From Chondrosia reniformis (taxonomy: Eukaryota; Porifera; Demospongiae; Chondrillida; Chondrillidae), in contig OX359191.1 of NCBI GenBank assembly GCA_947172415.1, forward strand, positions 3,100,001 through 3,164,000: a stretch of DNA of 64,000 nt. Reading direction: 5' to 3'. The translations under genes were made by a program, and so were the position numbers. The notes beneath the pieces were generated by a model that saw only the letters and a list, made by a program, of their open reading frames with translations, did no database searches and had not been told where the DNA came from. Below, piece after piece: positions 1 to 64,000 of this stretch; the stretch's first letter is position 1, and each line of letters starts with the position of its first letter.

Positions 1-1596
1 TGCAAACAGTACATACAATTAGTAACTAGCAGATACAACTTGTATCCAGGACATACCACTAGAACATACAACTTGTGCTTATAACTAGTGGATAATACCA
101 GTACTAGTACATAAAATAGGACATACAACTAGTACATAAAACTAGTACGAAGAAATAGTTCATAAAAGTAGTTCATACAGTTAGTATATACAACTAATAC
201 TATCAACTCTTTAATACAATTAGTACAAAGAACTAGTACATAACTTGTACATATAATTAGTACATACAAATAGTACATATAACTAGTACATACAGCTAGG
301 TCATACAACTAGTACATACAGCTAGTTCATACAACTAGTTCATACAACTAGTAAACACAACTAGTTCACACAACTAGTACATACAACTAGTACATACAAC
401 TAAAACACACACAGGTAACTAGAACATATAAATGGTATATGCAACTAGGACACAAAACTAGTATGTACAAATAGTACATGAAACTAGTACCTACAACGAA
501 TACATACAAATAGGACATATACCTTGTATATACAACTTGTACGTAAAATAATTACATATAACTAGAACATACAACTAATACTAATAAGTCGTTTATACAA
601 CTAGAACATACAACTAGTACATAGAAATAGGACATACTATTAGGTAATACAATTAGTACATTCAACTAGTACATACATGAGTGCATGCAACAAGTACATA
701 CAACCACTACATAAAACAAGTACATACAACTAGTTCATACAATTAACTAGTACATACAACTGTCATTTGTAACTAGTAAGTAGAACAAGTTCTTACAACT
801 TGTATACACCTACGGCTAGTACCTACTACTAGTAAAATACAACTTGTACATACTACTTGTCCATATAATTAGAACATATACATGTAATTAGTACGTACAA
901 ATAGTACATATAACTAAAACATACAACTAGTCCATACAACTAGTTCATACAACCTGTACATACACCTAGTAAATAACTAGTGCATACAACTAGTACTTAC
1001 TACTAGTACATACAACTAGTTCACAAACCTAGTCCATACAAGTAGTCGATTTAACTAGTACATACAAATGGGACATAAAACTGGTACATTTAACTAGTAC
1101 ATGCAACTAATCCTTACTAATAGTTCACACAACCAGTATATACGGCTTTTAGGTACAACTATTACATACAACTAGTACATATAAGTAGGACATTTCATTA
1201 GAACATATACATAATACTAGAACATACACATATTTCTAGAACATAGAATTAGTACATTCAACTAGTATATACAGCTAGTACATACATATAGTACATACAA
1301 CTAGTACAATCAACTTGTACTACCACCAGTGCATACTACAATTTCATGCAACTAGAACATACAACAAGTACTTACAAGTATCACATATTACTAGGACATA
1401 CACAGATAAGTAGAACATATACATATAACTAGAACATAGAAATAGTACATACATCTAGTACATACATATAGTACATACAACTAGTACCTACAACTAGTAC
1501 ATACATATAGTACTTGCAACTACTTCACAAAACTAGTACATAAAACTAATACATAAAACTTGTACCTACAACAGGTACATACAACTAGTATATATA
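1..1596 (+). repeat. 13-bp satellite block 1
   Basis: Tandem array of a 13-bp unit, consensus CTAGTACATACAA, with many point variants (TACATATAA, TTCATACAA, TACACACAA). Register is interrupted by longer variant monomers. One is a 20-bp form in which CTAGTTA precedes a normal unit; another is a 19-bp form ending in CACATATAA. Monomers are quite diverged here, which suggests an old array. I see no gene in it. Confidence 0.95.
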
Positions 1597-1607
1597 ACTA
1601 AAATATA
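1597..1607 (+). repeat. Target-site duplication, left copy
   Basis: ACTAAAATATA, identical to 3914-3924. Together they bracket the non-LTR insert. Confidence 0.85.
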
Positions 1608-1633
1608 GTCTATGTGATGCCATTGTTGGAGTG

Positions 1634-3666
1634 GCCAAGCGTATTTGCACCCAATCTGTATCTCCGTCAGGTCTAAGTGCATTGCTTGCATGCCGTCTTG
1701 TCCCACTGAACAAGAACCCAGGTGTTCGCCCCATTGGGGTTGGGGAGGTGGCCGACGTATTGTCTGCAAAGCCGCAATAAGAGTAGTGAGAAAAGACATC
1801 ATGTTGGCAGCTGGCCCACTCCAGGCATGTTCAGGTATTGGAAGTGGCTGCGATTCGGATGTTCATGCCACGAGGGAGGTTTTTGACCAATCCGAAGTTG
1901 AGGGTGCTTTGCTAGTGGATGCCACAAATGCTTTTAATACCTTGAACCGAAAGGTGGCCCTCCAGAACTTGAGGTATGTCTGTCCTGCTCTCGAAACTGT
2001 GTTGACAAACTGCTACCAATCATCCATACGATTGCTTGTGTCTGGTGGAGGGGAAATTCTTTCGAAAGAAGTAACAACACAGGGTGACCCACTAGGCATG
2101 GCAATGTTTGCGCTTGCCATTTTTCCCCTCATAATGAAGCTAATGGAGGTGTGTCAAACGGTCTATCAGGTTTGGTTTGCGGATGATGCCACGGCAGCAG
2201 CATCCCGTGAACAGCTAAAACAGTGGTGGGATGCACTGTCAACTTTCGGGCCCCACTTTGACTACTCTCCAGATGCAACCAAAACCTTACTTGTTGCGAA
2301 GGACGAGCACGAATAGACAGCCAAGTTACTATTTTCGGACACTGGGATCAAAATCACCACCCATGGCAAGAGACACTTAGGTGCAGCTATAGGTTCAAGT
2401 GCTTTTACAGAGGAGTGTGTACGGGGGAAAGTTGTCGAATGGACGGAGGAAGTGGAGAACTTAGCCATCATTGCCGTCAGTCAGCCCCAAGCTGTGCATG
2501 CAGCCTTTGTGCATGGAAGTAGGAGCAAATGGACCTACCTCCTTAGAACCATTCCACAGTGTGGTCCCTGCCTTCAGCCTCTGGAGAATGTCATCCACCA
2601 AAAGTTCATCCCTGCACTGACTGGACGATCGCCTTGCTCAGAAGTGGAAAGAGCACTCTGGCCCTCCCAGCAAGACTGGGCGGAATGGGTCTTGTGAACC
2701 CAGTCGCAGTGTGCAACCATGAGTATGAAGTATCCAAACAGGTAACAGCCCCCCTGGTTAATTCCATCATTGCACAGGAAAGCACCTTCACAGCGGACCC
2801 TACAGCAAACAACCTGGCCAAGGCTGCAGTGAGAAAAGCAAGGAGTGAAAGGCTAACAGACGAGGCAAAGAGAGTCTACCACCAGCTGCAACCAGCAGCA
2901 TGTAGATTGCTCGAATGTGCTAGCGAGACAGGTGCATCATCTTGGATTTCCACTCTCCCTGTTGAAGAGCATGGTTTCTGCCTCAGCATGGGTGCCTTTA
3001 GGGATGCAATCAGCTTGCGCTACGGCTGGACCATACAGAATGTGAGTTCAACATGTGCTGTGGTACTCCATTCTCAGTTGATCACGCAATGTCTTGCCAC
3101 AAGGGTGGTCTACCTACCCTACGGCACAATGAGATCCGTGACTTAGCGGCCGAACTGCTGAGGGAAGTATGCCACAACGTTTCTGTGGAGCCCGGGCTGC
3201 AGGCCCTAGATGGTGAGCACATCCGACCACGTACCGCCAATAGGGAGGATGAGGCAAGACTGGACATCAGAGCAAACGGTTTCTGGAGCAGAGTTTTCCA
3301 CCCAAATGCCCCCACCTACCGCAACAGAGACCTGGCAGCTCTGTACAAGATGCATGTAGGAATCAAGAAGAGAGAGTATGGCGAAAGAGTGAGAGAAGTT
3401 GAACGAGGAGTGTTCACCCCCTAGTCTTGTCAACTACAGGGGGTATGGCAAGAGAGTGCACTGTCTTTTTCAAAAGGGTGGCCGATGCCATTGCAGAGAA
3501 AAGAAAACTGCACTACTCCCAAGTGATGGGGTGGCTTCGATGTAGGACCTCATTCGCATTGATCAGATCAGCAATCATGGCCATCAGAGGCTCCAGATCT
3601 AAAAGACCATGTGGTTTCGCCAGCGACATCCCCCTTGCCACTTCTGAGGGCAAGGTTGGTCCTTAG
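1634..3666 (+). pseudogene. Broken reverse transcriptase/endonuclease ORF of non-LTR element
   Basis: Would encode the retrotransposon polyprotein (RT, zinc finger, endonuclease-like C-terminus). Coding starts in frame 2 at 1634 with NPGVRPIGVGE-like sequence and shifts to frame 1 near 1745. RT motif A has its aspartate in LLVDATNAF (Asp codon 1918), motif B is TTQGDPLGMAM, and motif C is FADD at 2176-2187. An in-frame TAG lies at 2314-2316. There are further shifts to frame 3 near 2670 (LPARLGGMGLVNP), to frame 2 near 3045 (finger CCGTPFSVDHAMSC), and, after a TAG at 3422-3424, to frame 1 (TGGMARECTVFF). In the C-terminal domain (EARLDIRANGFW then RVFHPNAP), about ten residues usual in this family between these blocks appear to be missing, including a conserved acidic segment. 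Clearly non-functional. Confidence 0.85.
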
Positions 3667-3913
3667 ACGTTTAGGCATGTAACTTTTATACAATATGACT
3701 TGAGCTGTTTTTGTCCCTTTAACTGAAACATTTCAGTGCTTTGGATTCTTTAGTTGTGTTATAGTACGTACGTATATGTATTTTTCTATGTAATAATTAT
3801 TAGTTATTTATGTGTACAAATTTATTCATTGATTGCATGTAAACGTTAACTTTATGTTAATATTGTATTTTAATTTTCACAGATTAGTTTCTTCATCATT
3901 TTTCTTATTTGTT
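3667..3913 (+). other. 3' UTR of the non-LTR element
   Basis: AT-rich unique sequence between the last stop and the right target-site duplication. No poly(A) or microsatellite tail is seen; it ends in a T-rich run. Confidence 0.6.
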
Positions 3914-3924
3914 ACTAAAATATA
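3914..3924 (+). repeat. Target-site duplication, right copy
   Basis: ACTAAAATATA, matching 1597-1607. Satellite resumes directly after it. Confidence 0.85.
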
Positions 3925-6057
3925 CAACTAATACGGACAACTACTTCATTCAACTAGTTCAAAAAACTAGTACCTACAACAAGTTCATCCAACTAGTTCA
4001 AAGAAATAGTACATACTACTAGTTCATACAACTAGTAAATACAACTAGTACAAACAACAAATACATGCAAATAGTACATACAACAAGTACATGCATTTAA
4101 TAAATACAAATAGTACATACAACTACTTCATACAACTGGAACATACAACTAGTTCTTAAAAATAGTACATACTTTTAGTTCATACAACTAGAAAATACAA
4201 CTAGTACACACAACTAATTCACACAACTATTACACACCACTAGGACATATAACTAGAATATACAACTCAAACAAACGACTCGTTTATACAACTAATACAT
4301 ACAACTAGTACATCACTTGTACATATAACAAGTACCTACAACTAGTACAAACAGCTGGTAGATAAAACTAGAAAATACAACTAGTACATACAACTAGTTC
4401 ATACTACTAGTACATACAACTACTACATAAAGCTAGTTCATAAAACTAGTACATACAACTGGTACATACAACTAGTACATACAACTAGTACATGTAACTA
4501 GAACATACAAGTAGTAAATATAACTGGGACATACACATATAACTAGTACATAGCAATTGTATATACAACTAATGCACACAACTAGAACATACAACTAATA
4601 CATAGAACTAGTTCATACAACTAGTACATACAACTAGTACATAACTAGGACATATAACTTGTACACAAAACTAGTACACAGAAATAGTACATAAAACTAG
4701 TACATAGAAAGTGTACATACAACTAGTTCGTACAACCAGTAAATACAACTTGTACATAGAACTGGAACATACAACTGGAATATACAACTACAATATACAA
4801 ATAGTTCATCCAACTAGTACTTACAAGTAGTACATATAACTAGTTCATAAAAATAGTATATAGAACTAGTACTTAACTATTATGTATAACTTGTCCCTAA
4901 TATTAGCACATACAACTAGTACATACCACTCATACAAACAACTAGTACATAGAACAAGTCCAAACAACTAGTACATACAGCTAGTACATACCACTAATAC
5001 ATGCAACTAGTACATACAATTAGTACACACAACTAGTTCATACATCTAGTTACTAGTAAATACAACTAGTACATACAACTAGTTCATACATCTAGTTACC
5101 AGTAAATACAACTAGTACATACAACTAGTAACTACAATTAGTAACTACAATTAGTAAATATAACTAGTACCAAGAACAATTACACGTAACTAGTCACATA
5201 CAAAGAGTACATATAACTACATATCACTACTGTATACAACTAGTACATACAACTAGTTAATACAGATAATTACTAGTACATAAAACTAGTTAATACAGAT
5301 AATTACTAGTACATTCAACTAGTTAATACAGATAATTACTAGTACATACAACTAGTACATATTACTAGTACATACAACTAGACTACATACAGCTAGTACA
5401 TACAACAAGAAACTAGTATATACAACTAGTACATACAACTAGTACATACAACTAGTACATTCAACTAGTATATATAACCAGTACATACATATATAACTAG
5501 TACTTATAACTAGTACATACAACTAGACTACATACAACGAGAAACTAGTAATTACAACTAGTACATGCAATTAGTACCTATACATACAACTAGTTACTTG
5601 TACATACAACCAGTACATACAGCTAGCACATACAACTAGTACATGAAATAATATACAACTTCTATCTACCACTAGTACATATAATTTTTAAATACAGATT
5701 TCTACTAGTGCATACAACTAGTACATAAAACTTGTACGTACAACTAGTTACTAGTACCTACAACAAGTACACACAGCTAGTACATACAACTAGTAACTAC
5801 AACTACCAAATATATCTAGTATATACAACAATTACACACAATTTGTACGTACATCTAGTACATATAACTAGTACTTACAGCTAGTATATGCAACTACTAT
5901 ACAGCACATAAAACTAATACTTACAACTAGTCCATACAACTAGTACCTAAAACTAGTACATAGAACTAGTACATAGAACCAGTACCTACAACTAGTACAT
6001 TGAACTAGTACATACAACAAATACTACACACAATTAGTACATACAACTAGTAACTAC
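3925..6057 (+). repeat. 13-bp satellite block 2
   Basis: Forward-orientation array of the same 13-bp unit. It includes a 33-bp triplication at about 5254-5352 (see separate entry) and 20-bp CTAGTTA-containing monomers. The last monomer before the next element is the variant CTAGTAACTAC. Confidence 0.95.
5254..5352 (+). repeat. 33-bp unit repeated three times
   Basis: TAGTTAATACAGATAATTAC followed by a CTAGTACAT-type monomer recurs at 5254, 5287 and 5320, exactly 33 bp apart. It is a local secondary amplification inside the satellite. Confidence 0.75.
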
Positions 6058-6219
6058 TTAAAAAAATTAGCCAGAAGCCTCGACTTTGCCTCCTTCCGGC
6101 AGCAGCAGACAGGTGCACTTCGGGCCAAAGTTGACCGTCATAATAGGAGGGAGCACCTCCATACACAAATCCACCACTGCTTTCCAGAGGTCGACAGGCA
6201 AGGACTGGGACAGGACTAC

Positions 6220-7209
6220 TTATCGTCCAGGCCCCAATCCCTCAACAGATAGATGTCGCCTCAATATCCTTACAGCCGTGCAGAGAACAGTTCTCTGCAT
6301 CGCTCTCATCACTTCTACTGCACCTTTTGACAGCTTTGGAATTCCCCTTAGGTCTTCTAGGAGCGTGTCCACTGTCCCCAAAGCACCAATTATCATCGGA
6401 ACTACCTTAATTCGGTAGCCCCTAAATTGTTTCCTCATATCAGCCGCCAGCTTCTGGTACTTATGGAACTTCTCTTGCCATCTTCCATTAATATTACTGT
6501 CAGTAGGAACTGACATCTCAATAATGAAGATGGACTTACATAGCCGATCCTAAACCACTAAGTCTGGCCTTCTTTCTGTCATTTCATCATCTGTAGGGAT
6601 ACTAGGATCCCACAAGATTTTGAGAGACCTATTGTCATAGACTGGTTTTGCTTCTAGTTTGTACCAGGGTTCTTCCTGCTTGAATCCATATTCTTTCAAC
6701 AGTCTCCACAACATTATCAGTATTGCCCGGTCATGCCTCTCTTTGTAGAGAGAAAATCCCTTGGGCTCACACATGTTTAGTATGTGTTTGACCGTTTCCA
6801 TAGCCTTGCCACATTCTCTGCACATTAGGAGCCTAGAATTCTTCAGAATCCTATTTTGGTACCACCTAGTGTGCAGCACATCATCTTGGGCTGCGAGAAT
6901 CAGAGCCTCAGTTTGAGGTCTGAGTCTCCCCTCAGAAAGCCACACATAAGACTCCCTATTTGTGACTTGTCTGTGGTATGAGCCCTGGTGAGACTTTTCG
7001 GCTAGGTTACTTTTTAACCTTTCAGTCTGAGCCTCCCGGAGCTCACGTGCCACTCTCCTCCATTCTCTTACATTATTTTGTGAGGGATCTGTCTTCAGCC
7101 ACATTTCCGGTTCTAGTTCTATTCCGTGGCTTCTCAGTATCAATCTGGCTTCTTTCAAGACAGTCCTCCTCTGCTTTGAGCACTCCAGCCACTTTTGGTG
7201 TTTAACCAC
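6220..7209 (-). pseudogene. CCHC finger and restriction-like endonuclease, copy A
   Basis: C-terminal part of the R4-like protein, continued after the frameshift at 7237. It shows the finger C-x2-C-x8-H-x4-C (CRECGKAMETVKHILNMC), then KILWDPSIPTDD and RRPDLVV, the PD of the PD-(D/E)XK nuclease. The frame is cut by TAG at 6550-6552, where copy B has GAG (Glu), and resumes with MSVPTDSNINGRWQEK to the end at 6220. The nuclease nicks the target site to prime reverse transcription. Copy B gives the unbroken reading of this region. Confidence 0.85.
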
Positions 7210-7214
7210 AACAG

Positions 7215-8741
7215 CTATGAGTGGATCATTGGCAGTAGGAGGTATCTTGCCAGATTCACAACAGCCCTGTCGTGATCCAAAGGAAAACTACAGAGCCCTC
7301 TACCACCTTGAGAGCGAGGCAAGTTCACTCTTTCAATGGCAGAGTTATAGTGATGACACTGGTACTTTCTCATGATCTTTCTCACCATTCCGTCCAGTTT
7401 TGGAAGCTCACTTTGAGTCCACTTCAAAACTGGGTAAGAGTATCTCAATAGAGAGGCACACAACATGTTAGAGGCTTCTGCAGCATTCTTACCATTGAGG
7501 TGAGAGCCCCACACTTTGTGGAGTCTCCTCCTCAATTCATTGATCAAGCAAGCTTTGACCTTGCTGTCATCTACCTCAAACAGTTGTTCTAGCCCTAGGT
7601 ACTTATAGGTAGTACCTTTTTCAAGGCTCCTTATGGATTCTTCACTGCATTCAGGGTTGTCTGGGCCAGCCAGAACTTTCTCTTTTTGCATGTGAGCTGT
7701 TCCACACTTTCTCACTCCAAACCTCATGCCAATGGCATTTGAGGTTTTCTCCACACATTCCATGGCTTCCCTGAGTTTATCAGGCCCTCCTGCATATATC
7801 TTAAGGTCATCCATGTACAGCAAGTGTGACATGGTGTTCCTTTCCCCATTATGCCAGAGGGTATATCCCTTGGTTCTGTTAAGAACTTGGGATATGGGAG
7901 CTATGGCCAGACAAAAGAGGAGTGGCGATAAGGAGTCTCCTCGGAAGAGTCCCCTGTTATATTTAACAGCGGTGCTCCTAACCACCTTCCCCGCAGTCTT
8001 CAACTCAAGCACAGTAGCCCAGTGTTTGGAGAAGAGCTCTATAGACCTCCGGATCCAACCTGGGCACTCAATGGTTTTTAGTACCTTCATCACCCACTTG
8101 TGAGGGACTCTGTCATATGCCTTCTCATAATCGATCCATGCAACACTTAGTGGCTTGCCCATAATTTTGGCATCTAGACCGATTGATTGATCCAGCAGTA
8201 GACAGTCCACACAGCCCCGCCTCCCTTTTCTCATGGCCCTTTGGGCCATAGCCAAAAGATCATTAGTGTAGGTGTAAGTGAGTAGTTCTGATGCAATGGA
8301 TGCTGTGACAGCCTTGTACATTGTGTTGAGACACGCAATAGGTCGGTAGTTGGCCGCACTTTTCGGGTCACTCTTTTTGGGGATGAGTAGAGTGCAACCC
8401 CTTGTAAGCCAGTCTGGGGCTGACAGATCTCCGCTCACCACCCTCCGTAGTACATCTGCCAAGGCAGACTGTGCAGAGGGGAGTGCTTTCCACCAAAAAG
8501 TGTGCCCAGGGGCTGACCAGCTTTTTGCCTTTTTCAAGGCTTTCCTCAGTTTGGTCTCATCAATGCTATCGAGACCTTCAGAGGAGGTTCTACCCACCCT
8601 CTTTTTGGTTTCCTTTAGCCATTCTTTCACCCCTGGGTCGTCTTTGTTGACCTTACCAACAGTACCTACAATCTTTGTCCAAAAGTCTCTTACTACCTCA
8701 ATTGAAGGAGCTTCATTGGAGGTTGGAACATTACCATTCAT
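7215..8741 (-). pseudogene. Reverse transcriptase domain of R4-like element
   Basis: 508-codon open frame, the longest in the window. RT blocks appear in order: NYRPIACLNTMYK (residues 131-143); motif A AWIDYEKAYDRVP with catalytic Asp 204; motif B FRGDSLSPLLFCLAIAPI (266-283), where the usual Q before GDS is R; and motif C LLYMDDLKIYA with YMDD at 309-312. The thumb and connector follow. It synthesises cDNA at nicked target DNA. The frame ends early at 7215 because one base is missing at 7237/7238 relative to copy B, whose sequence runs on into the endonuclease. The three RT aspartates are present. Confidence 0.85.
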
Positions 8742-9280
8742 CCGGAACTTCCTTTGGGTATTCCAAAGGTGGTGTGTTCAGCCGATCTTCGCTCTTGTAG
8801 AGTCCAGACCCTGAGTTTCCCCAGTGTCTGTGCTCGAGCTCTGATCAGCACATTCAGGTTTAATGAATGGAACTTCCTCCTAAACTTTCTTCGGAGTACT
8901 TTCTGGCGTTTGGTCATAGGATTATTATTCTGTTGACGCACTATTTCCACATCCAACCAGGCAAGCAGTCTTCTAAACCTAAGGCCCTTGACCTTCCTGT
9001 CACTTTTATGACCTTCCTGTCTCTTAATTCCCTTCTGATTATCTGATTTCCTTCCCTGGTTGCATGGCTGCGATTCGTAGGTTATTTTTCCCCTCACAGC
9101 CATAGCAACAGAGTAGACCAGGCAGTTCAGGTGCCAGGCCGACCTAGGGCCTTCCTGCCACTCTTTCTCCACCCAATCATTGGCCTCCTGAAGCAGTGCC
9201 GTATCAACATGGTTGAACCGCACCGCCCCACAGGGTTTTCTATCAGAGAAATCTCCAGGTTTCTTTCGGAGGACAGGCAT
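8738..9280 (-). pseudogene. Pre-RT linker region of R4-like element
   Basis: 180-codon open frame rich in basic residues, overlapping the frame upstream (9243-9280) and sharing ATGA with the RT frame downstream. It contains AWHLNCLVYSVAMAV and KVLRRKFRRKFHSLN, resembling the conserved L-N-x-L-(I/V)-Y-x-x-A block found before the RT in this group. The ATGA overlap with the next frame looks like translational coupling, but the downstream frame can be traced upstream of its ATG (reads TQRKFR) to a stop. An old frameshift is therefore the better explanation. Confidence 0.6.
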
Positions 9281-9964
9281 CTTTTGCTTTGCCTAAAAGT
9301 TGCATCAGTTGATCATTGTCACTTGTCCTGGGACTAGGATTATCATTTGTAGGAGTTTCAATAGGGGCTGCCGGCAGCTCACCATTTTGTTCAGTCACAG
9401 CCTGAAGTTGGTGAAGCTCCCCCTTCCCCTGGGCTCCCACTCCTTCCTCCACAGTCTCAGTTAGGTTGGCTAAACCACGAGAGTCAGGTTCCACAAGGTT
9501 TAGTCTCGAGAGACCTTGACCTCTTCGGATTCTACTAATTCTCGTAGTTAGCGCTACCTTTGTGGTTTTATGGTCTGGCATTGCAGCATTCCAAGGCTGG
9601 TACAACCGCTCGGCATACCCCTTTTCATGGGCTTACTTTCTCGGTAGAGCTCCATGAGGATATTATCCCTCTGAAGGTTCCAGATCACCCCTTGGATCCT
9701 TCTCCTTCTAGAGGCACCTTGCGGTGCATCATTAACCAAATCTAAATCTCGGCTACCCGTTACTTGCAGTACTCCGTCTCCTACCAAGTTCCTTTTGGCT
9801 TGGAAGGCAAGGGTTCGACCGGTCTGAGGCAAATGTGGGTATTTGCTCAGCCATTCCTGCTCTAAACACTTCTGATAGCCACCTCTTTTGGGTTCAGATC
9901 GCTCATAGCAATCAATTAGTGCCCTAACCATTTCCTCGGTCCATAGGGCTGGTTGGCCCATCAT
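9243..9964 (-). pseudogene. N-terminal Myb/SANT-like region of R4-like element
   Basis: Two overlapping frames (9964-9554 and 9605-9243) that read as one protein after a frameshift near 9610. The first starts at Met 9964 with a helix-rich W-x-x-E-x-V-x-x-L-x-x-C-Y pattern, then KRGGYQK and W-LSKYPHLP. That resembles the Myb/SANT-type DNA-binding N-terminus of R4/Dong-type elements, which contacts target DNA. The second frame continues with YQPWNAAMPDHKTT and a low-complexity linker. The Myb assignment comes from pattern and family knowledge, without an alignment. Confidence 0.65.
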
Positions 9965-10158
9965 GGGGACCGAAGAAAGGCTATTACATTCAGGTACATC
10001 TACCTGCGAGGCACCAGTGGAATCACCTATTCTGGTTGACCCAGGGTTTTCTTCACCGCTGGTGCACCTAGGCCACGGCCTGTCTTGAAAATTTTCATTA
10101 TCATGACATAACGTAACCCAGTGAAGCTGCCAGACGGGGGGTTAGCCCATACTGGCAG
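9965..10158 (-). other. 5' UTR of R4-like element downstream of ribozyme
   Basis: Roughly 190 bp between the ribozyme-like fold and the first Met of the Myb-like frame (9964). No clear coding or secondary structure was recognised. Confidence 0.5.
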
Positions 10159-10277
10159 GGAGGCTGATTTAGCCACAGGATGCCACATGAAGGGCTAAGC
10201 ACCCTGCTCCGTCGGGTTGAACTGGACAATACCCATCCTCTTGTCAGCTCGGAACCACAGCCTCCAATTCCCACGAC
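10159..10277 (-). ncRNA. Probable HDV-like self-cleaving ribozyme at element 5' end
   Basis: On the minus strand the first 119 nt of the R4-like element can fold as a nested double pseudoknot. P2 is GGAGGCTG (10265-10258) with its perfect complement CAGCCTCC (10166-10159). P4 is CAGGGTGC (10206-10199) with GCATCCTG (10183-10176), 8 bp with one G-U. Between P4 and P2 lies GGCTAAAT (10174-10167), which matches the catalytic J4/2 of this class, with the candidate catalytic C at 10172. A candidate P1 is GTCGTGG (10277-10271) with CCCGAC (10216-10211), which needs a bulge. An alternative stem is GAATTGG (10270-10264) with CCAGTTC (10225-10219). P3/L3 is not resolved. Such ribozymes are known at the 5' ends of R2- and R4-type elements, where they release the element RNA from a host co-transcript. 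Confidence 0.65.
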
Positions 10278-11627
10278 AACTATTACATACAACTGCTACA
10301 TATAACTAGTCGATATAACTAATGCATGCAACTAGTACATAGAACTAGTACACAGAACTAGTACCTACAACTAGTACATCGAACTAGTACATAGAACTAG
10401 TACATACAACCAGTACATACAAGTAGTACATACAACTAGTACATACAGCTAGTAACTACAACTAGTTAATGTAACTAGTACATTAAACAATTAGACGCAA
10501 CAAGAACATACAACTACTACATATGACTACATACAACTTGTACATACAACTAGTAAATACAGTTTGTTACTAGTACATACAACTGGTACATACAACTGGT
10601 ACATACAACTATTACATAAAACTAGTACATATAATTAGTCCATATACCTAGTACATACAACATACAACTAGTACATACAACTAGTTCATACAACTAGTAC
10701 CTACAATTGGTATATAGAAATAATACTTAGAAAAAGTACATATAACCAGTACAGACAACTAGTACATACAACTGGTACATACAACTGGTACATACAACTA
10801 TTACATAAAACTAGTACGTATAATTAGTCCATATACCTAGTACATACAACATACAACTAGTACATACAACTAGTTCATACAACTAGTACCTACAATTGGT
10901 ATATAGAAATAATACTTAGAAAAAGTACATATAACCAGTACAGACAACTAGTACATACAACTAGTACATACAACTAATACATAAAACTAGTGCATACAAC
11001 TAGTACTTTAACTACGAAATAGAACTGGTACATATTACCAGTACATGTAACTTGCACATACAACTACTACACACAACTAGTACATACAACTAGTACATAC
11101 TACTAGTAACTACAACTAGTAAATATAACTAGTACATACAACTATTACACACAAATACTACATACAACTAGTACATACAACTAGTAAATATAACATACAA
11201 AAATTACACTCAATTAGAACATACAACTGGTATATACAATTAGAATCGAGTACATAAAACTAGAACATACAACTAGTACATAATTAACCAGTACATACAC
11301 ATATAACTAGTACTTATAACTAGTACATAAAACTAGACTACATACAACTAGAAACTATTACATACAACTAGTACATAAAACTCGTAACTGGTACATAAAA
11401 CTAGTGCACTCAACTAGTACATAAATTGGTACATATAACTAGTGCATACAACTAGTACATAAAACTAATTACTAGTACATACAACTAGTACATAAAACTA
11501 GTACATGCAACTATTAACTATTAGTAGTACTTATAACTAGTCAATATAACTAGTTACTAGTACATACATCTAGTTCATACAACTAGTATATAAAACTAGT
11601 ACATACAACTAGTACATACTACCAGGA
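10278..11627 (+). repeat. 13-bp satellite block 3
   Basis: Forward array. It contains a direct segmental duplication with a 189-bp offset: the stretch beginning ATTACATAAAA at 10611 recurs at 10800, with the same private variants (GAAATAATACTTAG, a 7-bp extra CATACAA). It was therefore amplified by unequal exchange as a block. Array ends where the CACTG terminus of the DNA transposon begins. Confidence 0.95.
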
Positions 11628-11637
11628 CACTGAAAAA
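11628..11637 (+). repeat. Left terminal inverted repeat CACTGAAAAA
   Basis: Perfect 10-bp inverted match to 18229-18238. The preceding A is also shared. Confidence 0.65.
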
Positions 11638-12162
11638 CTACTTTGTTATTTTAACCTTTTTAAGGGTTATTTTTTATGACACTGTACTGACCCTATAAAA
11701 AGTTACTTTGACCACATAAAAATAAGGTCATTTTTACTGAATTAAATTAGTATTATGTTTACATTAAACGTAAGTTGAAAAACGTTTTATTATGAACATT
11801 GTAACCATGTTTATTAGTATATATAGTCATAGCTGAATGTATATGGTAATTATATTTATATTTTGTTGAATTATTACTGTTTTATGTTAAATCCATTCAC
11901 CATTGCATGTAAATTCAAGTCATACATTTAAGTATATATATATATATTCAATGCATGTTAGAGACAACAATTTTATGAGTACATACTTTGCATGCTGTTA
12001 GTCTAGCATGCATGGTTGAGTCTATAATATGCAGATGCACTATCATTTAAAGCATCCATACACATACATGGCAATACAGCATTCTGTATGGAATAAACAT
12101 AAGAAAAAAAGAAAAAGAAGCAAAAGCGAAAAAAGTTAAAACAGTTACTTATAGCCAGAAAC
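11638..12162. other. Non-coding left arm of DNA transposon
   Basis: AT-rich 525 bp between the left terminus and the stop of the SAM-domain gene. It contains a short hairpin (AACC, T-rich loop, GGGTT near 11653-11667) and the motif TTACTTTGAC at 11703-11712, which also occurs at 17026 and 18110. No gene seen. Confidence 0.5.
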
Positions 12163-13960
12163 CTAAGCTGCTGTAAAACATTGAATGTTGCTGCTAACTG
12201 TCAGATAAGTAGCACTCTTTTTTATGGTTACAGCTGGAAGACCAAAACCTAACTCCTGAATAAACAAAGCCACTTCACTAATGGTCTTCTGATACTCTAG
12301 ATTAAAGATGTAGTGGGCTGAGCACCATAACATCAGAGCTTTACTGAATCTCAAAATACCTGAAACCAATACCTTCTTTTCAATTATCAAATAATAGGTG
12401 TAAATGTTATTGATGTCTTCAACACCGATAATTATCAGAGATGGCGTAGCAGCTTTATCTGCAATAGCATCCAAACCTTCATTTATCTGCAAAATAATGC
12501 AGAATACATGTATCAAAGTGCACATAAACTTGTACACATAATAATGTTAAAAATGCACCTGATGAGCTTCAAATATAAGACGCAAATTTTCATCCTTGTA
12601 CCCTTTGACTAAGCACAATGCCAGGAGACAGAGGGCTTCTTTCTTCTTCCTCTTCATCACCTGCATGAAAAAAATTAAGGTTTAATGTATACAACTACAT
12701 ATTGATTGAGTAGTGGAGTTGCTTTACTTGAAAATTTCCTTTCAAGAACTTCAGTACTATATTTAGCAGCTTTGCCCTTAAACATTTTAGCAAACTGTTT
12801 GGCAACCTTAGTGCAGAAGTCTTTGTTTGGGTGATTCATATGTGCATACATTGTTGAAACAAGGTCACGAACACTAGCATTACGTACATCAGGGGTAAGG
12901 TGCTTTCGTTGCTCGGCCTCATCTTTCCCTTTAATGAAATACATAACTGCTGGTCTCCAAGTGCTTGGGAGTACAAATGTTTGATCACCAGCTGGGCATA
13001 TACCTCTGCTGGAGTCTTTCAAGGATGTTGAAGCACTATCAGAGATATCAAGGCTTACTACAGAAGATTTTGAAGATGAATTATAAACACTTTCTGGTAT
13101 CACACAAGGTTGTTGTGGTTTGGCATTTAGTGCAGAGCTGGAGGAAAGCTCCTGCATTAAGAAAATAGAAATCATGTGTAAACATACATGACAATTAACT
13201 CAAAAATGGTACACATACATAAGCAAAAATCAAACATATATTAATTTTAGTAAAATCTTTGTATATTTAGGAAGACACTTATACTGTGTGTAGATAGGAA
13301 CCTCTTGAAAAATTGTGCCCCTCGTTATATCTCAAATTGACATTTCATTGTGCAGTTACTTTTTAGTAACACATTTATAAGGCATTCAAGTTTTACTAAA
13401 CAAATCACCACGTTATTTGCTTTTCTAACTAAATATAACATTATGGGTGTTAGGTTTCCAAAACATTTGTAAAGCTCTCGAATAAGTTTTAGGTGTAAGG
13501 AGAGCAATTTGTGAGTCTTTAGTAGAAGAAAATCGCTATATATATGAAGACAAAAGGTACCCAGCAAGGCATGAGTTACTTAAAGAATATGGGCTAGGAA
13601 ACTTACTAATGGAATTAGACGGTAAATCTTCTTCACAAGGCCTAATTTGTTTGGTATTAGTTGGTTCAGTTCATCCACAGTCAATTCAAGGAAGGCAGCA
13701 ACATCAATTTCATTATCTGCATTTGTGTGATACATATATATGAATAATTATAAGCTATTTAATATAGCTATAGCTGGGAGCTTAGAACAAGCTTTTGTGA
13801 TAATAACCAGCATAAACTGAAACTTCATACCTTCAAAAATGTCACAAATACTTTCGTGTATTCCCTTATCTCTTAGAAGCAGCGACACAGAAATACAATA
13901 TTTTTCTTCAAAACTCATCTTGATGCATAGACAGAAAATGGCCATGAGATTACTAGACAT
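12163..13960 (-). CDS. SAM-domain companion gene of the DNA transposon (five exons)
   Basis: Spliced gene read on the minus strand. Exon 1 is 13960-13831 (donor GTATGA), exon 2 13716-13607 (acceptor TGCAG, donor GTAAGT), exon 3 13151-12728 (acceptor ATGCAG, donor GTAAAG), exon 4 12660-12559 (donor GTGCAT), exon 5 12486-12163. Exons 1 and 2 join in frame to give a SAM domain (SLLLRDKGIHESICDIFE then DNEIDVAAFLELTVDELNQL), a protein interaction module. Exon 3 carries a Ser-rich stretch then WRPAVMYFIKGKDE; exon 5 resembles C-termini of SAMD3-like proteins that accompany such transposons in fish and invertebrates, from memory. The exon 3/4 junction is out of phase by one base in my model, so either the boundary is wrong or the gene is broken. 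Starts could be Met 13960 or the Met 42 bases downstream (13918). Confidence 0.62.
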
Positions 13961-14037
13961 TGTACTAGAAATTGCGGACTATGCACTTATACATTATATT
14001 GGTACCGAATATTAACGGAAGTTGTCACATTTAACAA
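13961..14037. promoter_or_regulatory. Shared intergenic region between divergent transposon genes
   Basis: Only 77 bp separate the first Met codons of the minus-strand SAM gene and the plus-strand transposase, so both promoters or 5' UTRs must overlap here. It is AT-rich (includes TATATT), but no specific element can be proved. Confidence 0.4.
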
Positions 14038-16701
14038 ATGATGGAAACTGTCTCTTGTCAGTTGTGCTCATTATTATTGCCAAATCTTCAGATTTACATA
14101 AGTCATCTAAGGCAGGTGCAGATCCTAATTTTTCACTGTTTTGTGTATTTGAAAGTTGCTTTAATTAATCATTTCATCACATTTGGTGCTTTTAACAGTT
14201 ATGTTTATCAAACGCACAGAAGTGTATTGGGTCTGGACATAGCCAATAAGGATAATATGGAGGAAACAATCCTGCTGCTACTATAAATTCAGCTTTACCT
14301 ATTTTACCAGATTTTAGCTTCAGTGATGAAAGAGAACTTCCAGATGACATTTACTATGATGTGCAACATATTTTGGGAATAACTGCTAACCAGCAGGAGC
14401 AGGAAGCCACAAAGTTTTTGTTAAAACTGAAGGAGGTCTGCAATGTGTCACAACGTCCTGTTAGTGAGGTTATCGAAGGCTGCAATAGACTATTTGGAAA
14501 CTCGTTCTCAATTGTCAAGGCTTCTGTGAAGGATATACTAGGAAAGGCTGGAATATGCATGTCTACAATTGAAGGTTTGGATGCATTTTTTTCACTTCCA
14601 CGGCCATGAAACAACCTACATGCAAGGGAAATACTTCAGAAATCACTTTCAAGTTCTGGTTAGAATTGGCACACACTACACTAGCAATTAATATTGCTAT
14701 ATACATATTATACACTAATTCCAAATATGCTAAACCTGTATATCTTAGGTTCTGATTTCATAACGTCTACTGAAATAATGGGATTTTAAAATTAACCTGA
14801 TTCTTACCACTTGATTCATTTAGGAGCCTATTGAAATCATTTTTGGCAATGTTCAAGTAAACTGTTTTCTGGAACTAAAAGCCAAAAGGTACAGTCTGCA
14901 CGAACATTTTGCTACTTCCCTCTACTTGAGTCACTTTCACAGTTGTTGAAAAATATAGAAATATTGCATGAATTACAGTTGGCAAGAACTACTGATTGCA
15001 ATCGCTTAAACAACTTCTGTGGTGGCAATACGTGGAAAGAACATTCCTTGTTTGGCACTGTAAATGATGCTTTGCAGATTTTAGACTATTTTGATGAATT
15101 GGAAATCACAAATCCAATTGGCTCATATGTTAACACTCACAAATTAGGGTGCTTATTTTTTACTCTTGGTAACATACGTCCTATGTATAGATCCAGTCTG
15201 AAAGCAATATATCTTGTGGCTGTGGCTCGATCACAAAATATTGACAGATATGGTATGGATTGTTTCCTTAAACCTTTTGTAGAAGATATGAAGCGCCTTT
15301 ACATTGATGGCCTCACTGTTACTGGAGGATCTAATGAACACACATACTTTGGTGCTCTGATTGCCTTTTTAGCAGATACAGCTGCTGCACACAAAGTAGG
15401 TGGTTTTAAAGGATGTGTGTCCTTTGCTCGTAGAATCTGTCGTTCGTGTATGGCCCCAAAGGATGACTCCCAAACTCATTTTGACGAAATTCTTTTTGAA
15501 TTGCGAACTTCGCAAAATCATGAAGCCCTGTGTCAATCCTTAACAGGAAGTCAGAGCCGTGAAAATTCCGTTAAATATGGCATAAACCGTACGTCTATTT
15601 TAGAAGAGGTTCCTGGATATTCTCTTGCCACAGGTATGCCACATGATATAATGCATGATCTTTTTGAAGGGGTTGTTCATTATGAACTAAAGCTATTTCT
15701 TTTTTATTGTGTGTTCAAAAAATATTTCTCCATCGATACACTTAACACAAGAATACGTGGATATGATTTTGGATCTGAAGATTAACCATCATTTATTGAT
15801 CCTGCATCTCTTGAGATGTCTGACAAAAATTTCGTCAGACAGCTGCTAAAACAATTGCTCTAGTGAGAAATTTGCCAATCTTGATTGGTGATAAAATTCC
15901 TGCAGATGATGAAAATTGGTATTCATTCCTATTGCTAATTAAAATATGCCAGATTGCTCTCAGTCCTGAACACTCAAGAGACACAATTTCATACCTACGT
16001 ATTTTGGTAGAGGAGAAATTGCAGTTATTGCAGAAACTGGACCCAGGGAGTACTATAAAACCCAAAATGCACTACATGGTACATTATCCTTCACAAATTG
16101 AATGACATGGACCACTTGTCCATTCCTGGACAATGCGTCATGAGGCAAAGCTCAGCTTCATTAAAAGAGCATCACGTAGAGGAAATTTCAAAATATTGTG
16201 AAAACAGTTGTGAAGCACCACCAGCTTTGGTTGTCTTATCATCTAAACTGTGGAGAACATCTACTCTACCCATTACCTGAATTCAGTCCAAAGGTGAATA
16301 ACTCCAGATTATTGGATAAATGTGAACGTATAAAGTCTCAAGTCATAATTGCAGCAGACTTAACAAATACAGTAGATTGTATAATCCACCATCATAAATG
16401 GCTAAAAATCTAATCTACAGTTTATAAAGTAGGCAATTTCATACTGCTTGATCGTGATGAATTTACTCCTAAATTTGGAATGATAATAGATATTATTCAT
16501 GTTCCAGAACAACAGCGGATATTACTTGATGTTGAGGAATTTGTAGGTGACTATTTTATATCACATTTTAATGCTTTTGTTGTTGTATCTATGTCTAATG
16601 CAGCAGTGGTTGATGTTCATTTGTTACAAGACTATCACAGTTATACTGCAAGAAAAGGTTTCAATGTTTCCGATAACAGTTTGTACATCGTGCTACCTTA
16701 G
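14038..16701 (+). pseudogene. EnSpm/CACTA-like transposase, broken
   Basis: Catalyses cut-and-paste transposition when intact. The N-terminus (14038 on) has a C2H2-type start (SCQLC then ISHLRQV), then a shift near 14120 and a second finger-like block. 14361-14640 reads LLKLKEVCNVSQRPVSEV to IEGLDAFF. A likely intron is 14659-14823 (donor GTTAGA, acceptor TTTAG), followed by EPIEIIFGN. After a shift near 14890 comes FCYFPLLESLSQLL, then a 280-codon frame (14943-15785) with TNPIGSYVNTHKLGCLFFTL, GFKGCVSFARRICRSCM and GMPHDIMHDLFEGVVHYELK. Beyond a shift the product continues with RNLPILIGDKIPADDENW, MHYMVHYP and, in another frame, SWTMRHEAKLSFIKRAS, ending at 16701. Several shifts show it is inactive. 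The family pattern is recognised from memory; the catalytic triad was not mapped. Confidence 0.75.
14659..14823 (+). other. Probable intron in the transposase gene
   Basis: Interrupts conserved sequence between NHFQVL and EPIEIIFG. Begins GTTAGA and ends TCATTTAG after a pyrimidine-containing tract. Joining preserves frame. Confidence 0.6.
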
Positions 16702-17025
16702 ATATTTTAGTTGTATAACCTGGACATTGTCAAACAGATTTCATGTATATATCATGTACAATTTGCTTTTAATATTGGTTGCATTTAAATCTATTTACAA
16801 GAAGTATGCATTAAAATAATAATACAGCAGTTATCCATGATTCACTTCATGCAGGTATGACATTGTTAATGTTCATTAGCAATTGATATGTCCTGATGGG
16901 GATTTTCTTATATACCTTAAGGACTCCCTAATGATATATTAGGTCTACAACCTAATTTTAAGGTTATAGTGACCTTTATTAAAGTTAAATTGACATTAAA
17001 ATATGGCTATATTTACATTTGCAGG
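16702..17025 (+). other. Non-coding right arm of DNA transposon, first part
   Basis: AT-rich sequence between the transposase stop and the Penelope-like insertion. It contains AAGGTTATAGTGACC, resembling subterminal motifs near the ends. No gene seen. Confidence 0.45.
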
Positions 17026-17037
17026 TTACTTTGACAG
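17026..17037 (+). repeat. 12-bp target-site duplication, left copy
   Basis: TTACTTTGACAG, identical to 18110-18121, flanking the Penelope-like insert. Removing the insert plus one copy restores continuous sequence GCAGG-TTACTTTGACAG-GTTAGG. Confidence 0.85.
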
Positions 17038-17111
17038 TATCTTTGGGATGGTACATCCTTCGACTTTTGAGCGTTTAAAAACGCAGTTGGTTTTTCGATT
17101 CTTGGTCAAAC

Positions 17112-17137
17112 GTTTCAACCCTGGGGGTCTTCCTCAG
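17112..17137 (-). ncRNA. Hammerhead-like core, left-arm copy
   Basis: Minus-strand CTGAGGA then AGACCCCCAGGGTT then GAAAC. Here ACCC pairs with GGGT, a better stem II than in the right arm. Same caveats. Confidence 0.42.
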
Positions 17138-17170
17138 TGACTGATGGTTGAGTGGAAGAATTGCCTCTAT

Positions 17171-17520
17171 TTATAGAGGATTTTTCCCGCCATTTCCACT
17201 TCCTGTCATGTGACCCTCAGCAGGATGAGAAAAACAGGAACTATGAATATTAAATCGTCTCCAGGCTTGATGTAACACAATGCCTTGATCTAAATTCATT
17301 CTCACCTGACTCTTCTGGATCCTGATGGCTTCTTTGACCCTTCTCCTTTGCCAGTGGGTTTCCCTGTCTGTAATCTTGGCCTTGTCCCAAGCAATTGAGT
17401 GGCCAGTCTTGAGGGAGTGAACAGCTATACCGTTGTTCACATCCCCCATCCTGACTGCTCGCTTGTGTTCAGCCAATGTCACTTTCAGGGTCCTTCCAGT
17501 TTTACCAAAGTAGACTGCAG
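17171..17520 (-). pseudogene. GIY-YIG endonuclease fragment, left arm
   Basis: Minus-strand C-terminal end of a Penelope-like protein. It starts around VYFGKTGRTLKV (in place of the YIG motif seen in the right arm), then LAEHKRAVRMGDVNNG, AVHSLKTGHSIAWDKAKI and a basic tail to the stop at 17171. It is near-identical to the right-arm copy apart from a few substitutions (for example Gln for Arg in MNLDQG). It lacks the GVVYLIPC half of the nuclease, so it cannot be active. Confidence 0.8.
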
Positions 17521-17562
17521 AACCGTTTTATCCAACCCAAAACAGCCACAACCACCTATGGA

Positions 17563-17947
17563 TATCAAGGGTGTAGTTTACCTAATTCCTTGCTCTGAGT
17601 GTTCTGCAGTCTACATTGGAAGGACTCTGAAAGTGAGATTGGCTGAACACAAGCGAGCAGTCAGGATGGGGGATGTGAACAACGGTATAGCTGTTCACTC
17701 CCTCAAGACTGGCCACTCAATTGCTTGGGACAAGGCCAAGATTACAGACAGGGAAACCCACTGGCAAAGGAGAAGGGTCAAAGAAGCCATCAGGATCCAG
17801 AAGAGTCAGGTGAGAATGAATTTAGATCGAGGCATTGTGTTACATCAAGCCTGGAGACGATTTAATATTCATACTTCCTGTTTTTCTCATCCTGCTGAGG
17901 GTCACATGACAGGAAGTGGAAATGGCGGGAAAATCCTCTATAAATAG
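17563..17947 (+). pseudogene. GIY-YIG endonuclease domain, right arm
   Basis: Plus-strand C-terminal part of a Penelope-like protein. It has the full motif GVVYLIPC-x2-C-x3-YIGRT with the two tyrosines of GIY-YIG, then EHKRAVR, an HS-x5-H block and a tail to the stop near 17947. In intact elements this nuclease nicks target DNA for priming by an upstream RT, which is absent here. The open frame can be extended upstream to 17399, but that part is the left arm read backwards and is not coding. Confidence 0.85.
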
Positions 17948-17976
17948 AGGCAATTCTTCCACTCAACCATCAGTCA

Positions 17977-18002
17977 CTGAGGAAGACCCCCAGGATCGAA
18001 AC
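17977..18002 (+). ncRNA. Hammerhead-ribozyme-like core in Penelope 3' end
   Basis: CTGAGGA (fits CUGANGA) followed by a short stem-loop (ACCCCCAGGAT) and GAAAC. This is the conserved core order of a hammerhead ribozyme, and hammerheads are reported in Penelope-like elements. Stem II is weak in this copy and I could not place a clear stem III and cleavage triplet, so activity is unproven. Confidence 0.42.
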
Positions 18003-18109
18003 GTTTGACCAAGAATCGAAAAACCAACTGCGTTTTTAAACGCTTAAAAGTCAAAGGATGTACCATCCCAATGATAAGTTCGACGCAGTTATAAGGAATC
18101 CTTATTCTA

Positions 18110-18121
18110 TTACTTTGACAG
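18110..18121 (+). repeat. 12-bp target-site duplication, right copy
   Basis: TTACTTTGACAG, matching 17026-17037. Confidence 0.85.
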
Positions 18122-18228
18122 GTTAGGTTGTTATAACCAATACCTAGTTGTTAAATGTTTGGTAGGTCATTTTAATCAATAATATTGGCTGTTATTTTAA
18201 CCATTTGATATTGTTTTAACATACAACT

Positions 18229-18238
18229 TTTTTCAGTG
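18229..18238 (-). repeat. Right terminal inverted repeat
   Basis: TTTTTCAGTG, reverse complement of the left end. Satellite resumes right after it. Confidence 0.65.
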
Positions 18239-21200
18239 TACATAAAACTAGTTACTGGTTCATTCAACTAGTAACTACAACTACTAAATATAACTAGTCC
18301 ATACAACAATTACACAACTAGCACCTACAACTAGTACAATTAACTACATACAACTAGCACAAACAACTAGTACATACAGATAGTTACTAAATATGCAACT
18401 AGTATATAAAACTAGTACAAACAACTGGTACATACAACTAGTACATGCAACTAGTGACTACAATTAGTAAATATAACTAGTACATAAAACTAGTACATAC
18501 AACTAGTACAAACAACTAGTACATACAACTAGTTACGAGTACATATAATTAGTACATACAACTGGTACATATATCTAATTACTAGAACAAACAACTACTA
18601 CATAAAACTAGTACATATAAAGTCTAACTACAACTAGATATATATAACTATTCCATACAACAATCACACAACTAGTACATACAACTAGTACATACAACTA
18701 GTACCTACACCTAGTATATATAATTAGTACATACGGATAGTTACTAGTATATACAACTAGTACATACAACTAGTACATACAACTCGTACATACATTTAGT
18801 TACTAGTATATACAATTAGTACATACAACTAGTTCATGCAACCAGTAACTACAACAAGTAAATATAACTAGTGCATTCAACAATTAAACACAAGTACTAT
18901 GTACAACTAGTACATAAAACTTGTACAAACAAATAGTATATACTACTAGTATCTAGTACATAAAACTAGTACATACAACTAGAACATAGAACAAGTATGC
19001 ACAATTAGTACATACAACTAGTACACACAACTAGTATATACAACGAATATCTAGTACATAAAACTAGTTCATAAAAGTAGTACACACAACTAGTATATAG
19101 AACTAGTTCATACATGTAGTTACTAGTAAATACAACTAGTACAAACAACAATTACTCGCAACTAGTACATATCACTAGTAAGTGGTGCATACAACTAGTA
19201 CACACAACTAGTACATTAAAGTGGTACATATAACTAGTACATACAACTAGTACATACAACTAGGAAATATAACTAGTACATGCAACTAGTAAATGCAATT
19301 AGTACCTTTGTACTAGTAACTAATTTTATGTACTAATTGTATATATATACACACAACTACTACATATAACTAGTACATACACATTTAACTAGTACATATG
19401 AATAGTACCTACAGCTAGTACATACAACTAGTATCTAAAACTAGTTACTAGTACATACAACTAGAACATGCAACTAGTAAAATCTACTATAACCTACAAC
19501 TAGTTCATATAAATATAGAGTACAAACAATTACTGCATATAACTAGTACATACACATATAACTAGTACATGTAAATAGAACATACAACTAGTAAATACAA
19601 CTAGTACATGCAACTAGTACATACAACTAGTACATACAACTAGGACCTAAAACTAGTAAATACAACTATTAAATACAACTAGTACATGCAATTAGTACAT
19701 ACAACTAGTTCATTCAACTGGTACACACAACTAGTTCATAGAACTATATAGTCCATACACCTACTTCATACAACCAGTATCTAGCACATACAACTAGTAC
19801 ATAGAACTAGTCCATACAACTACTACATACACCTAGTATGTAGCACTTACAACTAGTACATACAACTAGTACATACAAGTAGTAGACACAACTAGTACAC
19901 ACAACTAGTACATCCAACTAGTACATACAACTAGTACATACAACAAGTACTTATACCTAGTACATACACATATAACTAGTATATATATATATAGTAGGTA
20001 CATTAAACTAAAACTCCAACTAGTACATAGAAGTATTACATAGAATTAGTACATACATCTAGTACATACAACTAGTACATACAACTGGCACATACCACTA
20101 GTACTAACAACTAGTTCCGACAACTTGTACTTACAACTAGAACCTATGATTAGAACATAAACATATAACTAGTACATATAAATAGTACGTACATTAAACT
20201 AGAACTCCAACTAGTACATAGAATTATTACATAAAATTAGTACATACATCTAGTACATACAACTAGTACAAACAACTAATACCTACGACTAGTAAATATA
20301 ATTTGTACTAGTACATACAACTAGTTCATACAACTATTACATTCGAATAGTACATACAATTAGTACCTGCAACTAGTAAATATAACCAGTGCTAGTACGT
20401 ACAACTAGTACACACAACTAATGGCTACAGTTGGTAAATATTACCAGTACTATTACATACCACTAGTTAATTCTATTAGTACATACAACTAGTACATTCA
20501 ACGTAGTACATACAACTACTACATACAACTACTATATACATTTAGTACATATAACTTGTACATACAACTAGTACATATAACTAGAACATACACATATAAC
20601 TAGTACATATAAATAGTACATACAACTAGTATATACAACTAGAACATAAATCTAGGATTTACAACAAGTGCATATAACTACAACATACAACCTGTACATA
20701 TTACTAGTACATACAACTAGAATATACAACTAGTATGTACAACTAGTACCTACAACTAGTACATACAACTAGTACCTACAACTAGTACATACAACTAGTA
20801 CATATCACTAGTACCTATAACTAGTACATATTACTACTACATACTACCAGTACATTCAACCAATACATACAACCAGCACATATGACAAGGACATACAACA
20901 AATGCAGGCTAATAGTACATATAAGTGGTTCACAATAACTAGTGTTTACAAGTAAAACCTTCAACTAGCACATATAACTATTAAATACAACTTGTACATT
21001 CAACTAGTAGAAATAACTAGAACATACACATATAACTTGAACATACAACTAGTACATACAACTAGTGTATGCAACTAGTACATAAAACTAGCACATACAA
21101 CTAAAACATACAACTATTACATACAACTAATACATATAACTAGTAAATACACCAAGTACATACAGCTAGGTACCTACAACTAATACATATAACTAGTACC

Positions 21201-23975
21201 TAAAACTAGTGATTACCCTTAGTACCTACAACTAGTACATACGACTAGTACATACAAACAGTTCATACAACCAGTACATACAACTAGGCCATACAACTAG
21301 TTCATAACTAGTATATGCAACTAGTACATATAACTAGTACATACAACCAGTACATATTACTAGTACATACAACTATAATATATACAACTATTACGTAAAA
21401 CTAGTACAATCAATTAGTACATACCACTAGTACCTATAACTAGTGATTACAACTAGTACATGCAACTAGTACATATTAATAGGCCATACTACCTGTACAT
21501 TCAACCAGTACATACAACCAGTATATATGTCTAGAACATACAACAAGTGCATACAAATAGTACATATATCTGGTTCACTATAACTATTGTTTACAACTAT
21601 TACATACAACTTGTACATTCAACTAGTAGAAATAACTACAACATACACATATAACTTGTACATATAAATAGTACATAAATCTAGTACATACAACTAGTAT
21701 ATGTAACTAGTACATTAAACTAGCACATACAACTAATACAAACAACTACCACATACAACTAATACGTATAATTAGTCTATTCACTAGTCCATACAACAAG
21801 TACATATGTCTAGAACATACCACCAGTACATACAAAGAGTACTTGTAACTGGTTTAGTATAACTAGGGTTAAAACAAATAAATACAACTAGTACGTACAC
21901 CAAGTACATAAAACTAGTGCTTACAACTAGTACATATAACTATAACAAACAACTTCTACATTCAACTAGTAGAGATAACTTGAACATACACATATAACTT
22001 GTACATATAAATAGTACATACAACTAGTATATACAAGTAGTACATAAAACTAGCACTTACAACTAATACATACAACTACTACATACAACTTGTATATACA
22101 ACTAGTACATACACCCAGTGCATTCAACTAGTATATACAACTAGAAGATACAACTTGTACATACAACTAGTACATACATCTAGTACATACAACTTGCACA
22201 TAACACTAGTACATAAAACTAGAACATACACATATAACTAGTACAAATAAATAGTACAAACAACAACTAGGGCATAAAACCTTTACATACAACTAGTACA
22301 TACAACTAGTGCATAGAACTAGTTCATACAACTAGTACATACATCTATTACATACAACTGGTACATACACTTAGTACATACACTAGAATATACACTTATA
22401 ACTAGTAGATATATATAGTACATTCAACTAATACATAACCAGTACATACAACTTGTACTTACAAGTAGAACATATAACTAGAACATACACATATAACTAG
22501 TACATACTACTAGTTTATGCAACTAGAACATAAAACTAGGACATACAACCAGTGCATATAACTAGAACATACAACCATTACATATTACTAGTACATACAT
22601 CTGGAATATACAACTGGTACATATTACTAGTACATACTACCAGTCCATTCAACCAATACATACAACCAGTTTATACGACTAGAACATACAAGAAGTGCAT
22701 GCAAATAGTAGATATTTATGGTTCACAATAAGTAGTGCTTACAGATAATACCTTCAACTAGCACATATAACTATTACATACAATTTGTACATTCAACTAA
22801 TAGAAATAACTAGAATATACACATATAACTAGAACATATAAATAGTACATACAACTAGTGCATACAACTAGTGTATGCAACTAGTACATAAAACTAGCAC
22901 ATACAACTATGACATACAACTAATACATACAACTAGTAAATACCCCAATTACATTCAACTAGTACATACAACTAGTACCTACAACTAGTACCTACAACTA
23001 ATACATATAACTAGTACCTATAACTAGTGATTTCAACTAGTACCTACAACTAGTACCTACAACTAGTACATACAAATAGTACATAAACAGTACATACAAC
23101 TAGTACATATAACTAGTCCATACAACTAGTTCATAACTAGTATATGCAACTAGTACATATAACTAGTACTTAAAACCAGTGCATATTACTAGTACATACA
23201 ACTAGAATATATAACTAGTACGTACAACTAGTACATTCGATTAGTACATACCACTAATACCTATAACTAGTGATTACAACTAGTACATGCAACTAGTACA
23301 TATTAATAGGAGATACTACCAGTACATTCAACCAGTACATACAACTAGTACAAACAACTAGTACATACAACTAGTATAGATAACTAGAACATACACATAT
23401 AACTTATACCTATAAATAGTACATACAACTAGTACAAGCAAGTAGTACGTAAAACTAGCACTTACAAGTAATCCATACAACTACTACATACAACTTGTAT
23501 ATACAACTAGTACATACACCCAGTACATTCAACTAGTACGTCCAACTAGAACATACAAGTTGTACATAGAACTAGTACATACATGTAGTACATACAACTT
23601 GCACCTAAAACTAGTACATATAATTAGAACTTTCACATATAGTTTGTTCATATAAATAGTACATATAACTAGTATTTATAAATTGTACATATAACTAGTA
23701 GATATACCTAGTACATATAAATAGTACATACAACCAGTACATACAACCAGTACCTACAACTAGTATAAACATACAACTAGTACATACAACTAGTACATTC
23801 AACTATTGCTTAACACTAGTACCTACAACTAGTACCTACAACTAGTACTTATAACTAGTACCTATAACTAGTGATTAAAACTAGTACCTACAACTAGTAC
23901 ATACAACTAGTACATACAAACAGTACATACAACCAGTACATAAAACTAGGCCATACAACTAGTATATAACTAGTA
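18239..23975 (+). repeat. 13-bp satellite block 4
   Basis: Long forward array of the CTAGTACATACAA unit. It includes 19-bp CTAGTACATACACATATAA-type monomers, local poly-variants, and a short stretch at about 19318-19347 where monomers read in the opposite orientation (TTTATGTACTAATTG). Confidence 0.95.
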
Positions 23976-24218
23976 AGAGAATAATAAACATTTTCTACAA
24001 CAAAAGTAGAAGATGTAGGGATGGCACAAAAGGCATAGAAACAAGAAAGGGATGTTACACAGTGAAGAATTATTTATGCATGAATCATACAACACCCTTG
24101 CTTGTAGGATTCGTGCATAAATAATTCTTCACTGTGTAACATCCCTTTCTTGTTTCTATGCTTTTTGTGTCATCCCTACATCTTCTACTATTGTTGTAGA
24201 AAATTTTTATTATTCTCT
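23976..24218. repeat. 243-bp foldback (111-bp arms), MITE-like
   Basis: Arms 23976-24086 and 24108-24218 are reverse complements over 111 bp with only a handful of mismatches, around a 21-bp loop. Outer ends read AGAGAATAATAAA. The transcript would form a long hairpin. No coding capacity. It could be a MITE or the terminal part of a larger foldback element extending to 24712. Confidence 0.85.
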
Positions 24219-24690
24219 AATTTCTGTACTTTTTATGGAGCATAAGCTAGGAATTATATAATGGACCATTTTGGTTTCGCAATCTTCGACTGAATATGAC
24301 ATCATTAAAATGGCGAATTTATTGAATTTTATAGACTCTTGGTCCACGAAAACCGTCATGCCCAATAATAACATTATCGCTCTCGCTTCTACAAAAAAAT
24401 ACAGTGTGGAAAATTTGGAGTATTTTCGCTTCAGAAGTAGCCCGAAAACTAACTTCCTTGTTTAGTTACAGCGGGCGAAGAAGATGAAGAAGAAGAAAAC
24501 GAAAATCGGATATTTCAAAGTTCGCCCATTTGCTAGCGGAACACGGTCGATTGCCTTTAAGGCCAGTTCATAGCATGGCTGGTGTATTTTTAACTATACA
24601 TAGCTTTTTTCGGCGATTTTCAGCCTATTTCGGATTTTCGCTCCTATACCAATGTAAAGGGAAAACGAACAACCCGTACCATCCCTACAT
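24219..24690. other. Unclassified unique sequence next to foldback
   Basis: Non-satellite DNA with a short plus-strand open frame (ATG at 24313 in AAAATGGCG context, to 24465) beginning MANLLNFIDSWSTK and followed by a Lys-rich read-through region. No homology recognised. CATCCCTACAT occurs at 24171-24181 and again at 24680-24690, hinting that both belong to one element. Confidence 0.45.
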
Positions 24691-24712
24691 AGAGAGTACT
24701 ACTGTACTCTCT
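24691..24712. repeat. Terminal 9-bp perfect hairpin
   Basis: AGAGAGTAC, 4-nt spacer TACT, GTACTCTCT. It lies at the boundary where satellite resumes and may be the far end of the foldback element, whose other end also starts AGAGA. Confidence 0.6.
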
Positions 24713-24902
24713 GATATGCAACTAGTACAAATAACTAGTACATACAACCAGTACATATTACTAGTACATACAACTAGAATGTACAATTAGTACATTCAAC
24801 TAGTACATTCAATTTGTACATACCACTAGTACCTAAAACTAGTACATACAACTAGTATTTGCAACTAGTACATTAAACTAGCAAATAGGTTTGTATGTAC
24901 TA
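24713..24902 (+). repeat. 13-bp satellite block 5a
   Basis: Short forward stretch of the satellite between the foldback unit and a LINE scrap. Confidence 0.9.
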
Positions 24903-25036
24903 GCAGATATGGTGAGAATGTATCGTTAACAGCAAGTGCTTGGACTCTGTTGGAAAGATAGGATTTAATCCACTGGCACAAGTGATCGCTGAAATTGCTA
25001 TCGAAATTTAGGGAATTTTATGATGATTTGCACTAT
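24903..25036 (-). pseudogene. 134-bp LINE reverse transcriptase scrap
   Basis: Minus-strand translation contains HLCQWIKSYLSNRVQALAVN, the same peptide as in the LINE at 47116-47415; nucleotide identity is high across roughly 90 bp (TATCGTTAACAGCAAGTGCT and onward). It is cut at both sides inside the RT fingers/palm region. Neither a 5' nor a 3' LINE end is present. Confidence 0.85.
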
Positions 25037-25642
25037 AGTAACTACAACTAGTAAATATAACTATTACATACAAAAATTACACACAGTTGTATATTCTAGT
25101 TCATACAACTAGAATATACAACGTGTATCTAGTACATAAAACTAGTACATAAAACTAGTACACACAACTAATACATTCAACTAGGACATACAGATAGTTA
25201 CAAGTACATACAACTAGTACATACATGTAGTACATACAACTAGTAACTACAACGAGTACATATATATAGTTACTAGTACATACAACTAGTACATATAACC
25301 AGTATATATATCTAGAACATACAACTAGTAACTAGTACTTCCAATAGTTCACACAAGTAGTACATGCAACTAGTAACTACAAGTAGTAAATATAACTAGT
25401 ACATACAACAATTACACACAACTAGTACATAAAATTAGTACATATAACTACATGTAACTTCTAAATACAACTACCACATTCAACTAGGACATACAGATAG
25501 TTAATAGTACATTCGAATAGTACATACAACTAGTACATACAACTAGAACAAACTACAAGTACATACAACTACTACATACATCTAGTTACTAAACCATACA
25601 ATTAGTACTTACAAATAAAACATATATATAACTAGTAACTAC
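25037..25642 (+). repeat. 13-bp satellite block 5b
   Basis: Forward array rich in the variant monomers CTAGTAACTACAA and CAATTACACACAA. It ends in CTAGTAACTAC at 25632-25642, directly at the 3' junction of R4-like copy B. Confidence 0.93.
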
Positions 25643-26956
25643 TTACTTGAAAAACGAAAGCCTTAACGGAGAACCTTGTTACTTCTTGCCTTAGTGTACT
25701 AAGGCTAGGAGTATCTGGCTTGGACAACCCTCAGTCAGTTACGTTTTCCTTTCTTTGGGTTTTTAGCCAGAAGCCTCGGCTTTTCCTCCTTCCGACAGCA
25801 GCAGACGGGTGCACATCGGGCCAAAGTTGACCGTCATAATAGGAGGGAGTACCTCCATACACCAATCCACCACTGCTTTCCAGAGGTTGACAGGCAAGGA
25901 CTGGGACAGGACTACTTATCGTCCAGGCCCCAATCCCTCAACAGATAGATGTCGCCTCAATATCCTCACAGCTGAACAGAGAACAGTTCTCTGCATGGCT
26001 CTCATCACTTCTACTGCACTTTTTGACAGCTTTGGAATTCCCCTTAGGTCTTCCAGGAGCGTGTCCACTGTCCCCAAAGCACCAATTATCATCGGGACTA
26101 CCTTAATTCGGTAGCCCCTAAATTGTTTCCTCATATCAGCTGCCAGCTTCTGGTACTTTTGGAACTTCTCTTGCCATCTTCCATTAATATTGCTGTGAGT
26201 AGGAACTGACATCTCAATAATGAAGATGGACTTACTTAGCCGATCCTCAACCACTAAGTCTGGCCTTCTTTCTGTCATTTCATCATCTGTAGGGATACTA
26301 GGATCCCACAAGATTTTGACAGCCCTATTCTCATAGACTGGTTTTGCTTCTAGTTTGTACCAGGCCTCTTCCTGCTTGAATCCATATTCTTTCAACAGTC
26401 TCCACAACACTATCAGTATTGCCCGGTCATGCCTCTCTTTGTAGAGAGAAAATCCCTTGGGCTCACACATGTTTAGTATGTGTTTGACCGTTTCCATAGC
26501 CTTGCCACATTCTCTGCACATTAAAAGGCTAGAATTCTTCAGAATCCTATTTTGGTACCACCTAGTGTGCAGCACATCATCTTGGGCTGCGAGAATCAGA
26601 GCCTCAGTTTGAGGTCTGAGTCTCCCCTCAGAAAGCCACACATAAGACTCCCTATTTGTGACTTGTCTGTGGTATGAGCCCTGGTGAGACTTTTCGGCTA
26701 GGTTACTTTTTAACCTTTCAGTCTGAGCCTCCCGGAGCTCACGTGCCACTCTCCTCCATTCTCTTACACTATTTTGTGAGGGATCTGTCTTCAGCCACAT
26801 TTCCGGTTCTAGTTCTATTCCGTGGCTTCTCAGTATCAATCTGGCTTCTTTCAAGACAGTCCTCCTCTGCTTTGAGCACTCCAGCCACTTTTGGTGTTTA
26901 ACCACAACAGCTATGAGTGGATCATTGGCAGTATGGAGGTATCTTGCCAGATTCAC
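25643..26956 (-). mobile_element. R4-like non-LTR retrotransposon copy B, 5' truncated
   Basis: Minus-strand 3' portion of the same family as 6058-10277, highly similar throughout. The 3' junction follows CTAGTAACTAC as in copy A. The 5' truncation point (near 26956) runs into AACTAGTAAATATAACTAG. The AAC at the junction is shared by element and satellite, so the end is ambiguous by 3 bp. The flanks rejoin into the normal satellite pair CTAGTAACTACAA and CTAGTAAATATAA without gain or loss. Its 3' UTR retains about 110 bp (25650-25765) that copy A lacks. Confidence 0.9.
25916..26954 (-). CDS. Intact C-terminal finger and restriction-like endonuclease, copy B
   Basis: Uninterrupted 346-codon frame from the truncation point to the natural stop, so it has no real start. 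It covers the end of the RT thumb (NLARYLHTANDPL), a basic connector, the finger C147-x2-C150-x8-H159-x4-C164, KILWDPSIPTDDE, RRPDLVVEDR (residues 230-239) and FIIEMSVP with Glu 248, a plausible PD-(D/E)XK acidic pair. The C-terminus is IIGALGTVDTLLEDL then SVEGLGPGR. This is the best preserved endonuclease in the window. It is not expressed as a gene by itself as far as can be seen. Confidence 0.82.
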
Positions 26957-29900
26957 AACTAGTAAATATAACTAGTATATACAACAATTACACAAAACTA
27001 CTACATGCAAGAAGTACATATGACTACATACAACTAGTGCATACAACAAGTAACTACAACTGGTAAATACAGACAGTTACTAATACATTCAAGTAGTACA
27101 TAGAACTAGTACATACATGTAGTACATACAACTAGTAACTACAACGAGTACAAACAACTAGTACAAACAACCAGTATATATATCTAGTACATACAACTAG
27201 TTACTAGTATATACAACTAGTTCACACAACTAGTACATACAACTAGTACATACAACTAGTAACTACAAGTAGTACATATAATTAGTACACACAACAATTA
27301 CACACAACTAGTACATAAAACTAGTACATATAACTACATGCAACTATTACATACCACTTATACATTCAACTAGGACATACAGATAGTGACTAGTACATAC
27401 AACTAGTACATACAACTAGAACATACAACTAGTACATACAACTGCTACATACATCTAGTTACTAATCCATATAATTAGTACTTACAACTTAAACATATAA
27501 CTAGTAACTACAACTAGTAAATAAAACTAGTATATACAACAATTATACATAACTAGTACATGCAAGTACTACATATAATTACAAACACTTAGTACTTACC
27601 ACTAGTACATACAACTAAAACAACAACTAGTAACTACAACTAATAAATATTACTAGTATATACAACAATTACACAAAACTACTACATGCAAGTAGTACAT
27701 ATAACTACATACAACTAGTACATACAAAAAGTATCTACAACTGGTACATACACACAGTTACTAATACATTCAAGTAGTACATACAACTAGTAACTACAAC
27801 TAGGAAATAAAGCGAGTACATTCAACAATTCCACACAACTAGTACATACAAGTAGTACATATAATTAGTACTTAGCACTAGTACCTAAAACTAGAACATA
27901 TAACTAGTTACTAGTACATAAAATGTCTACATACAACTAGTACCTACAACAAGTACATACAACTAGTCCCTAGTACGTACAGCTAGTACATACAACTAGT
28001 GCATAAAACTAACTACAACTGGTAAATATAACTGGTACATACAAAAATTACAAAAACTACTACATACAACGAGTACATATAACTACATACAACTAGTACA
28101 TACGACTAGTTCATACAAGTAGGACATAAGACTAGTATATAAGACCAGTACATACAACTACTTACTAGTTCATACAACAACTACATACAACTAGTAATTA
28201 CAACTAGTACATACAACTAGTACATAGATTTAGTACATATAACCAGTATATATATCTAATACATACAACTACTACATATAACTAGTACATATAACCAGTA
28301 TATATATCTAATATATACAACTAGTACATATAACTAGTTCATATAACCAGTACCTACACATATAACTAGTACATATAAATAGTACATAAAACTAAAACAT
28401 ACTACTGGTACATAAAACTAAAACATCCGACCAGTTCATAAAATTAAGACATACAATTAGCACCTACAACTAGTACATACAATTAGTACACACAACTGGA
28501 ACATACAACTAGCACATCAAACAAGTTCATAAAATTAGTACATAGAATTAGTGCCTACAACTAGTATATACAATTAGTACATATAACTGGAACATACAAC
28601 TAGCACATAACTAGTACATACAATTAGTACATACAATTTGAACATGCAACTACTACTTACAATTGAGTACATACAACTTGAGCATATAACTAGTAACGAC
28701 TACTTAAGACTAGTACATACAACTAGTACATTAAACTAGTACAACTAGTACATACAGCCAGTATATACAACTAGTACTACAACCAGGACATATAACTAGT
28801 TCATACAACTAGACTAGAAACTAGTACATACAACTAGTTCATACAACTAGTTAATACAGATTGTTATTAGTACATACAACTAGTATATAAAACTAGTAAA
28901 TACTACTAGTTACAAGTTCATACAACTAGTATATACAACTAGTAAATACAACTAGTACTTACAACTAGTACTATAACTGGTACATAGAACTAGTACATTT
29001 AACCAGTACATATAACTTAGACATACAACTTTCACTACAATTAGTACATACAACTAGTTACTACTACGTACAAACTAGTAACTGCAACTAGTAAATATAT
29101 CTAGTACTTACAAGAATTACACATACATACAACAAGTACATATAACTACATACAACTATAGTTCATACAAATAGTACATACAGCTATTTACTAGTACATA
29201 AACCTAATACATACAAGTAGTACATACAAGAAGTAAATATAACTAGTGCATACAACAATTACGAACCAACTAGTACATACATGTAGTACATAAAACTACA
29301 CACAACTAGTAAATACAACTAGTACATAAAACTAGTACCTATAACTAGTACATACAGATAGTTACTGGTACATACAACTGGTACATACAACTAGTATAAA
29401 CACCTAGTTACTACTACATACAACTAGTACATACAACTAGTTCATATAAGTAGTACATACAACTAGTAACTACTACATACAACTAGTACATACACTAGTT
29501 AGTAGTACATACAACTAGTACATACCACTAGTACATACACCTTGTAATAATAACTTGTAAATATAACTAGTACATACAACAATTAGGCACAACTAGGACA
29601 TACAACTATTCCCTATAACTATATACAACTAGTACACACAACTAGTACATGCAACTACTACACAGAACTACTACATACAACTAGTACATAGAACTAGTTC
29701 ACACATCTAGTACATGCAACTTGTAAACACAACTACTACATACAACTAGTACATTCAACTGGTTCACACAACTAGTACATTCAACTAGCGCATACAACTA
29801 GTTTATACAACTGGTACATACAACTATTAACTACAATTAGTAAATATAACTTGTACATACATCAATTACGCACAACTGGTACATACAACTAGAACATTCA

Positions 29901-32900
29901 ACTACAACTAGTACAAACACCTAGTATATACAACTAGTACATATTACTAGTATATAGACCCAGTACTACAACTAGTACATAGAACTATAAATATAACCAG
30001 TACATATAAATTGCATATACAACTAATACATGGAAAAATTACACATAACTACTACATATAACCTGTACATACAACTAGTATATACAACTAGTACATATAA
30101 CTAGTACATACAACTAGTACATATAACCAGTACCTACACATATAATTTGCATATATAACTAGTACAAAAAACTAGAACATATAACTAGTAAATGAAACTA
30201 GTACATACAACTAGTACATACAATTAGTACATACAACTAGTACACACAATTCCTACATACAACTAGTAAATACAACTAGAACATACAACTAGTACCAACA
30301 ACCAGTACATACAACTAGTACATACAACCAGTACTATAACTAGTACATACAACTAGTACATATAACCAGTACCTACACATATAATTAGCATATATAAATA
30401 GTACAAAAAACTAGAACATATAACTAGTAAATGAAACTAGTACATACAACTAGTACATACAATTAGTACATACAACTAGTACGTACAACTAGTCACTAGT
30501 CCGTTTAACTAGTATATACAACTAGAACATAAAACTAGTAACTACAACTAGTAAATATAACTGGTACATACAATAATTACACAAACTACTACATACAACT
30601 AGTACTAGTACACACAATTCCTACATACAACTAGTAAATACAACTAGTACATACAACTAGTACCAACAACTAGTACATACAACTAGTACATACAACCAGT
30701 ACTATAACTAGTACATACAACTAGTACAAATAACCAATACCTACACATATAACTAGTACATATAAATAGTACATAAAACTGGAACACACCACTAATACAT
30801 ACAACTAGTACATTCAACTAGCGCATCTAACAAGAACATAAAATTAGTACAAACAATTAGTACCTACAACTAGTACATACAATGAGTACATACAACTGGA
30901 ACATACAACTAGCACATAACTGGTACATGCAATTAGTACATTTAATTTGAACATGCAACTACTACTTGCAATTGAGGACATACAACTTGAACATACAACT
31001 AGTAACGACTACTTACAACTAGTACATACAACTAGTACATTCAACTAATACAACTAGTACATACAACAAGTTAATAAAACTAGGACTACAACCAGGACAT
31101 ATAACTAGAACATACAACTAGTACATATAACCAGTGCATACACATATAACTAGTGCATATAACTAGTATATACAACTAAACTAGAAACTAGTACATACAA
31201 GTAGTACATAAAACTAGTAAATACAACTAGTAAATACAACTACTACATACAACTAGTACATACACATATAACTAGTGCATATAACTAGTACATACAACTA
31301 GACTAGAAACTAGTACATACAAATAGTACATACAACTAGAACCTCCAACTAGTAAATATAGCTAGTCCTCCTACATACAAGTTTAACATACAACTAGTAA
31401 GGACTACTTACAACTAGTACATACAACTAGTACATTCAACTAGTACAACTAGGCCATACAACTAGTATATACAACTAGGACTACAACTAGGACATATAAC
31501 TACATACAACTAATACAGACAACTAGTACATACAATTACTACACACAAGTAATAAATACAACTAGTACACACAACTAGTACACACAACAAGTTCTACAAC
31601 TAGTACATGGAACTAGTACATACAACTAGAACATACTATTAGTATATACAACTAGAACATACAAGTAGTACATATAACTAGTCCTACTACATACACCTTG
31701 AACAAACAACTAGTAACGACTACTTACAACTAGTACAGACAACTAGTACACACAACTAGTACATACAACTAGTACATCTAACAAGTACATAAAATTAGTA
31801 CATACAATTAGTACCTACAACTAGTACATACCATTAGTACATACAACTGGAAGATACAACTGGCACATAACTAGTACACACAATTAGTATATGCAATTAG
31901 ACCATGCAACTACTACCTACAATTGCGTAGATACAACTAGAACTTCTAACTATTAACTATAACTAGTCCTAGTATATACAACTAGAACAAACAACTAGTA
32001 ACGAGTTCTTATAACTAGTACATGCAACAAGTAACTACAACTAGTAAATATAACTAGTACATAAAACAATTACACACAATTAGTAAATATAAGTAGTACA
32101 TATAACTATATACAACTAGTACATAAAACTAGGACAAAAAACTAGTACATATAACTAGTATACACAACTAGTACATACTACTAATACATACAACTAGTAC
32201 TTACAGCTAGTACATACATATAATTACTAGTACAAACAACTAGCACATACACTTGGTACACAGAAGTAGTACCTACAAATAGTACATACAACTAGTAACT
32301 ACAACTAGTAAATATAACTAGTACATATAACTTGCACATATAACTAGTACATACAATTAGTACATACAACTTGCACATACAACTAGTCACTAGTCCGTTT
32401 AACTAGTATATACAACTAGAACATAAAACTAGTAACTACAACTAGTAAATATAACTGGTACATACAATAATTACACAAACTACTGTATACAACTAGTACA
32501 TATAACTACATACAACTAGTACATACAACTACTACACACAACTAGTACATGCAACTAGTACATACAACTAGTACACACAACTCCTACATACAACTAGTAA
32601 ATACAACTAGTACATACAACTAGTACATACAACTAGTACATACAACTAGTACATACAACTCTTACATACAACTAGTACATACAACTAGTACTAAAACTAG
32701 TACATAGAACTAGTACATATAACCAGTACGTATATCTAATACATACAACCAGTACATGTAATTAGTACATACAACTAGTACAAATAACCAATACCCTACA
32801 CATATAACTAGTACATATAAATAGTCCATAAAACTAGAATATACCACTAGTACATACAATTAGTACATTCAACTAGTACAACTAGTACATACAACCAGTT

Positions 32901-33805
32901 AATAAAACTAGAACATACTACTAGTACATACAACTAGTACAAACAGCTGGTACATTAAATAAGTACCTAAACCTGGAACATTTAACTAGCACATAATTAG
33001 TACTTACAATTAGTACATACAATTAGAACATGCATTTACTACTTACAATTGAGTACATGCAACTAGAATTTCCAACTATTAAACATAACTAGTCCTAGTA
33101 CATACAACTAGAACATACAACAATTACCAGCAGCTACAAATAGTACATAAACTAGTACAAAAAAGTAGTACATATAACTAGTACATACAACTAGTTACTA
33201 GTCCATACAACTAATACGTACAACTAGTACATACAACAAGTTTATACAATTAGTAACTACAACTAGTATATATAACTAGTACATACAACAATTACACACA
33301 ACTAGTACTTAAAATAGTCCATATAACTACGTACAACTAGTACATAAAATTAGTACATACAACAAGTACTACAAGTAGTACGTAGAACTAGTACATAGTA
33401 CGTAGAACAAGAACATACAACTAGTAACTAAAACTACTGCATTCAACTAGTACATTAAACCAGAACCTACACATAAAACTAGTACATATAAATAGTACAT
33501 ACAAGTATTACCTCTAACAAGTGCCTACACATATAAATAGTACATATAACTAATACATAAAACTAGAACATACAACTAGTAACTAGTACAAACAACCAGT
33601 ACAAACAACTAGTATATATAAAGAGTACATACATCTAGTAAATACAATTAGTCAATATTACTAGTACATACAACTTGTACGTATAACCAATACATTCACA
33701 TATAACTAGTACATATAAACAGTACATATTACAAGTACATACAACTAGTACAGATAACTTGTAAATATAACAAATACATAAAATTAGTACATACAACTGG
33801 AACCT

Positions 33806-33870
33806 ACGACTAGTACATAACTAGTACATACAATTGTACAAATTGTATGTACTAGTTATGTACTAGTCGT
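33806..33870. repeat. Perfect 30-bp inverted repeat in satellite
   Basis: Arm 33806-33835 and arm 33841-33870 are exact reverse complements with a 5-bp spacer GTACA. The left arm begins ACGACTAGTACATAACTAG. It is a local monomer-orientation flip. Confidence 0.9.
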
Positions 33871-35942
33871 AACGGGAACATACAACTAGAAAATAATTAA
33901 TGCATACAATACGCTGTACATACATTTAGAAAATGCAACTACTACTTACAATTAAGTATATACAACTAGAACCTCGAAATAGTAAATATAACTGGTCCTA
34001 GTATATACAACTAGAACATCAAACTACTAACGAGTACTTATAACTAGTAATTACAACTAGTAACTACAATTACTAAATATAACAAGCACATATAACAATT
34101 ACACACAACTAGTAAATACAAGTAGTACAAGTAAATAGTAGTTTCAACTTGTACATAAAACTAGTACTATAACTAGAACAAAAAAATAGTACATATAACC
34201 AGTTCATATAACTTGCCCATACAACTAGTACATGCAATTACTACATATATACAACTAGTCCATGCAATTACTACATACAACTAGTACATACAATTAGTAC
34301 ATACAAACAGTTCTAGAACTAGTACATAGATGTAGTATATATATCCAGTATATATAACTAGTACATAACACTAGTACAAATGATTAGTGCACACAATTAG
34401 TATATACAACTAGTAACTACAACTAGTACATACAGATAGTTACTAGTTCTTACAACTACTACATAAAACTAGTACATACAACTAGTACATACAAATAGTA
34501 CATACAACTATATAGTACATAAAACTAGAAAACACAACTAGTACATAAAACTAGTACATACAACTAGTACATACAACTAGTAAATACAACTAGTAAATAC
34601 AACAATTAGAAACAGCTAGTACATACAACTAGTTTATATAACTACATACAACTAGAACATACAACTACAACAAAAAACTAATAAATACAGATTTTTACTA
34701 CTGCATACAACTAGTACATACAACTAGTACATATAACCAGTGAATACACCTATAATTAATTCATATAACTAGTACATACAACTAGACTAGAAACTAGTAC
34801 ATACAACTAGTACATAGAACTAGTACACACAACTAGTTCATATAACTAGTACATTCGTCTAGTACATACAATTAGTACATTTAACTAGTACATTTAACTA
34901 GTTCCTACAATTAGTACATGTAACCAGTACATACTCATATAACTAGTACATATAAACAGTACATAAAACTAGAACATACTACTAGTACATACAACTAGTA
35001 CATATAAATAGTAACTACAACTAGTCACTACAACTAGTACATACAACAATTACACACAACTAGCACATACAAATAGTTCATATAACTACATACAACTAGT
35101 ATATACAGCTAGTACATACAAACATTACACACAATTAGTAAATACAACTAGTACACATAACTAGTACATACAGCTAATATATAAAACTAGCATCTAGTAA
35201 TAAAACTGCTAGATACAACTAGTACAAACAACTATTACATTCATGTAGTCACTAGTACACACAATTAGAATATACAACTAGTACATACAACTAGTAACTA
35301 AAACTACTACATACAACTAGTATAAACAACTAGTATCTAGTACATACAACTACTACATACAACTAGTACATACATCTAGTTACTAATACAAACAATTAGT
35401 ACATACACCTAGTGCATAAAACTAGTAACTACAACTAGTAAATATAACTAGTACATTCAACAATAACACACATACAACTAGTATATACAACTATTACCTA
35501 CAACTAGTACATATAACAAGTACTTACAACTAAAACTTACAACAAGTATATACAACTAGTACATACAACAAGTTTATACAATTAGTAACTACAACAAGTA
35601 AATATAACTAGTACATACAACAATTACACACAACTAGTACTTAAAATAGTACATATAACTATGTACAACTAGTACATACAATTAGTACAAACAACTGGTA
35701 CATGCAACTAGTAGATATCACTACATACAACTAGTACATCCAACTAGTACATACAACTAGTTCATACAACTAGTACATACAACTAGTATGAATAACAAGT
35801 ACTTACTACTAGAACTTACAACAAGTACAAACAACTAATACATACAACAAGTTTATACAATTAGTAACTACAACTAGTAAATATAACTAGTACAAATAAC
35901 AATTACACACAACTAGTACTTAAAATAGTACATATAACTATG

Positions 35943-36284
35943 TACAACTAGTACATGCAATTAGTACAAACAACTGGTACATACAACTAGTAGATATCAC
36001 TACATACAACTAGTACATACAACTAGTACATACAACTAGTACGAATAACAACTACTTACAACTAGTACATACAACTAGTACATACAACTAGTTCATACAA
36101 CTAGTACATACAACTAGTTCATACAACTAGTACATACAACTAGTACGAATAACAACTACTTACAACTAGTACATACAACTAGTACATATAACTAGTTCAT
36201 ACAACTAGTACATACAACTAGTTCATACAACTAGTACATACAACTAGTACGAATAACAAGTAATTACAACTAGTATATACAACT
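35943..36284 (+). repeat. 104-bp (8-monomer) repeat, three copies
   Basis: The private variant ACGAATAAC recurs at 36041, 36145 and 36249, exactly 104 bp (8 x 13) apart, with matching TTCATACAA monomers between. It is a recent local amplification ending next to the 2A-LINE insertion. Confidence 0.8.
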
Positions 36285-36319
36285 AGTTATCGTTTTTTTT
36301 TGTTTGTATTTTTGACAAG

Positions 36320-36780
36320 ATGGCGGCAGCTAGATTTCGATTTCGATTTGTGTTCACGCTGCTTTGGATTTGTCTCTCTTATTTGATTATCTCCAGAAAG
36401 ACTAGAAGTACCGCTGTCGATTCTAATGGCGATATTCTTTTTGCCCCTAACCAGCTCATACCTAGTGGAAAGTCCTCTGTGCTTATCTGTGTATGGAGAA
36501 GAAGCTCACGCCTTGGTCCTCATCTTCAGCGCCCGCTTTTTTCATCCTTTTCTGGCCTGTACTGGCTTATTTTGCTTGCAGGAGATGTGGAAGCCAACCC
36601 TGGACCGGTTAAATTCCCGTGCACTGTCTGTCAGAAGCCTGTGAAGACCAATCAACGTGGCGTTGGCTGTGATGTCTGCGATCTATGGACACATGTGAAT
36701 TGTGCATGATTAAAGGATGAAGAATACAGACGGCTGAGTTTTAAACGTCACTTGGAATGGATGTGTCCAGTGTGTGTTTT
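36320..36780 (+). pseudogene. LINE N-terminus with 2A peptide and PHD finger
   Basis: Starts ATG 36320 in GACAAGATGGCGG context. A hydrophobic stretch (residues 11-24, VFTLLWICLSYLII) could act as a signal or membrane segment. Residues 78-96 end in LILLAGDVEANPGP, matching the 2A consensus D-(V/I)-E-x-N-P-G-P, where the ribosome skips the Gly-Pro bond. A PHD-type finger follows: C101-x2-C104-x12-C117-x2-C120-x4-H125-x2-C128. A TGA at 36707-36709 (likely from GGA) stops the frame; reading on gives the expected last pair in WMCPVC. 2A peptides are known in sponge, sea urchin and other invertebrate LINEs. Confidence 0.83.
36581..36607 (+). other. 2A ribosome-skipping motif GDVEANPGP
   Basis: Residues 88-96 of the LINE N-terminal product. 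All consensus positions D89, E91, N93, P94, G95, P96 are present, preceded by an aliphatic helix-like segment as in active 2A peptides. Confidence 0.85.
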
Positions 36781-36899
36781 GGGTAGTCTACCTTTCCCAG
36801 ACTTAGACAATGGTGTTCTTGAAGGGACTTCAGCACATGTTTTTCCTCAGTTGGTTAGTTCCATCACTACAGCAGATCAGAACTTTTCTTCCAGGCAGC

Positions 36900-37548
36900 T
36901 TAAGCTATGCCCATCTTAATGTTCAATCTCTTGCACCCAAATTGGAAGAAATTCAGATATTTTTGCAGAGGGCTTCTGGTCATGTTATTCTTGGATTGAG
37001 TGAAACATGGCTGGGTGACTTGTTTTCTGACTTGGCAGTCTCTGTGGCCTCCTATATCTCTTATCGTAGGGATCGCCCACATGGGCGTGGAGGGGGGTTA
37101 CTTGTTTATGTTCCAGAGACTCTTCGTAGTCGAAGAAGGTATGACCTTGAACCCCAGTCCATCGAAGCCATTTGGGTTAAGGTATGGGCTAGGGGTTCTC
37201 TAACATTATTGTGCAACCTCTATAACCCTCCTAGTACCAATGTTGAGTTTTTGGAGGAATTGGGGTATATGTTAGAGGTTGCAGTTGGCGAGAAGAAGGA
37301 GATTATTATCATGGGTGACTTTAACTGTGATGTAAACTCACCTAGTTCAATGACGAATCAGTTATTATCCATTATGTCCGAGTACCAACTGACTCAGACA
37401 ATTACTGAATCAACTAGGGTCACAGCAAACTCACGAACTCTAATTGATCACTGCTATGTTACATCTTCTATGGCTTCTGTTCCATCTGGAGGTAGGTCAT
37501 TAGCAGTCATACTTAGAATCATCCTTGTCTTTTTTTCATTTTTTCATT
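36900..37548 (+). pseudogene. APE-type endonuclease domain of 2A LINE
   Basis: Different frame from the PHD part; the shift lies near 36890-36905. It contains AHLNVQSLAPKLEEI, LGLSETWLGD (catalytic Glu), YRRDRPHGRGGGLLVYV, IIIMGDFNCDV (catalytic GDFN) and TLIDHCYVTS, the usual order for AP-like endonucleases of CR1/L2 LINEs that nick target DNA. The domain stops just after IDH, then sequence becomes the element's 3' end, so no RT follows. The frame can be read from 36810, but the first residues there are out of frame with the protein. Confidence 0.85.
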
Positions 37549-37616
37549 AAATTTTTTCCAGGGCCTGCATGAAAACCCACATGATGGATGCAGCTTTCCT
37601 GTTGATAAATAATAAT

Positions 37617-37636
37617 ATCTATCTATCTATCTATCT
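37617..37636 (+). repeat. (ATCT)5 microsatellite tail
   Basis: Five ATCT units terminate the LINE, after TTGATAAATAATAAT. Short microsatellite 3' tails in place of poly(A) are typical of CR1/L2-type LINEs. Confidence 0.85.
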
Positions 37637-40600
37637 GTATATACAACTGGTACATACAACTAGTTCATACAAATAGTAAAAACAACTAGTAAATATAACT
37701 AGTTCATACAACTAGTACATACAACTACTTACTAGTACATACAAATAGTACATACAAATAGTACATACAACTAGTACATACAACTAGCACATATAAATTG
37801 TACATACAACTAGTTTCTAGTATATTCAACTAGTGCATACAACTAGTATATACAACTAGCACATACAACTAGTACATAGAACTAGTATCTAGTACTTACA
37901 ACCAGTATATATAACTAGTACATACAACTAGTACCTACAACTGGTACATAACTTTTACAGAGAATTAGTACATATAACTAGTATATACAACTTGTACATA
38001 TAACCAGAACATAAAGATATAACTAGTACAAATAACTCTTACACACAACTAAACTACATACAGCTAGTACATAAAACCAACAACTAGTACATACAACTAG
38101 TACATACAACGAGAACATATAACCAGTACATACACATATACCTAGTACATATATATGGTACATTAAACTGGAACATACTACTAGTACATATAACAAGTAC
38201 ATAAATTTAGTACATACAATTATTACATACAACTAGGACATACTATTAGCACATACCACTGGAACTTTCAACTAGCACATAACTTGTACCTACAATTAGT
38301 ATATAAAATTATAATATGCAACAACTACTTGCAATTGAGTACATACAATTAGAACCTCCAACTAGTAAATATAACTAGTCCTAGTACAACCAACTAGAAC
38401 ATACAACTAGTAACGAGTACTTATACCTAGTACATACAACTAGTAACTACAACTAGTAAATATAACTAGTACATACAACAATTACACACAACTTTTAAAT
38501 ACAATTATTACAAATAACTACATACAACTAGCATATACAACTAGTACCTCCAACTAGTACATACATATATTTACTAGTACATGCAATTAGTAGATACAAC
38601 TAGTACATACAACTAGTAAATATAACTAGTACACATAACCAGTACATACAATTAATTACTAGTACATTCAACTAGTACATACAACTTGTACATACAACTG
38701 GTATATACAAATAGTTACTAGTATATAAAACTAGTACATGCAAATAGTAACTACAACTAGTAAATATAACTAGTACATACAGCAATTACACACAACTAGT
38801 ACATACAAATAGTACCTACAACTAGTACATACATATGGTTACAAGTTCATACAACCAGTATATACAACTAAGCAGATTCAACTAGCACATAAAACTAGTA
38901 CACATAACTAGTACATACCACTAGTTCTTACAACTAGTACCTACAACTAGAACATACATATATTTACTAGTACATACAATTAGTATATACAACTAGTACA
39001 TAAAACTAGTACACATAACTAGTACATTCCACTAGTTCTTTCAACTAGTACCTACAACTAGTACATACATATATTTACTAGTACATATAATTAGTACATA
39101 CAACTAGTACATAAAACTAGTACACATAATTAGTATATCCAACAACTTACTAGTAAATACAACTAGTACATAAAACTAGTGACATACAATTTGTGCCTAG
39201 AACTAGAATACACACCAAGTGCAAACAACTGGTGTATAGAACTAGTTACTAGTACATACAACTAGTACATACAAATAGTAACTAAAACTAGTAAATACAA
39301 CTAGTACTTACAACAATTACACTCAACTAGTACATAAAACTAATACATACAACTAGTACCTACAACTAGTACATACGACTAGTACATACAACTAGTTATT
39401 ACAACTGATAAATATAGTACACATAACTAGTTCTAGTACCTACAACTAGTAACTACAACTGGTAATATAGCTAGTATAAACAACTATTTCAGACAACTAG
39501 TACATACAAGTAGTACCTACAACTAGTACATACAACTAAGTACATTCAACTAGCACATAAAACTAGTACACATAACTAGTACATACAACTAGTTACTGGT
39601 ACATACAACTAGTACATACAACTAGTACCTACAACTAGTACATACATATATTTTCTAGTACATACAATCAGTATATACAACTACTACATAAAATTTGGAT
39701 ATACAACTAGTAACTGCAACTGGTAAATATAACTAGTACATAGCACAATTACACACAATTAGTACATACAACTAGTACATATAACTAGTATATAGAACTA
39801 GTATATAAAACTAGTATCTAGTACATGAAACTAGTACATAAAACTAGTACATACAATTAGCACATACAACTAGTAACTACAACTTGTAGATATTACTAGT
39901 ACATACAACAATTACACATAAGTCCTACATACAAGTATTACAGATAACTACATAAAGCTAATACATACAACTAGTACATACATTTAGTACACACAGTTAG
40001 TTACTAGTACCTACAACTAGTGCATACAACTAGTACATACAACTAGTATATACAACTAGTACATACAACTAGTACATATAAGTACTAAAATGTACTAGTT
40101 GAACTTTTTGAAATATACAACTAATATATACAGCTACTACATACAACTAGTTCATACAACTAGTACTTAAAACTTGTACATACAACTAGTGCTTACAATT
40201 AGTACATATAACTAGTGCATCCAAGTAGTACATATAACCAGGATATATACGTATGACTAAAAATACACATATAACTAGTACCTAGAAAGAGTCCATACAA
40301 TTAGTAAATAAAACTAGTGCATACAACTAATACATACAACTAGTCCATACAACTAGTACATACAACTGGTACATAAAACTTGTACATACAACTAGTACTT
40401 ACAATTACTACATATAACTAGTACATCCAAGTAGTACATATAACTAGGATATACACATATAACTAAAAATACACATGTAACTAGTACATAGAAAGAGTTC
40501 ATACAACTAGTACATACAACTAGTAAAGACAATTAGTGCATGCAACTAGTATACACAAAAAATAAATTCAACTAATTCATTCAACACATATATATAACGA

Positions 40601-41160
40601 GTACATACAACTTGGTTCATACAACCACTGCAAGCAACTAGTACATACAACTAGCACATAGAAGTAGTACATACAGCTAGTACATACAACTAGTACATAC
40701 AACTAGTTCATAACTAATATATACATTCAACTAGTACATTAAAAAGGAGGCTATACAACTAGTACACACTACTAGAACATATACCTAATACATACAAATA
40801 GTGTACACAACTAGCAACTAGCACATACAACTTGTATCTAGGACAAACAGAACGATTCCATAACACTAGAACATACAACTAGGGCATACACAAATAACTA
40901 GTACATTTTAATAGTACCTGCAATTAGTACATACAACTAGTTCATACAACTAGTTCATACAACTAGCGCATACAACTGGTACTACAACTAGTACATACAA
41001 CTAGCACATAGAACGATTCCATTACACTAGAACATACAACTATTACATACAACGAGTACATACAATAAGTACATGCGACTAGTACATAAAACTAGTACAT
41101 ACAACTAGTACATTCAAGTATTACTTACAACTACTACATACAACTAGTACATTAAACTAG
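37637..41160 (+). repeat. 13-bp satellite block 7
   Basis: Forward array with the higher-order unit near 38440-38500 and 38750-38790. Its right end, about 41155-41165, is where orientation flips. Confidence 0.95.
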
Positions 41161-44100
41161 CGTATTTGTTGTTTGTCCTAGTTATATTTTCTAGTTGTAG
41201 TTAGTGGCTGCATGTATTAGTTTTATGTTCTAGTTGTATGTACTAGTTGTAAGTAGTTAAATGTACTATTTTATGTACAGGTTGTGTGTAATTGCTGTGT
41301 GTACTAGTTATATTTGCTAGTTGTAGATACTAATTATAGTAACTTGTTTTATGTACTAGTTGTATGTACTAGTTGTAAGTTCTAGTTGTATGTACTTCTA
41401 ATATGTACTAGTTGTATGTACTAGTTGTAATACTACTAAATTGTTCAATATATTAGTTGTATGTGCTAGTTATGTGTACTAGTTTTATGTACTAGTTGTA
41501 TGTTATAGTTGTATGCACTAGTTGTATGTACTAGTTGTATATACTAGTAGGTAGTTGTATGTAAAATTTACACGTACTAGTTGTGGAACTAGTTGTATGT
41601 ACTAGTTGTATATACTACTAAATTGTTCAATATATTAGTTGTATGTGCTAGTTATGTGTACTAGTTTTATATACTAGTTGTATGTTATAATTGTATGCAC
41701 TAGTTGTATGTACTAGTTGTATATACTAGTAGGTAGTTGTATGTACAATTTATACGTACTAGTTGTATGTAGAAGTTGTATGTACTAGTTGTATGTATAG
41801 TTGTGTGTACTAGTAACTAGTTGGATGTACTAGTTAGATGTACTAGTTGTATGTACTAGTTGTATGTTCTAGTTGTAGGTTCTAGTTGTATGTATTAGTT
41901 GTATGTAGTTATATGTACTATTTGAATGTAGTTGTGTGAAGATGTGGTATGTAAAATGTGTATGTATAGTAACTAGTTGTATGTACTACTTGTATTTACT
42001 ACTTGTATGTACTAGTAGCAATCTTCATTTACTAGTTGTATGTAGAAGTTGTAGTTATATGTACTAGTTGTATGAACGGGTTTTGCGTAATTGTTTTTTG
42101 TAACTGTTATATTTCTTAGTTGCAGTTAGTAGTTGTATGTATTAATTGTATGTACTAGTTGTATGTACTAGTTGTATGTACTAGTTGTATGGACTAGTTG
42201 TATGTTCTAGTTGTAGGTTCTAGTTGTATGTATTAGTTGTATGTAGTTATATGTACTATTTGAATGTAGTTGTGTGAAGATGTGGTATGTAAAAGGTGTA
42301 TGTATAGTAACTAGTTGTATGTACTACTTGTATTTACTACTTGTATGTACTAGTAGCAATCTTTATTTACTAGTTGTATGTAGAAGTTGTAGTTATATGT
42401 ACTAGTTGTATGAACGGGTTTTGCGTAATTGTTTTTTGTAACTGTTATATTTCTTAGTTGCAGTTAGTAGTTGTATGTATTAATTGTATGTACTAGTTGT
42501 AAGTACTAGTTGTATGTACTAGTTGTATGGACTAGTTGTATGTAGTTATATGTACTACTTGCTTGCACTAGTTGTGTGTTATTGTTGTATGTACTAGTAA
42601 TATTTACTAGTTGTAGTTACTAGTTGAATGTACTAGCTGTTTGTACAAGTTGTATGTTGTAGTAACTAGTTCTGTGTACCAGTTGTATGTACTATTTGTG
42701 TGTTCTATTTGTAAGTACTAGTAACTAGTAGTATATACAAATTGTGTGTACTAGTTGTATGTGCAACTTATATGTACTAGTTTTATGTATGAGTTCTCTA
42801 TACTAGTTGTGGTACTAGTTGTATGTACTAGTTGTATGGAGTAGCTGTATGTACAAGTTGTATGAACTAGTAACTAATTGTATGTACTAGTTGTATGTAC
42901 TAGTTGTATGTACTAGTAACAATCTGTATTTACTAGTTGTATTTACTAGTTTTGTGTACTAGTGGTAGTTATATGTGCTAGTTGCATGGACTACTTGTAT
43001 GTACTACTTTTATGTACTAGTAACTATCTGTATGAACTACTAGTTGTATGTAGTAGTTATATGTCGTTATATGTACTAATGGTATGTAATAGTTGTGTGT
43101 AATTGCTTTATATACTAGTTATATTTACTCTTTGTAGTTACTATTTGTAGTTACTAGTTGTATGTACTAGTTGTATGTACTAATTGTGTGTACTAGTAGT
43201 TACATGTATGTACTAATTGGGTGTACTACTTGTACGTCCTAGATGTGTGTACCAGAAACTAGTTGTATGTACTAGTAACTAGTGGGATGTTCTAGTTGTA
43301 GTTATATGTAGTAGTTGTTTGTAGTAGTTGTGTATAATTTTTGTATGTACTAGTTATATTTACTAGTTTTAGTTGCTAGTTGTATGCACTAGCTGTATGT
43401 ACTAATTGTTTGTATTAGTAACTAGATGTATGTACTAGTTGTATGTACTAGTTGTATGTACTAGATACTAGTTGTATATACTAGTTGTATGTACTAGTTG
43501 TAGTTACTAGTTGTATGTACTAGTTGTATATACTAATTGTGTGTACTATTGACTACATGAATGTAATAGTTGTTTGTACTAGTTGTATCTACTAATTGTA
43601 TGTACTAGAAACTAGTTTTATATACTAGCTGTATGTACTAGTTATGTGTACTAGTTGTATTTACTAATTGTGTGTAATTTTTGTATGTACTAGTTGTATG
43701 TACTAGTTGTATGTAGTTATATGAACTATTTGTATATGCTAGTTGTGTGTAATTGTTGTATGTACTAGTTGTAGTTACTAGTTCTATGTACTAGTTGTAT
43801 GTACTAGTAGTATGTTCTAGTATTATATACTGTTTATATGTACTAGTTATATATGTATGTACTGGTTACATGTACTAATTGAATGTACTAGTTAAATGTA
43901 CTAGTTAAAAGTACTAGTTGTATGTAGTAGTAAAAATCTGTATTTATTAGTTGTATGTTGTAGTTGTATGGACTAGTTCTATGTACTAGTTGTGTGTACT
44001 AGCAAGTAGTTGTTTGAACTAGTTGTATGTAGTAGTTGTTGTAATATTTATATGTACTAATTGTATCTACTAGTTGTATGTACTACTTATATGTGTTAGA

Positions 44101-46262
44101 TATTTGTGTATATACTATTTATATGTACTAGTTCTGTGTACTAGTTGTGTGCACTATTTGTATGTACTAGTTGTATGTACTACTTGTATGTACTAATTTC
44201 TAGTGTAGTTGTATGTACTAGTTATATGCACTAGTTATATGTGTATGCACTGGTAATATGTACTAGTTGTATGTTCTAGTTTTATGTCCTGGTTGTAGTA
44301 TTAGTTTTATTAACTGGTTGTATGTACTAGTTGTATGTATTAGTGGTATGTTCTTGTTTTATGTACTATTTATATGTACTGGTTGTATATATTAGATAGA
44401 CGTACTGGTTATATGTACTAGTTCTATGTACTAGTTATAGTCCTGGTTGTATGTACTAGTTGTATGTACTAGTTGTATGTACTAGTTGTATGTACTAGTT
44501 GTATTTACTAGTTGTATTTAGGAGTTGTATGTACCAGTTTTATGTACTAGTTGCATATACTAGTTGTGTGTACTAGTAAGTAGTTGTATGTACTAGTTAT
44601 ATGTACTAGATGTGTGTAGTAGTTATATGTACTAGTTATATGTACTAGTTTTATGTAGCAGTTTGTGTAATTATTGTATGTACCAGTTATATTTACTAGT
44701 TGTAGTTACTAGTTTTATGGTCTATTTGTATATACTAGTTAAACAGACTAGTGACTAGTTGTGTGTACTAATTGTATGTACCAGTTGTATGTGCAAGTTA
44801 TATGTACTAGTTGTATGTACTGGTTGTATGTCCAAGTTGTATGTACTAGTTGTATGTACTAGTTGTATATAGTTATATGTCCTACTTTTATTTAATAGTT
44901 TTGTGTACTTGTTTTATGTACTAGTTATATTTACTAGTTGTAGTTACTTGTTGTATGTACTAGTTGTAAGAACTCATTACTAGTTGTATGTTCTAGTTGT
45001 TTATACTAGGACTAGTTAAATTTAATAGTTTGAAGTTCTAGTTGTATCTACGTAATTGTAGGTAGTAGTTGCATGGTCTAATTGTATGTATCAATTGTAT
45101 GTACTAGTTGTAGGTACTAATTGTATGTATTAATTTTATGTACTTGTTAGGTGTACTAGTTGTAAGTTGTCGTTACTAGTTGTATGTTCAAGTTGTATGT
45201 AGTAGGACTAGTTATATGTACTACTTGTAAGTTCTAGTTGTATGTACTAAAAGTATGTTCTAGTTTTATATACTATTTACGTGTACTAGATATATATGTA
45301 AGAACTGGTCATATGTACTAGTTCTATGTACTAGTTCTATGTACTAGTTGTAGTACTTGTTGTATGTACTAGTTGTATGTACTAGGTGTGTGTACTAGTT
45401 GTATTTACTGCTTGTATGTAGTAGTTTTATGTACTAGTAGCATTTACTAGTAGTTTTTTGCACTATTTATATATACTAATTATATGTGTAGTACTGGTTA
45501 TATATACTAGTTGTAAATACCAGTTGTATGTACAGGTTATATGTAGTAGTTGTGTGTAATTTTTCTATGTACTAGTTGTATGTGCAATTTATATGTACTG
45601 GTTATATGTACTAGTTCTATGTACTAATTGTAGTACTAGATGTATATACTAGTTATATGTACTAGATGTATATACTAGTTATATGTACTAGTTGCATATA
45701 CTAGGTGTATGTACTAATTGTAGTTGAATGTATTAGTTGTATGCACTTGTTGTGTGTAATTGATGTATGTACAAGTTATATTTACTAGTTGTAGTTAGTA
45801 GTTGTATGTACCAGTTGTATAAACTAGTTGTAGGCACTTGTTGAATGTACTAGTTGTATGAACCAGTTGAATGTACTAGTTGAATGTAGTAGTCGTGTGT
45901 ACTAGTTTCATGTACTAGTTGTGTGAACTAGTTCTATGTACTAGTTGTATGTAGTAGTTCTGTGTATTAGTTGTATTTACTAGTTATATGTACTAGTTGT
46001 ATATACTAATTGTATGTACTAGTAACTAGATGTATGTACTAGTTGTATGTACTATTTTTATGTACTAGTTTTATGTACTAGATACACGATGTATATTCTA
46101 GTTGTATGAACTAGTTATATTTACTAGTTGTATGTCCTAGTTGTGTGTAATTGTTGTTTGTAATAGGTTTATTTACTATTTGTAGTTACCAGTTGTATAT
46201 ACTAGTTGTATGTACTAGTTGTATATACTAATAACTAGTTGTCTGTTCTGGTTACTAGTTAT
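41161..46262 (-). repeat. 13-bp satellite block 8, inverted orientation
   Basis: Same satellite on the opposite strand (unit reads CTAGTTGTATGTA). It contains direct duplications with offsets of exactly 182 bp (TACTACTAAA at 41431 and 41613; 14 x 13) and 338 bp (TCTAGTTGTATGTATTAG at 41881 and 42219; 26 x 13). These were amplified as multi-monomer blocks. Confidence 0.95.
41881..42556 (-). repeat. 338-bp tandem duplication (26 monomers)
   Basis: Two adjacent near-identical copies sharing private features such as GAAGATGTGGTATGTAAAA and GAACGGGTTTTGCG. The offset is exactly 26 monomers. Confidence 0.8.
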
Positions 46263-46450
46263 AATTATCAAGTCATTATTATACTGGTGACTTCACTTGG
46301 CCAAATGGCCACTTTCCAGGAAACCCAGTAAGTAAAACAAATAGTACATAGTTATGTGAAAGAGTAGAATGAGGTAATGAAAACAAAAAAAGAGAAAGGG
46401 AATGATAATGACAATGGGTGACATTGGAATACTTTCATAGGAATAGTGGA

Positions 46451-46762
46451 TTAATAAGAGTTCCTTAATTGGGTTAATCTGTAGCTGATCGCCTTCTTCC
46501 CATATTGCTTGTGAACTTGATTCACATGCAGGTGGTCTCTTGTAGCCCCTCTTGTCTGATATTGGTGAACTGTTGATACTTTAGTTAAGAGATTTCTAAT
46601 GTACAATGGAGGGGACTTTCCTAACCTAGGTTGCAATAATTCTTGACTTAAAGAAAATAGTTTCTGCCGTTGTCTTTCTGAGAGGGATGTCCATTTAAGG
46701 GTAGTTAGAGCCTCTGTGCAGAAGAAGATTAATGGACCTTCAGAATGATGCGAGCTGCACAA
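46451..46762 (-). pseudogene. LINE C-terminal region after RT
   Basis: 103-codon frame with LTTLKWTSLSERQRQKLFSL, KSPPLYIRNL, YQTRGATRDHLHV and KAISYRLTQL, matching the usual CR1/L2 C-terminus (L-x-W-x-x-L-x-x-R, then P-x-Y-x, then TR). It is separated from the RT by a further frameshift. Confidence 0.7.
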
Positions 46763-46984
46763 TTTTGAAGCCGTTGAAGGCGGGCGGAGTCAGTCCAGCA
46801 ACAGGGTCCCACACAAAGCTGCAATAGTCAATGTAGGCAAAATAGAAAGCTTTCAGGGCGTTGACAGGTAGGAACCAGGAGTCTTTTCATTAGGTGGACA
46901 TTACGTGAGGCAGATTTGACTATGCTATCTATGTGAGGTCCCCAGTGCAGATGGTGATCAATAATGACCCCAAAAGCTTAAAGG

Positions 46985-48170
46985 TCTCTACTTGTTCAAT
47001 AATAGAACCATGAAAGCGATGTTCAGGGCTGAAGGGTGTTTCCTCCTAGGGTGAATCAACATACATTTGGACTTTTCTACATTTAGGGATAGCCCATTGT
47101 CAAGTAGCCACTGGTTCACACATGCCATAATGGCGTTAAATCTTGAACTAATGCTGTCAGTTGTCTTACCAGATGCAAAGATGGTAGTGTCATCCGCGAA
47201 CAAAGCTGTCTGCAAAGAAAAGTTGTGGCTGCAGGAAGATCGTTGATGTACATTGAAAATAGGAGAGGTCCAAGAACTGAGCCTTGTGGGACACCACAGC
47301 CAATGTGGAGATATGGTGAGACTGTATCGTTAACAGCAAGTGCTTGGACTCTGTTGGAAAGATAGGATTTAATCCACTGGCACAAGTGATTGCTCAAATT
47401 GAATTGAACTCTCAACTAGCGAAGAAGAAGAGAGTGGTTGCTAGTGTCAAAAGCCTTTGCTATGTCCAGATAGACAACACCAACCATATCTCTGCTGTCT
47501 AAAGATTTATACCAGGAGTCAGTGAGGTACAAAAAAGGGATTGCGTAGAGTGACCACATCTAAAACCAGATTGGAGCGGATGAAGCAGGTTATTTCTTTC
47601 CAAGTGGTCAGTTAAAATATTTACTACATACATTTCTGCTACTTTGCTGGCTACCGGGAGCATTGACATGGGTCGGTAGTTTGAGCAGATAGAAGTGGGA
47701 CTCTTCTTATGAAAGGGGTGGATAATAGCCGACTTCCATTGACTAGGAAAAGAACTTGAGGTAATTGAGGAATTGATAATAGCTGACAAAGGGGTAGATA
47801 AAGCTTCAGGTGAAGATCGTAATACTACAGCACTAATAGTGTCAACACCAGATGAAGTCTTAGGCTTGAGTTCAGATAAACGAGCAGTGCAGGTAGATGT
47901 TGAAATTAAAGGTAGTTTGCAAACACCAACATGAGCGGAAGGACTTGGTGGTACAACTGAGTCATAGACAACTGCCTGATTTGCTGAAGTGATCGAGGAA
48001 AAGTAGGAATTGAGACTAGGTGCAGATGGAGTGTTAGTGACTGATGACTGAGAAGAAAGACCATTGTATTTGCAGACTTTAATCTCTGACCACAGGTTTG
48101 AGGGACGGACTTTCTTTACAACAAGATAAGACACATAAGACTTCTGGGCTGATCTCTGCCATTTTGTCAC
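46985..48170 (-). pseudogene. LINE reverse transcriptase, frameshifted
   Basis: First frame 48170-47499 holds NLWSEIK, LSELKPKTSSGVDTISAVVL, SQWKSAIIHPFHKK, NYRPMSMLPVASKV and LLHPLQSGFRCGHST. After a shift near 47510, motif A reads VVYLDIAKAFDT (about 47475-47440). Next come HLCQWIKSYLSNRVQAL and motif B GVPQGSVLGPLLFSMYINDL (47415-47210). After another shift, motif C FADDTTIFAS (about 47200) and LSLNVEKSKCMLI follow, to 46988. Target-primed cDNA synthesis when intact. At least two frameshifts and an in-frame stop near 47415 make it dead. Confidence 0.85.
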
Positions 48171-48236
48171 TTGATAGTGAAATTGTCTGTACTTTAATAG
48201 TCAGTATTTAGGCGGGCGTGCAGGAATTTCCGATGC

Positions 48237-50719
48237 AGTTATATGTACTAGTTGTTTGTACTAGTTGGGTATACTCGTTGTATGTACTAGTTGTATGTAT
48301 TAGTAACTAGTTGTATGAACTAGTTATATAAACTAGTTGTATGTACTAGTTGTATGTAGTTATATGTTCTAGATGTATGAACTAAATACTAGTTGTATGT
48401 ACTAATTGTATGTACTAGTAACTGGATGTATGATCTAGTTATATGTACTAGTTGTATGTACTAGTAACTAATTGTATGTTCTAGTAACTATCTGTATGTC
48501 CTAGCTATATGTACTAGTTTTGTGTACTAGTTGTATGTAGTTATATGTACTAATTGTATGTATTAGTTTTGTGTAATTGTTGTATGTCCTAGTTATATTT
48601 ACTAGTTGTAGTTACTAGTTGTATGTACAAATTGTATGTACTGATTGTTTGTATAAGTAACTAAATGTATGTACTAGTTTTATGTTCTAATTATATGTAC
48701 TAGATTTATGTACTAAATACTAGTTGTATATAATAATTGTATGTACTAATTACATGTACTAATTGTATGGACTAATTGTGTGTAATTGTTGTATGTACTA
48801 GTTATATTAACTAGTTGTAGTTACTAGTTGTAGGTACTAGTTGTATATACTAGTAACAATCTGTATTTACTAGTTTTATGTACTAGTTATATGTACTAGT
48901 TATATGTGCTAGTTGTATGTGCTAGTTGTATGTACTAGTTGTATGTACTAGTTGTATGAACTAGTAACTATCTGTATGTCCTAGTTATATGTACTAGTTG
49001 TGTGTACTAGTTGTATGTAGTTATATGTACAAGTTGTGTGTCCTAGTTTTGTGTAAATGTTGTATGTACTAGTTATATTTATTAGTTGTAGTTACTAGTT
49101 CAATGTATTAGTTGTGTGTTTAAGTTGTATGTACTAGTAACTAGTTGTATGTACTAGCTGTCTGTACTTGTAACTATTGTATGTACTAGTGTTAAGTACT
49201 CTTTGTATGCATTAGTTGTAAATAGTTATAAGTACTACTTGTATGTAATTGTTGAGTGTAATTGTTGTATGTACTAGTTATATTTACTAGTTGTAGTTAC
49301 TAGTTGTATGTACTAGTGGTATGTACTAATCGTTTGTACTAGTAACTAGATGTATGTACTAGTTTTATGTACTAGGTGTATGTACTTTTTTATGTACTCG
49401 AAAGATGTTGTATATACAAATTGTATGTACTAATTATATGTACTAGTTGTATGGACTAATTGTGTGTGATTGTTGTATGTACTGGTTATATTTACTAGTT
49501 GTAGTTAATAGTTATATGCACTAGTTGTATATACTAGTAACAATCTTTATTTACTAGTTGTATGTACTAGTTGTATGTACTAGTGGTAGTTGTATGTGCT
49601 AGTTGTATGCACTATTAACTCTCTGTATATCCTAGTTATATTTACTAGTTGTATGGACTAATTGTGTGTAATTGTTGTATGTACTAGTTATATTTACTAG
49701 TTGTATGTACTAGTAACAATCTGCATTTACTAGTTGTATGTACTAATTGTATGTATTAGTTGTATGTTGTTATATGTACTAGTTGTATGTACTAGTTGTG
49801 TATAATTGTTGTATGTACTATTTATATTTGCTAGTAGCAGTTACTAGTTTAATGTGCTAGTCGTAGGAATAAGTTGTGTGTACTAGTAAATTGTTGTATG
49901 TGCTAGGAATTTCCTGTATGTACTAGATATATGTACTAGCTGTATGAACTAGTTGTAGTAACTAGTTGTATGTACTAGTTGTATGTCCTAGTAAAAATTT
50001 GTATTTACTAGTTGTATGTACTAATTGTATGTATTAGTTGTATGTTGTTATATGTACTAGTTGTATGTACTAGTTGTGTAAAATTGTTGTATGTTCTATT
50101 TATATTTACTAGTTGTAGTAACTGGTTGCATGTCCTAGTTGTATTTTCTAATTGTTTGTACTAGTATCTAGATGTATGTACTAGTTGTATGTACCAGTTG
50201 TATGTACTAGTTGTATGTACTAGTTGTATGTACTAGTTTTATATACTAGATACTAGTTGTATATACTAGTTATATGTACTAGTTATATGTACTAGTTGTA
50301 TATACTAATTGTGTGTAATTGTTTTATGTACTAGTTATATTTACTAGTTGTAGTTACTAGTTGTATGTACTAGTTATATGTACTAGTTGTATATACTAAT
50401 TGTGTGTAATTGTTTTATGTACTAGTTATATTTACTAGTTGTAGTTACTAGTTGTATGTACTAGTTGTATGTACTAGTAACTAGTTGTTTGTACTAGTTA
50501 TATATACTATTTGTGTGTACCAGTAGCTAGTTGTATATACCAGTTATATATACTAGTTGTATGTACTACTTGTATGTAATCTTTGTATGTAATAATTGTA
50601 TGTAGTTATATGTACTACTTGTATTTACTAGTTGCGTGTAATTGTTGTATGTACTACTTATATTTACTAATTGTAGTTTATAGTTGAAGTGATATGGAGT
50701 AGTTGTTGCGATCATAATT
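48237..50719 (-). repeat. 13-bp satellite block 9, inverted orientation
   Basis: Reverse-orientation array in which the higher-order unit is frequent and well kept (TTGTGTGTAATTG, TTGTATGTACTAG, TTATATTTACTAG, TTGTAGTTACTAG in that order, for example near 50306-50360 and 50396-50450). The last ~40 bp next to the Penelope-like element are irregular. Confidence 0.94.
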
Positions 50720-50817
50720 AGTTAATTGATGATTATTGAGCTACAGCAACAGGAATATTCTTTAGAATTGAACCTTTCGACCCTAAGGTCTTCATCAGCA
50801 ATAATGAAAAGAGGAGC
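50720..50817 (-). repeat. 98-bp terminal repeat, 3' end copy
   Basis: Inverse of 53201-53298. Contains a hammerhead-like core on the minus strand. Confidence 0.85.
50774..50798 (-). ncRNA. Hammerhead-like core in Penelope 3' end, degraded
   Basis: Minus-strand CTGATGA then GACC/GGTC stem then GAAAG. The stem II pairing is better here than in the inverted copy, but the last core base is G where the others have C. Confidence 0.4.
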
Positions 50818-50998
50818 ACAAGTGTGGTTAAATAGATGTTGGGTGGCAGGTGGTGAGTGATGATGTAATAGTGAGTTGAAATATTAATTAGGATGAAAAG
50901 AATTATATAAGGTGGTAAAGTTAATTAATTAAGTATATCCTTCCAAATGGGATCCACATTCATTCCTGAGTCCATGTTCATTCAAGGTGTTTTATGTA

Positions 50999-51534
50999 TT
51001 AGTATAGCCTCCTTGATCTTTCTTCCGATTTTGTGTTGTTCTTCCTGTAATACTTTTGCATTCTCCCATGAGATGTCATGCAAGATTTCTTTACATGTAC
51101 AGCTAGAGAGTTGTTGGTGTCAATTCTTTGTACGGACCTTTTATGTTCCTTCATCCTGTCAATGAGGGTTTTCCATGTCTCACCAATGTACACTTGTCTG
51201 CATCTGCAAGGTATTTCATAAATGACTCCTGTCTTCTGAGTCTCGGGTAGTGGTGTCTTTATCCTGGTCAATAGGGAGTGAAGAGTGTTGGTTGCCTTGT
51301 GTCTGATTCTCACTTCCAGCGGTCTGCAAACTCACTTAAACCTTTGATGTAAGGTAAGCAGAGGACACGTTCTCCTTCTTTAATCAGATCATCATTCCTT
51401 CTTTTCTTCTTCTTTAGTGTTCTTCTTACAAGTCCTTCTGGGTAGCCATTGGCAATGAAGGTGGTTCTTATGTGTTTGAGTTTTCTTTGTAATGATTGTC
51501 CTTTGCATAGGTGTTCAGCCCTTTTTTGAGGCAT
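50999..51534 (-). pseudogene. Penelope connector and GIY-YIG endonuclease
   Basis: 51534-51310 encodes the basic connector (HIRTTFIANGYPEGLVRRTL, then LPYIKGLSE). After a shift near 51312 comes GVIYEIPCRCRQVYIGETWK, the GIY-YIG motif, then EHKRSVQRIDTNNSLAVHV. A second shift or stop ends it at 50999. The nuclease would cut target DNA. Compared with 17563-17947 it belongs to another Penelope family (IPCRC versus IPCSEC, low similarity outside the motif). Confidence 0.83.
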
Positions 51535-52200
51535 AAGATGGTGCCAATCTTGGTGGACGGATGGTGATTAGAATTGTAGTGAATATAACTATCAGTATGT
51601 GTAGGCTTTCTGAACACACTGGTGTGGAATTGTTGTGTAACTCTTTCGACCAAGACTTCTAAGAAATGTAATTGTCCTTGTTTTTCTTCCTCCATTGTGA
51701 ATTTGATGTTGTCCTTAATAGAGTTGAGATGTTCGAGAAAACCTTTCAGTTGTTCTTTACCATGTCTCCATATTACAAAGGTGTCATCCACATACCTTAG
51801 CCAAATAGTTGGTTTCTTGGTGGTAGACTTGATTGCTAGGTTCTCAAAATATTCCATATAAATGTTAGCAACTACTGGGGACAGGGGGGAACCCATGGCA
51901 GCCCCTTCAGTTTGTTGGTAGAAATTGTCCCCAAATTTAAAGAAAGTTGTGGTAAGGAACTTCTTCAGTAAGTCAGTAATTATGTCGGGTGGTAGGTTTG
52001 TTCTCTCCACAAGAGTTGTGTCTTTGTGTAGTAGCTCCGAAACAATGCTGATGGCTTCATTGATTGGTACTTTGGTAAAGAGGTTTACCACATCAAAGCT
52101 AACCATTCTGTCTTTAGGCTCAATCCTGATGTCCCTTAGTAACTGTTCAAAGTGGATGGAGTTACGTACAGTATGACATGACTTACCAACAAAGGGGAGA
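51468..52200 (-). pseudogene. Penelope-like reverse transcriptase core
   Basis: Motif A MVSFDVVNLFTKVPI, then GAAMGSPLSPVVANIYMEYFE (motif B, about 51905-51845), then WLRYVDDTFVIW (motif C, YVDD, about 51800). FTMEEEKQGQLHFLEVLV and VFRKPTHTDSYIHYNS follow. The catalytic aspartates are all visible and this stretch is open to 51468, so the core is the best kept part. Penelope RTs are related to telomerase and prime at a nick made by the linked nuclease. Confidence 0.88.
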
Positions 52201-53200
52201 GAATCTTTGTTAATTCTTTGGCCAGGGTGTAAGTGGGGGAGTTTGTAGATGACACAATGGGTCTTAGCAGTCTGTCTACCTTGTGGATCTTTGGTAACCC
52301 ATATATACGTGGTGGTTGGCAATGGGATGGTGCTAGTTTTAATCTAGTCTCCCTATCAATTAGTCCTTTCTGTTCAATCTGCTTCATAGTTTGGTTGATC
52401 TCTCTTTCAATTTTGGTTGTTGGATTTTTCTTTATTTCTTGATAGGTGTCATCTTTGAGTAGATTCTCCATTTTGATGTGGTATTCTGAGTATTGATGAC
52501 CACTATGGCTTTTCCTTTGTCAGCAGGTATGATTTTGATAGAGTCATCATTCCGTAACCTTCTTATAGATAACCGTTGCAATCTTGTTGTGTTGGGTTGT
52601 GGTATTCTTGCATGTTTGAGGCACCACTTTACTCTGGACTTTAAATCCTTTGATCTGAGTCCATTCGTGCTCCTTGCAATAGACTCGGTTCTGGCAATGA
52701 TGTCTGTGTATGGAATAGACTTGGGTGAGATGGAGAAGTTGAGTCAAAGGGAAAGTACCTCCTCTTCAATCTTGTCAAGATTACAGCTGCTGTAGTTGTG
52801 TACAACCTTCTTTTGCTTTAACTGACCTTGACATTCCAAGATGAGTCTATCTAATTTCTTTTGATGTCTTTCTTTACATTGCTTATAGGTTGTCTCTTCA
52901 TGCTGCATAATCCAGGTTTCCATTTCTCTGTATTGTTGTTGGTCCAACATTCTGAGTAAGCATTGTTGTAATTCTTGTTTGGACTTCCATAGGTAGGACT
53001 GTTTCTTGTGAGCTTGGCCAATACTTTCATTAAGTACCTTGAAAGAAACCTTCTTAGATAGAGTTGACATGTTGTAAGATTGAATTGGTAATCTTATCCT
53101 GAATCCTTGTGCTTTGCATCTCGATAGAAAAGTAAGTTGATTCTTGACTCTGGTGAGTTTACTTGTGATGTTCCTCATTTTGTAGATGGCTTGTATAGTA
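52136..53200 (-). pseudogene. Penelope-like protein, N-terminal and early RT region
   Basis: 53200-52744 is an open frame rich in Gln, Lys and Glu (coiled-coil-like) typical of the region before a Penelope RT. After frameshifts come IKIIPADKGKAIVV (near 52530-52490) and, in 52471-52136, APSHCQPPRIYGLPKIHKV and RPIVSSTNSPTYTLAKELTK. These match the conserved P-x-x-Y-G-L-P-K-(I/V)-H and R-P-I-V-S-x-x-N-S-P blocks of Penelope RTs. The frame breaks near 52165. Confidence 0.8.
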
Positions 53201-53298
53201 GCTCCTCCTTTCATTATTGCTGATGAAGACGTTAGGGTCGAAACGTTCAATTCTAAAGAATATTCCTGTTGCTGTAGCTCAATAATCATCAATTAACT
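53201..53298 (+). repeat. 98-bp terminal repeat, inverted 5' copy
   Basis: Inverse of 50720-50817, same length, differing at a few positions (for example ACGTTAG versus ACCTTAG). Confidence 0.85.
53220..53244 (+). ncRNA. Hammerhead-like core in Penelope inverted end
   Basis: CTGATGA, then AGACGTTAGGGTC with GAC pairing GTC-like ends, then GAAAC. The full conserved core order of a hammerhead is present. Helices I and III are not assigned. It is antisense to the element's coding strand because this end is inverted. Confidence 0.45.
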
Positions 53299-55078
53299 AG
53301 TTAATAGTTCTATGTGCTAGTTATAAGTACTCGTTACTAGTTGTATGTTCTAGTTATATGTACTAGCACTAGTTATATTTACTAGTTGGAGGTTCTAGTT
53401 TTATGTACTTCATTGTAAGTAGTAGTTGCATGTTCTAATTGTATGTACTACTCATATGTACTAGTTATGTGCTAGTTGTATGTTCCAGTTGTACATACTA
53501 GTTGTGTGTAGCAGTTGTATGCACTAGTTGTGAGTACTTGTTATATGTACTAGATAATAGTTGTATATACTAATTGTTTCTACTAGTTATATGTAGTAGT
53601 TGAATGTACTAATTGTTTGTAATTGTTGTATGTACTAGATATATTTAGTAGTTGTATGTACTAGTTGTCTGTACTACTTGTATGTTCTAGTTATATGTAC
53701 TAGTTGTATGTATTAGCTGTATGTTCTAGTTATATGTAATAGTTGTATGCACTAGTTGTGTGTAGTTAAATTTACTAGTTGTATGTACTAGTTGTGTGTA
53801 ATTGGTGTATGTACTAGTTATATTTACTACTTGTTGTTACTAGTTATATATACTAGTTGTATGTAGTAGCTGTTTATACTAGTTCTATGTACTAGTTGTA
53901 TGTACCAGTTGTATGTACTAGTTGTATATACTAGTTCTTTGTATTAGTAACTGGTTGCATGTACTAGTTATATATACTACTTGCACGTACTAGTTGTATG
54001 CACTAGTTGTATGTAGTTATATGTACTAGTTGTTTGTACTTGTTGTGTGTAATTGTTGTATGTACTAGTTATATTTACTAGTTGTAGTTACTAGTTGTAT
54101 GTACTAGTTGTATGTACTAGTAACTAGATGTATGTACAAGTATTATGTCACAGTTGTATGTATGTACTAGTTGTATGTACTAGTTTTATGTACTAGATAC
54201 TAGTTGTATATTTTAGTAGTATGAATTAGTTATGTGTACTATTTGTATGTGCTAATTGTTTGTAATTGTTGTATGTACTAGTTATATTTAGTAGTTGTAT
54301 GTACTAGTTGTCTGTACTAGTTGTATGTTCTAGTTATATGTACTAGTTGTATGCACTAGTTGTATGTAGTTAAATGTACTAGTTGTATGTACAAGTTGTG
54401 TGTAATTGGTGTATGTACTAGTTATATTTACTACTTGTTGTTACTAGTTGTATGCACTAGTTGGATGTACCAGTTGTATGTACTAGTAACTAGTTGTGTG
54501 TACTAGTTGTATATACCATCTGTGCACACTAGTTCTATGCACTAATTGTATGTACTAGCTGTATGTAGTAGTTGTGTTTACTAGTTGTATGTACTAGTAA
54601 TTAGTTGTTTGTACTAGTTATATATACTAGTTGTATGTACTAGCTGTTTATACTAGTTCTATGTACTAGTTGTATGTACCAGTTGTATGTACTAGTTGTA
54701 TATACTAGTTCTTTGTATTAGTAACTGGTTGCATGTACTAGTTATATATACTACTTGCACGTACTAGTTATATGCACTAGTTGTATGTAGTTATATGTAC
54801 TAGTTGTTTGTACTTGTTGTGTGTAATTGTTGTATGTACTAGTAATATTTACTAGTTGTAGTTACTAGTTGTATGTACTAGTTGTATGTACTAGTAACTA
54901 GATGTATGTACAAGTATTATGTCGCAGTTGCATGTACTAGTTGTATGTACTAGTTTTATGTACTAGATACTAGTTGTATATTTTAGTAGTATGAATTAGT
55001 TGTGTACTATTTGTATGTGCTAATTGTTTGTAATTGTTGAATGTAATAGTTATATTTACTAGTTGTAGTTACTAGTTT
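53299..55078 (-). repeat. 13-bp satellite block 10, inverted orientation
   Basis: End of the inverted block. It contains large offset duplications: AGCTGTTTAT at 53868 and 54642 (774 bp) and CTAGTTGTCT at 53661 and 54304 (643 bp). Orientation flips back at about 55070-55085. Confidence 0.94.
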
Positions 55079-58000
55079 ATGTACTAGTAGATACAACTAG
55101 TTACTAGTACATACAACTAGTAGATACGACTAGTACATACAACAATTACACACAACTAGTATATACAACTAATACATGTAACTAGTACATACACCCAGAC
55201 TACATACAACTAGAAACTAGTACATACAACTTGTACATACTACTAGTAACTAGTACATACTACTAGTTTATACAACTAGTTCATACAACTAGTACACACA
55301 ACTACTAAATTAAACTAGTACGTCTAACTATTACATACAACTAGTACATAAAATTAGTACATATAAGTAGTACATACACTTAGTACATATAACCAGTACA
55401 AACATATATAACTAGTACATATAAACAGTACATAAAACTAGAACATACTACTAGTACATACAACTAGTACATACAATTAGTACATATAACTAATACATAA
55501 AAGTAGTAAAGACAACAAGTAGCTACAACTAGTACATTACTAGTACACACAATTAGCCAATAAAACTGGAACATACAACTAGCACATAACTAGTTCATAC
55601 AATTAGTACATACAATTAGAACATGCAACCACTACTTAGAATTGAGTACATAAAACGAGAACCTCCAACTAGTCAACTAGTTCTATTATATATATACAAC
55701 TAGTACATTCAACTAATACATATAATTTGTACATACAACTAGTACATACAACTAGTACATACAACTTGTACATACAACTAGTGCATACAACTAGTACATA
55801 CACCTAGACTACATACAACTAGAAACTAGTACATACAACTTTTACATACAACTAGTAACTAGTACATACTACTAGTACATAAAACTGGTTTATACAACTA
55901 GTACACACAACTAGTAAATTAAACCAGTACATATGACTAGTACATACAACTAGTATATACAATTAGTACATACACATAGTACATATAACCAGTTCATACA
56001 TATATAACTAGTATATATAAACAGCACATAAAACTAGAACATACTACTACTACATACACCTTGTACATACAACTAGAACATACAACTATAACCTACATAT
56101 ACAAATAGTTTCTAGTACATACAACTAGTAGATACAAGTAGTATATACAACTAGTATCTAGTACATAAGACTAGAACATACAACTACTACATACAACTAG
56201 TACATACAAGTAGTACAATTAATTACATACAACTTGTACATACAACTAGTACATACAAATAGTAACTACTACTAGTAAATATAACTAGCACATACAACTA
56301 CTACATATAACTACATACAACTAGTACATACAACTAATACATACAACGTGTACATACAATTAGTATATACAACTAGTACATATAACTATTACATACAACT
56401 AGTATATACAGAAAATTAGTACATACAGATAGTTACTTGTACATTCAACTAGTACATACAACTAGTACATAAAACTACTACATACACCTAGTACACACAA
56501 GTAGTTACTGGTAGAGATACACAATTAGTACACACAACTAGTACATACAATTAGTACATACAATTAGTACATATAACTAGGACACACAACTCATACATAC
56601 GTGGACATACAACTATTTTCTAGTACATACAACTTGTACATACAACTAGTACCTACAACGACCACTTTCAACTGGTACTACAACTAGTACATAGAACTAG
56701 TATATACAACAAGTACATAAGACTAATACATGCTACAAGTAAATACAACTAGTACATAGAGCCAGTACAGACAACTTTTACCTACAACCAGCAAACCTAA
56801 CTAGAACTAGTACATACAACTAGTACCTACAAGTAGTAAATATAACCAGTATTACTATATACAACCACTACACACAACTAGTACATAAAACTTGTACATA
56901 CTACTAGTACATACAAATAATACATACAACTAATTACTAGTACATAAAACTAGTACATACACATATAACAAGTACATTTAAATAGTACATACAGCTAGTA
57001 CATGCAACTAGTACATGCAACTAGTACATACAAAAAGTATATACAACTAGTTCATACATCTAGTATATATAACTACAACTTGCAACTAGTTATACAACGA
57101 GTACTTAGAACTAATACAGGTAACAAGTAAATACAACTAGTGTATACAACTAGTAACTACTACTAGTAATTATAACTAGAACCTACAACTACTACATATA
57201 ACTACATACAACTAGTACATACAACTAGTACATACAACTCGTACGTACAACTTGTACATACATCTTGTACATACAACTAGTTACAAGTACATAGAACTAG
57301 TCCATATAACCAGTACATACAACTAGTACATACAACTAGTCACTACTACATTCTCCTAGTACATACAACTAATATGTACAAACAATACATAGAACTAGTA
57401 CATTCAATTGTACATACAATTAAAACATAAAACTAGTACATACAACTAGTACATATAACTAGTACATTGAACTAGTACATATAACTAGTACACCCAAGTC
57501 GTACGTACGAGTACATACAACTAGTTACTAGTACATAAAACTAGTACAAACAACTAGTACAAACAACTAGTAAATACAACGAGCACTTGCAACTGGTACT
57601 ACAGCTAGTTCATAGAACTAGTACATACACATATAACTAGTACATATAAATAGTACATACAACTAGTACACGCAACTAGTACATACAACTTGTATATACG
57701 ACTAGTTCATACATCTAGTACATAAAACTAGTACTTTCAACCAATACTACAACTAGTACATAGAACTTGTATATACAGTGAGTACATAAAACTAACACAT
57801 GAAACAAGTAAATACAGCTAGTACATGACATGTACTAACAACAACTACATTCAACGAGTACATACCACTTTTGCCTACAACTAGTAAACAAAACTAGTAT
57901 GGTGAATACAACTAGTAATTAAAACTAGTACTTACAACTGGTAACAAGTACATTCAACTAGGACCTACAACTAATACATACAGCTAGTACCTAAAAGTAG

Positions 58001-59705
58001 TAAATATAACTAGTGCTTTATATACAGCTAGTACATAAAACTTGTACATACAACTTGTACATACAACTAGTAAATACAACTAGTTACTAGTAAATACAAC
58101 TAGGACCTACAACTAGTACATACAACTAGTACATACAACTACTACATTTAACGAGTACATACCACTTTTGCCTACAACTAGTAAACAAAACTAGAATGGT
58201 GCATACAACTAGTAATTTAAACTAGTACCTACAACTGGTAACCTGTACATTCAACTAGGCCCTACAACTAATAAATAAACCTGTACTAGTACATAAAGCT
58301 AGTACCTAAAAGTAGTAAATATAACTAGTGCAATTATATACAACTAGTACATAAAACTTGTACATACAACTTGTACATACAACTAGTAAATACAACTAGT
58401 TACTAGTAAATACAACTAGGACCTACAACTAGTACATACAACTAGTACATACAACTAGTAAATACAACTAATTACTAGTAAATACAACTAGGTCCTACAA
58501 CTAGTACATACAACTAGTACATACAACTAGTAAATACAACTAGTTACTAGTAAATACAACTAGGACCTACAACTAGTACATACAACTAGTACATACAACT
58601 AGTACATAAAAGTATTACATAAAACTAGTACATACAAATAGTAAATACAACTATTTTCTAGTATATACAACTAGTACATACAACTAGTACATATCGGTGG
58701 TGCATACAGCTAGTACATACAACTAGTACGTATAATTAGTACATTCAACAATTACCCACAACTAGTACATTCAACTAGTACATACAATTAGTACTACAAA
58801 TAGGATATATAACTAGTACATACAACTAGTACTTATAACCAGTACATACAACTAGTAACTACAACTAGTAAATATAACTAGTACATACAATTGCAAACAA
58901 CAAGTTCATAACGAATATATAACAGTACATACACCTAGTACATACAACTAGTGCTTACAACTAGTACCTAAATATATATACAATTAATTTCTAGTACATA
59001 CAACAAGTAGATACAACTAGTACATACAACTAGTAACTACAACTAGTAAATATAACTAGTACTTACAACAATTACATACAATTAGTAAATGCAATTAGTA
59101 CATATACCTAGCACATACAACTAGTACATAAAACTATTACACACAACTAGTACATTCAACTAGTACACAATACTAGTACATACATATAAGGACTAGTTCA
59201 TTCAACTGGTACCTACTACTAGGACATACAACTAGTAACTACAACTAGTACAAATAACTAGTACATACAACAATTACACAAAACTAGTGCATATAAGTAG
59301 TACATGTAATGACATACAACTAGTACATACAATTAGTATATACATACAATTAGTACTCACAGATTACTAGTACATACAACTAGAACAAACAACTAGTACA
59401 TACAAATAGTACATATAACTAGAACATACAACTAGCTAATAGTACATACAACTAGTACATAAAAACTAGTACATTCACCTAGTACATTTAGCTGGTACAT
59501 ACAGCTAGTACACACAACTAGTGCATATAACTAGTACATGCAACAATTACACACAACTAGTACACACAACTAGTAAATTAAACTAGCACCTATAACTAGT
59601 ACAAACCACAATTACACACAACTAGTACATACAAGTAGTACCTATAATTACATACAACTAGGACATACAAAGAGTAACTACAACTAGTACATACAACTAG
59701 TACAT
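55079..59705 (+). repeat. 13-bp satellite block 11
   Basis: Forward array again. A 297-bp offset duplication carries the private stretch TTGCCTACAACTAGTAAAC (57871 and 58168). Confidence 0.95.
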
Positions 59706-59955
59706 AGAATTCACAGAAGATCAAAATAAAGAAAATATAAAGACTCTCAGGATCACTGATGAAGGGTGGAATTCCCAGAAACGGCTATCTGACCCAGTGG
59801 AGAAGAAGATGAAAGAAGGGAGGAGAAGGAAGAAAAGACTCCTGTATCTTTATCCAAGGCTCTCTTCAGGTTTAGTTGCTCTATAGGCTCTTTACAGAAT
59901 AGGCATAGCATGTAGGAAAATGGTATCTTAGATTTTTCATATAAGCAGTGCCAGT
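59706..59955. mobile_element. 250-bp non-satellite insert, possibly a Penelope terminal fragment
   Basis: Unique sequence bounded by satellite on both sides, purine-rich on the plus strand (GAAGGGAGGAGAAGG). It contains a hammerhead-like core at 59756-59782, as do the ends of the two Penelope-like elements here. A 68-codon minus-strand frame (59959-59753, containing LDKDTGVFSSFSSLL) faintly resembles Penelope C-termini but runs antisense into that core, so I do not call it a gene. Confidence 0.45.
59756..59782 (+). ncRNA. Hammerhead-like core in 250-bp insert
   Basis: CTGATGA, then a stem-loop in which GGG pairs with CCC (around GGAATT), then GAAAC. Same core order as in the Penelope ends. 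Confidence 0.4.
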
Positions 59956-62900
59956 ACATTCACATATAACTAGTGCATATAAATAGCACATAAAACTAGA
60001 ACATACTACTGGTAAATACAAACAGTACATATTACTAGTACATATAATAGGTGAATAAAACTAGTAGATACAACTAGTATTTATACATACATCTAGTATT
60101 TATACATACAACTAGTTACTAGTACATACAACTAGTACATACAACTAGTACTGCAACTAGTACATAGAACTAGTCCGAACAACTAGTACATACAACTAGT
60201 ACATATAACTAGTACATACAACTAGTTACTAGTACATACAACTAGTACATACAACTAGTAACTACATCTAGTAAATATAACTAGTACATACAACTAGAAC
60301 ATATAACTACATTCCACTAGTACATAGAACTAGTAAATACAGATTGTTAATAATATATACAACTAGGACATACAACCAGTACATACAACTAGTACATATA
60401 ATTAGTACATACAACTAGTTACGAGATACATACAACTAGTACATAAAACTAGTAAAATAACTAGTACATAAAACAGGGGAATAAAACTAGTAGATACAAC
60501 TAGTAATTATACATACAACTAGTTTCTAGTACATACAACTAGTACATACAACTAGTAACTACAACTAGTAAATATAATTAGTACATACAACAATTACACA
60601 CAATTAGTACATTCAACTAGTACTTATAAATCGTACATACAACTAGTAGATATAAATAGAACCTACAACTAGTCTCTAGTACATTCATTTACTACATACA
60701 ACTAATATATACAACTAGTTACTAGTAGACACAACTGGTACATACAACTAATGTAAACATACAACTAGTACATTCAACTAGTACATACAACTAGTACCTA
60801 CCAAAGTAAGTGAAAATAGTACATTCAATAATTACAAAAAACTAGTACATGCAATTAGTACATACAACTAGTACCTACAACAAGTAAATATTACTAGTGC
60901 AAACAACAATTACCCACAACTAGTACATACATCTAGTACATACAGCTAGTTAATAGTATATACAACTAGTACACACTACTAGTACACACAGCTAGTACAT
61001 ACAACTAGTACAAAAAACTAGTACTTGCAACTAATACCAACCTAACACCTAGTATAATAAGTACTAGAATCTACAACTAGTACATAAAACCAGTACATAC
61101 AACTAGTACACATAACTAGTACATACATCTGGTTATTTAGTATATTCAACTGCTACATGCAACTAGTACATACAACTAGTTACTAGTACATACACCTACT
61201 ACATACAACTAGTACATACAACTAGTTACTAGTACATACAACTAGTCTATATAACCAGTAAATAGAACTAGTACATACAACTAGTATCGGGTACGTACAA
61301 CTAGTACATACAACTATACATACAAATAGTTACTAGTACATTCACCTATTTCATACAACTAGTACATACAACTAGTACATACAACTAGTTACTAGTACAT
61401 ACAACAAGTACATACAACTAGTGCATACAACTAGTACATACAACTAGTACATACAACTAGTGACTAGTACATACAACTAGTACATACAACTAGTGCATAC
61501 AACTAGTACATACAAGTAGAACATACAACTGGTACATACAAGTAGTATATACAATTAGTACCCACAACTACTACCTACAACTTGTACATTCAACTAAAGC
61601 TAGAACATAAAACTAGTCCATAAAACTAGTACATACAACTAGTTACTAGTACATACAACTGTTACACATAAATAGTATACAGCAGGTTCATACAACTAGA
61701 ATATACAACTAGTACTTACAACTAGAATATACAACTAGTTCATACAAGTAGTACAAACAACTAGTACACACAACTATTACATTCAACTAGAATCTACCTA
61801 GCACATAGTATAGCTGTGTAGTACCAGAACCTACAGCTTGTCCATACAATTAGTATATACAACTAGTGCAAACAACTAGTACATACAACTAGTGCAAACA
61901 AGTAGTACATACAATTAGTACACAGAACTAGTACATGGAACTAGTAAAAAGAACTAGAACATACAACTAGTACATGCAAGTGCTACATACAACTAGTTAC
62001 TAGTATATACAACTAGTCTATATAACCAGTAAATAGAACTAGTACATACAACTAGTATCCGGTACATTCAACTAGTACATACAACTATACATACAAATAG
62101 TTACTAGTACATTCACCTATTACATACCACTATTACATACAACTAGTTACTAGTACATATAGAATATACAACTGGTACATACAAGTAGTGTATACAATTG
62201 GTATACACAACTACTACCTACAACTTGTACATTCAACTAAAGCTAGAACATAAAACTAGTCCATAAAACTAGTACATACAACTAGTTACTAGTACTTACA
62301 ACTCTTACATATAAATAGTATATACAACAGGTTCATACAACTAGAATATATATACAACTAGAATATACAACTAGTACTTACAACTAGAATATACAACTAG
62401 TTCATACAAGTAGTACAAACAACTAGTACACACAACTATTACATACAACTAATACAAACAACTAGAATAAACAACTATTACATTCAACTAGAATCTACCT
62501 AGCACATTGTATAACTAGTACTAGAACTTAGAGCTTGTCCATACAATTAGTATATACAACTAGGGCAAACAACTAATACATACAATTAGTACACACAGCT
62601 AGTACATACAACTAGTAAAAAGAACTAGTACATACAACTAGTACATACAACTGCTACATACAACTAGTTGCTAGTACATACAACTAGCACATTTAACTAG
62701 TACATACAACTAGCCCATAAAATTAGTATCGAATACATGCAACTAGTACATACAAGTAGTACATACAACTGGTACAAACCAATAGTTCATACAACTATAT
62801 AGTAACTAGTTCATACAACTAATACATACAAGTAGTACCTAGGACAAGGAAATATAACTTTTACATACAACAATAACCTACAACTAATACATCAAACTAG

Positions 62901-63830
62901 TACATATAACTAGTACATACAACTAGTAGAGACAACTAGTACACAGAAACAGTACATATAACAATTACATACAACTAGTACATAAAACTACTTCATAAAA
63001 CTAGTACCTACTTAGTACCTAGTATAACTACTACTAGAACCTGCAACTAGTTTATACAACTAGTACTTACAAATAGTACAAACCAATTGTACATACAACT
63101 AGTACAAACAACTAGTACATAAAACTTGTATCTACAACAAGTAAATATAACTAGTAGATACAACAATTACCCACAACTAGTACATACAACTACTACATGT
63201 AACTAGTAGATGCAACTGGTACATACAACTAGTACATACAACTACGACACATAATTAGTGCATACAACTAGTATATACAACTAGTACCTATTTAGTGCCT
63301 AGATTAACTAGTACTAGAACCTACAACTGGTACATGCAACAAAGAGTTCGAACCAATAGTACATACAATTAGTTACTAGTACATACAACTAGTTACTAGT
63401 ACATATAACTAGTTACTAGTACATATAACTAGTTACTAATACATGTAACTAGTACATGCAACTGGTACATACAACTAGTACATACAACTAGTTCTCACAA
63501 CTAGTACATACAACTAGTACATACAACTAGTACAGAAAACTAGTACAGAAAACTAGTTTGTACAACTAGGACAAACAATTAGTACATACAACTAGTACCT
63601 ACCTAGTACTAGAACCTACAACTTGTACATACAACTAGTACATACAACTCGTACATACAATAAGTAGATATAACTAGTACATACAACAATTACCCGCAAC
63701 TAGTACATACAACTAGTAAATATAACTAATATAAAGAAATAATACATACAACTAGTTCATACCACTAGTACATACAACTAGTACTTACAACTAGTACATA
63801 CAACTAGTACATACAACAATTACTCACAAC
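59956..63830 (+). repeat. 13-bp satellite block 12
   Basis: Forward array. Long-range direct duplications occur with offsets of 761 bp (CTATATAACCAG at 61257 and 62018) and 643 bp (CTAAAGCTAGAAC at 61594 and 62237), plus many 20-bp CTAGTTA monomers. Confidence 0.95.
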
Positions 63831-64000
63831 TGGGGCGATGGATACTGCGGAAATGGCAGAAACCGTGAAAATGGCTGTGGAGGCTTGCCACAAAGCCATA
63901 AAACTAGCATGCAGGTTTCTAACTAAATTTGAGTAAAGCTGTCTGAAAACAGCGACAGAGAGCAAAAAATGGCTGCATGCAAGCCAAAATGGTATATTAC
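63831..64000 (+). other. Unique sequence at window edge with short open frame
   Basis: Satellite ends in CTCACAACTG and unique, GC-richer sequence begins. ATG at 63838 opens a 32-codon frame (MDTAEMAETVKMAVEACHKA to TAA at 63934-63936), preceded by the satellite with no visible promoter. Probably the edge of another insert whose remainder lies outside the window. Confidence 0.4.

Follow-up and report, generated by a model that had tools for sequence, protein, structure and literature searches.

An RLE-type retrotransposon of the sponge Chondrosia reniformis with a probable 18S-like cleavage preference that spills onto a satellite variant

The window analysed here is a 64-kb stretch of the Chondrosia reniformis genome (bases 3,100,001-3,164,000 of C3, that is chromosome 3), ~42.9 kb of which consist of a 13-bp satellite, ACATACAACTAGT, organized in arrays of both orientations. 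Scaling on the window the 63,137 pattern matches found in the genome gives an estimate of 6.7 Mb of satellite, or 5.7% of the genome, the survey having covered 15 contigs with a total of 117,379,552 bp. The published assembly of this species, odChoReni1.1, has 14 chromosomes with N50 and N90 values of 8,459,200 and 6,903,244 bp, and its figure gives a total of 117,390,217 and a longest scaffold of 10,413,042, slightly off the assembly analysed here (PMC12181767). Satellite variants include a TAAAT form (AACTAGTAAATA) and an ACAT form (AACTAGTACATA); no sign of an rDNA origin of the satellite was noticed in passing.

Two copies of the same element, both on the reverse strand, interrupt forward-strand satellite arrays. 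Copy A (6058..10277) is bordered by arrays at 3741..6057, on its 3' side, and 10278..11649, on its 5' side, and copy B (25643..26956) by arrays at 24685..25642 and 26957..36300, respectively. The 5' end of copy A is complete, starting with GTCGTGGG at 10277, while the 3' end lacks ~120 bp that are usually present, with TTAAAAAAA in their place. Copy B is 5'-truncated and has the canonical 3' end (...CAAGTAA in the sense direction); its 5' boundary is ambiguous by ~5 bp, since ACAAC at 26955-26959 is common to the element and the satellite. The two copies are 97% identical across the 1.2 kb that they have in common, and both are carried by an inverted duplication. Their flanks are unlike each other and they are thus independent insertions, as the preliminary description of this locus had concluded.

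Copy A contains a 508-residue reverse transcriptase (RT) reading frame (7215..8741, reverse strand; RVT_1, E=1.4e-27) and, when this RT is compared with solved protein chains, R2 retrotransposon proteins score highest (E=7.8e-16). The C-terminal part of the protein is represented in copy B by a 346-residue reading frame (25916..26956, reverse strand), in which regular expressions locate, in the expected order, a zinc knuckle, CX2CX8HX4C (26465..26518, reverse strand), and an RPD-X14-E motif of the restriction-like endonuclease (RLE) type (26213..26266, reverse strand). Profile matches to this frame are weak, namely 0.0058 for zf-RVT, which falls short of its cut-off, and 0.31 for an R2 chain, and an AlphaFold prediction of the RLE piece made without an alignment has a pLDDT of 36. 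Truncation at the 5' end together with a constant 3' end is seen both in copy B and in the genome-wide counts, 229 element 3' ends (≤3 mismatches) against 119 exact 5' ends, these two patterns being of unequal stringency. Judged by these sequence features, the element is an RLE-type non-LTR retrotransposon (R2/R4/NeSL/HERO/CRE group), in agreement with the RLE type given in the preliminary description; the R4-like affinity named there is putative. An HDV-like ribozyme was sought at the 5' end: at E values of up to 10, Rfam matched nothing in positions 9800-10400 of the window, and no such ribozyme was clearly visible in a simple fold.

At the 3' junctions, both copies adjoin CTAGTAACTAC (forward strand, 6047..6057 for copy A and 25632..25642 for copy B), followed in copy B by an extra TTAC before the element core. 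At the 5' junctions, the flank is AACTATTACATACAACTGC for copy A (10278..10296, forward strand) and, for copy B, AACTAGTAAATATAACTAG (26957..26975, forward strand), a variant monomer mimicking 18S with TAAAT at +7 to +11; AACTA is present at both (10278-10282 and 26957-26961). These letters and coordinates, taken from the preliminary description, proved correct on re-reading. It was likewise confirmed that the joined flanks of copy B read CTAGTAACTAC+AACTAGTAAATATAAC, and the examined satellite of the window contains the unbroken CTAGTAACTACAACTAGTAAATA 16 times. Target duplications were sought for both copies and neither has a clear one.

From these two junctions, it had been proposed that the element is strictly site-specific, with a single satellite junction, CTAGTAACTAC^AA, as its home, an idea which would be supported if most copies in the genome were found there. 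A search of the genome with the element 3' end returned 229 matches at ≤3 mismatches, plus variant forms, and a junction table of 203 rows was drawn from the matches listed (search loci, window and 120 short stretches), with C1:4311527 present twice (L005, L039). Sixteen rows devoid of the usual ...CTT anchor were left out, leaving 187 usable junctions; copy A and its duplicate L002 fall outside the satellite counts given below because their altered 3' end has no anchor match. Deduplication relied on 75 bp, with a bimodal distance histogram, 45 bp having fused independent satellite sites. Among the matches listed, the 187 junctions collapse to 132 distinct sites: 100 in the satellite, of which 95 have the main orientation and 5 the reverse one, and 32 elsewhere. 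The 95 main-orientation sites are spread over all 14 chromosomes and, as the satellite makes up 5.7% of the genome and holds 100 of the 132 listed sites, it is used at ~13 times its share.

The part of the earlier claim which stands is that of one main orientation (95 against 5) with a leading register, ACATAC^AACTAGT, found at 50 of the 95 sites. The idea of one exact position does not stand. Besides the 50 sites at ACATAC^, 16 are at AC^, 15 at ACATACAAC^, 10 at ACATACAACTAG^ and 4 at others; once tails that are possibly element-derived are trimmed, ACATAC^ retains 46 of the 95 and the remainder is distributed over nine registers. The upstream letters vary as well, with ATAC, TTAC, CTAC and GTAC all present at satellite junctions. 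As judged with one regular expression, CTAGTAACTAC is at the cut in 5 of the 95 sites (L017, which is copy B, L024, L094, L097 and L201), plus copy A, a count that depends on the rule used (another tail-trimming rule gives 1 site), and the same expression finds CTAGTACATAC at 13 of the 95. In the satellite background these strings occur 39 and 417 times, respectively, so that cuts are enriched in the 11-mer, which is nevertheless far from exclusive. Strict specificity for a single junction thus accommodates both window copies, the over-represented 11-mer and the enrichment of the downstream variant monomer described below, but is refuted by the 11-mer counts, by the 32 of 132 sites outside the satellite and by insertions in 18S rDNA, and we give it practically no credence. 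The preliminary description had itself named varied non-satellite targets, or junctions scattered over many satellite positions, as observations that would speak against it, and each is found in part: non-satellite targets exist, and junctions fall in several satellite registers.

The position of the nick was deduced from copies with both junctions. For 57 copies, the position of the 5' junction allowed it to be matched to a 3' end, and 56 of these had a comparable 3' flank. Among these 56 pairs, 21 distinct sites show a simple tail and a target duplication of 9-17 bp, 7 rows were left out as duplicates (L261 being the same on the downstream side only), and 28 had no acceptable target duplication by the rule used, some of these failures arising from confusion of the rule by satellite periodicity or tandem copies. 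An additional duplication in L099, ACTGCCATTAC^TACTTCTAACAT, brings to 22 the sites on which the motif is based. At these nick sites, positions -3 to -1 are T in 15, A in 16 and C in 16 cases, and downstream of the nick C is found at +3 in 19, T at +7 in 16, A at +8 in 18, A at +9 in 19 and T at +11 in 17. Position +9, which is C in the plain satellite monomer, is A at 13, C at 2 and T at 1 of the 16 satellite nicks, as compared to a background of 77 A, 533 C and 63 other letters (A against C, p=4e-10). Similarly, of 35 distinct satellite 5' flanks, 18 contain TAAAT in their first 30 bp, versus 12% of the background (p=2e-8). The preliminary description was hence right that the next variant monomer, CTAGTAAATA / AACTAGTAAATA, matters. 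The six non-satellite nick sites match 18S at a mean of 10.7 of 21 positions, versus 6.0 for shuffled sequences (p=5e-5, the floor of the test).

These letters bear on an explanation in which no protein recognizes the target and the 3' end of the RNA (GUA, GUAAAA) pairs with any TAC at a random nick, the satellite being rich in TAC. Such pairing would be in line with the 86 of 95 main-orientation satellite junctions that end in TAC, and with variable T*AC tails at junctions which are element-derived in appearance. However, there is strong selection on the base that precedes TAC (sites/background: TTAC 27/217, CTAC 22/308, ATAC 32/938, GTAC 5/1019), GTAC, the commonest TAC of the satellite sample, being nearly unused. 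Moreover, the other strand of the sample has 1415 TACs and is used by 5 of the 100 satellite sites, and the strong bias downstream of the nick lies where the RNA 3' end cannot pair. Microhomology to TAC alone was rejected on GTAC and strand use and on this downstream bias, and target choice by RNA pairing is in our opinion unlikely.

Passive accumulation, that is random insertion followed by survival in gene-poor pericentromeric DNA and by segmental duplication, is suggested by the median position of the tabulated 3' ends, at a fraction of 0.36-0.52 of each chromosome's length, by the reduction of 187 junctions to 132 sites and by the inverted duplication which carries both window copies. While it surely adds to copy number, it predicts neither the 95:5 strand bias, nor the register, nor the letters at +3 and +7 to +11. 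Being insufficient for the junction pattern, it was rejected as the only cause, and as the main explanation it is very improbable.

Several copies reside in 18S rDNA. In L008, the element lies within the 3' end of 18S and 5.8S and 28S follow in the same locus, and L025 and L095 share this junction and a piece of ITS1. The end of 18S was identified by its letters, with primer ITS1 complete and primer ITS5 in part. Read in antisense, the site is TTTTAC^TTCCTCTAAATG, near the 3' end of the gene. We take TTCCTCTAAATG to be conserved 18S sequence downstream of the nick, primer support for it coming from other eukaryotes and none from a sponge. The fungal primer CTTGGTCATTTAGAGGAAGTAA and ITS5, also applied to rotifers, support these 18S letters (PMC5622200, PMC6209156). 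The copies on C10, C4, C8 and C6 (L085) run into stretches of N, so that the far side of 18S is unreadable and no empty site is visible. In L085, the element 5' end is followed by ACGACTTTTAC and then by the 3' end of another element, which reads as two tandem elements at the 18S site. Two further loci, L012 and L119, have just 17-19 bp of 18S between the element 3' end and an unrelated flank, as if a read-through RNA had been inserted at a new place. For empty 18S sites in the same genome, the downstream pattern (≤1 mismatch) gave a single match, C11:1740815 (L268), which is not 18S-like, and the upstream pattern gave five, every one adjoining the element; no 18S body was found 5' of an insertion in the assembly. 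Among 20 further stretches, L269 and L273 have a usable 5' junction, the others being runs of N, C11:1740815 or devoid of a junction. One exact 26-base pattern had zero matches in IMG/VR and GTDB contigs.

A matrix built solely from the six non-satellite nick sites was then scored on the satellite and on 18S. In the satellite, 843 of the 878 positions in its top 1% are on the used strand, 637 of them in register ACATAC^, and for the 16 satellite nicks the median rank is 0.0096, equalled by none of 400 column permutations (best 0.011). The strand preference is mostly a matter of base composition, as 44 of the 400 permuted matrices are equally biased. Among satellite positions, the sites of window copies A and B rank in the top 0.32% and 0.24%, respectively, and in the 18S piece the observed junction ranks first of 92 positions, a ranking which uses the presumed 18S letters downstream of the nick. 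Leave-one-out scores against shuffles reach p<0.02 in three of the six sites and are weak for L010 (0.27), L055 (0.10) and L099 (0.13), and two of the 16 satellite nicks, L078 and L028, rank at chance and are unexplained by the matrix. A matrix derived from 18S alone has the wrong strand bias (696 reverse versus 340 forward positions in its top 1%), indicating that the 18S site is only partly reproduced in the satellite. Prediction from 18S alone was rejected on this failure.

The reading that we favour, and hold to be probable, is that of an RLE element with an 18S-like cleavage preference which spills onto a satellite variant mimicking 18S. Its endonuclease and DNA-binding parts would recognize a degenerate motif, approximately TAC^WWC(Y)T-TAAAT, and the common satellite variant ...NTAC^AACTAGTAAATA... 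would present the same key letters as the 18S site, allowing insertions to spread through the satellite of all 14 chromosomes. The RLE would nick the ...TAC^ strand, the TAC end would prime on the RNA 3' end (...AAGUA(A)n) for target-primed reverse transcription, and a staggered second cut would give rise to the 9-17-bp duplications. The 18S gene would be the ancestral home, and protein recognition, not later selection, may have set the pattern. One could go further and see in the satellite a decoy, or a refuge, for a parasite of rDNA, in which mimic monomers divert insertions while duplications of about one monomer, along with segmental duplication, make the array grow; such co-evolution appears distinctly unlikely.

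Among known systems, R4 and Dong are of the same RLE type, and the target duplication of R4 is 13 bp. An HDV-like ribozyme is reported for both; the present element differs from them by its 18S site, its satellite occupancy and the lack of an Rfam ribozyme match. Members of the R2 clade, including R8 of Hydra, which sits in 18S rRNA genes (PMC5035012), are alike in their rDNA target and in the RT, whose best score among solved proteins is to R2, but differ from the present element, in which target duplications measure 9-17 bp and many copies lie outside rDNA. That article states that no R2 lineage with lost target specificity had yet been identified (PMC5035012). The closest precedent for the mechanism is provided by the NeSL-related Utopia and YURE: Utopia has a weakened U2 specificity with target-like sequences kept at off-target junctions, and YURE copies were found in a U2-derived satellite (PMC4640811). 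In contrast to the Chondrosia element, these target U2 snRNA genes, the satellite of YURE is gene-derived, whereas no rDNA origin was noticed for the 13-bp satellite, and recognizable target duplications are rare, as against 21 sites here. BLAG of the German cockroach comprises R2-like elements outside rDNA, described as randomly located (PMC7650587) and, unlike for the present element, no satellite motif is given in the passages on them. In the open-licence PMC papers searched, mostly through listings, the satellite of YURE was the only case found of RLE elements targeted to a satellite (PMC4640811), and no rDNA element was found described as having colonized an unrelated, target-mimicking satellite.

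On the favoured reading, the junctions would provide a sequence-level account of how an rDNA retrotransposon may change home: its cut site is matched by an abundant satellite, which offers millions of bases of harmless target. With so many natural off-target sites, RLE recognition (-3 to -1, +3 and +7 to +11) becomes readable from a genome and can be tested biochemically.

A last observation concerns the 3' UTR of the element. Within the final 200 nt of copy B, GTAACAAGGTTCTCCGT (25666..25682, reverse strand) is identical to 18S in 16 of 17 aligned columns, the matching 18S sequence beginning ~9 nt downstream of the insertion point. None of 3000 mononucleotide shuffles reaches this score (best shuffle 25 versus 27) and, among 134 rDNA 60-mers from L008, only one overlapping the 18S-like stretch attains 27. 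This similarity fits target sequence captured by the element while resident at the 18S site.

The two window copies of the element, A and B (positions 6058-26956), are found again on the same chromosome at C3:4265607-4285334, 1.1-1.2 Mb away (L017, L002 and L220 across the two regions). The second pair has a spacing of ~19-20 kb and the orientation opposite to the window pair, and the 3' flank of B and the 5' flank of A agree between both regions. These regions are an inverted segmental duplication. Duplication has probably also acted on the copies with 3' junctions L065, L199 and L163 (5' partners L215, L216 and L249), whose flanks are near-identical and whose 5'-to-3' distances are 1261, 1251 and 441 bp, respectively; they would represent a single insertion, duplicated and internally shortened to differing degrees. 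The 5'-terminal 16-mer of the element also occurs three times in 19-bp steps at C11:3275344-3275397 and twice with a 22-bp step at C9:3428484-3428521.

Outside the satellite, the element occupies an identical position of one repeated sequence at L010 (C2) and L086 (C7), and of another at L018 (C3) and L190 (C14). Because the 3' tails differ within each pair, these are possibly independent insertions. At L012 (C3:1609718) and L119 (C14:3417236), 17-19 bp of 18S separate the element 3' end from unrelated flank, as would be expected for read-through (3' transduction) out of an rDNA copy. Four 18S-linked copies (L262-L265) reach runs of N, at C10:6.96 Mb, C4:7.48 Mb, C8:7.45 Mb and C6:7.73 Mb, and may mark nucleolar organisers on these four chromosomes; among them, 5.8S and 28S were shown at C10 only.

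When the tabulated 3' ends are taken chromosome by chromosome, their median falls at 0.36-0.52 of chromosome length for all 14, which suggests a pericentromeric satellite block on every chromosome.

Between the satellite arrays, the window holds further mobile-element remnants (14835-15782, 17399-17944, 36302-37547, 47119-47415 and 50711-53284). These include a reverse transcriptase, possibly Penelope-like, with GIY-YIG-like pieces that were recognised by eye and lack a Pfam match, a second reverse transcriptase stretch and a tnp2-like stretch, each scoring under its cut-off, and an APE-type endonuclease.
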